In this document: positions 1 to 64,000 of the stretch, one piece after another
How positions within the stretch are numbered: the first letter of the stretch is position 1
How the letters are laid out: every line of letters starts with the position of its first letter
Origin: Bythopirellula goksoeyrii
Lineage (GTDB): Bacteria > Planctomycetota > Planctomycetia > Pirellulales > Lacipirellulaceae
Reading direction: 5' to 3'
Assembly: GCF_008065115.1 (NCBI RefSeq)
Contig: NZ_CP042913.1
Coordinates: 842,338-906,337, forward strand
Length of the DNA stretch: 64,000 bases
The notes under the pieces: generated by a model
Seen by the model: the letters and a program-made list of their open reading frames with translations, nothing else
What the model was told of the DNA's origin: nothing
Database searches by the model: none
Program-made: the position numbers and the translations under genes

Positions 1-2526
1 TTCAGTGTTGATCGACTCATCCTCAAAGCTTCGCAGTTGTCTCGCATGATACGCACTAATGACTTCCCGGTCTAAGGATCCGGATGTTACAGCACTGAGG
101 AGTGTCTGGGCATAGGCTGGGCGCGAAGTCAATGTGTCGATAGCCAACGCCTTCCCCTCGGGGTCCAGCCATTCATATCGCCCCAAGACGAGTGTTGGGA
201 TTTCCGGGTCATTGTAGGAGGCGAACCCTCGCACTGCTTCATTGGATAGTGCGAAATCACTGAGTAGTAGTTTCAGGACGGCGAGCACCTCCTCGCCACC
301 TTCTGCCACCAAGGTTCGAAGCGCACTGCGTCTCGATTCAACATCTGCTTCTTTGTTGAGTGCAATTTCCCGTAACTCTGAAATGGCCAGTCCATCTCCA
401 AACACAACTCCCAATTTTCTCACTTCATCCAGGACGGAATCTGCCGACTCGGCGGACAGGCGTTGGGAAGTCTCTTGCCAAGACTCCGGCATGGGGGCCT
501 GTCTTCTCCCTTGTAAAGCCTGATTCATCCCTTTCAGTAGATCTAATTGGAATTCAGTGTCGTCTCGGGAAGTTGTTAGCTGTAGCAATTGATTGACTGC
601 CGCGGTGCACGAGTCCAAATCGCTCGTGATTCGTCTTGCAATCAAACGACGCACAAGTGGGATGCGGCTAATTTCGGCTAGCCGAACGGCCCTTTCCGGA
701 TTAGCGGGAACGGCTCCTTCAACACCATACCAGATCATTAGTGGCAAGGTAGAGTCATCGGAATCCTCTCCGTGCGTAACGAGTGCTTCTGCCATCGGCC
801 ATCTGAGTTCGGCCGGCAAACGTTGCATTGTTGAAGCCAAGAACAACCTTACTAGTCCAGACTCTTCTGCTTTGGCCATTTTGACAAGCTGATCGAGAGT
901 TTCGGCATCAACATTAGGTGGCTCACATAAAAAGCGAACAGCCCAGAGCCGTACATGCTCACTGGGATGGGTGAATTGCTCCCGCAAAAAGTCCTGGTTG
1001 GATTCATCAATAAGATTCAAGCACCAAAGTGCTCTTAACTGGCGAGTGTCGTCGCTCTCTTCAACAAACTGCTTTTTAAGTGCCTCCACCGCCAACGACA
1101 TGTCTTTTCCTGATGCGGCGCGTTCGTGTAAAAGGCGCCGAGATTGCCGGACATACCAATCGTTTTTGTGGAGCTGTAGCTCCACAAGCTCAAGATCAGT
1201 TAGTTCTGCCAGATTCTTAAAAGCAGGTGGATCCGGCTTTCCATAGGTGACTTTGTAAATTCGCCCGGAAGTCCTGTGAATTCCATCCTGATCATGACAT
1301 TCACCGGAATCTGACCAGTCTGTTACAAAGACGCCCCCGTCGGGACCATAGATTAAGTCAATTCCTCGGAACCAAGGGTCTTTGGCAAGAAAGAGGTCTT
1401 CGCCATGATGGCCAACGTACCCTGCGCCCTTCCTTTCCAAGAAGTCGTGATTCATGCGCCGACCATGGAAATTGAGTGTGTAAATCGAATTGCGATACGA
1501 TTCTGGCCAGTTGTCCCCTAAGTAGATCATCAATCCACTATGAGCATGGCCTCCTCCCGCTTCTAGAGTTGTATAGCTGATGCCTTTTTGAACCTCGTTC
1601 CAAGTTTCGCCAGTATCCCAATGAAAGTGGTCGGCACATTGTTCAATCAACTCATAGGTATAGGGATTCAGATCACCCCCAAACATGCGCCGATAGTGCG
1701 CCCCTGGTACGACATGCCAAAGATGGCCAATCACTGTATTGATAAAGAACATTTGTCCATGGTCATCGTAGTCGAATCCCCAGGGATTCGTTGTTCCATG
1801 GGCTACGATCTCAAATTGATCACTTGTAGGGTGATAACGCCAAATTCCACAGTTGATCTGTTTGCGTTGGGAAGGTGTGTCACCAGGTTTTCCGACTAGA
1901 GACGTTGCTAGTATGCCATGCCGTCCATAAAGCCAACCATCTGGGCCCCACTTGAGACCGTTCACAATATTATGTCGAACGACATTCTCATCCCAACCAT
2001 CTAAGACAACCTGCGGATCGCCATCGGGAACGTCGTCCTTATCTCGATCCGGAATAAACAATAGATTGGGTGCACAGAGGGCCCAAACTCCACCGTGTCC
2101 TACTTCGACACTCGTAAGTTTTTGGGCGCCATCCCAATACACCTTTCTCTGATCAAATTTGCCATCATTGTCAGTGTCTTCCAAGATGACGATCCGATCA
2201 TACTCTTGCTCATCAAAGTTTGTCTCCGCCTCGGCATATGTATAGTTTTCTGCGATCCAGAGTCTTCCCCGTTCGTCTGTGGTAATAGAGATTGGCTGTT
2301 GAACATGAGGCTCGGATGCAAACAAAGAGACTTCAAATCCTTCTGGGACGTCGAAGCCTTTTAAGGCTTCAGTGGCTGCAACCGGATCACCCGCTTCCGT
2401 ATTCAAATGTCTGCTGTGGCTTTGGCCGTAACCTAGACTAGTGGTTAGTCTGAATGCTAATAGTAGGACACAGAGGTCTCTAAGATAAATGGAGGTACGT
2501 GTTTGTAGAGCAGGGCAGGATATCAT
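1..2526 (-). CDS. PVC-type membrane-bound dehydrogenase, C-terminus beyond the window
   Basis: The minus strand stays open from an ATG at 2526 to the window edge, at least 842 codons. After an N-terminal hydrophobic stretch (signal peptide) comes GFEVSLFASEP, the usual opening of the planctomycete/verrucomicrobial putative membrane-bound dehydrogenase domain. A beta-propeller-like part follows with WIAENYTYAE, GPDGWLYGRHG, TNPWGFDYDD and YGPDGGVFVTDWSDSGECHD. From about residue 430 the sequence turns into HEAT-like alpha repeats (LRALWCLNL, RLWAVRFL, VRRLIARRI). Family members usually end in a c-type haem domain with CxxCH, which would lie outside the window. They are thought to oxidise sugars or alcohols in the periplasm, but the substrate is unknown. 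It is the most downstream visible gene of the minus arm of the catabolic locus. Confidence 0.85.
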   Translation of the reverse strand, partial: MISCPALQTRTSIYLRDLCVLLLAFRLTTSLGYGQSHSRHLNTEAGDPVAATEALKGFDVPEGFEVSLFASEPHVQQPISITTDERGRLWIAENYTYAEAETNFDEQEYDRIVILEDTDNDGKFDQRKVYWDGAQKLTSVEVGHGGVWALCAPNLLFIPDRDKDDVPDGDPQVVLDGWDENVVRHNIVNGLKWGPDGWLYGRHGILATSLVGKPGDTPSQRKQINCGIWRYHPTSDQFEIVAHGTTNPWGFDYDDHGQMFFINTVIGHLWHVVPGAHYRRMFGGDLNPYTYELIEQCADHFHWDTGETWNEVQKGISYTTLEAGGGHAHSGLMIYLGDNWPESYRNSIYTLNFHGRRMNHDFLERKGAGYVGHHGEDLFLAKDPWFRGIDLIYGPDGGVFVTDWSDSGECHDQDGIHRTSGRIYKVTYGKPDPPAFKNLAELTDLELVELQLHKNDWYVRQSRRLLHERAASGKDMSLAVEALKKQFVEESDDTRQLRALWCLNLIDESNQDFLREQFTHPSEHVRLWAVRFLCEPPNVDAETLDQLVKMAKAEESGLVRLFLASTMQRLPAELRWPMAEALVTHGEDSDDSTLPLMIWYGVEGAVPANPERAVRLAEISRIPLVRRLIARRITSDLDSCTAAVNQLLQLTTSRDDTEFQLDLLKGMNQALQGRRQAPMPESWQETSQRLSAESADSVLDEVRKLGVVFGDGLAISELREIALNKEADVESRRSALRTLVAEGGEEVLAVLKLLLSDFALSNEAVRGFASYNDPEIPTLVLGRYEWLDPEGKALAIDTLTSRPAYAQTLLSAVTSGSLDREVISAYHARQLRSFEDESINTE

Positions 2527-2632
2527 GGTTTGATGAGTGAGACAGTTAAGGGTTAAAAGCTGCCAATTCTGAGCAAACGAAGGCCAGCGCCTGCATCATG
2601 CGGATCCTTGTTATTGGTCGTGAATTCGGGAG

Positions 2633-3928
2633 TTACTCTTTCGTAGCCCCTAGGTTTCGCCACCACCTGATTTCATTGGCACCATGCTCCGCGCTGCCAG
2701 CGATGTCGAGGAGCCCATCATTATCGAGATCCGCAATAATAACTGTATTCGCCATGGGCCACAGAGGCTTGATGACATGCATATTCCATTCACCTCTTGG
2801 ATCTCCGGTGTTCTCAAACCATGCCAGTCTGCCCTCCGCACTCCAACCTGTGGCAACAACATCGATATCGCCGTCATTATCCAGATCTCCTGCGACGGCT
2901 TCAAACCCTTGAGGAAATGATGGAGCAATGGTGTGTTTCTTCCAATCAGTTCCCAAACCCGGCGTACCAACATTTTCGTACCAGGAGACTTGATGTGACT
3001 CCGGTGATTGATTGCCCACTGCGGCAGCGATGCCAAAGGCCATGACTACATCGAGATCTCCATCGCCATCAAGATCAACAGGTTGCCCATGTGCTGGCGC
3101 GACCGTCTTGTCATCGATGATGTGTTTCTTCCACATTTCTTCTTTTGGCTGACCTGAGTTCTCGTACCAGAGAATCTTATTTCCTACTCGCGCACTTCCG
3201 AGCAGGTCCGGCATACCATCTCGGTTGAAATCGGCCACATCAATCGTTCGGGTTTCGCGAATATCTAAATCGACCTTGTGGCGCTTCCATTCGGCTCCTG
3301 TTCCTGCAGCGCCAACATTCTCAAACCAATCAAATCGATTGCCGAAACGCCAACTAGATGCCGCCACGTCAAGGTCGCCATCCTCGTCGATGTCGGCCAG
3401 AGCTACATCGTAGGAACCAGGTACTTCCATACGAGCCGAAACTCGGTGTAGTTTCCACGGCCACGCTATTTTCTCATTGCCTGGGTTCTCAAACCAACGG
3501 ATATCCCAGTTCATGTTGTCTACAATGACGATATCCAGTAGGCCATCTCTATTAATGTCTCCGATAGCGTGCCGCTCCATACGTGTTGGCTGATCTTCGT
3601 CGAGAGCGTATTTCTGGATGAACGAATGCTTGAAGCCACCGCTGCCATCGTTTAGTAGTAAGTAAAGGTTGCAATTGGGTTCGGCGTCTGCGCTGGTAAG
3701 ATCTAGAGATCCATCGCCGTTAAAATCAGCTGCTGCTATCCCATAGGCATAAGTGTAGTTATGGAGAAGCCGCTCTTCTTCGAAGGAAACGGGACCTGCC
3801 TTCACCGTTTTTGAAGGTTCAGGAGCAGCGGAGGGGATATCGGCATAAGCACCTTCTTTCGAGATTGAGGTCTCTACGAGAGCCAAGCCTAGCAATATGC
3901 CAATAATTCCTGATTTAAAAACTTGCAT
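2633..3928 (-). CDS. Exported FG-GAP/VCBS repeat protein
   Basis: 431 residues. An N-terminal signal peptide (hydrophobic IIGILLGLALVETS, then an Ala-rich cleavage region) is followed by seven calcium-binding FG-GAP/VCBS blades. Their signatures are DFNGDGSLDL, DINRDGLLDI, DIDEDGDLDV, DFNRDGMPDL, DLDGDGDLDV, DLDNDGDIDV and DLDNDGLLDI. Most blades are followed by a WFEN or WYEN motif. The fold is an integrin-like beta-propeller, normally extracytoplasmic and used for binding, so no catalytic activity is indicated. It lies 106 bp upstream of the dehydrogenase gene in the same direction and may belong to the same locus, though the two could be transcribed separately. Confidence 0.85.
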   Translation of the reverse strand: MQVFKSGIIGILLGLALVETSISKEGAYADIPSAAPEPSKTVKAGPVSFEEERLLHNYTYAYGIAAADFNGDGSLDLTSADAEPNCNLYLLLNDGSGGFKHSFIQKYALDEDQPTRMERHAIGDINRDGLLDIVIVDNMNWDIRWFENPGNEKIAWPWKLHRVSARMEVPGSYDVALADIDEDGDLDVAASSWRFGNRFDWFENVGAAGTGAEWKRHKVDLDIRETRTIDVADFNRDGMPDLLGSARVGNKILWYENSGQPKEEMWKKHIIDDKTVAPAHGQPVDLDGDGDLDVVMAFGIAAAVGNQSPESHQVSWYENVGTPGLGTDWKKHTIAPSFPQGFEAVAGDLDNDGDIDVVATGWSAEGRLAWFENTGDPRGEWNMHVIKPLWPMANTVIIADLDNDGLLDIAGSAEHGANEIRWWRNLGATKE

Positions 3929-4163
3929 GACGATTCTCTGCTGTGAATGTGGGAGACGTAGCTGTAAATGCAGGATGAAGCCAACCGAAAGAGTAAGGAA
4001 AACCAGGTACTTTGAGGCGATTCAAGCCTTTCCCATTCCTTCTGGAGACCGAGCAGCCAATGGATAACTGAGATTGAGACAACGTACGATTATACTATTA
4101 TCTTTTATGGTACCGACTATGTGGTTTCCGTCAAGTATTTCTTCCACTTCCAAACAGCATCCG

Positions 4164-4967
4164 CTAATCAGAGGAGCTTTTCGGGGCTCCACTCTTCACG
4201 CCCAGCTTGGCAAATCGATCGAGCAGCAAGGAGAGGCCGTTGCGAAGAACAATAATATCTGCGCCGCTGAAATAGAGACGGCAACCCAGGTTATTCAATT
4301 GATGAAAATGCTCATCGCTGAAAACGGGCATTCCCCATTGCTTTCCAGCACTTCGGGCTGCTTCACTTACTTGCTGCATTGCGTTCAGGATTTTGGGATG
4401 GGTAAATTCACCGGGAATATTTTCAAGAATGGAATAATCAGCAGGTCCCAGCATCAAGGCATCGATCCCTTCCACGGCAGCGATCTTAGGCGCTTCTTGT
4501 AAAGCCAGTTGGTCTTCCAATTGGATGATAATAAGTGTTTCGTTGTTGGCATGCTGAATATACTCCTTCATCGGATGTTTTGCGTAAGAAGCGTCAGGTC
4601 CAGCTCCATCAAACCCCCTTGTTCCTAGAGGAGCAAATTTTGCCCATCGAACGACTTCAGCTGCTTCTTCTGCGTTGGAACAGCGTGGGTACATAATTCC
4701 TTGAGCACCCGCTTCAAGTAGTCGCGACATCCTCATGAACTCACCCTTGGCAGGACGAGCGATTACGTCGGAATCGCCCACCCTTGAAGCAAGTATTAAA
4801 TGACTTGCCGTTTCGAGCGAGTGACCATGGTGTTCCAGATCCATCCACAGGCCGTCAAAGCCCATATCACTGGCCATTTCATAGACGGATGGGTCGTTCA
4901 GATGAAATTGAGTAATTAAAACGGACTCATCTCGAGCCAGCTTGGCTTTGATCGTGCTTGATCTCAT
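4164..4967 (-). CDS. HpcH/HpaI family aldolase
   Basis: 267 residues, the normal length for class II 2-keto-3-deoxy acid aldolases (HpaI, RhmA, GarL). Visible family signatures are GFDGLWMDLEHHGHS near residue 35, a metal-site QLED near 150 and the phosphate/pyruvate-loop-like LMLGPADYS near 170. The motif YPRCSNAEEA and GTRGFDG are also typical. Family members cleave 2-keto-3-deoxy sugar acids or 4-hydroxy-2-oxo acids to pyruvate plus an aldehyde using a divalent metal. Here it is grouped with an SDR, a Gfo/Idh/MocA enzyme and a DUF1080 protein, which suits an oxidative sugar-acid route. The actual substrate is not deducible. The 235 bp between this gene and the FG-GAP gene hold nothing recognisable. 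Confidence 0.85.
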   Translation of the reverse strand: MRSSTIKAKLARDESVLITQFHLNDPSVYEMASDMGFDGLWMDLEHHGHSLETASHLILASRVGDSDVIARPAKGEFMRMSRLLEAGAQGIMYPRCSNAEEAAEVVRWAKFAPLGTRGFDGAGPDASYAKHPMKEYIQHANNETLIIIQLEDQLALQEAPKIAAVEGIDALMLGPADYSILENIPGEFTHPKILNAMQQVSEAARSAGKQWGMPVFSDEHFHQLNNLGCRLYFSGADIIVLRNGLSLLLDRFAKLGVKSGAPKSSSD

Positions 4968-5079
4968 GCAAAAAGTTCCCTGAGCTTATTCGAAGTTAAA
5001 ACTAACGTCTATTGAAAGTGTGCAATCTCGGAAAACAGATTATTTGATTCTGCAATTGTTGAATCGTGATCGATTTTGG

Positions 5080-5895
5080 CTACCAAGCAGTCCAGCCTCC
5101 ATCGACCACTAAGTTGTGCCCAGTAACATAGCTGCTTGCATCACTTGCAAGATAGACGACCGCCCCTTTCAATTCGCTAGGTTGACCGATTCTCTTAAGA
5201 GGAACGCGTTCTACCAGCCTCGCTTTCAGCTTCTCCGGCGCTAAGTCTGAAGGAAACGGCCCTGGGCTTATGCAGTTGACGCGAACCTGATCCTGAGCCC
5301 AGTACACAGCTAAGTGGCGTGTGAGATGGATAATTCCCCCCTTGAGTGCATGGTATCCGGGAGGACTGGCCGGGCAAATCTCGTCGTAACAATCGGGGTA
5401 GGAAGCAACAAGTCCATACATAGAACCAAGCAATAAGATACTGGCCGATTTATTGGCTTCTACAGCAAGATTGCGGATCCTGCGTGCCAATAAAAAGTAA
5501 CCAGTTGCGTTGGCCAGCTGGCGGGTAAACTCCTCTCCATTGACTGTGGTCCAGTCCTTGGGATTTGCTTCATGGCCATTGTTGACCAGAATGTCGATGT
5601 GAGACACCTTATCTTGTAGTGAATTAATGGCCTGATCGATACCTGCTTCGTTCATATGATTCAACGCAAGTCCGAGATGTCCGATCGAGTTAGGGTCCGT
5701 CAGTTGATGCGCAAGGGACTCTGCACGCTCCTGTGAGGTAGAGCAGACTATGACCCTTGCTCCTGCTTCAGCCAAAGCACTCGCGAGAGATCTACCTAGA
5801 AAGCCAGTTCCACCGGTTATCAAAGCAGTTTTACCTGTCAAATCAAATAACTGTTGAACAGTCGGATCGACCTCGACTTTGCGAGTACTTTTCAT
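5080..5895 (-). CDS. Short-chain dehydrogenase/reductase (SDR)
   Basis: 271 residues from the ATG at 5895. A TTG at 5928 would add 11 residues and overlap the upstream gene by 8 bp, so the start is uncertain. The Rossmann motif TGGTGFLG is near residue 27. NNGHE stands where NNAG is usual. The catalytic set is Ser in SMYG, then Tyr and Lys in YHALKGG. The end carries a classical-SDR C-terminus (YVTGHNLVVDGGWTAW). It most resembles gluconate 5-dehydrogenase/3-oxoacyl reductase-like SDRs, hence a cytoplasmic NAD(P)-dependent oxidation or reduction of a sugar acid or keto sugar. It is packed against the Gfo/Idh/MocA gene upstream and followed by the HpcH aldolase, suggesting one operon. Confidence 0.85.
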   Translation of the reverse strand: MKSTRKVEVDPTVQQLFDLTGKTALITGGTGFLGRSLASALAEAGARVIVCSTSQERAESLAHQLTDPNSIGHLGLALNHMNEAGIDQAINSLQDKVSHIDILVNNGHEANPKDWTTVNGEEFTRQLANATGYFLLARRIRNLAVEANKSASILLLGSMYGLVASYPDCYDEICPASPPGYHALKGGIIHLTRHLAVYWAQDQVRVNCISPGPFPSDLAPEKLKARLVERVPLKRIGQPSELKGAVVYLASDASSYVTGHNLVVDGGWTAW

Positions 5896-5920
5896 CGTAT
5901 TTTCCAAGTATTGAATTTCG

Positions 5921-6925
5921 CTATTCAACGGGAACAGTCTGCCAGTTTCTGTGAGTTAGAGATTCGAGTGCCGCTAAGTTGCAATGCAAAGTATGCATAC
6001 CTTCTTGTATAGTACATGCAGGCGTGGCATGTTCGGCTACGGCATCGAGAAACTTATTTGCTTGATTGATAAACAAGGTGTCTCGTTCTGGGACATCGCT
6101 GGGAATGTCCTGCCAAACACCCCCTGGTTCAACCATCCAACTCCAGCGATTATTGTGCATTTCGAATCGTGCCGTACCGTTCTGGCAAACAACGGTTATT
6201 GTGTTCTCAGTGGGTGCTTGATGTTGATTTAAGCAGTAGTTGGCAAGAACTTCCCCATGGCGTGCTAGTACCTGGACTGTATCCTCGACTTCTACTCCTT
6301 CAAGTTTTTGATGAGCCGCATCAGCGACTAGTCGCTCGATAGGACCGACAAGCCATTCACCTGCGTTGAAGACGTGAGTCATAGCATCTTGAATGGCTCC
6401 GCCACCGGTGGCGTGATTCGTATAGTAGGTTTGCCTGTAAGCCGGACGGTAGGTAGGAAAATGTGCTCCGCTCACTGCGATTAGCTGCAAAGGTTTGCCA
6501 AAACGATCACTTGCAATAGCTTCCTTCATAGCCTGCATCGCTGGATGTGCACGATAAACATAAGCCACGGAGGCAATGATTTGCTTCTGTTCTATTACTT
6601 TGCATAACTCGGCCACACCTTCCAAATTCGCACTCAGCGGTTTTTCAATTAACTGGTGAACACCCAACTCTGCCAGGCGATGGGCTATCGGGATATGTAG
6701 TTGAGCGGGGGTAGCAATAACTGCAGCTTCTGGGGGATTTGTTAGTGCTTCATCTAAGGTGGAATAACTTTGATGAATACCATACTGCTGAGCGATGCGT
6801 TCTCTTAAGTCACTATTGGTTTCACAAATTGAAAGGCGGGCTCGATTGCTTGCCTGAAAGCAACGAAGATGGCGTTCGCCAATGGATCCCACTCCAATAA
6901 TCAATACTTCTACCAAATCTGACAT
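5921..6925 (-). CDS. Gfo/Idh/MocA family oxidoreductase
   Basis: 334 residues. The N-terminal Rossmann fold has VEVLIIGVGSIGERHLR with an intact GxGxxG. The signature EKP is in LIEKPLSANLEGV near residue 93, and the C-terminal alpha/beta domain follows. There is no signal peptide, so it is cytoplasmic. Family members use NAD(P) to oxidise or reduce hydroxyls of sugars, inositols and their derivatives. It is the second gene of the minus arm, behind the DUF1080 gene. In characterised 3-keto-glycoside pathways such oxidoreductases act with DUF1080 proteins, but a direct link here is inference. Confidence 0.88.
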   Translation of the reverse strand: MSDLVEVLIIGVGSIGERHLRCFQASNRARLSICETNSDLRERIAQQYGIHQSYSTLDEALTNPPEAAVIATPAQLHIPIAHRLAELGVHQLIEKPLSANLEGVAELCKVIEQKQIIASVAYVYRAHPAMQAMKEAIASDRFGKPLQLIAVSGAHFPTYRPAYRQTYYTNHATGGGAIQDAMTHVFNAGEWLVGPIERLVADAAHQKLEGVEVEDTVQVLARHGEVLANYCLNQHQAPTENTITVVCQNGTARFEMHNNRWSWMVEPGGVWQDIPSDVPERDTLFINQANKFLDAVAEHATPACTIQEGMHTLHCNLAALESLTHRNWQTVPVE

Positions 6926-6992
6926 CGCTTCTTATTCCGTCGCATGAGAGCAATTCGAGGTCTGGCACCCAATTTTGGCAAATGAGTTGATG

Positions 6993-7796
6993 CTAAGGAA
7001 GTTCACGAATGCGAATGTTTCTAAAATCGATGGGTGAACCTTCCGATTCCAGTGCAATATAGCCACTTCGCGGGACACAATCATTTCCCCCGGAGACTTC
7101 TTCGCCGTTCACCCATAATCGTATTTCTCCATTGATACAGCGAATGTAGTAGTTATTCCAAGTGCCATGTCCGTGGGATAGGTTCTTGGAAGGGAAGCTG
7201 CGCACACCATTCGGAGAGACCGGTGGAAATGGCTTCATGGCAGCAGTTCCGACAGGAAATACATCGCCATGCGTCGAGAACCAATCGACTTTTGTGTTGT
7301 GGGCTTTTTCGTAGTTAACTTTGTAGCCATGATCTAGGATTTGAATCTCTATCCCCGCTGGTAGTTGATTAGGTTCTAGATCTACGATGGACTCTGCGGG
7401 AATCCAAATGAACACGCCAGAGTTGCCTGCTGATTTCAGGTGGCACCATTCCAACACCAACTCAAAATTCGTGTACTTCGTTGCCGATCGAAGGATTCCA
7501 ATTGGATCTCCCGTGCAATGCACCAGATTTCCATCCCATGCCCAGGTGTCCGGAGAGCAATTTACGTTGACAAAATCCTTCTCTTCTAGGCCAATCCAAC
7601 TCTCTCCTTTTCCATCGATAAACGCACGCGAGCCAAATGCATTCTGTATGCTGCCTGAATTTCGAGAAGTACTAGTGCCTTCCTCCGCATAGATCGATTG
7701 CTGTTCAAAACTCAACACCGACAGGAAACCGGTAGCCATCAATAACGTCGGCCATCGGTTTCGACCAAGTTTCGAGCAGGTTGCTCCATGAATCAT
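6993..7796 (-). CDS. Exported DUF1080 (3-keto-disaccharide hydrolase-like) protein
   Basis: 267 residues. An N-terminal hydrophobic segment (LLMATGFLSVLSF) ends near YAEEG, consistent with export. The remainder is one DUF1080 concanavalin-like domain with SAGNSGVFIWIP, GIEIQILDHG, GTWNNYYIRCINGEIRLWVNGEEV and the closing SGYIALESEGSPIDFRNIRIREL. Characterised DUF1080 proteins act on 3-keto-glycosides as hydrolases or lyases, and the family is greatly expanded in planctomycetes. It is the promoter-proximal gene of the minus arm and faces the exported Gfo/Idh/MocA gene across a 230-bp divergent spacer. That fits a periplasmic oxidise-then-cleave pair. Confidence 0.88.
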   Translation of the reverse strand: MIHGATCSKLGRNRWPTLLMATGFLSVLSFEQQSIYAEEGTSTSRNSGSIQNAFGSRAFIDGKGESWIGLEEKDFVNVNCSPDTWAWDGNLVHCTGDPIGILRSATKYTNFELVLEWCHLKSAGNSGVFIWIPAESIVDLEPNQLPAGIEIQILDHGYKVNYEKAHNTKVDWFSTHGDVFPVGTAAMKPFPPVSPNGVRSFPSKNLSHGHGTWNNYYIRCINGEIRLWVNGEEVSGGNDCVPRSGYIALESEGSPIDFRNIRIRELP

Positions 7797-7837
7797 GCCA
7801 TCATTCCATGCTTACGGGGATTCTCAATTGTTAGCAT

Positions 7838-7866
7838 TTGCAGGGGCTAGTCACTTGTGTTATTAT
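7838..7866 (+). promoter_or_regulatory. Candidate sigma70-like promoter in the divergent spacer
   Basis: In the 230-bp spacer between the two arms, TTGCAG (7838-7843) and TATTAT (7861-7866) are 17 bp apart and point toward the gene at 8027. The -10 is close to consensus and the -35 is weak. This is pattern matching only; planctomycete promoters are poorly characterised. Confidence 0.3.
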
Positions 7867-8026
7867 GTTCGATTATGGTGTATTCAAACGGAAAAGCAAG
7901 AGCTATTCCTTGGCTTGTAGGGAGGATTCTTCGCTATTTTCTATCTGCCACCGAAGAAAAATGTTAGCTTCCCAGTAGGGAACGCACTTTGATTCCAGTG
8001 ATACAACCACTTCAAAAGGAAGCATC

Positions 8027-9361
8027 ATGAATAAGTACACTCTGCCTGATGATCGAGCTGGGAGGTGCGAAATACGCCCTTCAGGAGAAACTAGTGCGGC
8101 AAGCTCACGTCGCGAGTTTCTCAAATCTTCGGTGGCTGCTACGGCTGCCATAGGAACTATGGCTTCCCCTGGCCACGCACATACGGCTGGCGACGACAAG
8201 CTGAAAGTTGGGCTTATTGGCTGCGGAGGCCGAGGGACCGGGGCTGCCATTGATGCTCTTCACGCAGATCCACGTGCAGAAATTACCGCACTTGGCGACA
8301 CATTTATCGATCGTATTCAAGGATGCCTTTCTAGCCTTTTGGAGGACGAGGAAGTATCAGGCCGTGTTGCTGTAAATGAGGATCACCAGTTTGTTGGTTT
8401 TGATGCCTATAAGCAAGTCATTGACAGCGGTGTCGATGTGGTGCTGTTAGCCACTTCACCACATTTCCGTCCCCAGCATCTGGAATATGCAATTGAGAAA
8501 GGAAAGCATTGCTTTGTGGAAAAACCAGTAGCGGTCGATGTTCCAGGAGTTCTGAGAGTAGAGCAGGCCTGCAAATCGGCCAAAGAAAAGAGCCTTTCTG
8601 TTGTTTCTGGATTGTGTTGGCGCTATGACAAGGGTGTTCAAGCCACCATGGATAAAATTGCCAATGACTCCATCGGTGACATCATCTCAATTGAATCGAC
8701 CTACAACGGATTTCAAATTGCTCACCGAGGCAATAATCCCGATTTGAGTCAGATGGAGAACCAGATTCGCAACTGGTACCACTTCGCTTGGCTGTCGGGA
8801 GACCACATTGTGGAACAAGCAGTTCACAGCCTTGACAAATCGGCCTGGCTGCTTGGAGATGCCCATCCCTTGCGGGCCTTTGGGACAGGGGGCCGCCAAC
8901 AGCGAGTCGAGAAAAAGTACGGTAACATATACGATCATCATACGGTCTTTTTTGAGTTTCCTAACGACGTCAAAGTTTTCTTTACGTGTCGTCAACAAGA
9001 CAATACGACACCACGAGTTGATGAACTCGTGCTAGGTTCTGAGGGACAAGCCTTGATTCTTAGGAATCAGATTCGAGGAAAAGAAACCTGGAAGTATCGC
9101 GGCCCCAAGCCAAGTATGTACCGCGTTGAACACGAGGAGCTTTTCAATAGCATTCGCAATAGTGACCCCATCAACGATGGACATCACATGTGCAACAGCA
9201 CTTTGATGGGAATCTTGGGCCGGAATTGCACCTATACGGGCCAAGAAATCACCTGGGATCAGTTGATGCAAAGCACCGAACGCTTGGGGCCTGAGGACTA
9301 TCAGTGGGGAGATGTGTCGGTAGCTCCAGTGGCAATTCCTGGGATTACTCAGTTTTCTTAA
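8027..9361 (+). CDS. Tat-exported Gfo/Idh/MocA family oxidoreductase
   Basis: 444 residues. A twin-arginine signal (SSRREFLKSSVAATAAIG, residues about 25-42, ending near GHAHT) precedes the Rossmann domain with LKVGLIGCGGRGTGAA. The signature EKP lies in KHCFVEKPVAVDV near residue 165. The C-terminal domain carries HIVEQAVHSLDKSAWLLGDAHP. Tat export implies folding with bound cofactor in the cytoplasm and action outside it, as known for planctomycete Gfo/Idh/MocA proteins. It opens the plus arm and faces the exported DUF1080 gene. The likely role is oxidation of a glycoside or sugar before further processing; the substrate is unknown. Confidence 0.9.
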   Translation: MNKYTLPDDRAGRCEIRPSGETSAASSRREFLKSSVAATAAIGTMASPGHAHTAGDDKLKVGLIGCGGRGTGAAIDALHADPRAEITALGDTFIDRIQGCLSSLLEDEEVSGRVAVNEDHQFVGFDAYKQVIDSGVDVVLLATSPHFRPQHLEYAIEKGKHCFVEKPVAVDVPGVLRVEQACKSAKEKSLSVVSGLCWRYDKGVQATMDKIANDSIGDIISIESTYNGFQIAHRGNNPDLSQMENQIRNWYHFAWLSGDHIVEQAVHSLDKSAWLLGDAHPLRAFGTGGRQQRVEKKYGNIYDHHTVFFEFPNDVKVFFTCRQQDNTTPRVDELVLGSEGQALILRNQIRGKETWKYRGPKPSMYRVEHEELFNSIRNSDPINDGHHMCNSTLMGILGRNCTYTGQEITWDQLMQSTERLGPEDYQWGDVSVAPVAIPGITQFS

Positions 9362-9397
9362 GTCGCTGCTAGAGATGGATACTTCAAAAAACCCTTA

Positions 9398-9442
9398 TTG
9401 ACTACTTGACATAATGTTTGTATCGCTCACAATCTAATACTA
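9398..9442 (+). promoter_or_regulatory. AT-rich candidate promoter region of the DeoR-led gene series
   Basis: Upstream of the regulator are two overlapping -35-like hexamers, TTGACT (9398-9403) and TTGACA (9406-9411). Downstream are the imperfect -10 candidates TATCGC (9421-9426) and TAATAC (9437-9442), and no pair is ideal in both spacing and sequence. It is the only longer spacer (101 bp) at the start of the gene series, so a promoter is expected here. Confidence 0.25.
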
Positions 9443-9462
9443 AAGAACTGTAGGGATGAGCC

Positions 9463-10242
9463 ATGCCTAGGAGTTCCGCCCAAGGGAGCAAGCGTCGCAA
9501 TCAGTTGGCAAATCTGCTGAAGGCCCAAGAAAACGTCTCGACATCCGAATTGGCAAATCGCTTTCAAGTTAGCGAAATGACGATTCGCCGGGACTTGAAG
9601 CAGTTGCAAAATGAAGGGATTGCCTTGCCGTATTACGGAGGTGCGCTGGCGGCTCAACGTATTACGTTTGAATTTGAGTTCGATGTTTCACATCGGACGC
9701 ACTTGGCACAGAAAAAGCGTATCGCTCGGACAGCTGCCTCCCAGGTGAAGGCAAGGCAAACGCTTTTTCTGGATACAGGTACGACAACACTTGAATTGGC
9801 AAAATCGCTCGCCCAATCTGATGTCGAGATGACAGTGATCACGGCCAGTTTGGTTATCGCGAGTGAGCTTTGGGCGAGAGGAAACATTCGCTTGCAATTG
9901 CTGGGAGGACAGGTTCGAGGAGGGAATCCAGATTTAGCTGGGCCTCTCACGGAAATTATGCTGGAGCGATTAACAGCTGATGTCGCCTTCCTGGGAAGCG
10001 ACGGAGTCGATCCCGAACGAGGTAGTTTTGCCAGCGATGTTGAAACAGCTCGCATTGCTGAACGAATGGGCGCCTGCTCCAAGCAAACGATTGTCATTTG
10101 CGACAGTTCAAAGCTAGGGCGTACTGGAGCAGTTCGTTGCTTGAAGATCGATGAGATCGATATGCTGATCACAGATAAAGGTGCTAATGCCTCATTGGTG
10201 AGGCAACTAACAGACCGACGCGTCAAAGTGAAACGTGCTTAA
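9463..10242 (+). CDS. DeoR/GlpR-type transcriptional regulator
   Basis: 259 residues. The N-terminal winged helix-turn-helix (residues about 12-65) has STSELANRFQVSEMTIRRDLKQL, the PROSITE-like DeoR signature. The C-terminal sensor domain resembles sugar-phosphate isomerases, with LDTGTTTLELAKSL near residue 104, SDGVDPERG and the late SSKLGRTG. Proteins of this family are usually repressors released by a phosphorylated sugar intermediate. It stands directly in front of the aldolase-aminotransferase-NagB series (32-bp gap) and is the obvious candidate regulator of the plus arm. AGGG lies about 8 bp before the ATG. No operator could be identified by eye. Confidence 0.92.
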   Translation: MPRSSAQGSKRRNQLANLLKAQENVSTSELANRFQVSEMTIRRDLKQLQNEGIALPYYGGALAAQRITFEFEFDVSHRTHLAQKKRIARTAASQVKARQTLFLDTGTTTLELAKSLAQSDVEMTVITASLVIASELWARGNIRLQLLGGQVRGGNPDLAGPLTEIMLERLTADVAFLGSDGVDPERGSFASDVETARIAERMGACSKQTIVICDSSKLGRTGAVRCLKIDEIDMLITDKGANASLVRQLTDRRVKVKRA

Positions 10243-10274
10243 ATGAATAATTCAATCGAGGGTAGTGCTCTATA

Positions 10275-11084
10275 ATGGACGGACGTGAAATAAGATTGCA
10301 ACGACTCGTCGGCGAAGGACGCGCAGTCATCATTGCTTTTGACCATGGCTTATTCGACGGTCCCATCTCCGGACTCGAAGACCTCACGACAATTGAGAGG
10401 AAAATCAACTCAGTTGTGGACGCAGTTTTGTTGGCCCCAGGCATGATGCGTCGTTGTAGTGGAGTGTTTTCTCATCCAAAGCGTCCCTTGGCAATGGTTC
10501 GCTTGAACTGGAACACGGTATATTGCTTTAGATTCGGTTATCGAGAGGCAAAAAGCGTGCTTATGTTTTCACCCGAGGATGCATTGCGCGAAGGGATGGA
10601 CATCGCACTGGTCTCCTTGACATTGCAAACGGGTTGTGAAGAACGAGACGCCGCCAATGTGGAAGTATTTTCCAAGCTGACCAACGATTGCCATCGACTT
10701 GGCATTCCAGTGGTCGGCGAGTACTTTCCTACGGGGCACGTGGAGATGACGCCCGATCAATTGCACTCCGACGTTTTGGTGGGGAGCCGGATAGTTGCAG
10801 AACTGGGAGCTGATGCGATCAAGACTTTTAATACGTGTCGTTTTCAGGAAGTGACCTCTAGTTGCCCTGTCCCTGTATTTGGATTGGGAGCAGAAAAGTT
10901 GCCTACGCAACGAGAGGCATTGGAACTGGCGGAAGCAGAAGTTCAAGCTGGCGCGGGTGGGGTAGTTTTTGGTCGCAACGCGATTCAAGTGCCCAATCCC
11001 CAGGCATTTCAAGCGGCGTTGTGCGAAGTAGTCAAAGATTCAGTAAGGGTTAACGATGTCGTCAACAAGTACGATCTATCCTAG
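10275..11084 (+). CDS. DhnA/LacD-type class I aldolase, first of three
   Basis: 269 residues of a TIM-barrel class I aldolase related to FbaB, LsrF and archaeal ADH synthase. AFDHGLFDGP near residue 20 is the usual strand-1 motif. ELGADAIKTF near residue 180 holds the likely Schiff-base lysine, and the phosphate-binding end is GAGGVVFGRNAIQ. Such enzymes cleave or form sugar phosphates (fructose-1,6-bisphosphate, tagatose-1,6-bisphosphate, autoinducer-derived phosphates). The last 29 bp overlap the next gene, whose start has a good AAGGG ribosome site, implying translational coupling to the aminotransferase. The substrate is unknown, but the neighbourhood suggests a deoxy- or amino-sugar-derived phosphate. 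Confidence 0.85.
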   Translation: MDGREIRLQRLVGEGRAVIIAFDHGLFDGPISGLEDLTTIERKINSVVDAVLLAPGMMRRCSGVFSHPKRPLAMVRLNWNTVYCFRFGYREAKSVLMFSPEDALREGMDIALVSLTLQTGCEERDAANVEVFSKLTNDCHRLGIPVVGEYFPTGHVEMTPDQLHSDVLVGSRIVAELGADAIKTFNTCRFQEVTSSCPVPVFGLGAEKLPTQREALELAEAEVQAGAGGVVFGRNAIQVPNPQAFQAALCEVVKDSVRVNDVVNKYDLS

Positions 11085-12450
11085 TACCTACAAGTCCGAG
11101 TGGGCAGCTATCGACCCCAGTGAAACTCCACACGTGGTAGTTGCGCCCCCGGGACCGAAGTCCCAAGCCCTGCATGAGCGATGTACGAAATACTTCAAGG
11201 GGCTTAGCGGACAGGTCAAGTTGTTTCCCGTCGCATTCGAATCGGGCCAAGGGTGTGAGCTAACGGACGCTGATGGAAATCGGTACATCGATTTCTCCTC
11301 CGGTATCTATGTCACAACTCTAGGGCACTGCCATCCAAAGATCACCGAGGCGATCCAGAAGGCTTCAGCCACCCTGATGAACTGCCATGACTTTACGACA
11401 GAGATCAAGACACGCTTAGTCGAAAAACTCGCCGAAGTTCTACCAGGCGATCTCAACGGTTTTCAGTTCTACGATTCTGGTACAACAGCGGTTGAAGCTG
11501 GCCAGCGCGTTCTCCGGGCAGCCACCGGCAAACACGAGATGCTCTCCTGTTTTTACGACTATCATGGAAAAACTTATGGAGGAGTCTCATTGGGCCACAT
11601 AAGGTCCTCAGTATATGGACCGGTACGGGCACCAGGAATGCATATGGTCCCCAGACCCGATGCTTACCGTCCTATGTGGCTGAATGACGATGGATTGATC
11701 GACACCGACAAATATATTGAGTTCTATGACGAGTATATCGATAAGGGGACCGTCGGCGCGGTAGCAGGGTTCGTGCTGGAACCGATTCAAGGCTGGGGTG
11801 GCTCGATCATGCCGCCCGATGATTTCTTTCCCAAACTACGCACTTACTGTGACGAGCGTGGTATTCTGCTGATGGCCGATGAAGTGCTCACCAGCTGGGG
11901 GCGCACTGGGAAATGGCTTTGCATGGAACATTGGGATGTGGTGCCAGACATCGTTTCGATCGGCAAGGGATTCGGCAATGGATTCCCAGTGACCTGCGTG
12001 GCAGTTCGAGAACCTTATAAAGAGTCCTTTGAGGCGATTTCCGCTTCAAGCAGCTACGGAGGAAACCCGATGGCCTGTGCGGCGGCACTCGCCAGCACCG
12101 AAGTCATCGAAGAAGAGAATCTACTGGAGCGAGCCACCTATTTGGGAGAGCTTGCCCTAAACCGCATGGAAAAGATGAAAGCCGAACATGCGATTGTTGG
12201 CGATGTGAGAGCTAAGGGATGCCTGATGGGCATCGAACTTGTGAAGGACAAGGAGTCAAAAGAGCCCTTTAATGAGGCTGGAGCTCTCGTCTACCAAAAA
12301 GCCTTTCGCAAGGGCCTCGCGTGGATTCCGGCTGGACATATTCTTCGTATGAGCCCACCAATAGTAATGGACGATGCCGCCCTCCTCAAAGGGCTGGATA
12401 TCATCGATGAGGCCATCGGTGAGACTGAGCAAGAACTGGGATTCAATTAG
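11056..12450 (+). CDS. Class III (PLP-dependent) aminotransferase
   Basis: 464 residues, normal for the 4-aminobutyrate/acetylornithine/glutamate-semialdehyde family. GSGI-like residues near 72, YDSGTTAVEAGQRVLRAATG near 138, the PLP-ring DEVLTSWGRTGKW near 275 and the lysine in IVSIGKGFGNGFPV near 303 are all present, so it should be active. The start ATG overlaps the aldolase gene and is preceded by AAGGG at 11045-11049. Family members move an amino group between omega-amines and keto acids or aldehydes. In this cluster it could aminate or deaminate a sugar-derived aldehyde, or recycle an amino group released from an amino sugar. Confidence 0.9.
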   Translation: MSSTSTIYPSTYKSEWAAIDPSETPHVVVAPPGPKSQALHERCTKYFKGLSGQVKLFPVAFESGQGCELTDADGNRYIDFSSGIYVTTLGHCHPKITEAIQKASATLMNCHDFTTEIKTRLVEKLAEVLPGDLNGFQFYDSGTTAVEAGQRVLRAATGKHEMLSCFYDYHGKTYGGVSLGHIRSSVYGPVRAPGMHMVPRPDAYRPMWLNDDGLIDTDKYIEFYDEYIDKGTVGAVAGFVLEPIQGWGGSIMPPDDFFPKLRTYCDERGILLMADEVLTSWGRTGKWLCMEHWDVVPDIVSIGKGFGNGFPVTCVAVREPYKESFEAISASSSYGGNPMACAAALASTEVIEEENLLERATYLGELALNRMEKMKAEHAIVGDVRAKGCLMGIELVKDKESKEPFNEAGALVYQKAFRKGLAWIPAGHILRMSPPIVMDDAALLKGLDIIDEAIGETEQELGFN

Positions 12451-12480
12451 CCATCAGACAATAAATTGGGAGCACTAGGC

Positions 12481-13434
12481 ATGGATAATCACTTTGATTA
12501 TGAGTTATCACAATATCTGGAGTTTCGAGATAAGGATGTATGTCGTCGAGTTCGTCAGATCACTCGTCAAGAAATAACAAACTCCTCTGCGGATAAACTC
12601 AAAATCCGAGTGATAGAGCACGAGACTGCGTTTCATTTCAGCTATGTGATGAACATTGTGGCAGGAATCAAGCGTGCCCTGGACGAAGGGCGCAAGAAAT
12701 ATGTTTTAATCTTGCCGGCGCCAAATCCGAACTATGCATTTGTCGCCAAGATGCTCAACGATCTGAACATCCCTTGCCATCATGTTCACACATTTAATAT
12801 GGATGAATACGCTGATGAGGAAGGCAGGACGGCCCCAAAGGACTGGAAAGGTGGCTTTCAATACTGGATGTATCACGATCTATTCGATCGCATTCGTCCA
12901 GATCTGCGGATGCCTGAAGACCAAATTCACTTCCCCAATACTTCTAATGTCAATGACTATAGCACAATGCTAGAGGATATGGGGGGAGCCGACGTCTGTT
13001 ATGGAGGAATCGGTTGGTGTGGGCACATTGCTTTCTTTGAGCCCCATCTGGGGCGCGAATTTGTCGGTGATATTGACGGTTACCTTGACCAGGGATCGCG
13101 CATCGTAGACTTACACCCGATCACAGTATGCCAAAACTGCCTTTACGCCGACGCTGGAAGCGCCGGAGATTGGTCCTGGGTTCCACCTAAAGCGGCCACA
13201 ATTGGGCCTCGCGACCTAAAGAATTCAAAACTCGTCAGTTTTTGGAATGGCTTTGGCGCTGGTGAGTCGGTGTGGCAACGGTTTATTACGCGGCTCGCTG
13301 CCTTCGGCCCTGTGACTCCCCTCGTACCGGCTAGCATTTTGCAGATGATCGATAGCGAACTGGTGCTTTCAGGATCCGTGGCTGCAGACTGTAGCACCGA
13401 GACGAGTGAAAGGCGTATAGAGATCGAGATATGA
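12481..13434 (+). CDS. Divergent glucosamine-6-phosphate deaminase-like protein (NagB family), copy 1
   Basis: 317 residues from the ATG at 12481, which has GGGAG 8 bp upstream; a TTG at 12466 would add 5. NagB-fold features are LILPAPNPNYAF for the phosphate loop, TFNMDEY (active-site Asp72 of NagB conserved) and GGIGWCGHIAFFEP. The last motif corresponds to GGVGxDGHIAFNEP of NagB: the catalytic His and the following Glu remain, but the proton-transfer Asp141 is replaced by Cys. That argues for a related but different substrate or reaction. It is longer than canonical NagB (266). A second, differently altered NagB-like protein is encoded at 19,897. Confidence 0.82.
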   Translation: MDNHFDYELSQYLEFRDKDVCRRVRQITRQEITNSSADKLKIRVIEHETAFHFSYVMNIVAGIKRALDEGRKKYVLILPAPNPNYAFVAKMLNDLNIPCHHVHTFNMDEYADEEGRTAPKDWKGGFQYWMYHDLFDRIRPDLRMPEDQIHFPNTSNVNDYSTMLEDMGGADVCYGGIGWCGHIAFFEPHLGREFVGDIDGYLDQGSRIVDLHPITVCQNCLYADAGSAGDWSWVPPKAATIGPRDLKNSKLVSFWNGFGAGESVWQRFITRLAAFGPVTPLVPASILQMIDSELVLSGSVAADCSTETSERRIEIEI

Positions 13435-13459
13435 TTTTTTCCTCGACCGACAGGCTGGG

Positions 13460-14488
13460 ATGAGTTCCATGCGTACTAAACATCTAAGCCGTACGGATCT
13501 TCACAACAAGGTCATTGATGTCCATTCCCATGTTGGAGTGGGTATCGGTGGGTTTCTCAGCGAAGAATATCCCTACGCTCAAACGGCAGAGAGCCTCTAC
13601 TACCGACAACTTGTTGGTCAAGTGGACGTCAACGTGGTGTTTCCCTTGTTGCCAGATCTCAGTTTCGATCTAGCAAAGCTGAGACAGGGTAAAAAAGTGC
13701 TTTCAAAGGAACCCCTTTCTTCGCCTCCTTACGTGATCGAAAATCGCATGCTGATGCGAGAAGTGTTTGATTATTGCCCTGAACATTCTGAGCGTTTTCT
13801 GCCTTTTATTTCCGTCGATCCTGGAAGATACGTTGCTGAACAGCTCACTTCACTCAACGAACTCGAAGAACAGTATCCTATCTACGGCATCAAGATTCAT
13901 CCTGTAGGTTGTTTGTCGCACGCCTCGGAATTATTGAAAGACGGAGAGCCGTTGCTCGACTTTGCCCAGCAGCGTGATATTCCTATCTTGTTCCATGCGA
14001 CGACGTTGCCGAACGATGAATATTCCCAAGCTTCAGATCTGCTGCAGATTGCAGCGAGTCGACCTAGAATTCGTTTTTGCCTGGCACACTGCTTGATCTT
14101 TAATCGAGAAATGCTTGACGCGGCAAATGAGGCAGCCAATGTGTGGGTTGATACAGCGGCCATCAAGATTCAAGTCGATTTAGTCGTCCAATGTATAGCT
14201 GACGGAATGATTTCAAGAGATTCTCTAGTGGTTTCCGATTACTCAAACCATTGTGATGTGATGAGAACCCTATGTGAGATTTATCCCGACATGATTCTTT
14301 GGGGTACGGATTCTCCTGCTTACACTTATTTTTGCAGGCGGCAACAAGGCGATGACGTCTTTCAAGAGTTTGCCCTTAAAGGTCGGTATGAAGACGAAGT
14401 GGCTGCACTGAGTGCATTGCCTGCGGAATTGCGACAAAAAGTCTCCAATGGAAATACTTTAAACTTCCTATTTGGCGGTGCGGCATAA
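13460..14488 (+). CDS. Amidohydrolase-family (TIM-barrel) protein, copy 1
   Basis: 342 residues. Metal-dependent amidohydrolase_2 features are the strand-1 HxH in VIDVHSHVG near residue 20, IKIHPVG near 143, the His in LAHCLIF near 205 and the late Asp in WGTDSPAYTY. No signal peptide is visible. This subfamily includes lactonases, decarboxylases and polyol- or sugar-acid-processing enzymes. It sits between a NagB-like gene and an FGGY kinase gene with gaps of 25 and 15 bp. A lactonase or C-N/C-O hydrolase in the same pathway is plausible but cannot be decided. Another family member is encoded right after the kinase. Confidence 0.8.
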   Translation: MSSMRTKHLSRTDLHNKVIDVHSHVGVGIGGFLSEEYPYAQTAESLYYRQLVGQVDVNVVFPLLPDLSFDLAKLRQGKKVLSKEPLSSPPYVIENRMLMREVFDYCPEHSERFLPFISVDPGRYVAEQLTSLNELEEQYPIYGIKIHPVGCLSHASELLKDGEPLLDFAQQRDIPILFHATTLPNDEYSQASDLLQIAASRPRIRFCLAHCLIFNREMLDAANEAANVWVDTAAIKIQVDLVVQCIADGMISRDSLVVSDYSNHCDVMRTLCEIYPDMILWGTDSPAYTYFCRRQQGDDVFQEFALKGRYEDEVAALSALPAELRQKVSNGNTLNFLFGGAA

Positions 14489-14503
14489 GATTCGGATATC
14501 TCC

Positions 14504-15949
14504 ATGTATTTAGGTCTTGACCTGGGAACTACGAATGTCAAAGTCCTCATTGTTGATGAAGAGGGCAGTGTCGTTGGTCGTGCTTCTTCTTCAGTCAATC
14601 GAGTCGAAACTCCTGATGGCGGAGTGGAGCAAGATATCGAACAAATCTGGCAGGCAACGTGCGATTCGATAATCGAAGCAATCGCTGGGATCGATGCAAA
14701 TCGAATCCGTGCGATAGGAGTTTCAAGTCAAGGCAGTGCATTACAACTTCTAGATGAACGGCAACGGCCCATCGGTAGAGTAGTGAGTTGGTTAGATGGA
14801 CGAGGCCAGCCATTTGATGAGGAGCTCACTAAAGAACTCGGTAATGATTTTTTTTCTACGCATGTAGGACATGGAGCAAGCGGCCTTGCGGTCGGCCAAA
14901 TCTTACGGCTACGTCAGAACGATCCAAGTGCAGTAGCTAGAGATCGACAAGTAGCCTTTGTCGGCGACATTATCGTTGGCCGACTATGCGGTCGACGAGC
15001 CCATGACGCTACCTCTTTGGCAATTGCTCTGCTCTACAATCCTTGCCTCGGAAAAGCTGATCCCGAGCTATTGGAGCGATTAGAAGTGAGTGAACAGCAA
15101 CTGCCCGATCTAATTACCGCCGATAAGCCAGCAGGCATCTTAACAGCAGAGGCTTCAAATCAGTTGGGTTTGCCAGCTGGTATTCCTGTGTCAGCCGCTG
15201 TTCATGACCAATATGCAACTGCATTAGGAGCCGGAGCTGTCGAAGCAGGCTCCATCTGCGTGGGGACAGGTACGGCGTGGGTAATACTAGCGAACACCTC
15301 TTCGCTGGAGAAGCCTGTGACTAGCGGTGCATTTGTATGTCAACATCTGGTAGAGGGACTCTTCGGCCAAATGCTTTCAATGGGTACTGGCGGTTCCGCT
15401 TTGGAATGGACCATCAGGTTAAAGGATTCTCTTAAATGGTCCCGTGCGCAGATCGACCAAAGTATTAAGAAAGTGGCAGCTGGGTGCGAAGGGCTCGTTT
15501 TTTGGCCACTCTTTTCACCTTACGCTGCTGAGCAGAGTTCCGTTGAATCTCGCCTCACGAGCATCAAATTAAACCATTCTTTCAATCACGTTCTCCGCGC
15601 CGTCTTGGAGGGACTGGTTTGTGAATTAACGCGACACCTGCAAATCTTCGAACGGTGCAATATTCCTGTTAGTGAACTTTTTCTCTGTGGCGAAGGGGCA
15701 GCAAGTAATGTCACGCCACAAATCATCGCAAATACTTCAGGAAAACCCGTTGAATGTATTGGCGAACCATTTGTAAGTGCAATGGGGGCAACAGTTTTAG
15801 CCCGAGTTCTAGCGAATCCGTTAGATCGGGACCTTCAAAGCGTCGCCCGCCAGTATCCCCCAGCCTCAACGAGGATAGAACCGAACGAGGATCAGGAGAT
15901 TTACCGAGAAGTACTCACCCGATATTTGCAGCCATTCTCCGAGAATTAG
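14504..15949 (+). CDS. FGGY-family carbohydrate kinase (xylulokinase-like)
   Basis: 481 residues. The first ATPase motif is YLGLDLGTTNVKVLIVDEEG at the N-terminus. The catalytic Asp is in AAVHDQYATALGAG near residue 240, the second phosphate motif is GTGTAWVIL near 258, and the adenosine motif is LFLCGEGAASN near 395. Length and motifs fit xylulokinase/ribulokinase-like enzymes that phosphorylate a ketose or polyol with ATP. Here it may supply the phosphorylated substrate for one of the class I aldolases or NagB-like proteins. It is flanked by two amidohydrolase genes with 15- and 13-bp gaps, so probably co-transcribed with both. Confidence 0.9.
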   Translation: MYLGLDLGTTNVKVLIVDEEGSVVGRASSSVNRVETPDGGVEQDIEQIWQATCDSIIEAIAGIDANRIRAIGVSSQGSALQLLDERQRPIGRVVSWLDGRGQPFDEELTKELGNDFFSTHVGHGASGLAVGQILRLRQNDPSAVARDRQVAFVGDIIVGRLCGRRAHDATSLAIALLYNPCLGKADPELLERLEVSEQQLPDLITADKPAGILTAEASNQLGLPAGIPVSAAVHDQYATALGAGAVEAGSICVGTGTAWVILANTSSLEKPVTSGAFVCQHLVEGLFGQMLSMGTGGSALEWTIRLKDSLKWSRAQIDQSIKKVAAGCEGLVFWPLFSPYAAEQSSVESRLTSIKLNHSFNHVLRAVLEGLVCELTRHLQIFERCNIPVSELFLCGEGAASNVTPQIIANTSGKPVECIGEPFVSAMGATVLARVLANPLDRDLQSVARQYPPASTRIEPNEDQEIYREVLTRYLQPFSEN

Positions 15950-15962
15950 AGATTCCACCATT

Positions 15963-17033
15963 ATGCCGTCCACACCGCTTCATCATGTTTGGGAATATAC
16001 AGATACGGATCGCTCATTCTGGCAAGAGCATCTTGAAGACTGGGTGCCGCAAACAATATTCGATGCCCACACGCACATTCATGAGCCGGAATATCGACTC
16101 CACCCGATGACTGATGAAATGCGTAAGCAGTATTGGGTAAATGAACTGTTTGAGCCCATCGGAGCCCAAGTTGCACAACATTGTTATAGGACGGTCTTTC
16201 CAAATCGAGATTTCTCTTGTCTAGCTTTTGGCATGCCTAGCCTGGACTTTGACATCGAGGCGGGCAACAAACGACTTTCGGAAGAAGTACGATCCCGAGG
16301 CTGGAATTGCTTGGCGCTTGTTCGCCCGCAATGGTCTGCTGAAAAGCTCGAAGAGGAACTCGATCGGCCTGGCGTTGCTGGGGTAAAGCCGTACTATGCG
16401 CTAATAAGTTACACACCGAGCAGTCGCGATGAGCATTTGGAAGCCAGCATCTTCGATTTCTTACCTCATCACCAACTCGAAGTTCTCAATTCACGTCATG
16501 CTTGGGTTACGCTCCATGTACCAAGGTCAACTCGCTTGGGTGATCCTCAGAACCTCGCTGAAGTAAGAGCCATTCGTGAGCGGTATTCAAACGTAAAGTT
16601 AGTGATTGCTCATTTGGGCAGAAGCTATACGCTTCCCCATGCCAAAGAGGCACTACCACTGCTCGCCGATGATCCAGGACTGTTTTTTGATACGTCTGCG
16701 GTATTGAATCCCGAAGTCCTGCATTTTGCTTTAGAAACAATCGGCCCCGAGCAAATCATTTATGGAACGGACAATCCGATCTTCTATATGCGAGGCCGTC
16801 GTCGGTGGCAAGGAAAAACCTATCAGAATCATACCAACTATCCGTTCTATTTTAACCAACAAAGGGAATCACCTGAAATCGAGGCAAAATACACGCTCTA
16901 CATGTACGAAGCACTTAAGGCATTCAAGCAGGCGTGCCTAAATATTGCCTTAGATCGCAAATACATCGAACAAATGTTTTGCGGCAATGCAAAAGCTTTG
17001 CTCGCATCCTCGAACCACGAACATGTAGTCTAA
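15963..17033 (+). CDS. Amidohydrolase-family (TIM-barrel) protein, copy 2
   Basis: 356 residues. HxH in FDAHTHIHEP near residue 32, VKPYYAL near 141, a His in VTLHVPRS near 180, VIAHLGRSYT near 216 and the C-terminal Asp in IIYGTDNPIFYM near 264 match the amidohydrolase_2 metal site. The tail FCGNAKALL is common at the end of the family. It shares only the fold-level motifs with the copy at 13,460, so the pair is not a recent duplication. No signal peptide is seen. A sequential or alternative hydrolysis step, for example lactone opening, is possible. Confidence 0.8.
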   Translation: MPSTPLHHVWEYTDTDRSFWQEHLEDWVPQTIFDAHTHIHEPEYRLHPMTDEMRKQYWVNELFEPIGAQVAQHCYRTVFPNRDFSCLAFGMPSLDFDIEAGNKRLSEEVRSRGWNCLALVRPQWSAEKLEEELDRPGVAGVKPYYALISYTPSSRDEHLEASIFDFLPHHQLEVLNSRHAWVTLHVPRSTRLGDPQNLAEVRAIRERYSNVKLVIAHLGRSYTLPHAKEALPLLADDPGLFFDTSAVLNPEVLHFALETIGPEQIIYGTDNPIFYMRGRRRWQGKTYQNHTNYPFYFNQQRESPEIEAKYTLYMYEALKAFKQACLNIALDRKYIEQMFCGNAKALLASSNHEHVV

Positions 17034-17055
17034 AAACCTCTCAACATCCCTCACC

Positions 17056-17901
17056 TTGAAGAGTATTCCATTGTCAAGATCTTTCCGACTAAATCGACTT
17101 TTTCACCCCCGGTCTGGCCGCTGCCTGGACGTAGCTGTCGACCATGGGTTCTTCAATCAACCTGGATTTCTTCAAGGAATTGAGGATATCCGCAACGTAG
17201 TTAACACACTCGTTGAGGCTGGCCCCGATGCAATTCAACTGACGGTTGGGCATGCCCGCCATCTTCAGTCTATAGCCGGGCGCCAGAAACCTTCCTTGGT
17301 GCTTCGAACTGACACGGCCAACATTTACGGCCGTGAACTTCCAGATTCCCGCTACAGCACTATCATCGCAAACGCTGCCCTTCAGGCAGTTCAGCTCGAC
17401 GCAGTTTGTGTTTGTGTCAACCTCTTTCAAATCCCTGGCGCGCCCGATGTAAACCAACAGTGTGTTGCAAATATTATGGAGCTGAAGAGGGAGTGTGATC
17501 ATTTGGCGATGCCCATGATGATTGAGCCTTTGGTTTTCCGTCCCAACTCAGAGGCAGGTGGCTATATGGTGGACGGAGACGAAGTAAAGATAAAACACCT
17601 GGTACGGCAGGCCGTCGAGTTGGGAGCAGATATAATAAAGGCAGATCCCACCGACGACGTCTCTGTCTACCATCGAGTCGTGGAAGTGGCCGGTGATGTG
17701 CCAGTACTCGTTCGAGGGGGAGGAAAAGTCTCAGATCGTGAAATCTTGGAAAGAACAAAACACTTGCTTGAACAGGGAGCTTCAGGCATTGTCTACGGAC
17801 GCAATGTAATCCAGCATGAAAATCCTGCTGGCATTACTAAGGCTCTTATGGCCATGCTGCACGAGGAAGCTTCAATAGTAGATGCTTTGGCACTCTTATA
17901 A
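17056..17901 (+). CDS. DhnA/LacD-type class I aldolase, second of three
   Basis: 281 residues if TTG 17056 is used; TTG 17071 is an in-frame alternative preceded by GAAGAG. The motif DVAVDHGFFNQP near residue 24 is the family strand 1. ELGADIIKADP near 193 contains the presumed Schiff-base lysine, and the phosphate site is VRGGGKVSD followed by GASGIVYGRNVIQHENP. This set is the FbaB/LsrF layout and looks fully active, closer to canonical than the other two aldolases in the cluster. It probably cleaves a sugar (bis)phosphate made by the FGGY or PfkB kinase. It precedes a fructose-1,6-bisphosphatase gene, hinting at triose or hexose phosphates. Confidence 0.85.
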   Translation: MKSIPLSRSFRLNRLFHPRSGRCLDVAVDHGFFNQPGFLQGIEDIRNVVNTLVEAGPDAIQLTVGHARHLQSIAGRQKPSLVLRTDTANIYGRELPDSRYSTIIANAALQAVQLDAVCVCVNLFQIPGAPDVNQQCVANIMELKRECDHLAMPMMIEPLVFRPNSEAGGYMVDGDEVKIKHLVRQAVELGADIIKADPTDDVSVYHRVVEVAGDVPVLVRGGGKVSDREILERTKHLLEQGASGIVYGRNVIQHENPAGITKALMAMLHEEASIVDALALL

Positions 17902-17935
17902 AATGCGTAGCCATTCCAGTCACTTTGGGAAATAC

Positions 17936-19015
17936 ATGCCGAAACCTCCTATGAGTCCCACATCATTCTTCCAAAAAGATTTCGAACGGCAAATAGAATT
18001 CGATTTTCTAAGAGCCACTGAAATCGCAGCGTTGAATACTCTCCAGTGGCTTGGAAAGGGCCAAAAGGAGAAAGCTGATGAAGCCGCCTGCGATGCAATT
18101 CGCGGTATGTTCGACCTGATGGATATGCGTGGAGAAGTCGTAATAGGCGAAGGGATTAAGGACAAAGCACCAGGACTTTTCCAAGGTGAAAAAGTAGGCA
18201 CTTGGGAAGCCAACTCCCCTAGTTTTGAGATTGCCCTCGACCCAGTTGACGGTACCACGAATGTGAGCAAGGGCTTACCCAATTCTTTGAGCTGCATTGT
18301 TGCTGCTGCTCCACAGGCGGAAGACATACCTTGCTTGCAAGATATTCCTGCCTTCTACATGGAGAAACTAGCCTATCCACTAGAAGTACGACGTGCATGG
18401 TTAAAAGATCCGAAACTTCCTATCCACATCGATGCACCTATAGGAGACGTGATTGAGACAACGGCAAGAATACTTGGCAAAGAGGTGCGTGATGTCGTTG
18501 TGTGTGTGCTCGACCGTCCGAGAAATGAAACTCTGATTGAGGCAGTCCGCAGCAAAGGTGCGGCCATGCGAATGATCACCGACGGCGATATTGCTGCCGC
18601 CTTGGCTCCAGCAATGCACACTTCAAATATCGATCTCTATGCAGGGATTGGTGGAACTCCCGAGGCCGTTCTAGCTGCTGCTGGGCTGAGATGTTTGGGA
18701 GGCGGTATGCGTGCAAAGATCTGGCCGCGAGACGAAGCAGAGAGACTCTCCTTAATTGAGCAGGGATGGGGCGATCGGCTGGGCAGAGAGTACATGTCGA
18801 GAGATTTAGCACGGGGCAATAATTTGGTGTTCGCAGCTACTGGGATTAGTACAGGCCCATTGCTCCAGGGGGTAGAGGTCAAGGGTACGATTGCCCTTAC
18901 CCGCTCGGTCCTTATGCGGGCTCGAAGTGGTACTGTGCGATTTGTTGAAACTCACCATGACCTAGAACGAAAAACGATTCATCTCCGCTCTACAGGAATT
19001 GAAGCTCAAGTTTAA
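17936..19015 (+). CDS. glpX: Class II fructose-1,6-bisphosphatase (GlpX-type)
   Basis: 359 residues from ATG 17936. Upstream ATGs at 17882 and 17903 add a non-conserved tail, and 17951 is also possible. GlpX hallmarks are FDFLRATEIAALN at the start of homology, VVIGEGIKDKAPGLFQGEKVG, the Li-sensitive phosphatase signature DPVDGTTN near residue 104 and GGTPEAVLAAAGLRCLGG. The enzyme dephosphorylates fructose-1,6-bisphosphate or sedoheptulose bisphosphate in the cytoplasm with a divalent metal. Placement directly after an aldolase gene suggests that aldol products are returned to hexose phosphate. A weak hairpin (19,022-19,050) follows, so the cluster may be divided into two transcripts here. 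Confidence 0.88.
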   Translation: MPKPPMSPTSFFQKDFERQIEFDFLRATEIAALNTLQWLGKGQKEKADEAACDAIRGMFDLMDMRGEVVIGEGIKDKAPGLFQGEKVGTWEANSPSFEIALDPVDGTTNVSKGLPNSLSCIVAAAPQAEDIPCLQDIPAFYMEKLAYPLEVRRAWLKDPKLPIHIDAPIGDVIETTARILGKEVRDVVVCVLDRPRNETLIEAVRSKGAAMRMITDGDIAAALAPAMHTSNIDLYAGIGGTPEAVLAAAGLRCLGGGMRAKIWPRDEAERLSLIEQGWGDRLGREYMSRDLARGNNLVFAATGISTGPLLQGVEVKGTIALTRSVLMRARSGTVRFVETHHDLERKTIHLRSTGIEAQV

Positions 19016-19131
19016 GAATCTGTTTGTGACTTCATCGTCACCCACAAATATGAGTGACGACCGATTGTTCTAGCTTGAGTAGCACTCAAACATCCCTCGA
19101 AGGTTGATCGTCAAAGACTGCAACTAAATCC

Positions 19132-19896
19132 ATGACATTAATAATTCCCCAAAGAAAAGTAGCTCTTGCCTTTTTGGCCCACCCAGACGATGCAGAAATT
19201 CTATGCGCAGGGACACTTCTTCGCCTAGCAGATTTGGGCTGGGAACTCCATATTGCAACTGCTACTCCCGGTGATTGCGGTTCAAATGCCTTGCCACCAG
19301 ATGAGATTGCCAAAATACGCCGTGCCGAAGGAACTGCTGCCGCGCAAGTGCTAGGTGCCACCTACCATTGTCTGGAAGAACGCGACGTAAACGTAGTCTT
19401 CGATAAGGCCACAAATCGCAAAGCAATCGATTTGTTTCGCCAGATTGCTCCTTCGTTAGTCTTCACCCATCCTCGCCTCGACTACATGCTCGACCACGAG
19501 CAAGTGCATCAATTGGCGCGGAGTGCAGCTTTCGCTTACTCAATCCCAAACGCCTCACAACTGCCATTAGTTGAAGGTTCTACGATCCCCTGGCTCTACT
19601 ACTGTGATCCCATCGAAGGATCTGATCCTTATTCGGGAGAGGTTGTGAATCCCACAGTGCGGGTTGATATCTCGGAAGTGATGGATCGCAAGTCAGAGAT
19701 GCTTGCCTGTCATTCCTCTCAGCGAGAATGGCTCCGAGCCCACCACGGCATGGATGAGTATATCGAGAGCATGAAGCGCCACAGCGCCATGCGAGGTCAA
19801 GAACTCGGAAGCCAATACGCAGAGGCCTTTGTCCAACACCGGGGCCATCCCTATCCTCAATCCGACATTCTTCAAGAACTTTTAGGAGGCGAATAG
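19132..19896 (+). CDS. PIG-L/LmbE-family deacetylase
   Basis: 254 residues. The zinc-binding AHPDDAEILCAGTL begins near residue 16, GDCGS follows, and the second metal region is FTHPRLDYMLDHEQVHQLARSAA near 123. Family members remove N-acetyl groups from GlcNAc-containing compounds (GlcNAc-PI, mycothiol and bacillithiol precursors, diacetylchitobiose). It ends exactly one base before the NagB-like gene at 19,897. Deacetylation followed by deamination would be the logical reading of this pair: an N-acetyl amino sugar is deacetylated, then processed by the NagB-like protein. No signal peptide is present, so action is cytoplasmic. Confidence 0.88.
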   Translation: MTLIIPQRKVALAFLAHPDDAEILCAGTLLRLADLGWELHIATATPGDCGSNALPPDEIAKIRRAEGTAAAQVLGATYHCLEERDVNVVFDKATNRKAIDLFRQIAPSLVFTHPRLDYMLDHEQVHQLARSAAFAYSIPNASQLPLVEGSTIPWLYYCDPIEGSDPYSGEVVNPTVRVDISEVMDRKSEMLACHSSQREWLRAHHGMDEYIESMKRHSAMRGQELGSQYAEAFVQHRGHPYPQSDILQELLGGE

Positions 19897-20823
19897 ATGC
19901 CCCGTGCTATTAGTAAGGTGGCCCCCGAGTGGTGGGACTACACAACTCTAGATCTTGCGATACTCGAAGAGGCAGCCCGGCTCACTGCCGACGACTTGGT
20001 AGGACTCTCCCGTGAAGGATTCGAGGTCGTAATCTACGATACGCTGGAAGAATTCTTCTGTGCCGAGGCCCTGGAATACATCCAGGCTTGGCAGCAAGCA
20101 ACTCCCGACATTCCCGCAGGAATCTGCGGTCCGATAGGTCCCACCGAGCAACTCCCCTTAGTAGCCAAGATTGTCAATGCACTCGATCTCAAACTACACG
20201 ATGCCCACTTTTGGGGCATGGATGAGTGGATCGAGAACGGCAAACCCGTTTCCACCGATCACCCCCTCTCTTTTGCCAAGGCAGATATGGAGTTGTGCTT
20301 CAATCGGATTCGTCCAGAATTACTGATGCCGAAGGAAAATATCCACTTCCCCACGGACTTGGAAGCCTATTCCAAGAGCTATTACGAAGTCCGCTGTGTG
20401 TTAATGCAAGGAGGTCAAGGAGAGGTAAAGCATTGGGCTTTCAATGACCCTCCAAAGCGTGAAGGACCGTATCAGGATCAGCCACCTCCACCAGAAGAAT
20501 ATCGCAAGCTGGGAACTCGTATTACTGATCTGCATCCGATGACCGTCATTCAAAACGCCAGAACCTCGGGAGGGGGCTATGTCCCTCAGGTGCCAACATG
20601 TGCAGCCACTGTAGGTCCGACTGAAACATGGAAGGCCGAAACGGTCTCGATTTGGCATCCAGGCCATCACGACAATCCCTTTGGGATGCGCCTCACGGCG
20701 CTGATGATCAGTAAACAGATCCCTGACAGTTCGGTCCCCATGTCGTTGCTAGCCGACCATCCCCATGTCCGATTTAGCTACTATCGTGGTGGCATCGGAA
20801 CCGTCGAGACAGAAATGCATTAA
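19897..20823 (+). CDS. Divergent glucosamine-6-phosphate deaminase-like protein (NagB family), copy 2
   Basis: 308 residues, immediately following the deacetylase gene. It shares the general layout of copy 1: the conserved Asp in [11 protein letters not shown] near residue 110, [10 protein letters not shown] and a late [14 protein letters not shown]. The active-site loop reads [15 protein letters not shown] instead of GGVGxDGHIAFNEP. The His and an acidic residue are kept, but spacing is changed and the NagB Asp141 is not recognisable. It is clearly not a housekeeping NagB. It may deaminate or isomerise a different amino or keto sugar phosphate. The two copies may be subunits of one enzyme or catalyse different steps. 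Confidence 0.78.
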
Positions 20824-20872
20824 GCATCATCGTACCTTTCAATAATTCACTCTATCTATAGGAGAATCCATC

Positions 20873-21742
20873 TTGGACAAATGGCCTATTGGCGTCTTCG
20901 CGAGTATCGACGAAGGACTGGGAGTCAATCTCGATGTCGCCCACGAATTAGGGGTAACCACCATCCATCTGCATGTGCCTAGCCTACGTTCACGGACTCC
21001 GGCAGCCATCAAATCCTTTCAGAATCGATTGCAGAAGCTAGGTTTGACAGTTACTGTAGTCTTCGCCGGTTTTGAAGGGGAGAGTTATGCCGACATCCCG
21101 ACAGTCCAGGAGACGATCGGGCTGGTCCCAGCTGCGACTCGTCAAGCGAGATTGGTAGAGTTGAAAGAGATCATCGACTTTACTCAGGCTCTTGGCGTAG
21201 ATGCAACAGGACTGCACATCGGTTTCGTACCCCACGACACGGAGGACGCTGAGTTCGCTGCCCTTCTGGAAACCACCTGTGAGGTTTGCGACTACGCTGC
21301 CGAAAAGGGCATCCATATTCACTTGGAAACGGGTCAAGAACCGGCGGACATACTCCTGGAATTTCTCAAGGCAGTTGATCGTCCGAACCTGTGGGTAAAT
21401 TTTGACCCGGCCAATATGATTCTGTACGGCTGCGGAGAACCGATTCCGGCACTAAAACAGGTTGGCAAGTATGTTCGCAGCGTGCACTGCAAAGATGCCC
21501 ATTGGTCGCCTCGTCCCGGCGAAACGTGGGGGCAAGAAATGCCTTTAGGAAAAGGAGCTGTCGATTTCGACGAGTATCTCAAGACACTCGACGCGGTTGG
21601 CTACACAGGGCCACTGACCATCGAGCGTGAAATCCCGCAAGACCCAGCCCGGCAGAAAGCCGAGATTGGTCAGGCAGTAGAATTGCTCGAACGACTCAAA
21701 CGTTCGAAGGTTGCCACCAAGCAGAGCGGAGTGGCATCATGA
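20873..21742 (+). CDS. Sugar phosphate isomerase/epimerase (xylose isomerase-like TIM barrel)
   Basis: 289 residues. The start is a TTG at 20,873 with a strong GGAGAA (20,861-20,866) 6 bp before it; no nearby ATG fits. AP-endonuclease-2 fold features are TTIHLHVPS near residue 32, GLHIGFVP near 118, IHLETGQE near 150, WVNFDPANM near 180, VHCKDAHW near 210 and a late Glu in LTIEREIP. These supply the usual Glu/His/Asp/Glu metal ligands. Such proteins isomerise or epimerise keto sugars, inosose-type compounds or 3-keto sugars. The stop overlaps the following Gfo/Idh/MocA gene by 4 bp (ATGA), indicating a coupled pair. Confidence 0.87.
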   Translation: MDKWPIGVFASIDEGLGVNLDVAHELGVTTIHLHVPSLRSRTPAAIKSFQNRLQKLGLTVTVVFAGFEGESYADIPTVQETIGLVPAATRQARLVELKEIIDFTQALGVDATGLHIGFVPHDTEDAEFAALLETTCEVCDYAAEKGIHIHLETGQEPADILLEFLKAVDRPNLWVNFDPANMILYGCGEPIPALKQVGKYVRSVHCKDAHWSPRPGETWGQEMPLGKGAVDFDEYLKTLDAVGYTGPLTIEREIPQDPARQKAEIGQAVELLERLKRSKVATKQSGVAS

Positions 21743-22767
21743 CGCGCGTTGGCTTCATGGGAATGGTGCACTATCTGAGCTATCAAAAAGTCCCTGGCGC
21801 TAAAGTGGTTGCCCTATGTGATGCCAACTCCAAACGCTTAGCAGGCGATTGGACCGACATCCAGGGAAACTTTGGCCCCGCTGGCGAGCAGATGGATCTG
21901 ACGGGGATCGCCACGTATGAGTCCTCGGACGAACTACTCGGCGACCCCAACATCGATCTGGTTGATATCACGCTTCCTCCCGCCGCACATGCGGGTGTAG
22001 CAATCGCAGCCCTCGAAAGTGGCAAGCATGTCTTCTGCGAAAAACCGATGGCGATGACCGTGGAGGACTGCGACCGAATGCTCGTCGCTGCAAAGAAAGC
22101 CGACAAGCAGCTCTTAATCGGACATGTATTGCCCTACTTCCCAGAATACGCTTGGGCCCTGCACGAAGTAACAAGCGGGAAGCACGGTCGCGTGCTGGGT
22201 GGATCTTTTAAGCGAGTTATTGCCGATCCTAGTTGGCTGGCGAATTACTGGTCGGCCGAGGCGGTTGGTGGCCCCATGCTCGACTTGCACGTGCATGACG
22301 CCCACTACATCCGCTTACTGTTTGGAATGCCTGAGGCTGTTACCACTTGGGGGCGTACGAGAAACGGTTTGGCAGCACATTGGCATACCAACTTCGACTA
22401 TGGTCCTCAGGGACCGGTTGTGCACGCAATGAGTGGGACTATCGACCAACAGGGACGAGCATTCAATCAAGCTTTTGAAATACAGCTGGAACATGCCACT
22501 TTGGTATTCGAGTTCGCTGTGATCGACGGAGAAGGAGTTACTCTTTGTCCGCCGACGATCTTTCGAGACGATTCTAAAGTCGAGCGTGTCCAACTGCCAG
22601 GCGGAGATCCGATGGATGCCTTTGCAGAAGAGATCCACAACGTTGTGCATAGTGTACAGGGCAGCGTGTTGGACCCTGTAGCTGATGGACATCTGGCTCG
22701 GGATGCAATTCACCTTTGTCAAAAGCAGACAGAGAGTCTCCATAGCCGCTGCCGAGTCGTGATTTAG
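21739..22767 (+). CDS. Gfo/Idh/MocA-family protein with a shortened nucleotide-binding loop
   Basis: 342 residues, ATG overlapping the preceding stop. The core is typical: EKP in KHVFCEKPMAMTVEDC near residue 98, GGPMLDLHVHDAHYIRLLFG near 175. The N-terminus, however, reads TRVGFMGMVHYLSYQKVPGAKVVALCD. Relatives normally have a GLG-type GxGxxG just before FMG, and here about five residues (15 bp) seem to be missing, between two GGC-like glycine codons. Dinucleotide binding may therefore be impaired, or the protein may have another role. Upstream in-frame sequence belongs to the previous gene, so an alternative start does not restore the motif. Confidence 0.85.
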   Translation: MTRVGFMGMVHYLSYQKVPGAKVVALCDANSKRLAGDWTDIQGNFGPAGEQMDLTGIATYESSDELLGDPNIDLVDITLPPAAHAGVAIAALESGKHVFCEKPMAMTVEDCDRMLVAAKKADKQLLIGHVLPYFPEYAWALHEVTSGKHGRVLGGSFKRVIADPSWLANYWSAEAVGGPMLDLHVHDAHYIRLLFGMPEAVTTWGRTRNGLAAHWHTNFDYGPQGPVVHAMSGTIDQQGRAFNQAFEIQLEHATLVFEFAVIDGEGVTLCPPTIFRDDSKVERVQLPGGDPMDAFAEEIHNVVHSVQGSVLDPVADGHLARDAIHLCQKQTESLHSRCRVVI

Positions 22768-22821
22768 GATTGAGCTGTTTACAAAACTTGACTTTAGGAA
22801 AAAGGTGCAATCGAGAACCTC

Positions 22822-23475
22822 ATGCAGCCACACTTTCAGAACCTTAGAAAGAAAAAGATCGTACTCATTGGCCCCCCAGGAGCGGGCAAGGGAACACAAG
22901 CGGTCCGCATCAGTGAACTACTCCAGATCCCCCATATCTCAACCGGCAACATGTTGCGTGAATTCGTCAAGACAAGTGAGCCTCCAGGAGCTCACCTGAA
23001 GTCTTGCCTAGAATCTGGACGACTGGTGCCAGATGAAACGATCGTGGAGATCGTCAATCAACGGCTGAGTCAAGAAGACTGTCGCGAGGGGTTCGTCTTG
23101 GATGGATTTCCCAGAACACTCCCTCAAGCGGAGATGTTAGACCTCATCCTAAAGCACAAGCATACTGAGCTGGATTGCTGCCTCTCTTTTTCCATTGACT
23201 TTGAAGAGGTGGTGAAACGAATCTATCACCGAAGCCAGTGTGAACTCCGCTCGGACGACACAGTAGAGATCGCTCAAGAGCGCATGAGACAATTTGACAG
23301 ATTAACTGCTCCACTACTGGAGTACTATCGAGAGCAAGGCAAGATCCTGGAAGTCTCTAGCATAGGTTCTGTCGATGAGGTTTTTACTGAGATAGCGGAC
23401 TTGTTGGGAAACCGCCAGCAGCCGACTTTTAACACTCCTAAGCCAAGCCATTCTCAAAAACTTTCCAAATGCTAA
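22822..23475 (+). CDS. Short adenylate kinase-like nucleoside/nucleotide kinase lacking the LID domain
   Basis: 217 residues. The P-loop GPPGAGKGTQA is near residue 15. ISTGNMLREF and LDGFPRTLPQAE follow, as in adenylate kinase. Where long Adk has the roughly 30-residue LID (often with zinc cysteines), this protein passes from VVKRIYHRSQCELRSDDT straight on, so it is a short form. Its place inside a sugar-catabolic series, not near ribosomal genes, suggests a dedicated role: recycling AMP from a neighbouring reaction or phosphorylating another small molecule. Housekeeping Adk is expected elsewhere in the genome. Start ATG at 22,822; gaps are 54 bp before and 64 bp after. Confidence 0.82.
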   Translation: MQPHFQNLRKKKIVLIGPPGAGKGTQAVRISELLQIPHISTGNMLREFVKTSEPPGAHLKSCLESGRLVPDETIVEIVNQRLSQEDCREGFVLDGFPRTLPQAEMLDLILKHKHTELDCCLSFSIDFEEVVKRIYHRSQCELRSDDTVEIAQERMRQFDRLTAPLLEYYREQGKILEVSSIGSVDEVFTEIADLLGNRQQPTFNTPKPSHSQKLSKC

Positions 23476-23539
23476 AGACTTTACCCATAGCTATGTCTAT
23501 ACCTCTTTCACGCTTCATGTCTATCCAAATCGCTCTACT

Positions 23540-24601
23540 ATGAAAAAAACACTTGATGAGAAACTTTCTCGTATCCTCGGAGAACCTGCCTGCCAGGATT
23601 TTATCCTGGCGGATGCCAAGGATGCGGATATGGCCTTTGGAATCGCCGCGCCGGGCCGTCGTAATCCACAGAATGGACAGACGGAGTATCGTTCGCTTGC
23701 GGAGTTCCACGAAACAATCTGCGAGATTGTTGAACAAGGACTCGTCGATGTCATGCTGATGAGCGTCAATACGAACGCTCGTCTGACGATCAATAAACGT
23801 CTCTTTGAGGGAAGTAGTGTTACACCAGCCATCCGTGCCAACGACACGACCGATATCTGGCTGGCAGGGGGAGTGGGAGCATACGGATCGCAACCCTCAC
23901 TCCCATTTCGCTCAGCAACGATCGATCAGGCAATGTGTGGCCACGAGAATTGCACGCCTGACGAGCGTCATATAGGAGCTGACCTGGGACTCTATTCGAT
24001 CACCTTTAATAACGACGCCACGCTGGACCGCGCGGCTTTAGCTGCCTATCGAGAGTTTCGTATTGAAGCGGAGGCAAAGGGATTTCGCCATTTTCTGGAG
24101 GTGTTTGCGCCAAATGCCTGTGAGAACTTGGCTGTAGAAGATGTCCCCCGGTTTATCAATGATTCGATCGTCCGCACCCTGGCCGGAGTCCCTCCTAGTT
24201 CACGGCCAAAGTTTCTCAAAATCCCCTATTTTGGCCCGGCACCGATGGAGGAACTCGTGGCGTACGATTCTTCTCTGGTCGTCGGAATCCTCGGTGGCTC
24301 TGCGGGGACGACGTTTGATGCGTTTCATCAGCTGTGGGAGGCAAAGAAATCTGGTGCTCGTGTGGCCCTCTATGGCCGCATGATCAACAACTCCGAGCAT
24401 CAACTCTCGTTTATTGAGCACCTCCGCTATTTGGCAGATGGACAACTCAATGATCCGGCAGAAGCGGTGCGGTCCTACCACGGGGCGCTCCACAAACTAG
24501 ACATCGAACCCTTTTGTAGCTTGGAAGAGGACTTGCAATCGACCAAGCGGTGCTCCGATTACTCAAGCAAGAAAAAACCTAGCGGAAGAATCCTCGCATG
24601 A
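23540..24601 (+). CDS. Predicted beta/alpha-barrel aldolase-like protein, third of the set
   Basis: 353 residues, no confident named family by eye. The layout matches the two DhnA-like aldolases: a possible Schiff-base lysine in FLKIPYFGPAPMEELV near residue 230, then a glycine-rich phosphate site in VGILGGSAGTTFDAF and GARVALYGRMIN. Middle motifs are MCGHENCTPDERHIGADLG and FRHFLEVFAPN. This order (Lys strand, GG, then GR) is that of class I aldolases such as LacD. It overlaps the PfkB gene by 4 bp (ATGA). A tagatose-bisphosphate-like pairing of sugar-phosphate kinase with aldolase is an attractive reading, but unproven. Confidence 0.7.
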   Translation: MKKTLDEKLSRILGEPACQDFILADAKDADMAFGIAAPGRRNPQNGQTEYRSLAEFHETICEIVEQGLVDVMLMSVNTNARLTINKRLFEGSSVTPAIRANDTTDIWLAGGVGAYGSQPSLPFRSATIDQAMCGHENCTPDERHIGADLGLYSITFNNDATLDRAALAAYREFRIEAEAKGFRHFLEVFAPNACENLAVEDVPRFINDSIVRTLAGVPPSSRPKFLKIPYFGPAPMEELVAYDSSLVVGILGGSAGTTFDAFHQLWEAKKSGARVALYGRMINNSEHQLSFIEHLRYLADGQLNDPAEAVRSYHGALHKLDIEPFCSLEEDLQSTKRCSDYSSKKKPSGRILA

Positions 24602-25815
24602 AGGCGTCTGAAACCAATGCTCCTGAAGTTGTCGTCGCTGGGCATGTTTGCTTGGACATTATTCCAAGTTTTCTGCAAGACACCTCGGTAGCAAGCAGCC
24701 AGATTGAGCCTGGCAAACTAAAAGTGATGGGCCCTGCGGCATGTGTCACGGGGGGGTGTGTTGCTAACACCGGGCTAACGCTCCATCAGCTTGGAGTTAG
24801 AACTTCTTTGATGGGCAAGATTGGCGATGATCCTTTCGGTGATCAGATCCTTGGCATTGTGAAGAAAGCGGATGCTTCGCTCGCTGAGAGCATGATTGTT
24901 GCACCTGGTGAGCACTCCAGTTATTCCATTGTGATTAGCCCGCCTGGGGTGGATCGTTCCTTTCTGCATTTTCCGGGGGCCAACGATACTTTTTCTGCAG
25001 GCGATGTCCCCCTAGAGCAACTCAACCAATGCAAACTGTTTCATTTTGGCTATCCGCCACTCATGAAGTGCTTTTGGAATGACGGCGGCTCTGCGATGGC
25101 AGGACTGCTTCGCAGTGTAAAAGAAAAGGGAGCTATGACCTCGCTCGACATGGCGATGCCTGATCCTACAGCTCCAGCGGGTAAGATCGACTGGAAGCCT
25201 TGGCTGGAGCAGGTGCTGCCACATGTTGATTTGTTTATGCCAAGCTTGGATGAGATTCTATTCATGCTCGACCCCAAACAATACACCAATAAAACGCCAG
25301 GAGAAGTGTTCGACAGCGATCTTCTGTCCAAGACTGCCGATCAGCTGATTTCACTTGGCGCGGGTATTGTCGTACTTAAACTTGGCACGCATGGTCTCTA
25401 CCTGAAGAGTTCCTCAGCTGTGGATAGGATATCGCGGGGATTCTATCCCGGAAAAAACAGCCTAGAAGCCTGGGTGGGACGCGAGCTGTACACTCCCTGT
25501 TTTGAGGTACCTGTTGTCTCCACCAATGGAGCAGGAGATCGCACGATTGCCGGATTCTTGGCTGCCGTGGTTCAAGACGCCAGTCCGACTGAGGCACTCC
25601 AGATGGCCGTTGGGGTCGGGGCGACGAGCGTTGCGGCTAGCGATTTCTCTGAGGCGGATTTCTCTTGGGAGTCAATAAAGAGACGAGTCGATGCCGGCTG
25701 GAATCATCAGCCTGTTGAAAACGCAGTTAGGGAAGATTTCAGAAGTGATGAGTCGGGATGTTGGAGAGGCAAGCAAGACAAGGCGACTGTGAGAAAACTG
25801 ACCACTGCCACATAA
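24598..25815 (+). CDS. PfkB-family carbohydrate kinase
   Basis: 405 residues, longer than typical (about 310), with extra sequence at the C-terminus. PfkB features are the N-terminal VVAGHVCLDIIP, the GG motif GGCVANTGLTLHQLG near residue 58, VDLFMPSLDEILFML near 215 and the catalytic anion hole NGAGDRTIAGFLA near 310. It transfers phosphate from ATP to a sugar, sugar phosphate or nucleoside. Its ATG overlaps the stop of the aldolase-like gene, so both are translated together. That resembles LacC-LacD-like kinase/aldolase pairs, which act on tagatose-6-phosphate and its bisphosphate. Confidence 0.88.
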   Translation: MKASETNAPEVVVAGHVCLDIIPSFLQDTSVASSQIEPGKLKVMGPAACVTGGCVANTGLTLHQLGVRTSLMGKIGDDPFGDQILGIVKKADASLAESMIVAPGEHSSYSIVISPPGVDRSFLHFPGANDTFSAGDVPLEQLNQCKLFHFGYPPLMKCFWNDGGSAMAGLLRSVKEKGAMTSLDMAMPDPTAPAGKIDWKPWLEQVLPHVDLFMPSLDEILFMLDPKQYTNKTPGEVFDSDLLSKTADQLISLGAGIVVLKLGTHGLYLKSSSAVDRISRGFYPGKNSLEAWVGRELYTPCFEVPVVSTNGAGDRTIAGFLAAVVQDASPTEALQMAVGVGATSVAASDFSEADFSWESIKRRVDAGWNHQPVENAVREDFRSDESGCWRGKQDKATVRKLTTAT

Positions 25816-25931
25816 CCTGGTACCGAGTAAACGAACTTTTCTAGTATGACTTTGGAAATGAGTAACCACATCAATACGTAGTCCATTACAAGAACCCTCG
25901 GGTTCACAATTTAACCCAAAAAGTAATTCCC

Positions 25932-27422
25932 ATGACCCTGTCTGATACGATTGACTCCACTCAAGTTCTCAAATCACTCGCCGACTCCGCTCCCAAAGCC
26001 TACATCGGTGGAAAGTGGGTGGAGGCGGAGGATGGCTCGACCCTGGTGACTCGTGATCCTGGCACGGGAGACGCAATTGCCGAAGTGCCAGCTATGGGAA
26101 CTTTGGACGTTGACAGGGCTGTCTTAGCCGCCCAAGAGGCTTTTGACCATTCTGGGTGGGCCACTTTGTCACCACAAGAACGTGGGGTCCTGTTGCATCG
26201 ATTCGCTGATCGGATCGAGCGCGAAAAATCAATTCTTGCTCAGATCGAGTCGCTTGATGCAGGCAAGGTCCTCTCTCAAGCGGAATCAGATGTTCAGAAT
26301 CTGGTGGATACACTCCGCTATTTCATTGAAATTTCGTTGCATGTGCCGAACCGTACCCCTCTGGCGGTGAGCGGATATGAAGCTGCTACGGTTCGTACTC
26401 CCTGGGGGCCATGTGGATTCATTATTCCCTGGAACTTCCCACTGCTACTGATCGGCTGGAATATCGCCCCCGCCTTGGCGGCAGGCAACACGGTCGTGAT
26501 AAAGCCTGCAGAAGACACTTCCCTTTCGGCGCTGTATTTGGCCAAGCTCTCGCAAGAGGCGGGCATCCCCGCTGGGGTCTTTAATGTCGTTACGGGCAAT
26601 GGTGCCAGTGCGGGAGCCGCTCTAGCAGCTCACCCAGGCCTAAAGCGGTTGGCCTTTACAGGGTCAACGGAAGTCGGACGGAATGTAGCCGCCGTCTGTG
26701 GAAAAAACCTGGTCCCCGCCAAATTGGAACTAGGTGGAAAAGGTGCGGCAGTCGTGTTTGACGACGTGGATATCGAAGCCACTGCCGAAAAACTTGTCGG
26801 TGCAATAACCTTCCATTCTGGCCAAGTCTGCTGTGATGCGACGCGTTGGCTTGTGCACAAGCCGATTTATGATCGGTTCGTGGATTGCTGCGTGGATCGA
26901 TTGCGGCAGACAAAAATTGGTTACCAGCTCGATGAAGCAACTCAAATGGGACCCGTGGTGAGTTCCAAACAGAAAGAACGCATCCTAGGTTACTTGCAGA
27001 AGGCTGTTTCCACAGGAGCCGAGGCTGTCCTCAAGGGAGGTGAGGCATCCGTAGATGGGAAAAATGGCTTCTACGTCGATCCTGCCCTTTTGGCCGGAAC
27101 TCTAGACAATGTTGCAGCGCAGGAAGAGATTTTTGGCCCGGTTGCCTTTCTAGCACCCTTCACCGACGAAGCTCAAGCAATCGCCATGGCGAATGAAACT
27201 GTCTATGGCTTGGCCAATAGTGTCTGGACTACCGATTTGACGCGTGCCCAACGAGTGGCCCAGCAGATGATCGCTGGCAATAGCTGGATCAATGCCCACA
27301 ACCTGTTTCCTCACGGGGTTCCATACGGCGGCGTGAATGCCAGTGGGATGGGTGGAGGCGTGCTTTCTGTGGAGACTTTTCTGGAGTACCAGAGGTCTTG
27401 CTCTATTGTGCGGCCACTTTAG
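25932..27422 (+). CDS. NAD(P)-dependent aldehyde dehydrogenase
   Basis: 496 residues, full length for the superfamily. FIIPWNFPLLL near residue 158, the cofactor motif FTGSTEVGR near 240, the general-base Glu in KLELGGKGAAVVFDD near 263 and the nucleophile region HSGQVCCDATRW near 295 with two adjacent Cys are intact, as is EEIFGPV near 395. It oxidises an aldehyde to an acid. In this cluster it could take up the aldehyde released by one of the aldolases. It is separated by 116 bp from the PfkB gene but keeps the same direction. Confidence 0.92.
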   Translation: MTLSDTIDSTQVLKSLADSAPKAYIGGKWVEAEDGSTLVTRDPGTGDAIAEVPAMGTLDVDRAVLAAQEAFDHSGWATLSPQERGVLLHRFADRIEREKSILAQIESLDAGKVLSQAESDVQNLVDTLRYFIEISLHVPNRTPLAVSGYEAATVRTPWGPCGFIIPWNFPLLLIGWNIAPALAAGNTVVIKPAEDTSLSALYLAKLSQEAGIPAGVFNVVTGNGASAGAALAAHPGLKRLAFTGSTEVGRNVAAVCGKNLVPAKLELGGKGAAVVFDDVDIEATAEKLVGAITFHSGQVCCDATRWLVHKPIYDRFVDCCVDRLRQTKIGYQLDEATQMGPVVSSKQKERILGYLQKAVSTGAEAVLKGGEASVDGKNGFYVDPALLAGTLDNVAAQEEIFGPVAFLAPFTDEAQAIAMANETVYGLANSVWTTDLTRAQRVAQQMIAGNSWINAHNLFPHGVPYGGVNASGMGGGVLSVETFLEYQRSCSIVRPL

Positions 27423-27456
27423 AGTGATCTTACCAACTTTACTATGAAATGATGCG

Positions 27457-28851
27457 ATGCAACATATCTTGACCTCTACGATGGTGTTTCTAGTTGTCTC
27501 ATTAGCTGGACAGTTTACGACCGCAGCAGAAGTTGCCACCGTAGCACCTCCTCAGTCAGTCATTGAGAAACCATCCAATCCCCTCCAAGATTATCTGGCC
27601 AAAGAGGATTCCAGCTATCAATGGCACAAAGTACGTGAAGGCGAATTTGCCGGAGTGAAATACGTTGAATTAATTCTCACCTCGCAAACCTGGCACGAGA
27701 TTGTGTGGAAACATCGACTATTCATTATCAAGCCCAACGAAGTATCAGAAGTTAAACAAGCACTTCTGATCGTAGCGGGTGGCAAGTGGAAAGAGGAATT
27801 TTCTGACCCTTCTTACGAGGGGTCGCTACCCAAGGAAGCGATTCTGTTTGCGACTTTGGCAGAGCAGCTGGAGTCTCCAATTGCGGTGCTACTTCAAGTT
27901 CCTCAACAACCGATCTTTGAAGGTATGGTAGAAGATGAAATCATCTCTTATACGTTTGAACAATACCTTGATACGGGCGATCCTGAGTGGCCCTTGCTCT
28001 TACCCATGGTGAAGAGTGCTGTACGTGGAATGGATGCCGTTCAAGTATTCTGTAGAGACCAATGGGACCTCTCTATCAAATCATTCACGGTTACGGGAGG
28101 GTCCAAGCGAGGTTGGACCACTTGGCTGACAGGAGCTACCGACCCACGTGTGACAGCTATCGCTCCGATAGTAATCGATATGCTCAATCTGAAACTCCAG
28201 ATGGAACACCAGCAAGAAGCCTATGGAGAATTATCAACACAAATTCACGACTACACTGACCGGAATATCCCAGCACGAATGGACAGTGTCGCTGGTGAAG
28301 CGCTCCTGCGAATTGTCGATCCGCTGGCATACCGAGATTCGCTACAACAACCTAAGCTGATTATTCTCGGCACGAATGATCCCTATTGGACACTCGATTC
28401 ACTCAACTTGTACTGGTCCCAACTCCTAGGTCCAAAGTACATCCTTTACGTGCCTAACAATGGCCATGGAATCATAGACTTCCCACGGGTATTAGGGGGA
28501 GTATCCGCTTTGCACGAGCAAGCCAAAGAAGGTGACAAGCTGCCCGAATTGTCCTGGTCCTTTAAGAAGCGGGGCGACAAAGTGGTCCTTTCTATCAAGT
28601 CTGACACTCTCCCTACCCAATGCCATGTTTGGAGTGCCAACTCGAAGACTAGGGATTTTCGCGAGGCATCGTGGACTGCCACAGAAGTTTCTCGTGGAGG
28701 TGAGGGCTATACGTATGAGGCACCGATTCCCGAAAAAGGGTTTAAGGCCTTCTTCGGAGAAGTTCAGTATGCTCGCGAACAATTGCCACTCTATCTTTCG
28801 ACGAACGTACACATCTTTCCTCCTCAGATAATGACTCCACAGCACAAATGA
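27457..28851 (+). CDS. Exported PhoPQ-activated pathogenicity-related (PqaA-like) protein
   Basis: 464 residues. A signal peptide (MVFLVVSLAGQFTTAAE, residues about 9-25) precedes an alpha/beta-hydrolase-like domain. VTGGSKRGWTTWLTGATDPRV near residue 212 contains the probable Ser nucleophile, IIDMLNL-like text follows, and LIILGTNDPYWTLDSLNLYW near 300 carries the Asp. The late VPNNGHGIID would supply the His. The family is named for Salmonella PqaA but is common in planctomycetes with unknown enzymatic role; an esterase or peptidase is likely. It closes the plus arm and may process an extracellular substrate for the pathway. Confidence 0.85.
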   Translation: MQHILTSTMVFLVVSLAGQFTTAAEVATVAPPQSVIEKPSNPLQDYLAKEDSSYQWHKVREGEFAGVKYVELILTSQTWHEIVWKHRLFIIKPNEVSEVKQALLIVAGGKWKEEFSDPSYEGSLPKEAILFATLAEQLESPIAVLLQVPQQPIFEGMVEDEIISYTFEQYLDTGDPEWPLLLPMVKSAVRGMDAVQVFCRDQWDLSIKSFTVTGGSKRGWTTWLTGATDPRVTAIAPIVIDMLNLKLQMEHQQEAYGELSTQIHDYTDRNIPARMDSVAGEALLRIVDPLAYRDSLQQPKLIILGTNDPYWTLDSLNLYWSQLLGPKYILYVPNNGHGIIDFPRVLGGVSALHEQAKEGDKLPELSWSFKKRGDKVVLSIKSDTLPTQCHVWSANSKTRDFREASWTATEVSRGGEGYTYEAPIPEKGFKAFFGEVQYAREQLPLYLSTNVHIFPPQIMTPQHK

Positions 28852-29250
28852 CGACTAACTTCGGGCAACTCTGAAACGAATAGGATCACTGGAGGTTATT
28901 GCTAAACACAATACAGCTCTATTCTGCCGGACAAAGTGCGTCAGAAGCCTTTGATTGAATCAAACTTCTGCTGAGACTGTCGCCAACTTAGTTTCGCTTT
29001 CGCCAGTAACCCAGATATCCTCAAGTTGACAACTATAGATTAGTCTCCAGGTGGGAGCAAGTTCTATCACTCTCGGATAAAATGATGCCTCTATGCAATA
29101 ATTTATTTGGAATGAGGATTCCACTAAGAAGTCGACAGGCCCCACTCCATCCGTACTATTTTGTGCTTTCCAAAATCGTTCAGGCGAAGCACTGAGACTT
29201 AAGGAAGCGATCAGAAGTCTCCAAAGGGCAACGAGAGTAAATTGTCGGCA
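28852..29250. other. Gene-poor spacer before the mobile region
   Basis: About 400 bp with no convincing gene, RNA or terminator. A 61-codon frame on the minus strand (28,960-29,145) has no family resemblance or ribosome site and is not called. Confidence 0.5.
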
Positions 29251-29283
29251 ATGGTAGCCTTGAATTACTTAACGAGCTACCGG
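29251..29283 (+). pseudogene. 5' fragment of an excisionase-like gene cut by the IS element
   Basis: ATG GTA GCC TTG AAT TAC TTA ACG AGC TAC CGG encodes MVALNYLTSYR. Joined to the frame that resumes at 30,844 it gives YLTSYRLARQLKMSESLVYQ, the usual start of small helix-turn-helix excisionases (compare YLTxYxxAxxLxxSxSLVY). The match in spacing is exact, so these codons are probably the missing beginning of the gene at 30,841-31,053. The 31 bp at 29,284-29,314 before the left inverted repeat are unexplained. Confidence 0.55.
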
Positions 29284-29314
29284 GCTACGTCTAGCAGGCG
29301 GAAGTGATAGTACA

Positions 29315-29331
29315 TAGTCGTCCCTGAAAAA
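29315..29331 (+). repeat. Left terminal inverted repeat of the IS
   Basis: Pairs with 30,830-30,846; the shared core is CGTCCCTGA with AAA one base further in. Confidence 0.7.
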
Positions 29332-29427
29332 CCTTGGAAGTCCTTGAATTGTGGGGATGCAACGGCGTTTTGCTGGCGCTAAAATTTGCCAGGTTTTGAT
29401 CCGTTGGTCCCCGAAAGCTGGCAAAAA

Positions 29428-30780
29428 ATGAAGCCCAAGACGCCGACTCCGCAGCGTGAACTCTTTGGCGCGCACCTGAGCGAACTTCTCAATCCGGAGC
29501 ATCCCCTTTACCTCCTTGCCGACCGGATTGACTGGCGGCAGTTCGACCTGGCCATCGATGCCTGCTACGCCGACGAACTGGGTCGGCCAGGGGTGAACAC
29601 CCGCCTGATGGTCGGCCTGATGTACCTCAAGTACACATTCAGCGAAAGTGACGAATCGGTAGTGGCCCGGTGGGTGGAAAACCCATATTGGCAGTACTTC
29701 TGTGGGTTGCAGTACATGCAGCACGAGCTGCCCATCGATTCGTCCATGATGAGCAAGTGGCGAAAGCGAGTGGGAGCCGAGCGTCTCGAAACACTTCTGG
29801 AAGCAACGATCCACACTGCGTTGGCGATGAAAGCGCTCAAGCCCCAAGAACTCCAGCGAGTGAACGTCGACACGACTGTCCAGGAGAAGGCAATTGCCTT
29901 TCCGACCGATGCCCGGCTGTACCACAAGATGCGGATTGCTTTGGTGCGGCACGCCAAAGCGCTCGGAATCCCTTTGCGTCAAAGCTACCAATTCGTGGGG
30001 AAGAAGACGCTGTTTTGGCAGCATCGGTACGCTCATGCCAGGCAGATGAGGCGGGCGGCGAAGATGAACCGCAAGCTGAAAACGCTCCTGGGTCGGGTGG
30101 TGCGAGATATCGAGCGGAAGGCCCGTAAGTTTCGGGGAAAGATTGCCGACGAACCGTTGCGCGAGTTGTTGGCACTGGCGCAGCGTCTGCTTGCCCAAGA
30201 GCGTAACAGCAAGAACAAAATCTACAGTGTGCACGCTCCGGAAGTGGAGTGCATCGCCAAGGGTAAGGCGCACAAGCGTTACGAGTTCGGCTGCAAAGCG
30301 AGTGTTGCGACTACCAGCAAGAACAATTGGATTGTCGGCGCGCAGGCCCTGCACGGCAATCCGTATGATGGACATACGTTGGCCGGGGCGATCGAGCAGA
30401 TCGAACGGCTCACGGCTAAAACACCCCAGGATGTGATGGTCGACCAGGGTTATCGAGGTCACGGTTACAAAGGAGAAGCGACGGTGCATGTCGTGCACAC
30501 AATTCCCAAGGAGGCAACACACGCGGTGCGGCGGATGCTCAAGCGTCGCGCGGCGGTCGAACCGACGATCGGTCACTTGAAGAGTGATAACCGGCTGAGT
30601 CGCAACCATCTGACTGGCACAGCAGGCGACCAAATCAACGTGCTGTTGGCCGCCGCAGGATACAATCTGCGTAAGCTGCTGCGCTGGATCGTTTTTTCGC
30701 CCGTTTTGCGGCTCTTGAACCGGCTGGAATCGCTGCTGAACTTCAAATCGGCCCTCCAACGCCGTCTGCTGAGCCCATAA
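29428..30780 (+). CDS. IS5-family DDE transposase
   Basis: 450 residues from ATG 29,428; a TTG at 29,386 would add 14. The N-terminal DUF772-like region has LFGAHLSELLNPEHPLYLLAD and RWVENPYWQYFCG. The catalytic acids are probably Asp in VNVDTTVQEK near residue 150, Asp in VMVDQGYRGHGY near 340 and Glu in AVEPTIGHLKSDNRL near 385, followed by LLAAAGYNLRKLLRW. All three are intact, so the enzyme looks functional. Transposes its own element by cut-and-paste. The reverse strand has a long antisense open frame (29,269-30,759) that is only a shadow. Confidence 0.92.
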   Translation: MKPKTPTPQRELFGAHLSELLNPEHPLYLLADRIDWRQFDLAIDACYADELGRPGVNTRLMVGLMYLKYTFSESDESVVARWVENPYWQYFCGLQYMQHELPIDSSMMSKWRKRVGAERLETLLEATIHTALAMKALKPQELQRVNVDTTVQEKAIAFPTDARLYHKMRIALVRHAKALGIPLRQSYQFVGKKTLFWQHRYAHARQMRRAAKMNRKLKTLLGRVVRDIERKARKFRGKIADEPLRELLALAQRLLAQERNSKNKIYSVHAPEVECIAKGKAHKRYEFGCKASVATTSKNNWIVGAQALHGNPYDGHTLAGAIEQIERLTAKTPQDVMVDQGYRGHGYKGEATVHVVHTIPKEATHAVRRMLKRRAAVEPTIGHLKSDNRLSRNHLTGTAGDQINVLLAAAGYNLRKLLRWIVFSPVLRLLNRLESLLNFKSALQRRLLSP

Positions 30781-30829
30781 TTAACAGGAGCAAGTCGACG
30801 GAATTTACCACGACTCGGCCGAAAGAGAA

Positions 30830-30846
30830 TTTATCAGGGACGGCTA
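30830..30846 (+). repeat. Right terminal inverted repeat of the IS
   Basis: Reverse-complement partner of 29,315-29,331, ending 50 bp after the transposase stop and overlapping the first resumed codons of the disrupted excisionase-like gene. Confidence 0.7.
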
Positions 30847-31053
30847 GCTAGGCAGCTCAAGATGAGTGAATCACTTGTCTATCAACTAATTGAACAAGGC
30901 CGTTTAGCTAGTCACCGAATCGGGAATGGACGAGGTCGAATACGCATTTCGGAGAAAGACTTACTCGACTATCTGTCTGGCTGTCGAGAAGAAAAGTTGA
31001 TCGTACCTCGGAGAATAAAGCAAAGGCGCAGGCTGGAGTATCTGGGATTGTAA
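30841..31053 (+). pseudogene. Excisionase-like helix-turn-helix protein, interrupted at its N-terminus
   Basis: From the right IS end the frame reads RLARQLKMSESLVYQLIEQG, then LASHRIGNGRGRIRISEKDLLDYL and a basic tail ending LEYLGL. This is the HTH_17/MerR-like excisionase fold used by integrase-encoding elements. A residual ATG at 30,862 could still give 63 residues, but it would lack the first helix. The gene converges with the tyrosine integrase at 31,149. It probably controlled excision direction and is likely inactivated by the IS. An annotation pipeline might still call 30,862-31,053 as a short DNA-binding protein. Confidence 0.7.
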
Positions 31054-31058
31054 AGCAT

Positions 31059-31082
31059 CCACACGAGCGAGCCGAAAGGCTT
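31059..31082 (+). repeat. Direct repeat on the 3' side of the integrase gene
   Basis: CCACACGAGCGAGCCGAAAG continues to GCTT. It recurs at 32,376-32,398 with two differences, in the same orientation. The two copies bracket the integrase gene. Confidence 0.75.
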
Positions 31083-31090
31083 GCAGAATG

Positions 31091-31116
31091 CCCCAGTCAG
31101 TGCCAGCTGACTGGGG
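31091..31116. terminator. Perfect 10-bp hairpin between convergent genes
   Basis: CCCCAGTCAG and CTGACTGGGG are separated by the 6-base loop TGCCAG. It sits between the converging excisionase and integrase genes and is a good bidirectional terminator candidate, although no long T run follows. A related sequence (32,410-32,427) follows the second direct repeat, so it may instead be a recombination-site arm. Confidence 0.55.
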
Positions 31117-31148
31117 CTATTGTAATTAAACAACAGGGCCAATATTGG

Positions 31149-32345
31149 TTAGTGGAGTTTACTGGGAATATTGCATCCTGAGGCGCGGCAAGCTTGGAGC
31201 AACAGATGTTCTGGATTGTGGGAGAGGTGTTGATAAACCCTTGCGAGCGTCGATGGATCTTTGTGCCCCATCAAGATTGCAACTGTGAGGGCATCGACGC
31301 CACGCTTTAAGGCATTGGTCGCCCATGTATGACGGAGGGTATATAGTGAGAAGCTCGGGACTAAGAGTCGAGCCCGACGCTGGATAAACTTTCGCTTTGC
31401 TTCGCAATTCAATTCTGCGATTGTTTTTTGAATTCGCTTTCCTTTAGACATTCGATAGTCGGCAAGGGAAGATGCCATATCTTCAATCTCCTGGCGACTC
31501 GGTTGAAAACCTTCTTTTTCAAGCATCTCCTTTCCGAGCCGAACGCGTATCCTGTCACAGGCGCACCCGACTGAATCCTTGTTCCATGGCTTCGCTTGAC
31601 TATTGCGAAATAATGGGCCAGCTGAGAATTGTGCCATTTGTTCTTCGGTAATCGTGCGGGCTGTATCAGTCAGATACACGATTCGCGGCATAGCATTACC
31701 TTTGGCTTCGGGTGGCCGAAACACCCAACGTGAGTTAGCGAGATCAACGTGGTCGGCAGTCACCATCAGGCACTCTTGAGGCCGACAGCCGGTTTCCCAG
31801 ACAATTCTGAGCAGCGACACTAAATTCTGGTCCGGCGCCAGATCAATCAATTGTTCAAATTGTTCGGGGGAAATGATTTGGTCTTTTGGTTCCGCACTAG
31901 GTGCAGAGAGCGAGGCAATTGGATTCCTGTCCAGGTAGCCCTGCTCTACTGTCCAACACAGGCATCTCTTCACAGATCGGATCTTGTTGCGCTTGGTAGC
32001 TTTAGCGTGGTTGGGGTTCTCATCGGCCCATTCCTGAACCTGATAAGGCTTGAGATCCGCTGCTTGCAGTTCGAGGTGACGAGAGATGAAGTCGCGGAGT
32101 CGTCCCTTGTACCACTGGTATGTGGCCTCAGGGCTCTTGCCATAAACTAGAGAGCGAAGATACTTGTCGGCTATATCGGCTAGAGAGAGAGAAGCTACCT
32201 TTAGCTTCTTCGGCTGTCCCATGAGCTTATAGTACAACTCATATGCCGCGGGCTTGTCGGAGCCAAGATGATGCTGGACACCATCGACAGTGACGTACCA
32301 AGCACGTCTGGATTTACGATACCAAGGTTGTGGACGACGAGCCAT
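31149..32345 (-). CDS. Tyrosine-type site-specific integrase
   Basis: 398 residues. An N-terminal AP2-like/SAM-like DNA-binding part ends near residue 150. The catalytic domain carries the first Arg in WETGCRPQECL near 190, box II as YTLRHTWATNAL near 330, with Tyr where His is most common, then GHKDPSTLARVYQHL. In that last motif the Tyr is the nucleophile. About 60 residues of charged sequence are inserted before box II. All essential Arg/Tyr residues remain, so it could be active. It points toward the excisionase-like gene and begins 199 bp from the 3' end of tRNA-Arg, the classic place for an island integrase. Confidence 0.92.
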   Translation of the reverse strand: MARRPQPWYRKSRRAWYVTVDGVQHHLGSDKPAAYELYYKLMGQPKKLKVASLSLADIADKYLRSLVYGKSPEATYQWYKGRLRDFISRHLELQAADLKPYQVQEWADENPNHAKATKRNKIRSVKRCLCWTVEQGYLDRNPIASLSAPSAEPKDQIISPEQFEQLIDLAPDQNLVSLLRIVWETGCRPQECLMVTADHVDLANSRWVFRPPEAKGNAMPRIVYLTDTARTITEEQMAQFSAGPLFRNSQAKPWNKDSVGCACDRIRVRLGKEMLEKEGFQPSRQEIEDMASSLADYRMSKGKRIQKTIAELNCEAKRKFIQRRARLLVPSFSLYTLRHTWATNALKRGVDALTVAILMGHKDPSTLARVYQHLSHNPEHLLLQACRASGCNIPSKLH

Positions 32346-32375
32346 GAAAGAACCCTCCAGCTACGAGTGATAAAA

Positions 32376-32398
32376 CCACACGAGCGAGCCGAAGGGTT
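32376..32398 (+). repeat. Direct repeat on the 5' side of the integrase gene
   Basis: Matches 31,059-31,082 with two substitutions. It is followed 11 bp later by GGTCAGTGCCAGCCGACC (32,410-32,427), which echoes the GTCAGTGCCAGCTGAC core of the hairpin at 31,091. The two-part arrangement is thus present on both sides of the integrase. Confidence 0.75.
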
Positions 32399-32543
32399 CA
32401 CAAGGAAATGGTCAGTGCCAGCCGACCAGGACCTCATCAACTAATTATCGCAGGAACTTCGTTCCGGTCCAGAATACCGTGCCTAAATCTGTGCCACATT
32501 GAAATGAGAATCAACGAAGAGCGTAAAACCGCTTGTTTCAAAG

Positions 32544-32617
32544 CACGCCCGGCAGGACTCGAACCTGCAACCCCTGGTTCCGAAGACCAGTGCTCTATCC
32601 AATTGAGCTACGGACGC
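32544..32617 (-). tRNA. tRNA-Arg (anticodon TCG)
   Basis: On the minus strand the 74 nt fold as a full cloverleaf: acceptor GCGTCCG with CGGGCGT (including G-T wobbles), D arm GCTC/GAGC, anticodon stem CTGGT/ACCAG with loop CTTCGGA giving TCG, five-base variable loop, T arm GCAGG-TTCGAGT-CCTGC. Discriminator is G and CCA is not encoded. It reads CGA-type arginine codons. Its 3' end faces the integrase gene. Confidence 0.93.
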
Positions 32618-32705
32618 GTATCTAATCAGTGCAGCATAGAATCTTCGCTGCCTCAATACAAGTTGGCTGTGTGCCGCGGTGCGGCACGGCTTCCGGCGCT
32701 TATTT

Positions 32706-32924
32706 CTAGGCCAGCCAGCCCATGAAGGTTAGCAGGGCCATCACTCCCACCATGAATACGATGACCCAGAGCCCAAAGCGAATGGCGTGGTTCAGGATGG
32801 GTGAGATTTCTTCGTGACGAGTGGCGGCGCAGACTAAGCTGACGCTCACTATCAGAGGGACCGCGTACCAAAGATTTACCACCGCTAACAGGGGCGTCAT
32901 GGAAAGTATTGACGATTCGATCAT
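32706..32924 (-). CDS. Small two-helix membrane protein
   Basis: 72 residues with two predicted membrane helices (about 9-33, LLAVVNLWYAVPLIVSVSLVCAA, and 48-71, FGLWVIVFMVGVMALLTFMGWLA) linked by a short loop HEEISPILNHAI. No family is recognised. The ATG overlaps the stop of the upstream membrane-protein gene by 4 bp (ATGA), which supports a real, co-translated gene. A role with that neighbour in the membrane is likely. Confidence 0.7.
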   Translation of the reverse strand: MIESSILSMTPLLAVVNLWYAVPLIVSVSLVCAATRHEEISPILNHAIRFGLWVIVFMVGVMALLTFMGWLA

Positions 32925-33517
32925 GGGCTGGGCGACTCGGGATCAGGGTTTTCTTTCTTCTGTGGCTTGAGAATCAATGGTCCGGACACGGCATCGCAAA
33001 TCACGAGGACATTCAGCAGGCCTGCGATCATGGTGTAGACTGTGCCAATCTCAAAAAGGGGATGGTATTCGACCGTCCACTTGGCGAGTTCGTTGGGCTG
33101 AGTTGTCATGTGGCCCGAGTCGTCCTTCCATTCCACTGGCCCGTTTCTCGGGGGTGCCATGAAATTGCTGCCAAATAGCAAAGGCTCGTTATTGAGCATG
33201 CGATGGCGTTGAATTAGCATCGGGGTGGCCGGCAGACCGACGCCCAGTTGGCAGAAGTATTGCCAACGGAATTGCTGCTCCCAGGGGACCGCCGCGTAAA
33301 CCACTTTTCCGCCGCCAAGGTAGAGACCATAGGCGAACGTGCCGAGGATGCAAATGAAAAACAGGAGTCCTTTGCCGGTGCGCCCCTGGTAGAGGTGGCC
33401 GAGTCCGGGAATCGCCCAGGCCAGGATGCCAGCAATCCAGGGCTCTTTCAGATCGATTACGATCGCATCTTCGGGAGTGTCGGAACCCGCGGCATTGGGT
33501 ATGCGTGTCTTTGCCAT
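32921..33517 (-). CDS. Planctomycete membrane protein with TM2-like motif (possibly DUF6677)
   Basis: 198 residues. After a polar N-terminus, WIAGILAWAIPGLGHLYQGR followed by TGKGLLFFICILGTFAYGLYL resembles the TM2/DUF6677 pair of helices with a conserved PGLGHxYxGxxxKG turn. Another hydrophobic helix lies near residues 158-180 (IGTVYTMIAGLLNVLVICDAV). The C-terminus is short, acidic and Pro-rich. Function unknown. It is coupled by a 4-bp overlap to the small membrane protein downstream; the family name is a recollection from motif, not a search. Confidence 0.75.
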   Translation of the reverse strand: MAKTRIPNAAGSDTPEDAIVIDLKEPWIAGILAWAIPGLGHLYQGRTGKGLLFFICILGTFAYGLYLGGGKVVYAAVPWEQQFRWQYFCQLGVGLPATPMLIQRHRMLNNEPLLFGSNFMAPPRNGPVEWKDDSGHMTTQPNELAKWTVEYHPLFEIGTVYTMIAGLLNVLVICDAVSGPLILKPQKKENPDPESPSP

Positions 33518-33699
33518 TGAACTAAGGAACTCGGGAAAGTTGTCTGCTTGTAGTAACTGACTTAAACTGCTTGAAAGAAGACCCTATTCTAGGATCTAAA
33601 GCGATGAAAACCCAGGTCAGAACTTAAGAAAGCCGATGTGATAATTGCTTCTCGGTAGGGAATTCGTCGTGCAGAGGGGAATCTTGGTAAAACGCCCCT

Positions 33700-34755
33700 T
33701 TATTTCAGTGCCAGCACAATGGCTATGATAATTGCGACAACAACAAGGAACCCTATCAGCACTCGCCAATTCGGCTTTTTCGCGCCTGCGATGGGACCAC
33801 TGTGCAAGCGCTGGGTAAGGTTGGGACTCACGTTCTCAAGCAGACTGGTGTCGGCGTGTTTGTGCTGAGTTATCTCCTTGAGTGACGATGAATCTACATT
33901 ACCCGCGAGCAATTGCTCCAGGGCGTCGGCAAGTAGTGCAGCATTCTCAGGTCGATCTTCCGGTTTCTTTTCCAGCATTGCATCGACTAGATCTGAAAAC
34001 TCGCTGGGAAAACCCGGTACAAGTACTTCCAACCGAGGGGGTACACTTTCGAGATGCTGATCAAAGATTTCGACAAAAGTTGATCCATCAAAGGGGACAC
34101 GACCGGCAACCATTTCAAACATGATGCAGCCTAAGGCATAAATATCTAAGCGGCCATCAATGTGTTCTTCGGCTGTGATTTGCTCGGGAGGCATGTAGCG
34201 CCAGGTCCCCACGGTTTGGCCCGAGGTCGTAAGTCGCGAGTTGTTTAGATCCCGGGCCAAGCCCAAATCACCAAGCTTTACTAATCCATCTTCGGAGAGA
34301 TAGAGATTTGCTGGCTTGAGATCGCGATGAACACAACCAATTTGATGAGCATGGCTTAGTGCCCGGCTGACCTGCAAACCAACCTCGGCAGCCTCACGCC
34401 AAGGTATGCTGACGCGGGCAACCAACACGTCTTTGAGTGTGCCACAGTCAACCAGTTCCATCGCACAGTAGATACTGTCCTCGTGAAGACCTGCATCGAA
34501 CACATGCACGATGTTTTCATGGTCGAGTTTCTTGAGCAGGGCAATTTCGCGGACAAAGCGATTCTGCACCTCTGGCTCCAACTGCTTGGTGCCGTGCAAG
34601 AGCTTGATCGCGACCCGTTGGCCCGTATCCTGATGGGTCCCCTCGTAGACAGCTCCAAATCCCCCTTTGCCTAGGCATCGGCCAAGTGAGTAGGGGCCGA
34701 CAAACTCCTCAGAGGTGGAGGCATTTTCTTTGCGTTTGGCATTTTGAGAGATCAT
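33700..34755 (-). CDS. Tail-anchored Ser/Thr protein kinase
   Basis: 351 residues. Hanks motifs are all present: Gly loop LGKGGFGAVYEG near residue 28, the Lys in VAIKLL near 50, catalytic loop HRDLKPANL near 145, DLGLA (DFG equivalent) near 163 and APE-like PPEQITAEEHIDGRLDIYALG near 190. The last 25 residues form one membrane helix (VLIGFLVVVAIIIAIVLAL), so the kinase domain faces the cytoplasm and there is no external sensor domain. Such small kinases are numerous in planctomycetes. It is divergent from the CHAD gene across a 158-bp spacer. Confidence 0.92.
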   Translation of the reverse strand: MISQNAKRKENASTSEEFVGPYSLGRCLGKGGFGAVYEGTHQDTGQRVAIKLLHGTKQLEPEVQNRFVREIALLKKLDHENIVHVFDAGLHEDSIYCAMELVDCGTLKDVLVARVSIPWREAAEVGLQVSRALSHAHQIGCVHRDLKPANLYLSEDGLVKLGDLGLARDLNNSRLTTSGQTVGTWRYMPPEQITAEEHIDGRLDIYALGCIMFEMVAGRVPFDGSTFVEIFDQHLESVPPRLEVLVPGFPSEFSDLVDAMLEKKPEDRPENAALLADALEQLLAGNVDSSSLKEITQHKHADTSLLENVSPNLTQRLHSGPIAGAKKPNWRVLIGFLVVVAIIIAIVLALK

Positions 34756-34913
34756 TGGTAATCAACTCGCCGTTGGTGAATATGCCGCCTATTGCAGACA
34801 GGCATTCTAGCAGCAGTTAGGCAAGCCCCAACAGAGGGATGGAAGAAAATGTCGAATACCCAGTGAACAATGACTAATTTGCTACTCGTACTGCCCTAGA
34901 TTAGGCTAGTACT

Positions 34914-35834
34914 ATGGGTACCAAATGGGCGGAAATAGAGTCCTCTGAAGAACTGGCGCGAGATTTTGCGCGGAGAGTGCTGACTGAGCGGATGACTGTC
35001 GTAGAGTCGCTGTTGCCGCTGGCGGCACATCACTATCGCGAAGACACCGAACATGTCCACCAGTTGCGGGTCGGTTGCCGCCGAGCTTCTGCAGCTTTAC
35101 GGGCATTTGAGCCGCTTTTCTCAGCTAAGCCCAAGTCTCTGAGGAAGTGGCTCAAGAAGATTCGCAACGCAGCAGGACCAGCCCGGGACATTGACGTGCT
35201 GCTGGAGCGATTTTACTCCGAGGACCCTCAGGACTCGGTGACAGCCTATGCCTGCGAGCGTCTCGAATACGAACGGCATGAGGTGCAGGACAAGCTCGTC
35301 CAAGTGGCGTCCAAGGCCTCGCGAGGCAAGTTGGTCGAGAGCGTAGAAAAGTGCCTGCGCTTCCTGGCGGTGATTCCTGATTCCAGTGGGGAGATCGATT
35401 GTCGTGAAATGGGGAGCGTAGCAATGCGCGTGGCAAGCAATGCTTTTTTGCCCCTTGCGGATCTTGCCAATCCGACACTCACCGAGTTGCATCAACTGCG
35501 GATCACGGGCAAACGACTGCGATATTCCATAGAGATCTTTCACGACGCATTCCCAAATGAGTTGCGCAACGATGTGTATCCGGTCATTACAAATCTGCAA
35601 GATCGGCTTGGTGAGATCAACGATCGCGCAACTGCCCAAGTTCTGTTTCAATCGTGGCTCGCACCCATGGAAGCAAGTGCCCTGGCAGCCGACCTGGCAC
35701 GCCGTATCGTATCAGAGCATGAACAGGCGATGCAGCTCAATAAGCGATTCTCGAAATGGTGGACAGAGAAGCGGGTAGCGAAGCTGGAGAAGCAGCTGGA
35801 AAAGTTCAGCGAAGAGGACGATACCCTCCGCTAA
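34914..35834 (+). CDS. CHAD-domain protein
   Basis: 306 residues with the conserved histidine-rich alpha-helical CHAD signature: EHVHQLRVGCRRASAALRAF near residue 45, GPARDIDVLLERF near 92, LHQLRITGKRLRYSIEIF near 195 and LQDRLGEINDRATA near 230. CHAD domains bind inorganic polyphosphate and are often found with polyphosphate or CYTH enzymes, but no such gene is next to this one. Cytoplasmic. The start ATG is at 34,914. Confidence 0.9.
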   Translation: MGTKWAEIESSEELARDFARRVLTERMTVVESLLPLAAHHYREDTEHVHQLRVGCRRASAALRAFEPLFSAKPKSLRKWLKKIRNAAGPARDIDVLLERFYSEDPQDSVTAYACERLEYERHEVQDKLVQVASKASRGKLVESVEKCLRFLAVIPDSSGEIDCREMGSVAMRVASNAFLPLADLANPTLTELHQLRITGKRLRYSIEIFHDAFPNELRNDVYPVITNLQDRLGEINDRATAQVLFQSWLAPMEASALAADLARRIVSEHEQAMQLNKRFSKWWTEKRVAKLEKQLEKFSEEDDTLR

Positions 35835-35853
35835 GCCGCAAGCGCCTTGCAGC

Positions 35854-36225
35854 TCAGCGGGACTTCCACCATATGCCAAGCGTTGCCAGGAACAGAATCC
35901 ATTCCGTGGCGAAAAAATACCAAGTGGGGTTCGTGATTCCGCCGTACAGTAGCAAGCTGATCGTGCGCATCATGGCAAGGCTGGCATGAACAATCAGACA
36001 CGTTAGCAGTGAAGCGGACACAAAGTCTGGACGCACCAGCGGTAATAGAAACACTATCCCTAGCGCAAGTTGTAAGCCGCCGTAGACCGTGAAGTACTCG
36101 CTTTGGCCGGAACCGGGGCGGAGGTCAAAGCCGATTGATGTAGCAGTCTTAGCGGGCTGTAGTGAGCACCAAGCAGAAAGCAGAAGGTAGAGAATGCCGA
36201 CGATAGCGAGGTAGATGCGTGCCAT
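35854..36225 (-). CDS. Four-helix membrane protein
   Basis: 123 residues from ATG 36,225; a TTG at 36,264 would add 13. Four hydrophobic segments: IYLAIVGILYLLLSAWC, YFTVYGGLQLALGIVFLLPL, SASLLTCLIVHASLAMMRTISLLLYG and YFFATEWILFLATLGIWW. The layout resembles small DUF4345-like or DoxX-like membrane proteins, but the family is not certain. It converges with the CHAD gene, and the groEL terminator lies just upstream. Confidence 0.7.
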   Translation of the reverse strand: MARIYLAIVGILYLLLSAWCSLQPAKTATSIGFDLRPGSGQSEYFTVYGGLQLALGIVFLLPLVRPDFVSASLLTCLIVHASLAMMRTISLLLYGGITNPTWYFFATEWILFLATLGIWWKSR

Positions 36226-36271
36226 TTGGGAGTTGCCGGTTGTTATGTGCTGGGCTTTGGTCAATTATTAG

Positions 36272-36310
36272 AAAACCCCGACAGGAGAACGAATCTCCCG
36301 CCGGGGTTTT
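36272..36310 (-). terminator. Rho-independent terminator of groES-groEL
   Basis: The arms AAAACCCCG and CGGGGTTTT enclose an inner stem of GGAGA and TCTCC. Read on the minus strand, the GC-rich stem ends in a T run, 77 bp after the groEL stop. Confidence 0.8.
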
Positions 36311-36386
36311 TGGGTTGTCAAAGGTATTGAGGAGAAGTTGAGCTAGTCGGGGTCGAGGACGACCCGGCTCGCTACTAACGACTTTC

Positions 36387-38096
<1,710 letters not shown>

Positions 38097-38111
38097 GGGT
38101 CAATGGGTTGG

Positions 38112-38432
38112 TCAGTCGATGACCGCGAGGATGTCGCTTTCGCTCATGAGGAGGAATTCCTCGTCGTCGATCGAGATGGTCTCGGGGGCGTAGCTGGTGA
38201 ACAACACGCGGTCCCCTTTCTTGACTTGCATTTCGCCGCGACTGCCGTCGTCGAGCAACTTGCCCGTACCGATGGCGATAATGGTGCCGCGGGAAGGTTT
38301 GTCCTTGGCGCTGTCAGGAAGATAGATGCCGCCGCCTGTGACTTCCTGGGATTCATCACGGGAGACGACGACCTTGTCGCCGAGGGGTTGCAGGGTGACT
38401 TTGCTCTTCTTCTTGGTGGCGGTTGCTGCCAT
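38112..38432 (-). CDS. groS: Co-chaperonin GroES
   Basis: 106 residues. Recognisable by LQPLGDKVVVSRDE, the mobile-loop region GGGIYLPDSAKDKPSRGTII and the closing VLFTSYAPETISIDDEEFLL. Forms the heptameric lid of GroEL. The N-terminus carries a short Ala/Thr/Lys extension. No CIRCE inverted repeat (TTAGCACTC-N9-GAGTGCTAA) was seen upstream, so HrcA control is not supported. Confidence 0.97.
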   Translation of the reverse strand: MAATATKKKSKVTLQPLGDKVVVSRDESQEVTGGGIYLPDSAKDKPSRGTIIAIGTGKLLDDGSRGEMQVKKGDRVLFTSYAPETISIDDEEFLLMSESDILAVID

Positions 38433-38695
38433 GTTGAAAGTACTCCGGTTTGTGAATTGAATAGTTGGAAAGTTGGTTGTATTGATTTCTAAAACCTGGG
38501 CGCAGAACGCCTCCTAAGGCTGCAGGTCGTAATTGCAACCAGCGCGCCAAAGCCAGTGTTTGTCGTAAGCGCTTATATATCAAAGCATTATGACAAAAGG
38601 CACTCTTGTCGCAGTCCTGCCATTTTTGGCGAAGTCTGCTTTGCGAGGCCGATTGAGGAGGTTTGCTGCTGCCATTTTGGCAGAAGCCTCGCCCC

Positions 38696-38914
38696 TCAAT
38701 AATGCGGGGGCTTTTCGTGGGGAAGGTCTTCCCCCGTGCGATCGAGGAGCCCCTGTGCTAGGTTGGCCAACTTCGTTAACTCTCTTCGCTGACGCTCCAA
38801 TTCGGCCTGCTGCAGAAGAATGACTTCGTTTAGTTCGTCAAGCTGCCGTTGCTGGAAGGTGAGTCTTTCTTCCAAGGTAACAAGCGTTGGGATTTTTTGT
38901 GAATCTTCAGCCAT
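38696..38914 (-). CDS. slyX: SlyX family protein
   Basis: 72 residues from ATG 38,914; a TTG at 38,923 would add three. LEERLTFQQRQLDELNEVIL and LQQAELERQRRELTKLANLA form one long amphipathic helix, and the Pro/His-rich end DLPHEKPPHY is the SlyX hallmark. Family members are short coiled-coil proteins of unknown biochemical role. Stands alone between groES and the pterin dehydratase gene. Confidence 0.85.
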   Translation of the reverse strand: MAEDSQKIPTLVTLEERLTFQQRQLDELNEVILLQQAELERQRRELTKLANLAQGLLDRTGEDLPHEKPPHY

Positions 38915-39008
38915 GGAGTTCAACGTAGGCTAGCGAGTATCGGTAAGCAAGGGTGCGATTTGACGGATTCCACCTCATACGGAGATAATCGATGTTAGGA
39001 GTCCTTTC

Positions 39009-39073
39009 TAGCCGTCGCCGGAAGGCGATGGTTGGTCGACCCCTTGCGCACCATCGCCTTTCGGCGACGGCTA
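39009..39073. repeat. Long palindromic repeat, AGCCGTCG type
   Basis: 24-base arms 39,009-39,032 and 39,050-39,073 pair with one G-T wobble around a 17-base loop. The arm starts TAGCCGTCGCCGGAAGGCGA and ends TGGT. It is the same family as 40,494-40,565. It ends 36 bp before the pterin dehydratase start. Confidence 0.85.
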
Positions 39074-39109
39074 TTACAAAGATTAACTTCAACCTTCAGG
39101 AGGTTCATC

Positions 39110-39475
39110 ATGGCTACGCAAACCGCCGAACAACTAACGAAGAAAAAATGCTTGCCCTGTGAAGGGGGCGTCGATCCCTATTCGCCAGACGAGGCGAAAG
39201 CCCAACTGTCCAATCACGAAGGTTGGTATCTCACTCACGAGGGTCAACGAATTCGCAAAGATTGGAAAGTGAAGAATTTTCTGGCAGGGATGGATTTCTT
39301 TCAGAAGTGCGCTGAGGTCGCTGAGGCAGATGGCCACCATCCCGACCTGCACATCGAAGGTTATCGCAACGTGTCGGTCGAGTTGTGGACCCATGCGATT
39401 GGAGGATTGTCAGAAAACGATTTTATTCTCGCGGCGAAGATAGACCAACTACCGATTGAATTAGCGAGCAAGTGA
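39110..39475 (+). CDS. phhB: 4a-hydroxytetrahydrobiopterin dehydratase
   Basis: 121 residues from ATG 39,110, with a textbook AGGAGG (39,097-39,102) before it; the frame is open further upstream but without a better start. PCD/DCoH features are WYLTHEGQRIRKDWKVKNF, FFQKCAEVAEADGHHPDLHIEGYRNV (the active-site HHP) and a late SENDFILAAKID. It dehydrates 4a-hydroxy-tetrahydropterin, recycling the cofactor of aromatic amino acid hydroxylases or related pterin enzymes. Followed by the oxidoreductase gene with start codons overlapping or next to its stop. Confidence 0.92.
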   Translation: MATQTAEQLTKKKCLPCEGGVDPYSPDEAKAQLSNHEGWYLTHEGQRIRKDWKVKNFLAGMDFFQKCAEVAEADGHHPDLHIEGYRNVSVELWTHAIGGLSENDFILAAKIDQLPIELASK

Positions 39476-39477
39476 CG

Positions 39478-40482
39478 ATGCCCATGGAATCCTTTCCTGC
39501 TCTGATCGTTCGGCGTGAAGACAAGTCGGATGCAACGTTCGCGGTCGAGCAAATCACTCGCGCTGATTTGCCGGCCGGTGATGTCGTGATTGAAGTGGAG
39601 TATTCGTCGCTCAACTACAAAGACGCGCTCGCTTGCCACGCACATCCGGGAGTTGTGAGGCAGCTGCCGCACGTGCCGGGGATCGACTGTGCTGGGAAGG
39701 TCCTCGAATCGACCGTGGCAGATTTTTCGGTTGGTGACTCCGTTTTGGTCACAGGATATGATCTCGGCAGCGGCGCGTGGGGTGGCTACTCTGCTCAGGT
39801 TCGGGTACCGGCGGCGTGGGTCGTACCGATGCCGAAGTCGCTCACGCCTCGAACAGCGATGCTCTACGGTACGGCGGGGTTCACGGCTGCCCAGTGCGTG
39901 CACGCGATCCAACACCACGGCGTTGGTCTCAAGCGAGGGGAAGTAGTGGTTACTGGTGCCACAGGCGGAGTAGGTAGTATCGCGGTGGCTTTGCTGGCGA
40001 AGTTGGGATACCAGGTTGTCGCCGTCACAGGTAAACCGGAATTCAGCGAATTGCTGCAAGAACTGGGTGCCCAGCGAATCATTGGCCGAACGGAAGTTGA
40101 CGACGAAAGCGAGAAACAACTGCTCCCCTCTCAATGGTCTGCCGCGGTGGATACGGTAGGAGGTAATACTCTGGCGACCCTGCTGCGATCGACTGCCTAT
40201 CGGGGTTGCGTGGCTGCCTGCGGATTGGTTGGCGGGGACACTTTGCCGCTGACTGTCTATCCTTTCATTTTGCGGGGGGTGACGCTTTGCGGCATTGACT
40301 CAGCCAAATGTCCTCGAGAGCCCCGGATGGAAATCTGGGATCTACTCTCAGGAGAGTGGAATGTTGCAGAGAAGCTTGAGCCTCTGGCTCGGGAAGTATC
40401 TCTGAACGAGATTTCAACAGAAGTTGCGGCTATGCTCGCGGGGAAAAATCATGGGCGAATTCTCGTACGCCCGAGTGAGTGA
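39478..40482 (+). CDS. acuI: YhdH/YhfP-type quinone oxidoreductase (acrylyl-CoA reductase-like)
   Basis: 334 residues from ATG 39,478 (GTG 39,472 and ATG 39,484 are in frame too). Medium-chain reductase without the structural zinc: YSSLNYKDALACHAHPGVVR, VPGIDCAGKVLES, YGTAGFTAAQCVHAI, NADPH motif VTGATGGVGSIAVALLAKLGY and LRGVTLCGIDSAKCPREPR. This is the YhdH/AcuI group, which reduces acryloyl-CoA or similar activated alkenes with NADPH. The symbol rests on motif similarity and the exact substrate is not established. Confidence 0.85.
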   Translation: MPMESFPALIVRREDKSDATFAVEQITRADLPAGDVVIEVEYSSLNYKDALACHAHPGVVRQLPHVPGIDCAGKVLESTVADFSVGDSVLVTGYDLGSGAWGGYSAQVRVPAAWVVPMPKSLTPRTAMLYGTAGFTAAQCVHAIQHHGVGLKRGEVVVTGATGGVGSIAVALLAKLGYQVVAVTGKPEFSELLQELGAQRIIGRTEVDDESEKQLLPSQWSAAVDTVGGNTLATLLRSTAYRGCVAACGLVGGDTLPLTVYPFILRGVTLCGIDSAKCPREPRMEIWDLLSGEWNVAEKLEPLAREVSLNEISTEVAAMLAGKNHGRILVRPSE

Positions 40483-40493
40483 TTGACCACCCA

Positions 40494-40565
40494 TAATAGC
40501 CGTCGGCGGAAGCCGATGGTGATTTCTTCTCTGCCGCGACCATCGGCTTCCGCCGACGGCTATTA
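40494..40565. repeat. Perfect 27-bp palindromic repeat, AGCCGTCG type
   Basis: Arms 40,494-40,520 and 40,539-40,565 are exact reverse complements around an 18-base loop. They begin TAATAGCCGTCGGCGGAAGC. This is the strongest hairpin in the window and shares the consensus AGCCGTCGSCGGAAGSCGAT with 39,009-39,073. It may also serve as terminator for the oxidoreductase gene. The rest of the spacer up to 40,714 holds nothing recognisable except a ribosome site AAGGAGC. Confidence 0.9.
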
Positions 40566-40714
40566 GAACCTTGTGTTTTTTGAATGCTAGCACTCGATAT
40601 TCTCGTCTTTACCACAAAATACGATTCGAATTACATTGGGCTCGACAGTTGCAAAATCGCAATTTGTAGGCGGCCCAGGATTCTTAAATCACACTGCACA
40701 GAAGGAGCTAGCAG

Positions 40715-41713
40715 ATGCGTCACTTCGCTTCACCTTTCTCGTTTCTTGTCTTGGCACTCTTGACTGTTGGTCAATCGTTCGCTGAGACGCTCGATGTTCC
40801 CCTGTTGGATCCGAATTTGCCCTACTATCGCCCCGTAGAGAAACTCGCCGGCGAATTAAAGCTGGGGGGGTCGAATACGATGTCGCATGTCGCGAGTGGC
40901 TGGATCAATAGCTTCACTGAGTTGTATCCCGACGTGAATATTACGGTCGAGGTGAATGGTTCGCGCGAAGCCGTCGAGTCTGTACAAAAGGGCGATACGC
41001 ATATCGGTCTCTTAAGTCGGACGATTTCTGCAGAGGAAGTCGAGTCTTTTCAGAATGAGCTCGGATACCCTCCTGTCGTACTCACACCATGCTTAGAACG
41101 GACAGCTATCTATGTCAATAAGAACAACCCGATCGAAGGCATGACGATCGCGCAACTAGACGCAGTCTTTGGTTCAGAGTGTAAGCGCGGTGCCAAAGGG
41201 CCTTGCCACACGTGGGGCCAGGTGGGTCTTACCGGAAAATGGGCCAAGATGCCGATCACCGTCCATGCACGCACGTTCGACACGGGATCGCAGGTCTTTA
41301 TACAGGAAGCGGTGCTTTTAGGTGCTCCCATCCGTGAAGATATGATATCGCACAAATCGAACATCGAGATCGTTGATGCTGTGGCCAAGGATGAGGGGGG
41401 AGTAGGTTTTGGAGGTTTGTCGTATACAACTTCCGAAGTGAAAACCGTTCCGCTGGCCTTCACCGAAGGACAAGAGTTCGTCGCCATTGATTCCCCCGAA
41501 GCCGACATGGGAATGTACCCGCTCGTGCGACGTTTGCAATTGGTCGTGAAACACGATCCCAAGCAAGACATGAATCCAGTCGAACAAGAGTTCATTCGCT
41601 ATGTGTTTAGCCGAATGGGCCAAGAGGATGTCCTCAAAGCAGGCTATCAAGCGATACCCGCCCGCCCAGCTCGAGTCGCGCTTGACGCGGTCGGACTGGG
41701 ACTTTCTCGTTAG
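40715..41713 (+). CDS. PstS-like periplasmic substrate-binding protein
   Basis: 332 residues. A signal peptide (SFLVLALLTVGQSFAE) precedes a type II periplasmic-binding fold. Phosphate-binding-like features are LGGSNTMSHVASGWINSF near residue 48, EVNGSREAVESVQKGDTHIGLLSRTI and the late GVGFGGLSYT. The inserted segment with FGSECKRGAKGPCHTWGQVG could form a disulfide. PstS relatives bind phosphate or similar oxyanions for ABC import, but no pstCAB genes follow, so it may be a free-standing binder or sensor. The ribosome site AAGGAGC is 8 bp ahead. Confidence 0.85.
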   Translation: MRHFASPFSFLVLALLTVGQSFAETLDVPLLDPNLPYYRPVEKLAGELKLGGSNTMSHVASGWINSFTELYPDVNITVEVNGSREAVESVQKGDTHIGLLSRTISAEEVESFQNELGYPPVVLTPCLERTAIYVNKNNPIEGMTIAQLDAVFGSECKRGAKGPCHTWGQVGLTGKWAKMPITVHARTFDTGSQVFIQEAVLLGAPIREDMISHKSNIEIVDAVAKDEGGVGFGGLSYTTSEVKTVPLAFTEGQEFVAIDSPEADMGMYPLVRRLQLVVKHDPKQDMNPVEQEFIRYVFSRMGQEDVLKAGYQAIPARPARVALDAVGLGLSR

Positions 41714-41781
41714 ACACTTTTCCAAGAATACTAAACTCTATCAAACAATTTCAAATCATTTTCATGTGGGAAAGGATATCC

Positions 41782-43071
41782 ATGAAAACAGTACAAAACG
41801 TATCTTGGACAGCTTGCAGTTCGCTCATGCTCTTGATCAGCGGCGAAGCAAGTGGCGTCGATACCAATCGCTTGTCGACCCATTCGCAATCTGCTCCATC
41901 GTGGACCAGCTCCATGAATAGTGCCTACAGCAATCCAGCCTATGGCTACGGTTCAGCTGCTATCGATCGTGATCGAACGGGCAGCATTACGCAGCCTCAG
42001 TGGAATGACCCAACGCGTCCTTCGTTTGATCCGCGACTGGCGCAACCACTAGACCCGATGTTCAATCCCAATCCCTATACCCCTTCGACGCCGCAGAAAT
42101 GGCGACTGGGGATCTATCCAGAAAATTCAACCACCGGTGTCGTCGTCCGCGAAGTGATCCGCGGATCGGCAGCAGAACGGGCTGGATTAGAAGTGAACGA
42201 TCGTGTGATCTCGATTCACGGCTACCAAGTGGGCTATGTCAATGGTGTGCTTTACGACATTGGTCAGGAACTAGAACGCCATGCTGATAGCAATGGCTGG
42301 GCGCAGATGCTCGTGCAGGATGGTCGCAACGGTAAGCTGATGAACTTGCCGATTAAACTTGATGGGCGAAATGAAGTGCTATCTGGCACGATTACCTACA
42401 ATGATCGATCCTCCTTGCCGATCGATGCGGTTGCTGTGGTCGAGTTGCGAGAGGTAGTCCGCAGCGATATTCGGCCAATCACGATTGCGAAGCAGACCAT
42501 TTCTGGAATTCGAACCGCACCAATTCAGTTCACCATCGACTACGATGGAACCCAGATCGACCCGCGTCGCAATTATGTACTCCATGCCTATATCGAATCA
42601 CGAGGCAGCCAAATCTATCGAACGCGGAGTGATATGCCCGTCCTTGGTTCGAACCCAAGTAACAACGTACGACTTTTAGTTGAGTCCTCCTCGTATCCTG
42701 GTGGAATTAATACTCCCAGTCGTCAAGAACAATTGGCGCAGATTTCGCGATGGTTCCGCCAGTATCTGGGTCGCGAACCGCGGGCTCAAGAACTCTATGT
42801 GTGGGAAGCCCACCTGGCCCGTGGCGGCACACTTGCCGATGCCCAATTACAGATCTTGAGTACACCTGAATTCTACTATCAATCGCAAGCAAACGATGCT
42901 GAGTACGTCCGCCGAATGTTTGAAATGGTGACAAATCGAGAGCCTTCGCAGCAGGAAGTCTCCCAGTGGCTAGGCCGGCTGAACTACTACAATCGCATGC
43001 GACCAGATGTTGCTCGAGAATTCCTAGCCTCAGCAGCGACTGCCAATGCGAACCCGTCGGTTCGCTTTTGA
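41782..43071 (+). CDS. Exported multi-domain protein: PDZ, YbaY-like, DUF4214-like
   Basis: 429 residues from ATG 41,782, supported by AAAGGA 6 bp upstream; ATG 41,764 would add six. A signal-like N-terminus (SSLMLLISGEASG) is followed by a Pro/Asn-rich linker. A PDZ domain follows (WRLGIYPENSTTGVVVREVI ... AAERAGLEVNDRVISIHG, about 105-190). Then comes a YbaY/YscW-type beta-sandwich (LSGTITYNDRSSLPIDAVAV to RTRSDMPVLG, about 195-300). The helical C-terminus resembles DUF4214 or phycobilisome-linker-like repeats (RQYLGREPRAQELYVWEAHL, FEMVTNREPSQQEVSQWL). Probably a periplasmic adaptor or chaperone-like protein. The stop is 20 bp before the sdhB-derived repeat. Confidence 0.75.
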   Translation: MKTVQNVSWTACSSLMLLISGEASGVDTNRLSTHSQSAPSWTSSMNSAYSNPAYGYGSAAIDRDRTGSITQPQWNDPTRPSFDPRLAQPLDPMFNPNPYTPSTPQKWRLGIYPENSTTGVVVREVIRGSAAERAGLEVNDRVISIHGYQVGYVNGVLYDIGQELERHADSNGWAQMLVQDGRNGKLMNLPIKLDGRNEVLSGTITYNDRSSLPIDAVAVVELREVVRSDIRPITIAKQTISGIRTAPIQFTIDYDGTQIDPRRNYVLHAYIESRGSQIYRTRSDMPVLGSNPSNNVRLLVESSSYPGGINTPSRQEQLAQISRWFRQYLGREPRAQELYVWEAHLARGGTLADAQLQILSTPEFYYQSQANDAEYVRRMFEMVTNREPSQQEVSQWLGRLNYYNRMRPDVAREFLASAATANANPSVRF

Positions 43072-43090
43072 TCAAAGCAATCGAAATTGT

Positions 43091-43266
43091 TTAACGATCA
43101 AAAAACTTGCGGAACATGTAGCCTGTGAGCTGCCGGCCGGCGCGCGCGATGGAGGTGGTCAGTGGGATGTTTTTCGGACAGACGGCTACGCAGTTTTGGG
43201 CGTTGCCGCAGACTTGTAGACCCCCGGTAGAAGACAAAGATTCGGGCCGTTCGTCGGAGTAAATGT
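43091..43266 (-). pseudogene. Partial second copy of the sdhB 3' end
   Basis: Positions 43,091-43,218 match 52,225-52,352 (the last 42 codons of sdhB plus stop) in 127 of 128 bases, same orientation. The one difference is at 43,103. From 43,219 to about 43,266 the frame still aligns without gaps (SDERPESLSSTGG against ADERLDALSAPGG) but at much lower identity. So the piece is a truncated, divergent sdhB whose last part has become identical to the intact gene. It codes for the third iron-sulfur cysteine cluster and C-terminus but has no start. Confidence 0.88.
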
Positions 43267-43278
43267 TCTCGAAGCGAC

Positions 43279-46200
43279 TCAGCAATACCCGCGTCGAGTT
43301 GTTAGAACGAGACAAATCAGTGCAAGCACTATCCCGCTTGGTTCTGGCACGGCAGATAATCCTGCCGCCAGTAGTCCTGAGTCGCCGTAATTCGCTCTCC
43401 AGGCCACCAGGTCCGAAGCGCTCAAAGGACTTGGCGAGCCGCCCCGTTGCCACATGAGAAAGTCTCGTCCGTCCACGTCGCCGTCGAAATCGAAGTCACC
43501 CTCAAGCGCACTGATTAGGGCCACGTCGTTGCCATCACCGGCGGTGTAATCGATAAACAGATTGGTGCTGCCGTAGTTACCGACAAATGCACCCTGGCTC
43601 AATCCCGCGAACATGCCGGACAACGTTCCGTCGACGTTGACAATCTCGAAAGAGAGCCCCGGGCTGAGAGCAAAGCCGTTGATGAGAGACACGTCGAGCG
43701 CGCCTCCAAGATCCGCATCCCCGCTGACCAACAACTGGTCGAAGTCTGTGCCAGGCGAGAGTCCTCCGATTTCGATTTCCAAATCAGCCGCGTCGCTAAA
43801 GACCAGATCGCCGCCGAAGGCCATCAGCCCCGGGCTGTTGCCGGGCTTGAGGTCGCCTTCCATGATGACGGTTCCCAAGCCGCCGTCGCCGTTGCCGCTG
43901 TAACTGCCAAAGTAGACGGTAAAGCTATTGGCATTGGTGCGGATGGTGCCGTTGTTGACGACATCGTCGAAGAAAGTAGTCGTTCCGCCGGAGGAGCTGA
44001 TCACCCCGCCGGCGTTATTAGTAACGTCGCCTAGGACGTTGGCCGTACCGCTGAAGGCCATCGTACCGTCGTTGGTGGTGCCGCCATCGGCGCGAAGGGA
44101 CCCGTTGCCGACGACCAGGCCGCCCGCATCGTTGGTGAAGTCACTGGTGAAGTGGACCTGGCCGCCGAGCAGCGTGACCTGGCCTGCGTTGGAATTATTT
44201 GATCCGGTAAACCGCATCCGCTCACCGGCGATGGTCTCGACCTCGCCGCCGGCGCTGTTGACCAGCCCGACGATCAGCGTGCCGTCGCCATACAAAACCC
44301 CACTATTGGCCAGCGAGACATCGGTGATGTCCAGGTTTGAGCTTTGAAAAAGCGACAACGTCGAAACGTCCGAATAGTCGGTGTGAATGACACTACCGGC
44401 CAGCGAGCCGCTCACGGCGTTGATGGAAGCGTATTCCGCCAGGGACGTTTGTCCGAACTCGAACCGCCCGCCATCGAGATTGACCGTTCCAGCCGACCAG
44501 ATCCGCGTCGTTCCGCCAACGGTCACCAGCCCGTTGTCCAGGATATTCAGGGTTCCACTTTGGCCCTCGGAGGTTTCCCGCCCCCCCACTGTCAAGTTTT
44601 GGGAGCTATTCCACTGCGAGCCAGACCCGGTAATGGTGGCAACACCTGTCTCAAAATACCCGATGAAGCTTTTACCTAGGCCAGTGACATTGACGACACC
44701 ACCATCCTCCACGTTCAAGAACCCTGTTCCTTGTTCTCCCAAAACAAAATACTTCATATCCAACCGCGAACCAGTGCCGGTCACGTTGACCCATCCGGAC
44801 GCAAGTGAATCTTCGCCAACATATACATCGCTCCTCGTGGCCACTCCGCCATTCCGCACGTTCAGAGTTCCAAAGCCATCTCCAGCGCCGACATAAAGAT
44901 CTCTAATACCATCAAGCCGTGATCCACTCCCGTCAACGGTGAGGTAACCATTACTGGCGCCTTTTTCGCCAATATATGTGTTCCCCCCGTTCACCACACC
45001 ACCATTCTCGATGTTCAGCGAGCCTTGGCCTTCTTCTGCAATATAAAGTTCAGAAGGATTATTCCATTGAGAGCCTGTTCCCGTTACGGTGACGACGCCC
45101 TTGGAACCAAATCCACTGGCGATTCTCCCGAGCCAACTTCTAACGTAACCGCCATTTTCGATATTCACCGTGCCGTTACCCTCCAGGCCAATGTGGAGTT
45201 CGCCCACGCTTGGAATATTCCACTGCGAGCCATTGCCAGTCACGGTGGCGATGCCTGTCGAACTCCCATTACGGCCGATGAGGGATGTTCCACTGGTGAC
45301 CACGCCGCCATTAGCGATGTGCATTTCACCAGTGCCGCTGGTTCCCAGAAATAGATCGGAGGTGTTCAGTTTTGATCCGGCGCCGTCAACGTTGACGACC
45401 CCTACATTAGTAGACCCGACCGACACGCGATTACCGGAAGTGACTTCGCCGCCATCGAGAATGTTGAGCGTTCCGTTACCAGACAGGCCAACGTAGGTGT
45501 AATAAAACATGCTGTACTGCGACCCTGCACCTGAAACGGTAACGATTCCCGTGGATCCCCCAGATTTGCCAATTTCCCCGAAATTGCCAGTAGCCACGCC
45601 GCCGTCCGTGATGTCAAGCATCCCGTCTCCTTGCCCTCCCACGGTCAAGTTCCGTGTGTTGTTCCATCGCGAAAACGGCCCAGACACCGTTGCGGCTCCG
45701 ACCGAGCCCGCTTCCTGTCCGACGTAGCTGTCCCACGCCGAAACGACACCCCCGGCCTCAACGCTGAGGGTACCCGTGCCATGGTAACCGACGCTCAATA
45801 CCGAGCCTGTCATGTTCCACCGCGAGCCGCTTCCGCTCACGGAAACCGCGCCGGTTGAGTTTGCGAGACTGCCGATATAGGCTCGGTTGGAGTTCACGAT
45901 TGCTCCGTCTTCTATGTTGAGGGTACCCTGACCCGCTTCGCCGACGGAGAATTTTTCGCCATTGTTATCCCACAGCGAGCCCGCGCCACTGACAGTCACG
46001 GTGCCGATCGAATTCGCGAGGTTCCCGATCCGGACATCGTTATTGACGACCATGCCGCCGGAAAGGACGTTCAAAGTCCCGTTGCCCGACTCGCCGACAA
46101 ATAGTGCCCTGCCGTTGGTCCATTGCGAACCGGCACCGGTCACGGTGACCATGCCCGTCGAACTGGCACCACGACCGATGTAGCCGAATTGATTGCTGAC

Positions 46201-47550
46201 GATTCCGGCATCCTCCACGTTCAGCGTCCCATCGCCGTTATAGCCCACCGACAGGTCGCCCGAATGGTTCCACTGCGAACCAGAGCCGTTTACGGTAGCG
46301 ACACCCGTGGAATTGGAGACCCGGCCGATGCTGCCCTCCACATTGCTGACCACACCACCGGCCAGGATGTTCAACGTGCCGCCGCCCGATTCGCCCACAT
46401 ACAGATCTTGCGAGCTATTCCATTGCGAACCGATGCCGGTCACGGTGGCCAGTCCCGTCGAACCGGCGTTGCGACCAATGTAGCCAAACTGATTGCTCAC
46501 GATTCCGGCAGCTTCCACGGTGAGCGTGCCATTGCCGCTTTTGCCCACAGTCAGATCGCCCGAATTATTCCATTGTGAGCCGAGGCCGTTAACCGTCGAC
46601 AGACCTGTTGATGTTGGGGAATCGCCGATCCTGCCCTCCTCATTGCTGACCACACCACCGGCCAGGATGTTCAGCATACCCTCGCCGTCAAAACCCACGG
46701 AGAGAGTGCTCGTCACATTCCACTGCGAGGCGGTGCCGGTCACGGTCGTCATGCCTGTCCCATTGAGAAGGCCGAGGAAGCCTTGGCCACTGCTGACCAG
46801 GCCGCCGTCCTCCACCAGGAGCGAGCTGGCACCACCCTGGCCAATCGCCAGGTAGATCGCGTTGTTCCATTGCGAACCCGCGCCGGTAACCGTGGCAACA
46901 CCATTCGATCCGTAATGCCCGATGTATCCGATGCTGGCATTGTTGATTATCGCGCCGGACTGCACGTTGAGCGTACCTTCAACATCGAATCCCAACCCGT
47001 CGATCGTCAGCAAGGATCCGGCCGCATGGGAACCGTCGAGCGTCAAGGTCGCCCCACCGAGAATTTGCGCACCTCCTATACTGTGCAAATGAAGACCCGC
47101 AGCGGTAAGCGTTGTGCCCACACCGGAAACTGAGAAATCAGAATAACTCCCCAGACCATTGATCGTGAGTTCGTACTGAGTTGAAGGGTTCGCGGAATCG
47201 TTCTGAAGGAATGTTATGTGGCCCTGATCGATGTCCAGAACCTTGATGGCTGGTGTGCTGGCGGCGGTATTCGCGTTCCACCAGACCTCGTAAGTGGCTG
47301 CCTGATCGAAATGGGCCGTATCGGTCGCGGCGGGCGCGACGGCGCCGAGCCAGTTGCCGGCGTCGTCGAACCAAGGGTCCGGCGTGCCGGTGATGTTGTC
47401 CCATTCGACGGCCTGGGATGACGGCGAGCCGAGAAATACTGCTGCACAAATCAACAGGGTGAAAAGTTGAGTGATTATCGTGGCTCCTGGCAAACAAGAC
47501 CAAAGAAGCACGGAAACAGGACGTGTTTGAATCGAACCAGAGTGCTGCAT
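43279..47550 (-). CDS. Giant exported repeat protein with dockerin-like and PEP-CTERM ends
   Basis: 1423 residues. A long N-terminus with a hydrophobic signal (IITQLFTLLICAAVFLG) leads to WDNITGTPDPWFDDAGNW, common at the front of autotransporter-like planctomycete surface proteins. Residues about 190-1020 contain some 16 imperfect repeats of 45-50 residues, type VTGxGSQWNNSGDLTVGxxG followed by NGTLNIxxGGxVSNxxGxIG, expected to form a beta-solenoid. The C-terminal part has an autotransporter-like strand region, then DFDFDGDVDGRDFLMWQRGG with an LVAWRANYG partner (dockerin-like calcium loops) and VPEPSGIVLALICLVLTTRR, a PEP-CTERM sorting tail. Likely cell-surface or exopolysaccharide-associated. 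The stop abuts the sdhB-derived repeat. Confidence 0.88.
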   Translation of the reverse strand: MQHSGSIQTRPVSVLLWSCLPGATIITQLFTLLICAAVFLGSPSSQAVEWDNITGTPDPWFDDAGNWLGAVAPAATDTAHFDQAATYEVWWNANTAASTPAIKVLDIDQGHITFLQNDSANPSTQYELTINGLGSYSDFSVSGVGTTLTAAGLHLHSIGGAQILGGATLTLDGSHAAGSLLTIDGLGFDVEGTLNVQSGAIINNASIGYIGHYGSNGVATVTGAGSQWNNAIYLAIGQGGASSLLVEDGGLVSSGQGFLGLLNGTGMTTVTGTASQWNVTSTLSVGFDGEGMLNILAGGVVSNEEGRIGDSPTSTGLSTVNGLGSQWNNSGDLTVGKSGNGTLTVEAAGIVSNQFGYIGRNAGSTGLATVTGIGSQWNSSQDLYVGESGGGTLNILAGGVVSNVEGSIGRVSNSTGVATVNGSGSQWNHSGDLSVGYNGDGTLNVEDAGIVSNQFGYIGRGASSTGMVTVTGAGSQWTNGRALFVGESGNGTLNVLSGGMVVNNDVRIGNLANSIGTVTVSGAGSLWDNNGEKFSVGEAGQGTLNIEDGAIVNSNRAYIGSLANSTGAVSVSGSGSRWNMTGSVLSVGYHGTGTLSVEAGGVVSAWDSYVGQEAGSVGAATVSGPFSRWNNTRNLTVGGQGDGMLDITDGGVATGNFGEIGKSGGSTGIVTVSGAGSQYSMFYYTYVGLSGNGTLNILDGGEVTSGNRVSVGSTNVGVVNVDGAGSKLNTSDLFLGTSGTGEMHIANGGVVTSGTSLIGRNGSSTGIATVTGNGSQWNIPSVGELHIGLEGNGTVNIENGGYVRSWLGRIASGFGSKGVVTVTGTGSQWNNPSELYIAEEGQGSLNIENGGVVNGGNTYIGEKGASNGYLTVDGSGSRLDGIRDLYVGAGDGFGTLNVRNGGVATRSDVYVGEDSLASGWVNVTGTGSRLDMKYFVLGEQGTGFLNVEDGGVVNVTGLGKSFIGYFETGVATITGSGSQWNSSQNLTVGGRETSEGQSGTLNILDNGLVTVGGTTRIWSAGTVNLDGGRFEFGQTSLAEYASINAVSGSLAGSVIHTDYSDVSTLSLFQSSNLDITDVSLANSGVLYGDGTLIVGLVNSAGGEVETIAGERMRFTGSNNSNAGQVTLLGGQVHFTSDFTNDAGGLVVGNGSLRADGGTTNDGTMAFSGTANVLGDVTNNAGGVISSSGGTTTFFDDVVNNGTIRTNANSFTVYFGSYSGNGDGGLGTVIMEGDLKPGNSPGLMAFGGDLVFSDAADLEIEIGGLSPGTDFDQLLVSGDADLGGALDVSLINGFALSPGLSFEIVNVDGTLSGMFAGLSQGAFVGNYGSTNLFIDYTAGDGNDVALISALEGDFDFDGDVDGRDFLMWQRGGSPSPLSASDLVAWRANYGDSGLLAAGLSAVPEPSGIVLALICLVLTTRRGYC

Positions 47551-47730
47551 CGTGATTTACTCTACAATTTGTGAATAATGACCGTAGTTGTTTGGGTTTT
47601 AGCACCGCCGCAACCCGACATTCCCTCTGAGTACTAATTTCCGAAACTTCCTCGCCATTAACAGCAAAACCAAAAGATTTCTGAGATTGCCGGTAAATCA
47701 CTCAGAAAAAGCTAGCCAACCAGCAATACC

Positions 47731-48123
47731 CTACGAGTCGGCGCGGGTCCAGGTCCGACGCGTGCTTTCGCCGTAGTCGAAGTGCGGTGGTGGAACCGAT
47801 GATGAGTGCTCCCGCTTGATTGGGACGTCGGTAATAGAAACCAGGAACTTGGTGTCCCCAGCTATTATGAAATCGTCCTGTTCGAGAAGTATTTCGTCGA
47901 TGCGCTGGTCGTTGACGTAGGTGCCATGCCTACTATTCATGTCTCGCACTTGCCAGTTGCCTTGGGATCCGTCGATGAAGAAGTGCTCGCGTGACAGACG
48001 TAGATCGATCACAACAAAATCTGCCTGAGGCCCGCGGCCGATCAAACAAGTTTCGCAGCAGCCAACTGTCAACGAGCGACCCTGGTTGGGGCCGTTCATC
48101 ACGGTGAGTTTTAACACCTTCAT
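47731..48123 (-). CDS. FHA-domain protein
   Basis: 130 residues, one forkhead-associated domain: CLIGRGPQADFVVIDLRLSR near residue 28, then REHF, and NSRHGTYVNDQRI near 65 hold the Arg, Ser and Asn that contact phosphothreonine. The C-terminal 30 residues are polar. It reads phosphothreonine signals and is likely paired with the large Ser/Thr kinase encoded upstream in the same direction. Cytoplasmic, no membrane segment. Confidence 0.9.
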   Translation of the reverse strand: MKVLKLTVMNGPNQGRSLTVGCCETCLIGRGPQADFVVIDLRLSREHFFIDGSQGNWQVRDMNSRHGTYVNDQRIDEILLEQDDFIIAGDTKFLVSITDVPIKREHSSSVPPPHFDYGESTRRTWTRADS

Positions 48124-48257
48124 TTATTACCAAATTGCGTAGAATGTTCGGTCCGGAAACTACTTCCCTACCTAAACATTTCCGATCTCCGCAGATTTTT
48201 AACAGGGAATCTTGGAGAACCTGCGAGAATTCCGAGCAATTCCAGCAAACAGAGGCA

Positions 48258-48983
48258 TTAGTTGTCCACGGCACGCGCAGGCCGCAATCCAACGGTGGGC
48301 TCCGCCTTGTGAGGATAGGTCCCTATCCTTCCTGCAGATCGATTTGCTTTGATTGTAAACTTGAATGAGGAACCACGAACGGAGACAAAGAGGTGACCGT
48401 TCATCGGTCTTTCCCCAGTACAAGGCAACATCGTTTTGGTGTAATTTTCGAACTCATCCCGGCACAGCTCCGCGACATTCCCGACAACGTCGTGAATTCC
48501 AAATGCATTCGCTTGGTAGATTCCAACGGGTGCGTGAGTGACATACCCATCATTAATCTGCATGTCGTAATCACCAAGTGGTAGCGTGGCATGATCGTAG
48601 GCAAACTGATCTGCGACATTTCCCGCATTGCCGAAGTCATCAACTCGATTCCCAAACCAATAGACAGAAGTAGTTCCCGCCCGGGCCGCATATTCCCATT
48701 GAGCTTCGGTAGGCAATCTGAGGTGAAGCCTGCGCTCGAGCACTTCCTTGGTATCATTCCAACTGACCGATTCGACGGGATGCTGTTCTGGAACAGGAAT
48801 AGATTGGTCAGTTGCCTCGTTCGTTTCGTCGATGCCAAGATTACCTTTGAATAACCAAGACTCCTGGATCGAGGAAGGATTGTTCCCTGTACATCTGGCC
48901 CATTGCCCCTGTGTCATTTCGTATTTGGATAAGAAAAATGGTGCGAGAGTGACTTCTGCGATAGGGCTCTCCAGTGCACTAGC
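48258..48983 (-). pseudogene. FGE/sulfatase-modifying-type domain separated from its kinase by an in-frame TAG
   Basis: After the kinase stop TAG (48,984-48,986) the same frame stays open: ASALESPIAEVTLAPFFLSK, then YEMTQGQWARCTGNNPSS, HPVESVSWNDTKEVLERRLH, RLPTEAQWEYAARAGTTSVY, DVVGNVAELCRDEF and SVRGSSFKFTIKANRSAGRI. This is the body of a formylglycine-generating-enzyme-like domain, whose beginning (LIPGGTFLMGA) lies at the end of the kinase protein. An ATG at 48,917 could give a 219-residue piece, which starts in the middle of the domain. Probably the 3' part of a broken kinase-FGE fusion gene; readthrough or a sequencing error remain possible. Confidence 0.8.
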
Positions 48984-51149
48984 CTAGGGATCGACATTGG
49001 CAGGAATTTCAGCCTCGAGATGCTGTGCAATGCTATCTCGCAGAACCTCAAATCGCATCATGTCGCCGGAACCCAAGTCACTTACCAAGTTCTCCAAGTC
49101 CAGCTCAGCGAGGATTCGCCGACCGTTGATCGAGATCACTTGATCGCCTGGCAGCAAAGTCAGCTCAGAGGCAAAGGAATGGGGTTCCACATCGGAGATT
49201 ACAAGATATTCTTCTTCTGTCGGTGCATTTGCTGAAAAATGAATTCCTAGCTCTAGCGGTGCGGCCCCCATGAGAAATGTACCGCCAGGTATCAAGACGA
49301 ACACCAGCCCTGTATCGTCGTTGAGGAATAGCTTCCCCTCTCGACGAATAGGAATCGCACCGGTCTCAAGATGTGCGAACTCCCACAATCCAGAATCGGG
49401 ATCGCGGCCAAGGGGAACCAGGCCGAGTTGAGGCTTAATGGTGAGTCCCTTGTACTGCGGACACTCTTCAGAATCAGCGATCGACTTACAGGCGTGATCC
49501 CACTCGAGCAGATAGTCATCGATCGTTCGCTGTTGAACTGTCCGCGCGAATTGTAGCCGCTTGCGGATGGATGCCAGAACACTGACCTGAGGGTCGTCGC
49601 TCTCGAGTGCATGGATGTCATTTACAAGCCGTGACAAAGTTTTGTGTTGCCAATGCAAGGCGGGGTCGTCAAACTGCCACGAGGATATTTTGCTGCCGGC
49701 ATTTTGCGTGGAATACGATGAGGCTCGTTTGCGAAGGGCAGCCAGGTCTGTTTCATGCCCATGTAAGCGGGAGATAAGCCCCTCGGCGTCCTCGATCCAC
49801 TGCTCGAACGCCTCGACGTTTTCAGGGGTAGCGGGCCACATTTGTTCAGCTTCGTTATTCAAATCTTCCACCCGCTGGCTGTCGGACAGTCGCGAAATCT
49901 CTTCCAACCGCATTGCTGCCAGCGTTGCATTGCGACGAATTAATTCGTTCTGCGCATGGAATTTCGCCGCGGCAAGCGACGACCCAATCGCAACTGCCGT
50001 CAATAAAATTCCAATCGCACTGAATGCCGCCGCCATGCCCTTATTGCGTTTTGACCAGCGGTACAAGAGTTCGACCACAGAGTGTCGCCGCGCCTTGATT
50101 GGTTCTTCATCCAGATATCGTCGCAAGTCATCTGCCATCTCTCGGGCAGTCGGATACCGACTATCAGGATCCTTGTCGATCGACTTCAGCACGATCGTCT
50201 CAAGATCCCGTGGAATGCGTCGATCAAGTGAGGAGGGTGGAGGTGGATCCGTCCTGTTGATTAAGTCGATCAGTTGTAGACGGTCAGGCGAGTCGAAAGC
50301 TGGCCGCTGCACAAGTAGTTCATACAAGGTCAAGCCCAAAGCATAAATATCGGCGCGCTCATCGCACTTCCCTTTAAATCTCTCTGGAGCCATATACCGT
50401 AGCGTGCCGAGAAAGTCACCCGTTCGAGTCATTCCCTCTTCTTCAGTTTTTGCCAAACCGAAATCAGTAACCCACACCACTCCTTGAGCATCAATCAGCA
50501 GATTGGCTGGTTTGATGTCGCGATGGATAATTCCTCGACCGTGTGCATAGTCTAATGCCTCGGCAACTTGCAACGAGGTGGCCGCAGCTAATTGCATAAA
50601 CTCATCAGTACCACCCTTCCCGCGATTATGATTCAATTCATCGAGCACCAAGTCTAAACTTTTCCCATCGATCAACTGCATTGCATAAAAGAAGTAGTTT
50701 TTCGCTTCGCCTACCTCAAAGACCGGCACAATATTCGTGTGATGCATCTGAGCCGCCGCCCGTGCTTCTCTAAGAAACCGTGCCTGCACGACGTCACTGT
50801 CTCGTGCATTGCGAGGAAGAACTTTCAGTGCCACACGGCGTTTCAGCGACTCCTGCTCGGCCTCGTAAACCACCCCCATTCCACCCCGGCCAATTTCCCT
50901 GATAACGCGATAGTCGCCAATCGATTCAGGTGGGGGAAAGTGATCTAAAATCCCGCCGGGAGACGCCTGCGAGGAAGGTTGCATGGTTTCCACGAGTTCC
51001 AATGTCGGAAACAGATCCTTGATTTGGGTCGCCAGATGTGGATGAGAATTACAGTATTCCTCGATTGTCGGCCATTCTCCACGCTGTTTACGCTCGACAA
51101 ACTCATTGACAAGCAGCCATAACGATTCATCCTCGAAATTGTGATCCAC
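48984..51149 (-). CDS. Membrane Ser/Thr protein kinase with truncated C-terminal FGE/PDZ region
   Basis: 721 residues, GTG start at 51,149 after TAGGA. A short helical N-terminus (WLLVNEFVERKQRGEWPTIE, common before planctomycete kinases) precedes the kinase domain: REIGRGGMGVVYEAE, VALKVL, HRDIKPANLL, DFGLAKTEEEG, APERFKGKCDERADIYALG. A membrane helix lies near residue 370 (AAAFSAIGILLTAVAIGSSLAA), followed by a coiled-coil-rich part. At the end come the FGE opening LVFVLIPGGTFLMGAA and an inserted PDZ-like segment (SFASELTLLPGDQVISINGR). The protein then stops at TAG 48,984-48,986 although homology goes on in the same frame. It follows the sigma factor gene by 6 bp, so the two are co-transcribed. 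Confidence 0.9.
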   Translation of the reverse strand: MDHNFEDESLWLLVNEFVERKQRGEWPTIEEYCNSHPHLATQIKDLFPTLELVETMQPSSQASPGGILDHFPPPESIGDYRVIREIGRGGMGVVYEAEQESLKRRVALKVLPRNARDSDVVQARFLREARAAAQMHHTNIVPVFEVGEAKNYFFYAMQLIDGKSLDLVLDELNHNRGKGGTDEFMQLAAATSLQVAEALDYAHGRGIIHRDIKPANLLIDAQGVVWVTDFGLAKTEEEGMTRTGDFLGTLRYMAPERFKGKCDERADIYALGLTLYELLVQRPAFDSPDRLQLIDLINRTDPPPPSSLDRRIPRDLETIVLKSIDKDPDSRYPTAREMADDLRRYLDEEPIKARRHSVVELLYRWSKRNKGMAAAFSAIGILLTAVAIGSSLAAAKFHAQNELIRRNATLAAMRLEEISRLSDSQRVEDLNNEAEQMWPATPENVEAFEQWIEDAEGLISRLHGHETDLAALRKRASSYSTQNAGSKISSWQFDDPALHWQHKTLSRLVNDIHALESDDPQVSVLASIRKRLQFARTVQQRTIDDYLLEWDHACKSIADSEECPQYKGLTIKPQLGLVPLGRDPDSGLWEFAHLETGAIPIRREGKLFLNDDTGLVFVLIPGGTFLMGAAPLELGIHFSANAPTEEEYLVISDVEPHSFASELTLLPGDQVISINGRRILAELDLENLVSDLGSGDMMRFEVLRDSIAQHLEAEIPANVDP

Positions 51150-51155
51150 GAATTC

Positions 51156-51818
51156 CTACTCCTCGTCATGCTCCGAGAAGCTGCCTGGTAGGTCAAATAA
51201 TTCACCATAGGGGCTGAGGGCTTCTTTGAGCCGACGCAAAGCACGAAGATGTCGCATCCCTGCCGCTGCGTCGCTGATGCCAAGCACGTGCGCCACTTCA
51301 CCGTTGCTCAATTGTTCATAGTGGCGCATGGCCAGAATCTCTCGGTCCTCAGTATCCATCGAATTAAGAATCTCTTGAAGTTTGACTTCACGTTCGATCT
51401 GCATTGCCTTTCCCGAAACCGAAATGAATGACCCCGCCAGATTTGAAGCCAGCGCAAAGGAAGTAGCGTTTGGTACCCCTCCCCGATAAAGCGAGATTTC
51501 CAGCGATGCGTTGCGTTTTTTGGCACCGAGATGTTGGCGATGAATCTTGGCAAGTCGTTGCCCGGTGATGCGACGAATCCAGACGAAAAACGGTAAAACC
51601 GGATTACGAGAATAATTGCCAAGCTGATTTGCTAGGTCTACATAGGCTTCTTGCAGGACGTCGGAGGTACTTACCCGTTGCTGGACTCGTTGGTCTATTC
51701 TCAAATCGACCATTCGCCGCAGGCGTTCTTGATAAATTGCAAACAGGTCCGCAAGGGCGACTTTGTCGCCCTCTAGTGCCTGCTGAACAAGACTATCGTG
51801 GCTTTCATCGAGAACCAT
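51156..51818 (-). CDS. ECF-type RNA polymerase sigma factor
   Basis: 220 residues from ATG 51,818; a TTG at 51,848 would add ten. Region 2 is ALADLFAIYQERLRRMVDLR to DVLQEAYVDLANQ and FFVWIRRITGQRLAKIHRQH. Region 4 is LNSMDTEDREILAMRHYEQL followed by SNGEVAHVLGISDAAAGMRHLRALRRLKEAL. No anti-sigma gene is present. Instead a membrane Ser/Thr kinase gene follows by 6 bp, the arrangement known for planctomycete ECF groups associated with kinases. Phosphorylation by that kinase probably controls it. Target promoters are unknown. Confidence 0.92.
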   Translation of the reverse strand: MVLDESHDSLVQQALEGDKVALADLFAIYQERLRRMVDLRIDQRVQQRVSTSDVLQEAYVDLANQLGNYSRNPVLPFFVWIRRITGQRLAKIHRQHLGAKKRNASLEISLYRGGVPNATSFALASNLAGSFISVSGKAMQIEREVKLQEILNSMDTEDREILAMRHYEQLSNGEVAHVLGISDAAAGMRHLRALRRLKEALSPYGELFDLPGSFSEHDEE

Positions 51819-52224
51819 GCAAACATCATAACCGAATCCAAAAGCCAAGTCGAACTTGCTGAAATTTGCTTCAATCGCTGAGAGGAAGAATTTTGCAATG
51901 GGCTCGGAGCTTTACTTCAACTACTGCATTTTCAAGGCCTCAAAGTGTAACCGAATTGACTGCAGTTGGCGATTCGCGATCACTGAACTTGATGCGCAAT
52001 AACGAAGCGAGCTGGTATAATCGTCATGACGGCCAAATCTTCCTCAGCTACTTCACCCGGCCCGAATTGTGACTTTTCGGTATCTGGCTCTATTCAGGAG
52101 AGCCTTGCACACCGTGGCCATGAGACAGTTCTGGTTTAGTCACTTTGAGCGGGACTTATCTTTTCGTTGGTTCCCACCCCCCATCTGCGTGAAGGCAGGC
52201 CCTGAGCTAGGATGACTTGATTGC
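51819..52224. other. Spacer between the ECF gene and sdhB
   Basis: About 400 bp without a convincing gene; a 68-codon plus-strand frame (51,866-52,072) has no recognisable protein features. It should contain the promoter of the sigma-kinase operon and the sdh terminator, but neither could be assigned by eye. Confidence 0.5.
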
Positions 52225-53079
52225 TTAACGATCAAAGAACTTGCGGAACATGTAGCCTGTGAGCTGCCGGCCGGCGCGCGCGATGGAGGTGGTCAGTGGG
52301 ATGTTTTTCGGACAGACGGCTACGCAGTTTTGGGCGTTGCCGCAGACTTGTAAGCCGCCGGGGGCTGAGAGGGCGTCGAGTCGCTCGTCGGCATTCATGT
52401 GGCCGGTGGAGTGGTCGTTGAAGAGCATCGCCTGGCTGATTGCCGCGGCACCGATGAATGCCTGGTCGTACGCTTGGTTTTTCCGCTCGGCAAATTCCGC
52501 GTCGCTTTCATCCGAGCGTTGAAACAATTCCACTTTGGCATACTGGGGGCAAGCCTCCAAACAGCAACCGCAGGTCATGCACTCGGAAAGCGGATAGCGA
52601 ACCTCTTGGTTCTCCTGCGATTCGCGGGGACCGGCACCCCGGTCACCATAACCATCCACAGGGATCCAACCCTTAATCTTCTCCAGAGTCCGAAACATCC
52701 GGCTCCGATCAACGACCAAATCCCGCAGCACGGGGAACTTGCTCATCGGGCGAAGTTCAATTCCCGCTGGATTGTCTTCCAAGAGGCGATCCACCAAAGC
52801 CGAGCACGCTTGCCTGGTGCGACCATTGACGAGCATCGTGCAGGCCCCGCAGACCTCTTCCAAACAGTTGCAATCCCAAGCAACCGGCGTGGTGGTTTTG
52901 CCGTCGGAAGTGGTAGAGAGTGCCGCGATTTTTTGCAGCACGCTGATCACATTGAGGTTTGGCTCGTAGGTGATTAGGTGCCGCTCCCAATAACCGGGCT
53001 CCCCCGGAGCATCCTGGCGAAGGACGCGGACTTCAAATGAGGAAGGCTTTTTGGCGGAGGGTGTGGCGTCGGCAATCAT
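52225..53079 (-). CDS. sdhB: Succinate dehydrogenase/fumarate reductase iron-sulfur subunit
   Basis: 284 residues. The plant-type [2Fe-2S] ligands are in CNCLEEVCGACTMLVNGRTR near residue 68. The [4Fe-4S]/[3Fe-4S] ligands are in CMTCGCCLEACPQY near 170 and CGNAQNCVAVCPKNIPL near 245. It carries electrons from the flavoprotein to the cytochrome b subunit at the membrane. It is last in the order sdhC, sdhA, sdhB (minus strand), as in Bacillus-type and epsilon-type complexes. Its last 128 bp occur again at 43,091. Confidence 0.95.
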   Translation of the reverse strand: MIADATPSAKKPSSFEVRVLRQDAPGEPGYWERHLITYEPNLNVISVLQKIAALSTTSDGKTTTPVAWDCNCLEEVCGACTMLVNGRTRQACSALVDRLLEDNPAGIELRPMSKFPVLRDLVVDRSRMFRTLEKIKGWIPVDGYGDRGAGPRESQENQEVRYPLSECMTCGCCLEACPQYAKVELFQRSDESDAEFAERKNQAYDQAFIGAAAISQAMLFNDHSTGHMNADERLDALSAPGGLQVCGNAQNCVAVCPKNIPLTTSIARAGRQLTGYMFRKFFDR

Positions 53080-53138
53080 GGTTAGTTGATTTGGTTATTG
53101 GGCTTCAAATTGTTAGCTAAGTTTGGTTACCTATTTTA

Positions 53139-53229
53139 TCCACGGATTGACACGGAAGAAACAGAGATTTACTTCAGTCATGCGTCTTATCCCTGTCGTA
53201 ACCGTTTTTAATCCGTGATATTCCGTGGC
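53139..53229. repeat. Imperfect palindrome, CCACGGA type, in the sdhA-sdhB spacer
   Basis: TCCACGGATTGACACGGA near 53,140 faces AATCCGTGATATTCCGTGGC near 53,210; about 14 of 18 bases can pair across a 50-base loop. Resembles the repeat at 59,948-60,030. Confidence 0.55.
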
Positions 53230-53241
53230 AAGAAACTGCTT

Positions 53242-55248
53242 CTAAGTTTGGCTGGCAACGAGTGACTCTTTCGTTTTTAGGTCATTCGACTGGGAATCCT
53301 TTTTGTCCTGGCGCTCCCGCCAAACTTGTTCGATCACTTCTGCACCGACCAGGCCATAGAGTCGAGGGCGCGGCGGAATCAGCGAAGTGTCGACGTCTTC
53401 GTAACTGAGCGTGGGCTCGCCGGATTTGTCGATGCTGGCGATCGTGGTCTTGAGCCACTTGCGATTCTTTTCCTCGAATTTGTCACACCACGCCTCGGCT
53501 TGGCGGCGATGCTCGGCAGGATCGGTGGCATCGATGCCGGGCATGTCGAAGGCCGGTTTGTAATGAGCGCCACGACATTCATCGCGGGCCAGGGCTCCCT
53601 TGAGAATCGCTTTGGCGACGGGGAACATATCGCGCACTGCCTTGGTGAAGACGACATTCTGATTCGTCCAGTTCCCTGTGTCCGAGAGCGAGCAATTTTC
53701 AACTCGCTCTGCTAGTTTATTCACCGTTTCGATGGCAGCGGTGAGCTGATCATTTCGCCGTACCACGGTGGCGGCTTTGGTCATCACGTCGCCCAGTTCT
53801 TGATGAATGACGTACGGATTTTCTCGGCCCCCTTCGCGCTTGAGCAGGTTCTCGTGCTCCAGTTGCTTAAGGGCACGTTGACCTCGCAAGAGACTGACAA
53901 ACTTTTCGTCAGTGGCAGACTCTTTGAGGGACTTGAACATGTTCGCAATACCTGGGGCAATGAACAGTCCGGTAAAGATGCAAGACAAGAGCGAGTTAGC
54001 ACCCAACCGATTCGCTCCATGATATTGGTAATCACACTCGCCGATAGCGTAGAGACCAGGGATATGTGTCTGGTGATTCCGAGGAGAACCCGGTTGGAGG
54101 CCACCTTCTGGAGTTCGTTCGTAGTCAGCCCATAGGCCCCCCATCGAGTAATGCACGGCGGGGAAAATCTTCATGGGGTACTCCCGCGGATCGACCCCCT
54201 GGAACTTCTCGTAGATGTGTAGGATGCCGCCGAGCTTGCGGTCCAACTCTTCGCGAGAAATGTGTGTCAGATCCAAGTACACACATTGCCGGTCGGCTTC
54301 CACACTGAGGCCGTCGTTAACGCAGACGTCGAAAATCTCTCGAGTGGCGATGTCGCGGGGGACCAGATTGCCGTATTCCGGGTATCGCTCTTCGAGGAAA
54401 TAGTACCGCTCGGCTTCGGGGATCTGCTTGGGATCACGAGGATCGTGTGGCTTGCGAGGAACCCAAACCCTGCCACCCTCGCCACGTGCCGATTCACTCA
54501 TCAAACGCAGCTTGTCGGCACCGGGAATGGCGGTCGGGTGGACCTGAATGAACTCGGCATTGGCATACTTTGCCCCGGCCTGGGCGGCACGGCTTACGGC
54601 GCTGCCGGTGCAAGCCATCGACATGGTGCTGCGACCAAAGATCAGTCCACATCCGCCGGTTGCCAGGACAACGGCATCGGCAGGGAAAGAGCGGATTTCC
54701 ATCGTCACAAGATTCTGCGCGACCACCCCTCTGCAACGCCCATCCTCGTCGATGACGGGACTTAGAAAGTCCCACCCTTCGTACATAGCGACGGAGCCTT
54801 CAGCATGCCAGCGACGTACCTGTTCGTCGAGGGCATAGAGCAGTTGTTGACCTGTCGTCGCACCGGCAAACGAGGTGCGTTTGAAGAGTGTTCCGCCGAA
54901 GCGGCGTTGATCGCGGAATCCTTCCGGGGTGCGGTTGAACGGAACGCCGAGTCGGTCCATCAGGTCGATAATTCGTGGTGCCCAATAGGCCATCTCCTTT
55001 ACCGGAGGCTGATGCTGGAGAAAATCGCCACCGTAGACAGTATCATCGAAGTGATGCCATTCGGTATCGCCTTGTTGCCGGGTAAGCTCGTTGACGCTAT
55101 TGATACCCCCTTGAGCGCAGACGCTATGCGAGCGCTTGACTGGCGTGAGACTGATGCAGTCAACAGCGATTCCCAACTCGGCCAATTTCATGGTGGCTGC
55201 CAACCCTGCCAGTCCACCACCTATTACGACAACTCTTTGTTTACTCAT
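53242..55248 (-). CDS. sdhA: Succinate dehydrogenase/fumarate reductase flavoprotein subunit
   Basis: 668 residues. FAD motif VVVIGGGLAGLAATMKLAEL at the start. The covalent-flavin His is in KRSHSVCAQGGIN near residue 43, followed by FDDTVYGGDFL. The active-site region is HPTAIPGADKLRLMSESARG with EGGRVW near 235, and the second FAD region is GANRLGANSLLSCIFTGL near 415. The C-terminal extension (about 640-668) is charged and not conserved. Oxidises succinate or reduces fumarate with SdhB and SdhC. Long overlapping frames on the other strand are shadows. Confidence 0.96.
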   Translation of the reverse strand: MSKQRVVVIGGGLAGLAATMKLAELGIAVDCISLTPVKRSHSVCAQGGINSVNELTRQQGDTEWHHFDDTVYGGDFLQHQPPVKEMAYWAPRIIDLMDRLGVPFNRTPEGFRDQRRFGGTLFKRTSFAGATTGQQLLYALDEQVRRWHAEGSVAMYEGWDFLSPVIDEDGRCRGVVAQNLVTMEIRSFPADAVVLATGGCGLIFGRSTMSMACTGSAVSRAAQAGAKYANAEFIQVHPTAIPGADKLRLMSESARGEGGRVWVPRKPHDPRDPKQIPEAERYYFLEERYPEYGNLVPRDIATREIFDVCVNDGLSVEADRQCVYLDLTHISREELDRKLGGILHIYEKFQGVDPREYPMKIFPAVHYSMGGLWADYERTPEGGLQPGSPRNHQTHIPGLYAIGECDYQYHGANRLGANSLLSCIFTGLFIAPGIANMFKSLKESATDEKFVSLLRGQRALKQLEHENLLKREGGRENPYVIHQELGDVMTKAATVVRRNDQLTAAIETVNKLAERVENCSLSDTGNWTNQNVVFTKAVRDMFPVAKAILKGALARDECRGAHYKPAFDMPGIDATDPAEHRRQAEAWCDKFEEKNRKWLKTTIASIDKSGEPTLSYEDVDTSLIPPRPRLYGLVGAEVIEQVWRERQDKKDSQSNDLKTKESLVASQT

Positions 55249-55281
55249 GCTCTTGTCTTTCGGAAATCACTAACTACCAAG

Positions 55282-55338
55282 AAGCCGCGACCGTTGGTCG
55301 CGGAACCGTCGTAGAGACGCGACCAACGGTCGCGGCTT
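55282..55338. repeat. Perfect 21-bp palindromic repeat, AGCCGCGACC type
   Basis: Arms 55,282-55,302 and 55,318-55,338 are exact reverse complements (AAGCCGCGACCGTTGGTCGC, then G) around a 15-base loop. It sits in the sdhC-sdhA spacer, 9 bp after the sdhC stop. Same family as 38,042-38,096. Confidence 0.88.
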
Positions 55339-55347
55339 TGTGTTTCG

Positions 55348-56160
55348 TCATTCGTTATTTTTTTCTTTTACTTCTGCCCGTTTGTGTTCGTTCGGCTCTA
55401 GCTCGCCCGATTCGATTTTGTGCTCGTACATTTTCTCTTCGACTTCACGGGCTTCGATCAATTTCTCGCCTGAGCCCTCTGCCCGCATGCCGAACAGGGC
55501 ACTCACACCCACGATCGCCAACAGTACGCCGAACACGCTGCAAACAACGGATGCGCGATGTTGTGCTTTGGGGCTGACCCAGGCTCCCCAGGTGATGCCC
55601 ATGGTCCAAATGCCGTTGGCCAAGTGGAACACGCATGCCAGGATCCCGATCAGATAGATCGCGACCATTACATAGTTCTGGAGTGCAAGACCAGCGGAAG
55701 ACGCGGCGTTGTAAGGATGAAATTCTGCACCCCCGAGAGGCTTCACTACTTTTTCAAGCCAAGTATCTTCATGGATCCAACCGTGCATGTGAAACACATG
55801 GATGGCGATGAACACAAAGGCGATCATGCCCGTGACTCGTTGCAGGGTATACCGCCGATTGGCGGCATAGGGGTAGTTGCCCGTGTTGGGGATTCCTCCC
55901 ATGACGATCGCAACACCAATGATCGCATGAAACAGAATGGGAATGAATATGAAGGTCCATTCCACGAAGGGGAGCAGCGAACCGAGGCTGTGGATCTGGT
56001 AGACATTCTTCTGAAACGTGGCGGGGCTCTCCAGCACGCTGGCATTGACCAGCAGATGGACGACCATATACGCGCCCACGGGAATCAGTCCCGAAAGCGA
56101 GTGCAGTCGGCGAATCAGAAACTCATGACGTGCCAAAAACGAGGGAGGCGAATCTTCCAC
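55348..56160 (-). CDS. sdhC: Succinate dehydrogenase cytochrome b558 subunit
   Basis: 270 residues with the GTG at 56,160, chosen because AGAAGGAAG lies 8 bp before it and homology begins at FLARHEFLIRRLHSLSGLIP; the open frame to 56,331 adds 57 unlikely residues. Five membrane helices carry the Bacillus-type haem b ligands: His in RRLHSLSG, VHLLVNAS, ILFHAIIGVAIVMGG, IHVFHMHGWIH and VFHLANGIWTMGI. The C-terminal tail is long, charged and cytoplasmic. It anchors SdhA and SdhB and exchanges electrons with menaquinone. First gene of the operon. Confidence 0.92.
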   Translation of the reverse strand: MEDSPPSFLARHEFLIRRLHSLSGLIPVGAYMVVHLLVNASVLESPATFQKNVYQIHSLGSLLPFVEWTFIFIPILFHAIIGVAIVMGGIPNTGNYPYAANRRYTLQRVTGMIAFVFIAIHVFHMHGWIHEDTWLEKVVKPLGGAEFHPYNAASSAGLALQNYVMVAIYLIGILACVFHLANGIWTMGITWGAWVSPKAQHRASVVCSVFGVLLAIVGVSALFGMRAEGSGEKLIEAREVEEKMYEHKIESGELEPNEHKRAEVKEKNNE

Positions 56161-56377
56161 GCGAGTACTTCCTTCTGCGCGAAACCTGACGAAATCAAGA
56201 CGGCGAGTCACGGAAACTCGCACCGGGAAGTCCAGTATAGAATAGCTCGGCTGAGTGACAAGCCGGGCGGAGGAACTTAATATTCCCACCCCAGGCCTCG
56301 GATAGAACACAGAAACAAAAACAGCCCGCAAGAATTGACTTGCGGGCTGCTGAATTTTCAGATGTCACAAACAGAAT

Positions 56378-56701
56378 TTAGACGAAGGATTCTTCATCTT
56401 CTTCGTGGTCGTGGTCTTCCTCGGCATCGCCGTCACCACATTTGCCACAATGGACAAACGACTCCTCGTCGTCGCCTTCGTGCTCGTGATCGTCTTCAGC
56501 GTCGCCATCACCGCACTTGCCACAGTGGACGAACGACTCTTCGTCGTCGCCTTCATGCTCGTGATCGTCTTCGGCATCACCGTCGCCGCACTTGCCACAG
56601 TGAGCGAAGCTATCGGAATCGAGCAGATTTAGATCTGTTCGATCAGACATTACCGCTGCGGCCAGGAAGCCGAAGCACAACATTGCCAAGATTTTACTCA
56701 T
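56378..56701 (-). CDS. Small exported protein with three Cys/His/acidic tandem repeats
   Basis: 107 residues. A signal peptide (ILAMLCFGFLAAAVMS) is followed from residue 34 by two 25-residue units, HCGKCGDGDAEDDHEHEGDD followed by EESFV, and a 24-residue variant. Each unit has a CGKCG pair, a D/E-rich stretch and an HxH or DHDHE motif, six cysteines in the repeats overall. The layout suggests metal binding outside the cytoplasm. The GKCG motif recalls EGKCG-repeat peptides (HvfA/bufferin type) modified by DUF692/MNIO enzymes, but no such enzyme is nearby. No family is firmly recognised. Confidence 0.78.
   Translation of the reverse strand: MSKILAMLCFGFLAAAVMSDRTDLNLLDSDSFAHCGKCGDGDAEDDHEHEGDDEESFVHCGKCGDGDAEDDHEHEGDDEESFVHCGKCGDGDAEEDHDHEEDEESFV
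56381..56602 (-). repeat. 75-bp tandem repeats coding for the CGKCG units
   Basis: Three in-frame copies, the last 72 bp long. Copies differ mainly at third codon positions, which suggests selection on the protein after duplication. Confidence 0.85.
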
Positions 56702-56876
56702 GCTCTTATTCTCCGTTTGATATTGGGCGAGGGAACCAGTTAAAAAGAGTCGGTTTGCGACTGAACGAGTCGCCTCATTCTAACAGTCACTCAAAGCTGA
56801 GGTAAGTGTTGCAGCGTAAACTCCCCCCAAATTGAGACGGAATTCAGGGGTTAATCTTACCGCAATAATCCAGTTA

Positions 56877-58043
56877 TTAGCAGTTTTGAAGACCTGCGCG
56901 TAGAGCAAGAGCGGCTTCGACAGCAGCTGGGGACTTGTCTGCCAGCACCGTTAGATGCCCCATTTTGCGCCCTTTCTTGGCCTCGGCTTTGCCGTAGAGA
57001 TGCAAGTGAGCCTGGGGAGTTTTCAGCACGGAGTGCCAATTTGGCACTCCTGAAGACCAAAGATCACCCAAGAGATTTGTCATCGCCGCCGGACATCTTG
57101 CTTGCATCGAACCCAACGGCAGGCCACAAACAGCACGTACTTGCTGTTCAAATTGGGACGTTTCACAGGCCTCGATGGTCAGGTGCCCCGAGTTGTGTGG
57201 GCGGGGGGCAATCTCGTTTACCAACAGTTGCCCTGAACTCGTGAGAAACAGCTCCACACACGCGATCCCTACCAGTTCCAATTGCTCGGCAACTTTCCTG
57301 GCAATCTCCTCCGCAGCCTCTGCTACTTCGGCCAATGCCGGGGCGGGATAGTAGGACAGGTCTAGGATGTGGTTCACATGGTCGTTGGCGATGGGACCAC
57401 AGATCGTGATCTCACCAGATACCGACCTCGCCACGAGCATCGACAATTCCTGTTGGAAATCAACCCAACCTTCAAGTACCGCTGGTTGCTGGCCGACGGC
57501 ATCCCAGGCCGTGGCTAATTCACCGGGTTCCCGAATGAGGTATTGCCCTTTGCCGTCGTAGCCTGCGTGAACTGTCTTAAGAACCGCGGGGAGGCCGAGA
57601 GTCTTAATCGCCGATTCAAGTTGCTCAGGGCTATTCACTGCTTCAAATGGCGCACAGGGAATACCGGCGTCGGTTAGAAACCGTTTCTCACGAAGTCGAT
57701 GCTGGGAAATATGCAATACATCCAACGAGGGCCGGACGGGAACAAACTTTTGTACCGTCTCGACCGCGACCGTGGGAATATTCTCAAACTCTAATGTTAC
57801 TACGGCGACGGATTGCGCAAACGCTTCAAGTGCCGCTATGTCGTCATACTCGGCGACGGTTTCGCGATGAGCAACCTGACCAGTCGGGCTGTCTGGCCGA
57901 GGAGAAAAAACGTGGACGTGGTAACCAAGTTGCCCCGCGGCAATGGCAAACATCCGACCCAATTGACCACTGCCCAGAACCCCCAACGGAGATCCGGGTA
58001 GGATTGGAGACGTATCGTGCTTGATCGAAGAGTTAGCCATCAT
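56877..58043 (-). CDS. purK: N5-carboxyaminoimidazole ribonucleotide synthase
   Basis: 388 residues. ATP-grasp enzyme of purine synthesis: PLGVLGSGQLGRMFAIAAGQ at the N-terminus, TLEFENIPT near residue 85, KTVHAGYDGKGQ near 155 and EIAPRPHNSGHLTIEAC near 270. Converts AIR, ATP and bicarbonate to N5-CAIR in the cytoplasm. It follows purE by 44 bp in the same direction, the usual purEK pair. Overlap-free; ATG at 58,043 or 58,040. Confidence 0.95.
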   Translation of the reverse strand: MMANSSIKHDTSPILPGSPLGVLGSGQLGRMFAIAAGQLGYHVHVFSPRPDSPTGQVAHRETVAEYDDIAALEAFAQSVAVVTLEFENIPTVAVETVQKFVPVRPSLDVLHISQHRLREKRFLTDAGIPCAPFEAVNSPEQLESAIKTLGLPAVLKTVHAGYDGKGQYLIREPGELATAWDAVGQQPAVLEGWVDFQQELSMLVARSVSGEITICGPIANDHVNHILDLSYYPAPALAEVAEAAEEIARKVAEQLELVGIACVELFLTSSGQLLVNEIAPRPHNSGHLTIEACETSQFEQQVRAVCGLPLGSMQARCPAAMTNLLGDLWSSGVPNWHSVLKTPQAHLHLYGKAEAKKGRKMGHLTVLADKSPAAVEAALALRAGLQNC

Positions 58044-58087
58044 GGCAACTAGGATAGCGGGCCCTCTTCAATCAAGAAAGCTGTCAA

Positions 58088-58582
58088 TCAGGGAAGTTTG
58101 TCTTGGCGAACAAGATCAGTGAGTCCCTGATGGAATTTGTGCAGTTCCTGGCGCAATTCGGGACGACTTCCCGCAAGAATCCGCACGGCCAGCAAACCAG
58201 CGTTCTTGGCCCCAGCCGTCCCGATCGCCAAGGTCCCGACCGGTACCCCACCCGGCATTTGCACAATCGACAGGAGTGAATCTATTCCTTGGAGTGCGCG
58301 ACTCTCGACGGGTACACCCAAGACTGGCAACACCGTGAGTCCAGCAACCATCCCTGGCAAGTGGGCGGCGCCACCAGCACCAGCAATAATCACTTCCAGG
58401 CCACGCTCCTCGGCCGTCTTGGCGTATTCCACCATCCACTCGGGAGTACGATGGGCGGAGACAATTTCGCATTCATGCGGAACGCTGAAATCGTTAAGCA
58501 CCTCGGCAGCGGCGCGCATGGTTTCCCAATCGCTACGGCTTCCCATGATAACGCCAACAAGTGGGGTGGGGGTCTCGGACAT
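58088..58582 (-). CDS. purE: N5-carboxyaminoimidazole ribonucleotide mutase
   Basis: 164 residues, class I Pur[15 protein letters not shown] at the start, [16 protein letters not shown] near residue 38, [16 protein letters not shown] near 68 and the late [20 protein letters not shown]. Converts N5-CAIR to CAIR directly after PurK in purine synthesis. First of the purEK pair; octameric in the family. Confidence 0.96.
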
Positions 58583-58699
58583 AGAGATCGTTTCTTGAGT
58601 TTAGTTTTAGGGTTTTTAGCTCCGCTTCATCTTCGGCAGAGAAAATAGGATTGTCAACGCAGGTCGGACTGGTCGCTTAAGAGACCAGTCCAAAGGTCG

Positions 58700-59923
58700 T
58701 CATTCCCGAGGGCGGATTTTGCTGCCGTCGGCAACTTCGTCGCCGGGATGGACGATAACGGCATCGCCTGATGAGAGGCCTTTGAGGATTTCTGCTTCAA
58801 GGCCGTTTTCTAAGCCAACATCTACAATCTGTTCGCGGGCGACTCCGTCCACAGCACGAAACACGGCCCAATCATCTCCTACACGAAACAGTGCGCTGGT
58901 GGGAACTTTCAACACGTCGTCCGCTTCAGCCACCACGATACGGGCCTCGACTCGAAATCCGTCACCCAGTTCCGTGCGGTCCTGAGGGGGATCGACCAGA
59001 CTGACTATCACGTTCACTCGCTGTTCTTCGACGCCGAGAGTGGAAATCTTGGTGAAGGCCGAGGGTTCAACTATTTTGACCCGGCCTTGCAAGATTCGAT
59101 CACCACCCCAGTGTTCGAGCAAGGTGAGAGTACCAGGCTCTATTTTTACTGCGTCGCGTGAGAGCACATCGATCTCGACTTCCAGGTCTGTTGGATCTCC
59201 AACCTCTAACAGGGGTGTGCCGGCGTTTACGACGGCGCTACTTTGCTGAAACACTCGCAGCACCCGACCGTCGATTGGCGAACGAATCGGAAAGTTCCAA
59301 CCATTGTTCTCCGCCAAGGGGGGATTCTCTGAAGGTGGACGTGATCGGATCAGGGCCGCCCGCGCCTGATCGAGTTCAAATCGGGCGATCTCCTTGTTTT
59401 GTAACGCCGTGCGCAAGAGCGCCTTCTGAGTCCGTGACGCTAGCAGGCGGCTCTCTACCTCACTCTCCGATACTGCCGAAGGACTATTAGATCGGGCATC
59501 TTGCACACGCTTAAGTTCACTGTCGGCGTATTGTTGATTGGCGGTGACCTCCTCGAGCATCGGCTCCATTTTCTCAAGTGTCGCTTCGGCGGCTTTCACG
59601 CGAGCCTCTGCCTGGGCAACTGTACGAGCATCCAAGAGTTCAGGGTCGCGGGGTTCAATGTTGGCGAGCAAGGTATCTCCGGCACGGACTTCGTCACCGG
59701 GGTCCATATCGATCCGTAGTACCCGCCCTGCTAGGGGAGCCGAGACCACATACTTTTCGCGAATGCGAGTCTTGCCATCCTGATCCACGGTCACGCGAAT
59801 TGCGCCTCGTTCTGCCTGTGCCAGATCAACTTCCACAGGTTCGGGTATCAAGCCATAGGCAATCGCAGCCAAGACGGCCAGACCGAATGCGTAGAGCAGG
59901 AATTTTCTGAATTTCGATCGCAT
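58700..59923 (-). CDS. HlyD-type periplasmic adaptor (membrane fusion) protein
   Basis: 407 residues. An N-terminal membrane anchor (LLYAFGLAVLAAIAYGLI) is followed by a lipoyl half (RIDMDPGDEVRAGDTLLANI), a helical hairpin with heptads (residues about 105-205), the second lipoyl half (NFPIRSPIDGRVLRVFQQSS) and a beta-barrel ending GDDWAVFRAVDG. Typical of RND/ABC efflux adaptors. It is transcribed after the FtsX-type permease gene at 60,041, so it should form an ABC exporter with it. No ATPase gene is next to them. Confidence 0.88.
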   Translation of the reverse strand: MRSKFRKFLLYAFGLAVLAAIAYGLIPEPVEVDLAQAERGAIRVTVDQDGKTRIREKYVVSAPLAGRVLRIDMDPGDEVRAGDTLLANIEPRDPELLDARTVAQAEARVKAAEATLEKMEPMLEEVTANQQYADSELKRVQDARSNSPSAVSESEVESRLLASRTQKALLRTALQNKEIARFELDQARAALIRSRPPSENPPLAENNGWNFPIRSPIDGRVLRVFQQSSAVVNAGTPLLEVGDPTDLEVEIDVLSRDAVKIEPGTLTLLEHWGGDRILQGRVKIVEPSAFTKISTLGVEEQRVNVIVSLVDPPQDRTELGDGFRVEARIVVAEADDVLKVPTSALFRVGDDWAVFRAVDGVAREQIVDVGLENGLEAEILKGLSSGDAVIVHPGDEVADGSKIRPRE

Positions 59924-59947
59924 AAGTTTTGCAGGAAGAAATTAGAC

Positions 59948-60030
59948 GCGGACAAACACGGATTTAACGGATCGTCGCGGATCAAAGCGATCTGCGAAAA
60001 TCCGCTTAATCAGCGTTCATCCGTGTTCCA
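59948..60030. repeat. Imperfect palindrome, CACGGAT type, between permease and adaptor genes
   Basis: CGGACAAACACGGATTTAAC near 59,950 faces TTAATCAGCGTTCATCCGTG near 60,010, and an inner GATC-rich stem lies between. Pairing is partial. Similar sequence type to 53,139-53,229. Confidence 0.5.
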
Positions 60031-60040
60031 TTTCTTACAA

Positions 60041-62413
60041 TTACTCTCGTGATTTTAGTACGGCGATTAAATCCAACTCGTCCAGTCTGCGACGAACCAA
60101 TAGGCCCGATATTACCGAAGCGAGTATCACCACTCCTGCAGCCAACCCATAAGTGGTGCGTTCAATGACCAAAGGGAAGCGGAACAGTTCCAAGTCTAAT
60201 AGGGCAACCACTCCACCGGCAATTTTGTATCCGATCCACAAGCCAAGCGGTACCGCCAACAGGGTGATGATCGCTAGTTCCCCCAGGAGGATGCCAGAAA
60301 TCTCGCCCCGCGTGAAGCCGATTACACGCAGCGTGGCCAGTTCTCGGCTTCTCTCTGAGAGTGAAATTCGGGCGCTATTGTACACCACCCCGATAGCAAT
60401 CACACAGGCGAAAAATAGATTGATCGCCTTCATGGTCATCAAATTCTCGGCGACCGTTTTTTGGAAACTCTCGATGGCATGCTCTTTCATTGTCACTCCC
60501 GCGATTGCTGGGACAGTCTTCAATTCGCGAAACAATTGATCCTCGTACCGGGCATCGACGATCATGTTTGCCCCTGTGATGACAGGTCCCTCACGTAGTA
60601 ATCGATGCAGAGCATCAATATTCATGTAGGCTGACACTCCCGAAAAGTCCTGCAGCGATCCGACTACCGGTATGTCTTTGACGGGTCGCTTCCCCTCGAG
60701 TACTTCTACCTGAACCATGTCCCCTACTTTGATGTTGAGGATGTCTCCGAGCTTTCTGGAAATGACCAATCCATCCGGTGGAAGCGAAATCTGGTTGCCA
60801 TCGATGTCGATCAAACCAAACAAAGTGCCATTGGCTGGCAAGCCTTGAATACTGACACGGCGACTTCTAGGACCAGCCCGAAACCGAGTCGAGGCGCCGC
60901 GAGTCGGTTCACTGTGAATGACCCCCGGCATGCTCGCAATTTCATAGAGCGCATTGCTTGATACCGGTTCGATGGTGACGACCGACATGTCATATTTTTG
61001 AACTCGATTGAATTGGGCCTCCATTACATAGTCGACCGAGTCTTCCATGAAATTGCCCAGCACGATGATCGCCACCGCCAATGAAATCGCAAACACTGAT
61101 AAACCCGTCTTCACGGGATGACGCTCCAACTGGCGAAGGATCATCCGCATCACTGGAGGCAGGAGATGCCCTAGATTCAACCGTTCGAGAATAGTGGGCT
61201 TGAAACTGGTGGGTGGCTCAGGCCGCATTGCTTCGGCTGGTGGCAGGGACACCGCCTTGCGGATGGAACTCCAGGCACCCAGGACCGAGGCTACAACGCT
61301 AACCAGTGCCGCGGTGAGCGCAACGCCGTAGGTCAAGTGGTAAGTGAACTCGGGAAAGTGAAACAACTTGGCATACATACCGGTTACCACCTGGCCAAAC
61401 CATGCCCCGCAAGGAATCCCGAAAGCCAGTCCACCTCCCACGATTAGCAGCACGATCTTCATGTAGTGCCAACCGACTTCCAGGTTGTTGTAGCCGAAAG
61501 CCTTGAGTGCAGCAATTTGTTCTCGCTGGAGGTTGATCGTGCGGGTGAGCACCACATTCAAGAGAAATGCTGCCACTCCTAAAAACACCGTGGGCATGAT
61601 CAGGCCCATCTGGCGGTTCTGTTCGATCTCATTGTCGAGAAACATGTGCGAGGGCTGATCCTTGCGACCATATGAGCCTAGCCCGCCATAAGGTTTGATC
61701 AACTCATCGAGCCGGAACAGAACTTCGGGCAATGATGCCCCGCGCATGAGCGAAATCGTTACGTCATTAAAAGCCCCTTCCAAGTTGTACGCCGTAGAGA
61801 GTGCTTCGTGATTCATCCACAGCACACCAAAGTGTTTGTTGTCGGGCAGGATATCGCCCGGCTTGATCTCGTAGATATACTCCGGCGAGAGCACGATGCC
61901 GACGATGCGAAGTTTCTTCAAGCGGCCGTTGATGACGGCTGAGATCGAGTCCCCCACCTCCAGGAGATTCGCATCGGCGAACGCTTCACTCGCCAGAATC
62001 TGGTCATCCCGACCAGGGGTAAGCATGCTGCCCCGCCGCAAGTAAAGCTGGTTCAGTAGTGATTCGCGAGTATCGGGGACCGAGATAATGCGACCAGTCG
62101 CTGGTTCAGAAAGCCCGGGGACCGAGAGATTCACTCCCACCACGATCCGCGTTTCAACTCGCGCAACGCCAGGAATCTCGGCAATGCGATCTCGCAGGGC
62201 GTCGGGCGCCCGCTTGAGCGAAGCAAAAACCTCGGCAAAATGGAATCGCTGGTAGTACGTAACTTGCGTCAGTTCCAGCGAGTGCAGCATACTGCGCGAG
62301 AGAGTAAAGAGCGCTACACCGCAACCGATCACCAGCGCAATCGCCACGGCTTGGCCTTTCATGTGCCAGAGATCTCGAAGCGCCTTACGGTCGAGTGCGG
62401 TAATGACGGCCAT
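60041..62413 (-). CDS. ABC transporter permease with two FtsX/MacB-type domains
   Basis: 790 residues. The N-terminal helix (VAIALVIGCGVALFTLSRSM) is followed by a large periplasmic part, then three helices (IMPTVFLGVAAFLLNVVLTR, ILLIVGGGLAFGIPCGAWFG, VALTAALVSVVASVLGAWSS). A second unit starts near residue 435 (GLSVFAISLAVAIIVLGNF) and ends with three more helices and ATLRVIGFTRGEISGILLGE. FtsX domains occur in lipoprotein, macrolide or lipid exporters driven by an ATPase. The adaptor gene follows by 117 bp. The ATPase must be encoded elsewhere. Confidence 0.88.
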   Translation of the reverse strand: MAVITALDRKALRDLWHMKGQAVAIALVIGCGVALFTLSRSMLHSLELTQVTYYQRFHFAEVFASLKRAPDALRDRIAEIPGVARVETRIVVGVNLSVPGLSEPATGRIISVPDTRESLLNQLYLRRGSMLTPGRDDQILASEAFADANLLEVGDSISAVINGRLKKLRIVGIVLSPEYIYEIKPGDILPDNKHFGVLWMNHEALSTAYNLEGAFNDVTISLMRGASLPEVLFRLDELIKPYGGLGSYGRKDQPSHMFLDNEIEQNRQMGLIMPTVFLGVAAFLLNVVLTRTINLQREQIAALKAFGYNNLEVGWHYMKIVLLIVGGGLAFGIPCGAWFGQVVTGMYAKLFHFPEFTYHLTYGVALTAALVSVVASVLGAWSSIRKAVSLPPAEAMRPEPPTSFKPTILERLNLGHLLPPVMRMILRQLERHPVKTGLSVFAISLAVAIIVLGNFMEDSVDYVMEAQFNRVQKYDMSVVTIEPVSSNALYEIASMPGVIHSEPTRGASTRFRAGPRSRRVSIQGLPANGTLFGLIDIDGNQISLPPDGLVISRKLGDILNIKVGDMVQVEVLEGKRPVKDIPVVGSLQDFSGVSAYMNIDALHRLLREGPVITGANMIVDARYEDQLFRELKTVPAIAGVTMKEHAIESFQKTVAENLMTMKAINLFFACVIAIGVVYNSARISLSERSRELATLRVIGFTRGEISGILLGELAIITLLAVPLGLWIGYKIAGGVVALLDLELFRFPLVIERTTYGLAAGVVILASVISGLLVRRRLDELDLIAVLKSRE

Positions 62414-62506
62414 GGGTTTAGTATAGCCGATACGGCTCAGCGTGATGATAAGTAGGCTATGCAGTGCCCACCCTACTCACTTCTCATAAAGTCCGAATAC
62501 AAAAAA

Positions 62507-62571
62507 AGCCACAGAGAACACCGAGACTCCAATGCCTTCCACACTCTGAATGCTCTGTGTTCTCTGTGGCT
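62507..62571. repeat. Palindromic repeat, AGCCACAGAGAACAC type
   Basis: Arms 62,507-62,525 and 62,553-62,571 pair in 18 of 19 positions around a 27-base loop. It lies between the channel gene and the permease gene and is preceded by seven A residues, so on the minus strand it is also a good terminator candidate for the channel gene. Confidence 0.8.
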
Positions 62572-62627
62572 AGAGAGCAATTGACTAGGAATATCGCTTG
62601 TCAGGCGCCACAAGAGGATAGGTATTC

Positions 62628-63293
62628 TCAGTTCGAGTCATTTCTCCCAGTATAGGCACCGACCAAGCGAGAGACGAGGATGGCCAAATAGAACATGCCA
62701 AAGGTGGCCTCTACCAGCGCGAGCATTCGCGCCGTGTCGGAAATAGGCATGATATCGCCAAAGGTAATCGTGGTGATGATTTGAACGCTAAAATAGAGCG
62801 ATTTGAAACCTTCAAGTTTGGAGTGGGCATCGGCGGCTTCAGTGAAAATGATTGCTCCTGGATCCCACAGGGCAAGCAGTGTGTAGAGCAGAGCCCATGC
62901 GACGGCCAATAATAAATAGATTGCAATGGAAGCACACAAAACTTCGTCATTGACTGAGGGTGCAAAGACGACAAAGCGAAATAGATGCACAATGACATAG
63001 ATAATAAACACGATAGAGAAGAAAAAATAGAAATCGTTGAGCAATGAGTCGGGCCACACATGCTGGAGCCAACTCGCACCTACTGCCGGCGCAGCCAAAA
63101 GGGCAGCCGCAATTTGAGATCGACGCTGACCTCCAACGGCGTTCACCGCTACCAATAAAACTATGGTGAAAAAGACCGATGCAACCAGAAAGCCATAGGC
63201 CATATGATCGACAAACGGTTGGACGACAAACATCGCCACCAACGCGACAAGCAAATGAGCGACCGACAGCCGATAACGACCTTCGTAAGGCAT
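62628..63293 (-). CDS. Two-pore-helix potassium channel-like protein
   Basis: 221 residues from ATG 63,293, preceded by GAGGAA; a TTG at 63,308 would add five. Four N-terminal helices (LLVALVAMFVVQPFV, GFLVASVFFTIVLLVAVNAV, AALLAAPAVGASWL, FYFFFSIVFIIYVIVHLFRFVVF) precede an Ion_trans_2 unit: helix ASIAIYLLLAVAWALLYTLL, pore SLYFSVQIITTITFGDIMPI, then helix ALVEATFGMFYLAILVSRLVG. The filter reads TITFGD where potassium channels have TVGYGD. No cytoplasmic RCK domain is attached. Confidence 0.85.
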   Translation of the reverse strand: MPYEGRYRLSVAHLLVALVAMFVVQPFVDHMAYGFLVASVFFTIVLLVAVNAVGGQRRSQIAAALLAAPAVGASWLQHVWPDSLLNDFYFFFSIVFIIYVIVHLFRFVVFAPSVNDEVLCASIAIYLLLAVAWALLYTLLALWDPGAIIFTEAADAHSKLEGFKSLYFSVQIITTITFGDIMPISDTARMLALVEATFGMFYLAILVSRLVGAYTGRNDSN

Positions 63294-63384
63294 CGCGTGG
63301 TTCCTCAATTGCGCACCGACTCGTCAATAACCTGGCAGGCCATTTGAAACCGACCGCTCGCTTCGCAATCGCATCGACTGCCGC

Positions 63385-64000
63385 CTACTCGCGGCCAGCT
63401 TCAACTTTTTTCAGGCCTTCTTCGAGCTTCTTGATATCTGCTGGCGACAACTGTGGACGATCGATATCAATCGTCAACTTATTGAACTTGGCGGTGAGCG
63501 GAAACGGTGGCGAGTAGTCAGCATCATTGACGCCGGTGATTGTGTCGGAGCCGATGTCAAAGCTCTCGTCCCATTGCAGGATGATGGGGATCGTTTTCTC
63601 CATCTTCTTGGTGGCGACCACCTTGCCGTCCACCTTGAGTGTGCCGGTCCCCGGGCGGCCAAGCCCGGAGAAACTGTTGTAAGCCATCGTACCCACGCCG
63701 AGACCGTCATAATCGAAGTCGAACTCCAGAGTGTGTTCACCCGGCGCGAGAGCATCTGGGCCTTCCCATTTGATTCGCTCCAGATCCAGCAGATTCCAGA
63801 GGAACACCGGCTTGCCTTTGAGCAAATAGAAGCCGAAGCCCGCGAAACGCCCCCCGGAAGTCACGATCATGCCCTCGGCTCCGCCTTCAGGCACGGTAAT
63901 GTCCGCGGTGATGGTGTAGGAGGTGTCAAGCAAGTAGGGCGCATCCCCCTGTGGTAGTCCCGTCATAGGCCGCGTGTACTCCAGTTTGGAGCGACCAGCC
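63385..64000 (-). CDS. C-terminal part of a sulfatase, start beyond the window
   Basis: The frame is open from the window edge (AGRSKLEYTRPMTGLPQGDA onward) to the stop at 63,385, 204 residues visible. It shows the beta-rich C-terminal domain found after the catalytic domain of many planctomycete arylsulfatases: YTITADITVPEGGAEGMIVT, GGRFAGFGFYLLKGKPVFLW, LAPGEHTLEFDFDYDGLGVG and a late VDGKVVATKKMEKTIPI. The catalytic Cys/Ser motif CxPSR would lie outside the window, so activity cannot be judged. The end EEGLKKVEAGRE is charged. Confidence 0.85.
   Translation of the reverse strand, partial: AGRSKLEYTRPMTGLPQGDAPYLLDTSYTITADITVPEGGAEGMIVTSGGRFAGFGFYLLKGKPVFLWNLLDLERIKWEGPDALAPGEHTLEFDFDYDGLGVGTMAYNSFSGLGRPGTGTLKVDGKVVATKKMEKTIPIILQWDESFDIGSDTITGVNDADYSPPFPLTAKFNKLTIDIDRPQLSPADIKKLEEGLKKVEAGRE

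What the first reader, a model, noticed from the sequence alone, without database searches (positions are those of the whole stretch)
2633..28851. Large divergent locus for degradation of an unidentified (amino) sugar or polyol
Seen: about 24 genes in two divergent arms with very short gaps and several 4-bp or longer overlaps in the plus arm. It combines Gfo/Idh/MocA enzymes, DUF1080, SDR, HpcH aldolase, DeoR regulator, three class I aldolases, aminotransferase, two NagB-like proteins, PIG-L deacetylase, two amidohydrolases, FGGY and PfkB kinases, GlpX, an Adk-like kinase and ALDH. Known: each family acts on sugars or their phosphates, and DUF1080 with Gfo/Idh/MocA is linked to 3-keto-glycosides. 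Inferred: an outside step oxidises and cleaves a glycoside, then inside steps deacetylate, deaminate, phosphorylate and cleave it. The combination does not match any textbook pathway I know.
Basis: partly seen in the sequence, partly recalled or inferred. Interest (0 to 1): 0.8.

Follow-up and report, generated by a model that had tools for sequence, protein, structure and literature searches.

The report
Composite amino-sugar breakdown locus, substrate unknown
A run of sugar-processing genes in a planctomycete is built from two or three gene sets that also occur elsewhere, one of them shared across the planctomycete–verrucomicrobia group, and it most likely breaks down an N-acetylated amino sugar by a route whose early enzymes seem to have lost the usual grip on a sugar phosphate.

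Summary
Comparative genomics partly supports the single-pathway idea and sharpens it: the plus arm is a mosaic of modules that recur independently. Module A: a class III aminotransferase (AT3) travels with a DeoR regulator, NagB-type proteins, NagA-like and ceramidase-like deacylases, FGGY kinases and a class I aldolase in the 80 loci examined (best 80 of 218, 76-90% identity). Nine families of these loci, at 35% identity or more, are absent from 37 control loci. Module B: PIG-L deacetylase, a second NagB-like protein, a Pfam-less probable aldolase, a PfkB kinase. Module C: aldolase, isomerase, FGGY kinase, amidohydrolase. Module A's NagB- and NagA-like proteins keep most catalytic residues but lack residues tied to 6-phosphate binding; module B's NagB keeps some. 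My reading: breakdown of an N-acetylated amino sugar, one branch unphosphorylated at first (perhaps 6-deoxy), the other phosphorylated, both ending in aldolase cleavage. The substrate is unknown. DUF1080, TAT-type Gfo, FG-GAP and PhoPQ-related genes show no conserved linkage here. New variant of a known kind.

The parts
2633..3928 (-). FG-GAP repeat protein; no conserved linkage seen
   Evidence: no neighbourhood support
4164..4967 (-). HpcH/HpaI-type aldolase (minus arm)
   Evidence: relative (31%) beside SDR-Gfo-NagB in L225
5080..5928 (-). SDR dehydrogenase, best NCBIfam score gluconate 5-dehydrogenase, below cut-off (minus arm)
   Evidence: L176/L225, L178
5921..6925 (-). Gfo/Idh/MocA dehydrogenase (minus arm)
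   Evidence: 50-57% relatives in L204, L206, L225, L230
6993..7796 (-). DUF1080 / 3-keto-disaccharide hydrolase
   Evidence: one of 21 matches in the genome
8027..9361 (+). Gfo/Idh/MocA protein with TAT-like N-terminus (signal judged by eye); linkage not conserved
   Evidence: sequence
9463..10242 (+). DeoR-family regulator (module A)
   Evidence: DeoR relatives in 57 of 80 AT3 loci, directly upstream of AT3 in 46 of 80
10275..11084 (+). Ald1, class I DeoC/LacD/DhnA-type aldolase (module C)
   Evidence: with FGGY and AmdB in 9 of 16 examined loci
11056..12450 (+). AT3, class III PLP aminotransferase, marker of module A
12466..13434 (+). NagB1, NagB-fold protein lacking residues tied to the 6-phosphate site (module A)
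13460..14488 (+). AmdA, Amidohydro_2 (metal hydrolase, possibly a sugar lactonase)
   Evidence: 33-35% relatives next to or one gene from NagB in L215, L240, L244
14504..15949 (+). FGGY ketose-type kinase (module C)
15963..17033 (+). AmdB, Amidohydro_2 (module C)
17056..17901 (+). Ald2, class I DeoC/LacD/DhnA-type aldolase, Lys of the GADxIK motif kept (module A)
   Evidence: directly downstream of AT3 in 14 of 80 loci; Schiff-base role of the Lys is recalled
17882..19015 (+). GlpX class II fructose-bisphosphatase, second copy in the genome
19132..19896 (+). PIG-L N-deacetylase (module B)
19897..20823 (+). NagB2, NagB-like protein with part of the phosphate site kept (module B); 92% paralogue at C1:2236046
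20873..21742 (+). xylose-isomerase-like TIM barrel (isomerase/epimerase-like)
21739..22767 (+). Gfo/Idh/MocA dehydrogenase
22822..23475 (+). adenylate kinase, extra copy
23540..24601 (+). Unk353, probable class I aldolase of a new sequence family (module B; also near AT3 in 5 of 80 loci)
24598..25815 (+). PfkB-family sugar kinase (module B)
25932..27422 (+). aldehyde dehydrogenase, substrate unresolved
27457..28851 (+). PhoPQ_related protein; linkage not conserved
   Evidence: no support

Best explanation
The plus arm (about 9463-25815, perhaps to ALDH) is a composite catabolic operon for one or more N-acetylated amino sugars, made by joining modules that occur separately elsewhere. Proposed flow, all steps inferred: (1) an imported N-acetyl amino sugar is N-deacetylated (PIG-L here; a NagA-like or ceramidase-like deacylase in the related loci). 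(2) NagB1 opens and isomerises or deaminates the unphosphorylated amino sugar; AT3 removes an amino group to 2-oxoglutarate, with glutamate dehydrogenase recycling the glutamate in some relatives. (3) The ketose is phosphorylated once by the FGGY kinase and cleaved by Ald1/Ald2 to a triose phosphate and an aldehyde, as in fucose or rhamnose breakdown. (4) In a second branch NagB2, which keeps part of a phosphate site, feeds a ketose 6-phosphate to PfkB and the Unk353 aldolase, as in the tagatose/galactosamine route. (5) ALDH oxidises the aldehyde; the extra GlpX returns triose phosphates to hexose. DeoR is the local regulator. The changed 6-phosphate residues in both NagB- and NagA-like proteins of the related loci would fit a 6-deoxy amino sugar, but plain late phosphorylation fits equally.
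For: AT3 relatives are 76-90% identical in the 80 loci kept of 218 found. Of these 80 loci: ceramidase-like 59, DeoR 57, Gfo type-4 46, NagB 44, FGGY type-9 32, NagA-like 31, Ald2 14, glutamate dehydrogenase 9, Unk353 5, Ald1 5 (family names from one member each, or from window proteins). Control: 0 of 37 loci, 35 of them with NagB2, hold any of nine of these families at 35% identity over 60% length. Module C: Ald1+FGGY+AmdB together in 9 of 16 loci with AmdB at 51% or more, FGGY+AmdB only in 2, neither at a good level in 5. Module B: PIG-L with NagB2 in 21 of 37 loci (13 at 65-85%, 8 at 36-39%), Unk353 with NagB2 in 7 distinct loci of 6 genomes, PfkB too in 6 of these; in Adhaeretor canonical-looking NagB and NagA-type genes (by eye) precede it. 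Residues: all 46 NagB relatives keep the Asp72 and His143 equivalents; none has Arg at the 172 equivalent or Asp at 141; the TGG of the phosphate loop is missing. NagA-like: the motif could be read in 25 of 31; 23 have Asp for the phosphate-contacting Asn, 24 lack the REPG Arg (3 have Lys), 1 is ambiguous. In mycobacterial NagA that Asn contacts the phosphate, mutation of the conserved Arg kills activity, and GlcNAc is not a substrate (PMC6016474, passages).
Against: The window lacks the NagA-like, ceramidase-like and type-9 FGGY genes typical of AT3 loci, so its substrate may differ. No enzyme consistently marks the substrate: 98 of 301 unlabelled neighbouring ORFs gave no Pfam family in more than 4. 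If NagB1 deaminates, the role of AT3 is unclear, and the reverse. The Asp141 equivalent, part of the classical active site by recall, is lost too. AT3's closest solved relatives include amino-acid racemases/epimerases. In one mycobacterial NagA structure the conserved Arg points away from the ligand and its neighbour makes the contact. NagB phosphate residues are recalled, not read. No expression or enzyme data.
Confidence: 0.5

Rival explanations
1. Oxidative sugar-acid route: Gfo/SDR enzymes oxidise an amino sugar at C1, the Amidohydro_2 proteins open the lactone, AT3 transaminates the alpha-amino acid (such as a glucosaminate), a dehydratase and the HpcH aldolase finish the job.
For: AT3's nearest solved relatives include alpha-amino acid racemases/epimerases; glutamate dehydrogenase lies directly downstream of AT3 in 9 of 80 loci; a Gfo gene is present in 53 of the 66 AT3 loci without Ald2; HpcH, SDR and Gfo share the minus arm, and an enolase-superfamily gene scoring best as arabinonate/galactonate dehydratase (below cut-off) lies on the same strand beyond the window.
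Against: Does not need NagB, FGGY kinases or three class I aldolases; the dehydratase-like gene is about 9 kb from HpcH with other genes between.
Confidence: 0.2
2. A gene-rich sugar island: separate small pathways that merely lie side by side and are not one route.
For: Modules A, B and C occur apart; DUF1080, FG-GAP, TAT-type Gfo and PhoPQ genes show no linkage; integrase and tRNA-Arg beside the locus.
Against: Near-continuous plus arm with overlaps; NagB-AT3, NagB-AmdA, AT3-Ald2, AT3-Ald1 and AT3-Unk353 links recur in other phyla or classes; Adhaeretor has modules A and C joined.
Confidence: 0.2
3. Catabolism of a nonulosonic (sialic-like) acid: HpcH splits off pyruvate and the diamino hexose left over is handled by two deacylases, NagB and AT3.
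For: HpcH-SDR-Gfo with a second aminotransferase next to NagB in L225; NagA-like and ceramidase-like deacylases in the same AT3 loci; a sialidase-looking gene (by eye) near a related SDR-Gfo cluster in L178.
Against: HpcH is not of the NanA family by Pfam; none of the 24 genes matched a sialidase, NanE or NanK family; an HpcH relative is labelled in 1 of 80 AT3 loci.
Confidence: 0.1

Closest known systems
NagA/NagB N-acetylglucosamine pathway
   Same: NagB fold, catalytic Asp72/His143 equivalents; NagA-like deacetylase in related loci; DeoR or GntR regulators
   Different: Residues tied to phosphate binding changed in NagB1 and in the NagA-like family, PIG-L in place of NagA here, FGGY kinase plus aldolases, an aminotransferase added
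Aga/tagatose pathway for N-acetylgalactosamine
   Same: deacetylase, deaminase/isomerase-type step, kinase, ketose-bisphosphate aldolase type, DeoR-family regulator (AgaR score 169.6, cut-off 260); pathway content recalled
   Different: No phosphotransferase gene among the 24; NagB2 and Unk353 reach no NCBIfam cut-off
L-fucose/L-rhamnose isomerase - FGGY kinase - aldolase pathway
   Same: module C relatives carry an arabinose-isomerase-like protein, FGGY kinase and aldolase in a row (L168, L170, L201)
   Different: Aldolase is class I DhnA-type; in the window the isomerase is absent and NagB1 and AmdA lie there
3-keto-glycoside (DUF1080 with dehydrogenase) pathway
   Same: one DUF1080 and Gfo genes present
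   Different: DUF1080 is not a recurrent neighbour of this locus; 21 matches in the genome

Membership tests
NagA/NagB GlcNAc-6-phosphate pathway | NagB fold and catalytic His | tested here: met
   NagB1:
NagA/NagB GlcNAc-6-phosphate pathway | 6-phosphate-binding residues in NagB (NagB1) | tested here: not met
   TGG of the loop missing; Arg172 equivalent Leu/Met in 46 of 46 relatives and Leu in the window; residue roles recalled
NagA/NagB GlcNAc-6-phosphate pathway | phosphate-linked Asn and conserved Arg in NagA | tested here: not met
   related loci only, motif read in 25 of 31. The window has no NagA
NagA/NagB GlcNAc-6-phosphate pathway | NCBIfam nagB equivalog cut-off | tested here: not met
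   NagB1 55.6 bits, NagB2 16.8, cut-off 236.9
Aga/tagatose pathway | PfkB kinase and ketose-bisphosphate aldolase beside a deacetylase and deaminase | tested here: inconclusive
   module B order PIG-L-NagB2-Unk353-PfkB in L065 and L066; activities untested
Isomerase-FGGY-aldolase pathway | isomerase, FGGY kinase and aldolase in one operon | tested here: inconclusive
   seen in relatives L168, L170, L201 (isomerase family from L214); no such isomerase in the window
myo-inositol (iol) pathway | IolG/IolE/IolC equivalog cut-offs, IolD present | tested here: not met
   only sub-cut-off iolG, iolE, iolC scores; no IolD-type domain in the Pfam tables of the 24
3-keto-glycoside pathway | conserved DUF1080 + dehydrogenase unit with this locus | tested here: not met
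   DUF1080 not among recurrent neighbours of AT3
Any of the above | enzyme activity on the named substrate | not testable with these tools
   no experiment possible

The most novel reading that the evidence does not exclude
The AT3 locus is an undescribed amino-sugar pathway spread over the planctomycete-verrucomicrobia group in which deacetylation, ring opening and nitrogen removal happen before any phosphorylation, probably on a 6-deoxy or diamino N-acetyl sugar of microbial or algal surface glycans; the window joins it to a second, phosphorylated amino-sugar branch.
Probability: 0.35. Interest if true: 0.8.

Novelty: new variant of a known kind. Interest (0 to 1): 0.58.

Why it matters
Bacterial surface glycans hold many deoxy and diamino sugars for which, as far as I recall, few breakdown routes are known. 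A highly conserved, patchily spread operon with NagA- and NagB-like proteins that seem to have lost the phosphate grip gives a concrete, testable entry point, with few proteins to express and clear predictions on phosphorylation state. It also gives candidate functions to proteins without a family name (Unk353 as a class I aldolase, the AT3 family) that recur in uncultured genomes.

Tried and rejected
myo-inositol catabolism: considered because of sub-cut-off iolG/E/C scores and a DeoR regulator; rejected, no such equivalog reaches its cut-off. Sole housekeeping role for Adk and GlpX: each has another copy in the genome, so these are extra copies; what they do here is open. tRNA-linked island: integrase and tRNA-Arg lie beside the locus and G+C is lower on average than in the right half, but no repeat of the tRNA end was found in the window and 14 kb to its left, and the one other genome match of its 23-base end has 2 mismatches and lies 2.8 Mb away, so not claimed. 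Unk353 also occurs in 20 of 294 genomes of the phylum, own included; I did not examine those neighbourhoods.

Paper searches aimed at the locus or its substrate listed no paper that describes it as far as titles and abstract starts show; that covers one open-access library only. Searches looked for residue roles and DUF1080. I read passages, not whole texts, of PMC6016474, PMC9812318, PMC4008608 and PMC9007349. The Unk353 model has low confidence, so its fold match is a lead.

Limits of the counts. The 80 AT3 loci are the best 80 of 218; many are cut by contig ends, so counts are lower bounds; clusters of antisense frames were set aside by eye. Sequences are related and the Fisher test is not corrected for that. 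The 37 control loci are narrower in taxonomy than the cases. Two of them, L091 and L107, show no NagB2 hit. Several share a genome or contig (L065/L066, L068/L105/L106, L071/L107, L081/L082, L084/L085, L090/L091). L093 and L095, fetched for NagB1-like hits and holding AT3, and the 3-kb L094 were left out of the control. A 30% AT3-like hit in L100 is below the threshold used.


Full report
Observation. The 24 genes exist as described: five on the minus strand (2633-7796) and nineteen on plus (8027-28851). The plus arm is tightly packed. The two NagB-like calls and the third aldolase, made by eye, hold up with different strength: NagB1 strongly, NagB2 through its relation to NagB1, the 353-residue protein mainly through a low-confidence model whose 50 listed PDB matches (of 63 at E <= 0.001) are aldolases, ADH synthase or LsrF; by sequence the link is weak.

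The window lies in a 6.47 Mb single-contig genome. The AT3 relative nearest to it among named records is in Adhaeretor mobilis HG15A2 (L180), whose record has the same length as contig 1 of handle G322.

Modules. NagB1 searched over 294 genomes of the phylum matched 54 at E <= 1e-10, but only two other genomes at 50% identity or more (G322 was not in that sample). NagB2 is common near home (36 of 59 genomes, own included). Regions around them show that the window is a mosaic. Module B is PIG-L next to NagB2 (21 of 37 loci: 13 at 65-85%, 8 at 36-39%), with Unk353 in seven distinct loci from six genomes and PfkB in six of these. A 92%-identical NagB2 with PIG-L and Unk353 sits elsewhere in the same genome. 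In Adhaeretor the module is preceded by a canonical-looking NagB and a NagA-type gene, named by eye, which supports an amino-sugar role.

Module C is Ald1, FGGY kinase and AmdB. AmdB relatives at 51% or more occur in 17 of 396 genomes of the order, the window's included. Of the 16 other loci examined, nine have Ald1, FGGY and AmdB, two have FGGY and AmdB (L171, L172), and five show neither at a good level (L161, L162, L166, L173, L174). In L168, L170 and L201 an arabinose-isomerase-like protein lies between Ald1 and FGGY (family named from L214): an isomerase, kinase, aldolase set as in fucose or rhamnose breakdown. In the window NagB1 and AmdA lie there instead, along with AT3.

Module A is marked by AT3. 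A scan of named genomes found 218 relatives; the best 80, at 76-90% identity, were examined. By record title they come from Planctomycetota, Verrucomicrobiota, Kiritimatiellae, Lentisphaerae, Hydrogenedentota and a few bins with other names. Neighbour clustering gives, of 80 loci: ceramidase-like 59, DeoR 57, Gfo type-4 46, NagB 44, FGGY type-9 32, NagA-like 31, Ald2 14, GntR 13, Gfo type-22 10, glutamate dehydrogenase 9, and Ald1, Unk353 and the arabinose-isomerase-like protein 5 each. After an overlap filter a few counts fall by one or two. Nine families, tested at 35% identity over 60% length, are absent from 37 control loci, 35 of them with NagB2; that control is taxonomically narrower than the cases. 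On the same strand directly after AT3 come Gfo type-4 in 27, Ald2 in 14, Gfo type-22 in 9 and glutamate dehydrogenase in 9 of 80. A Gfo of these types is present in 2 of 14 loci with Ald2 and 53 of 66 without (Fisher p 5e-6, uncorrected for relatedness), as if Ald2 and Gfo were alternatives. AmdA relatives (33-35%) lie next to NagB, in order AmdA-NagB, in L215, L240 and L244. So links of AT3 with NagB, AmdA, Ald1, Ald2 or Unk353 are found outside this genus, and Adhaeretor holds modules A and C together. AT3 is nevertheless patchy: 9 of 97 genomes, own included, one at only 58%. In five further genomes of the family that I looked at, four AT3 loci have two or more of ceramidase-like, NagA-like, FGGY type-9 and DeoR, and the 58% one (L263) has none.

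Minus arm. On the same strand left of the window lie an enolase-superfamily sugar-acid-dehydratase-like gene and a 2-hydroxyacid dehydrogenase, with other genes between. This arm may be a sugar-acid route. DUF1080 proteins are proposed or known to cleave 3-keto-glycosides (PMC9007349, passages), but the genome has 21 matches and DUF1080 is not a recurrent neighbour of AT3.

Active sites. In 46 NagB relatives of the AT3 loci the Asp72 and His143 equivalents never vary, Glu148 is Glu in 40 and Asp in 6, the Asp141 equivalent is never Asp (Thr in 42), and the Arg172 equivalent is Leu or Met in all. The window's NagB1 has Cys and Leu at the last two. The alignment to solved NagB shows that the TGG (TGS) of the phosphate loop is missing. 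That Thr43, Arg172 and Lys208 hold the phosphate is recalled; a search for those residues listed no paper, and only the catalytic role of His143 with Glu148 was read (PMC4008608, passages). The 16 aligned NagB2 sequences all keep a Thr in that loop and an Arg at the 172 equivalent; Lys208 was not assessed. For the NagA-like family the source is better: in mycobacterial NagA the Asn-212 side chain contacts the phosphate; the conserved Arg is thought to help hold it and its mutation abolishes activity, although in one structure it points away and a neighbouring Arg makes the contact; GlcNAc is not a substrate (PMC6016474, passages). I map that Arg to the REPG motif by counting residues. In the 25 of 31 sequences where the motif could be read, 23 have Asp for that Asn, and 24 lack the Arg (Lys in 3), with one unclear (alignment). 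I count this as good but indirect evidence that the AT3 loci start on a sugar without 6-phosphate.

Mechanism. The likeliest reading is an amino-sugar catabolic operon with an unphosphorylated branch (deacetylation, NagB1/AT3, FGGY kinase, Ald1/Ald2) and a phosphorylated branch (PIG-L, NagB2, PfkB, Unk353), with ALDH, an extra GlpX and an extra adenylate kinase as auxiliaries. Shown: gene content, conserved linkage, residue changes. Inferred: every reaction, their order, the substrate. A 6-deoxy sugar such as N-acetylfucosamine or N-acetylquinovosamine, or a diamino sugar such as bacillosamine, would explain the changed phosphate site and the two proteins that could remove nitrogen, but nothing here proves it.

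Novelty. Of the 21 genes scanned against NCBIfam (all but FG-GAP, DUF1080 and the TAT-type Gfo), only GlpX and adenylate kinase pass a curated cut-off in the listed rows (the lists for AT3, ALDH and SDR are capped at 25). Five library searches listed no description of the AT3 locus. I file it as a new variant of amino-sugar catabolism.

Noticed in passing
31149-32345 (-) and 32543-32617 (-): A phage-type integrase gene lies beside tRNA-Arg(TCG), right of the locus; G+C is 0.475-0.52 over 1-32 kb and 0.51-0.57 over 32-64 kb. No repeat of the tRNA end was found.
   Followed up: partly
L265:7954-9186 and 6934-7950 (left of the window, minus strand): Enolase-superfamily sugar-acid-dehydratase-like gene and a D-2-hydroxyacid dehydrogenase on the same strand as the minus arm.
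   Followed up: partly
G000:C1:2236046-2236963 (L064): A second PIG-L - NagB2 - Unk353 set in the same genome, NagB2 92% identical, with a DUF1080 match just before it.
   Followed up: partly
L065 and L066: Adhaeretor carries two copies of a canonical-looking NagB - NagA-type - PIG-L - NagB2 - Unk353 - PfkB set; in the comparison the NagB and NagA-type genes match at 100%. In L065 Unk353 and PfkB share one 763-residue frame.
   Followed up: no
whole genome: 21 DUF1080 matches in one genome.
   Followed up: no
L225, L178: A second class III aminotransferase (GSA-type by eye) lies with SDR and Gfo genes near AmdB-like amidohydrolases; L178 also has a sialidase-looking gene (by eye).
   Followed up: no
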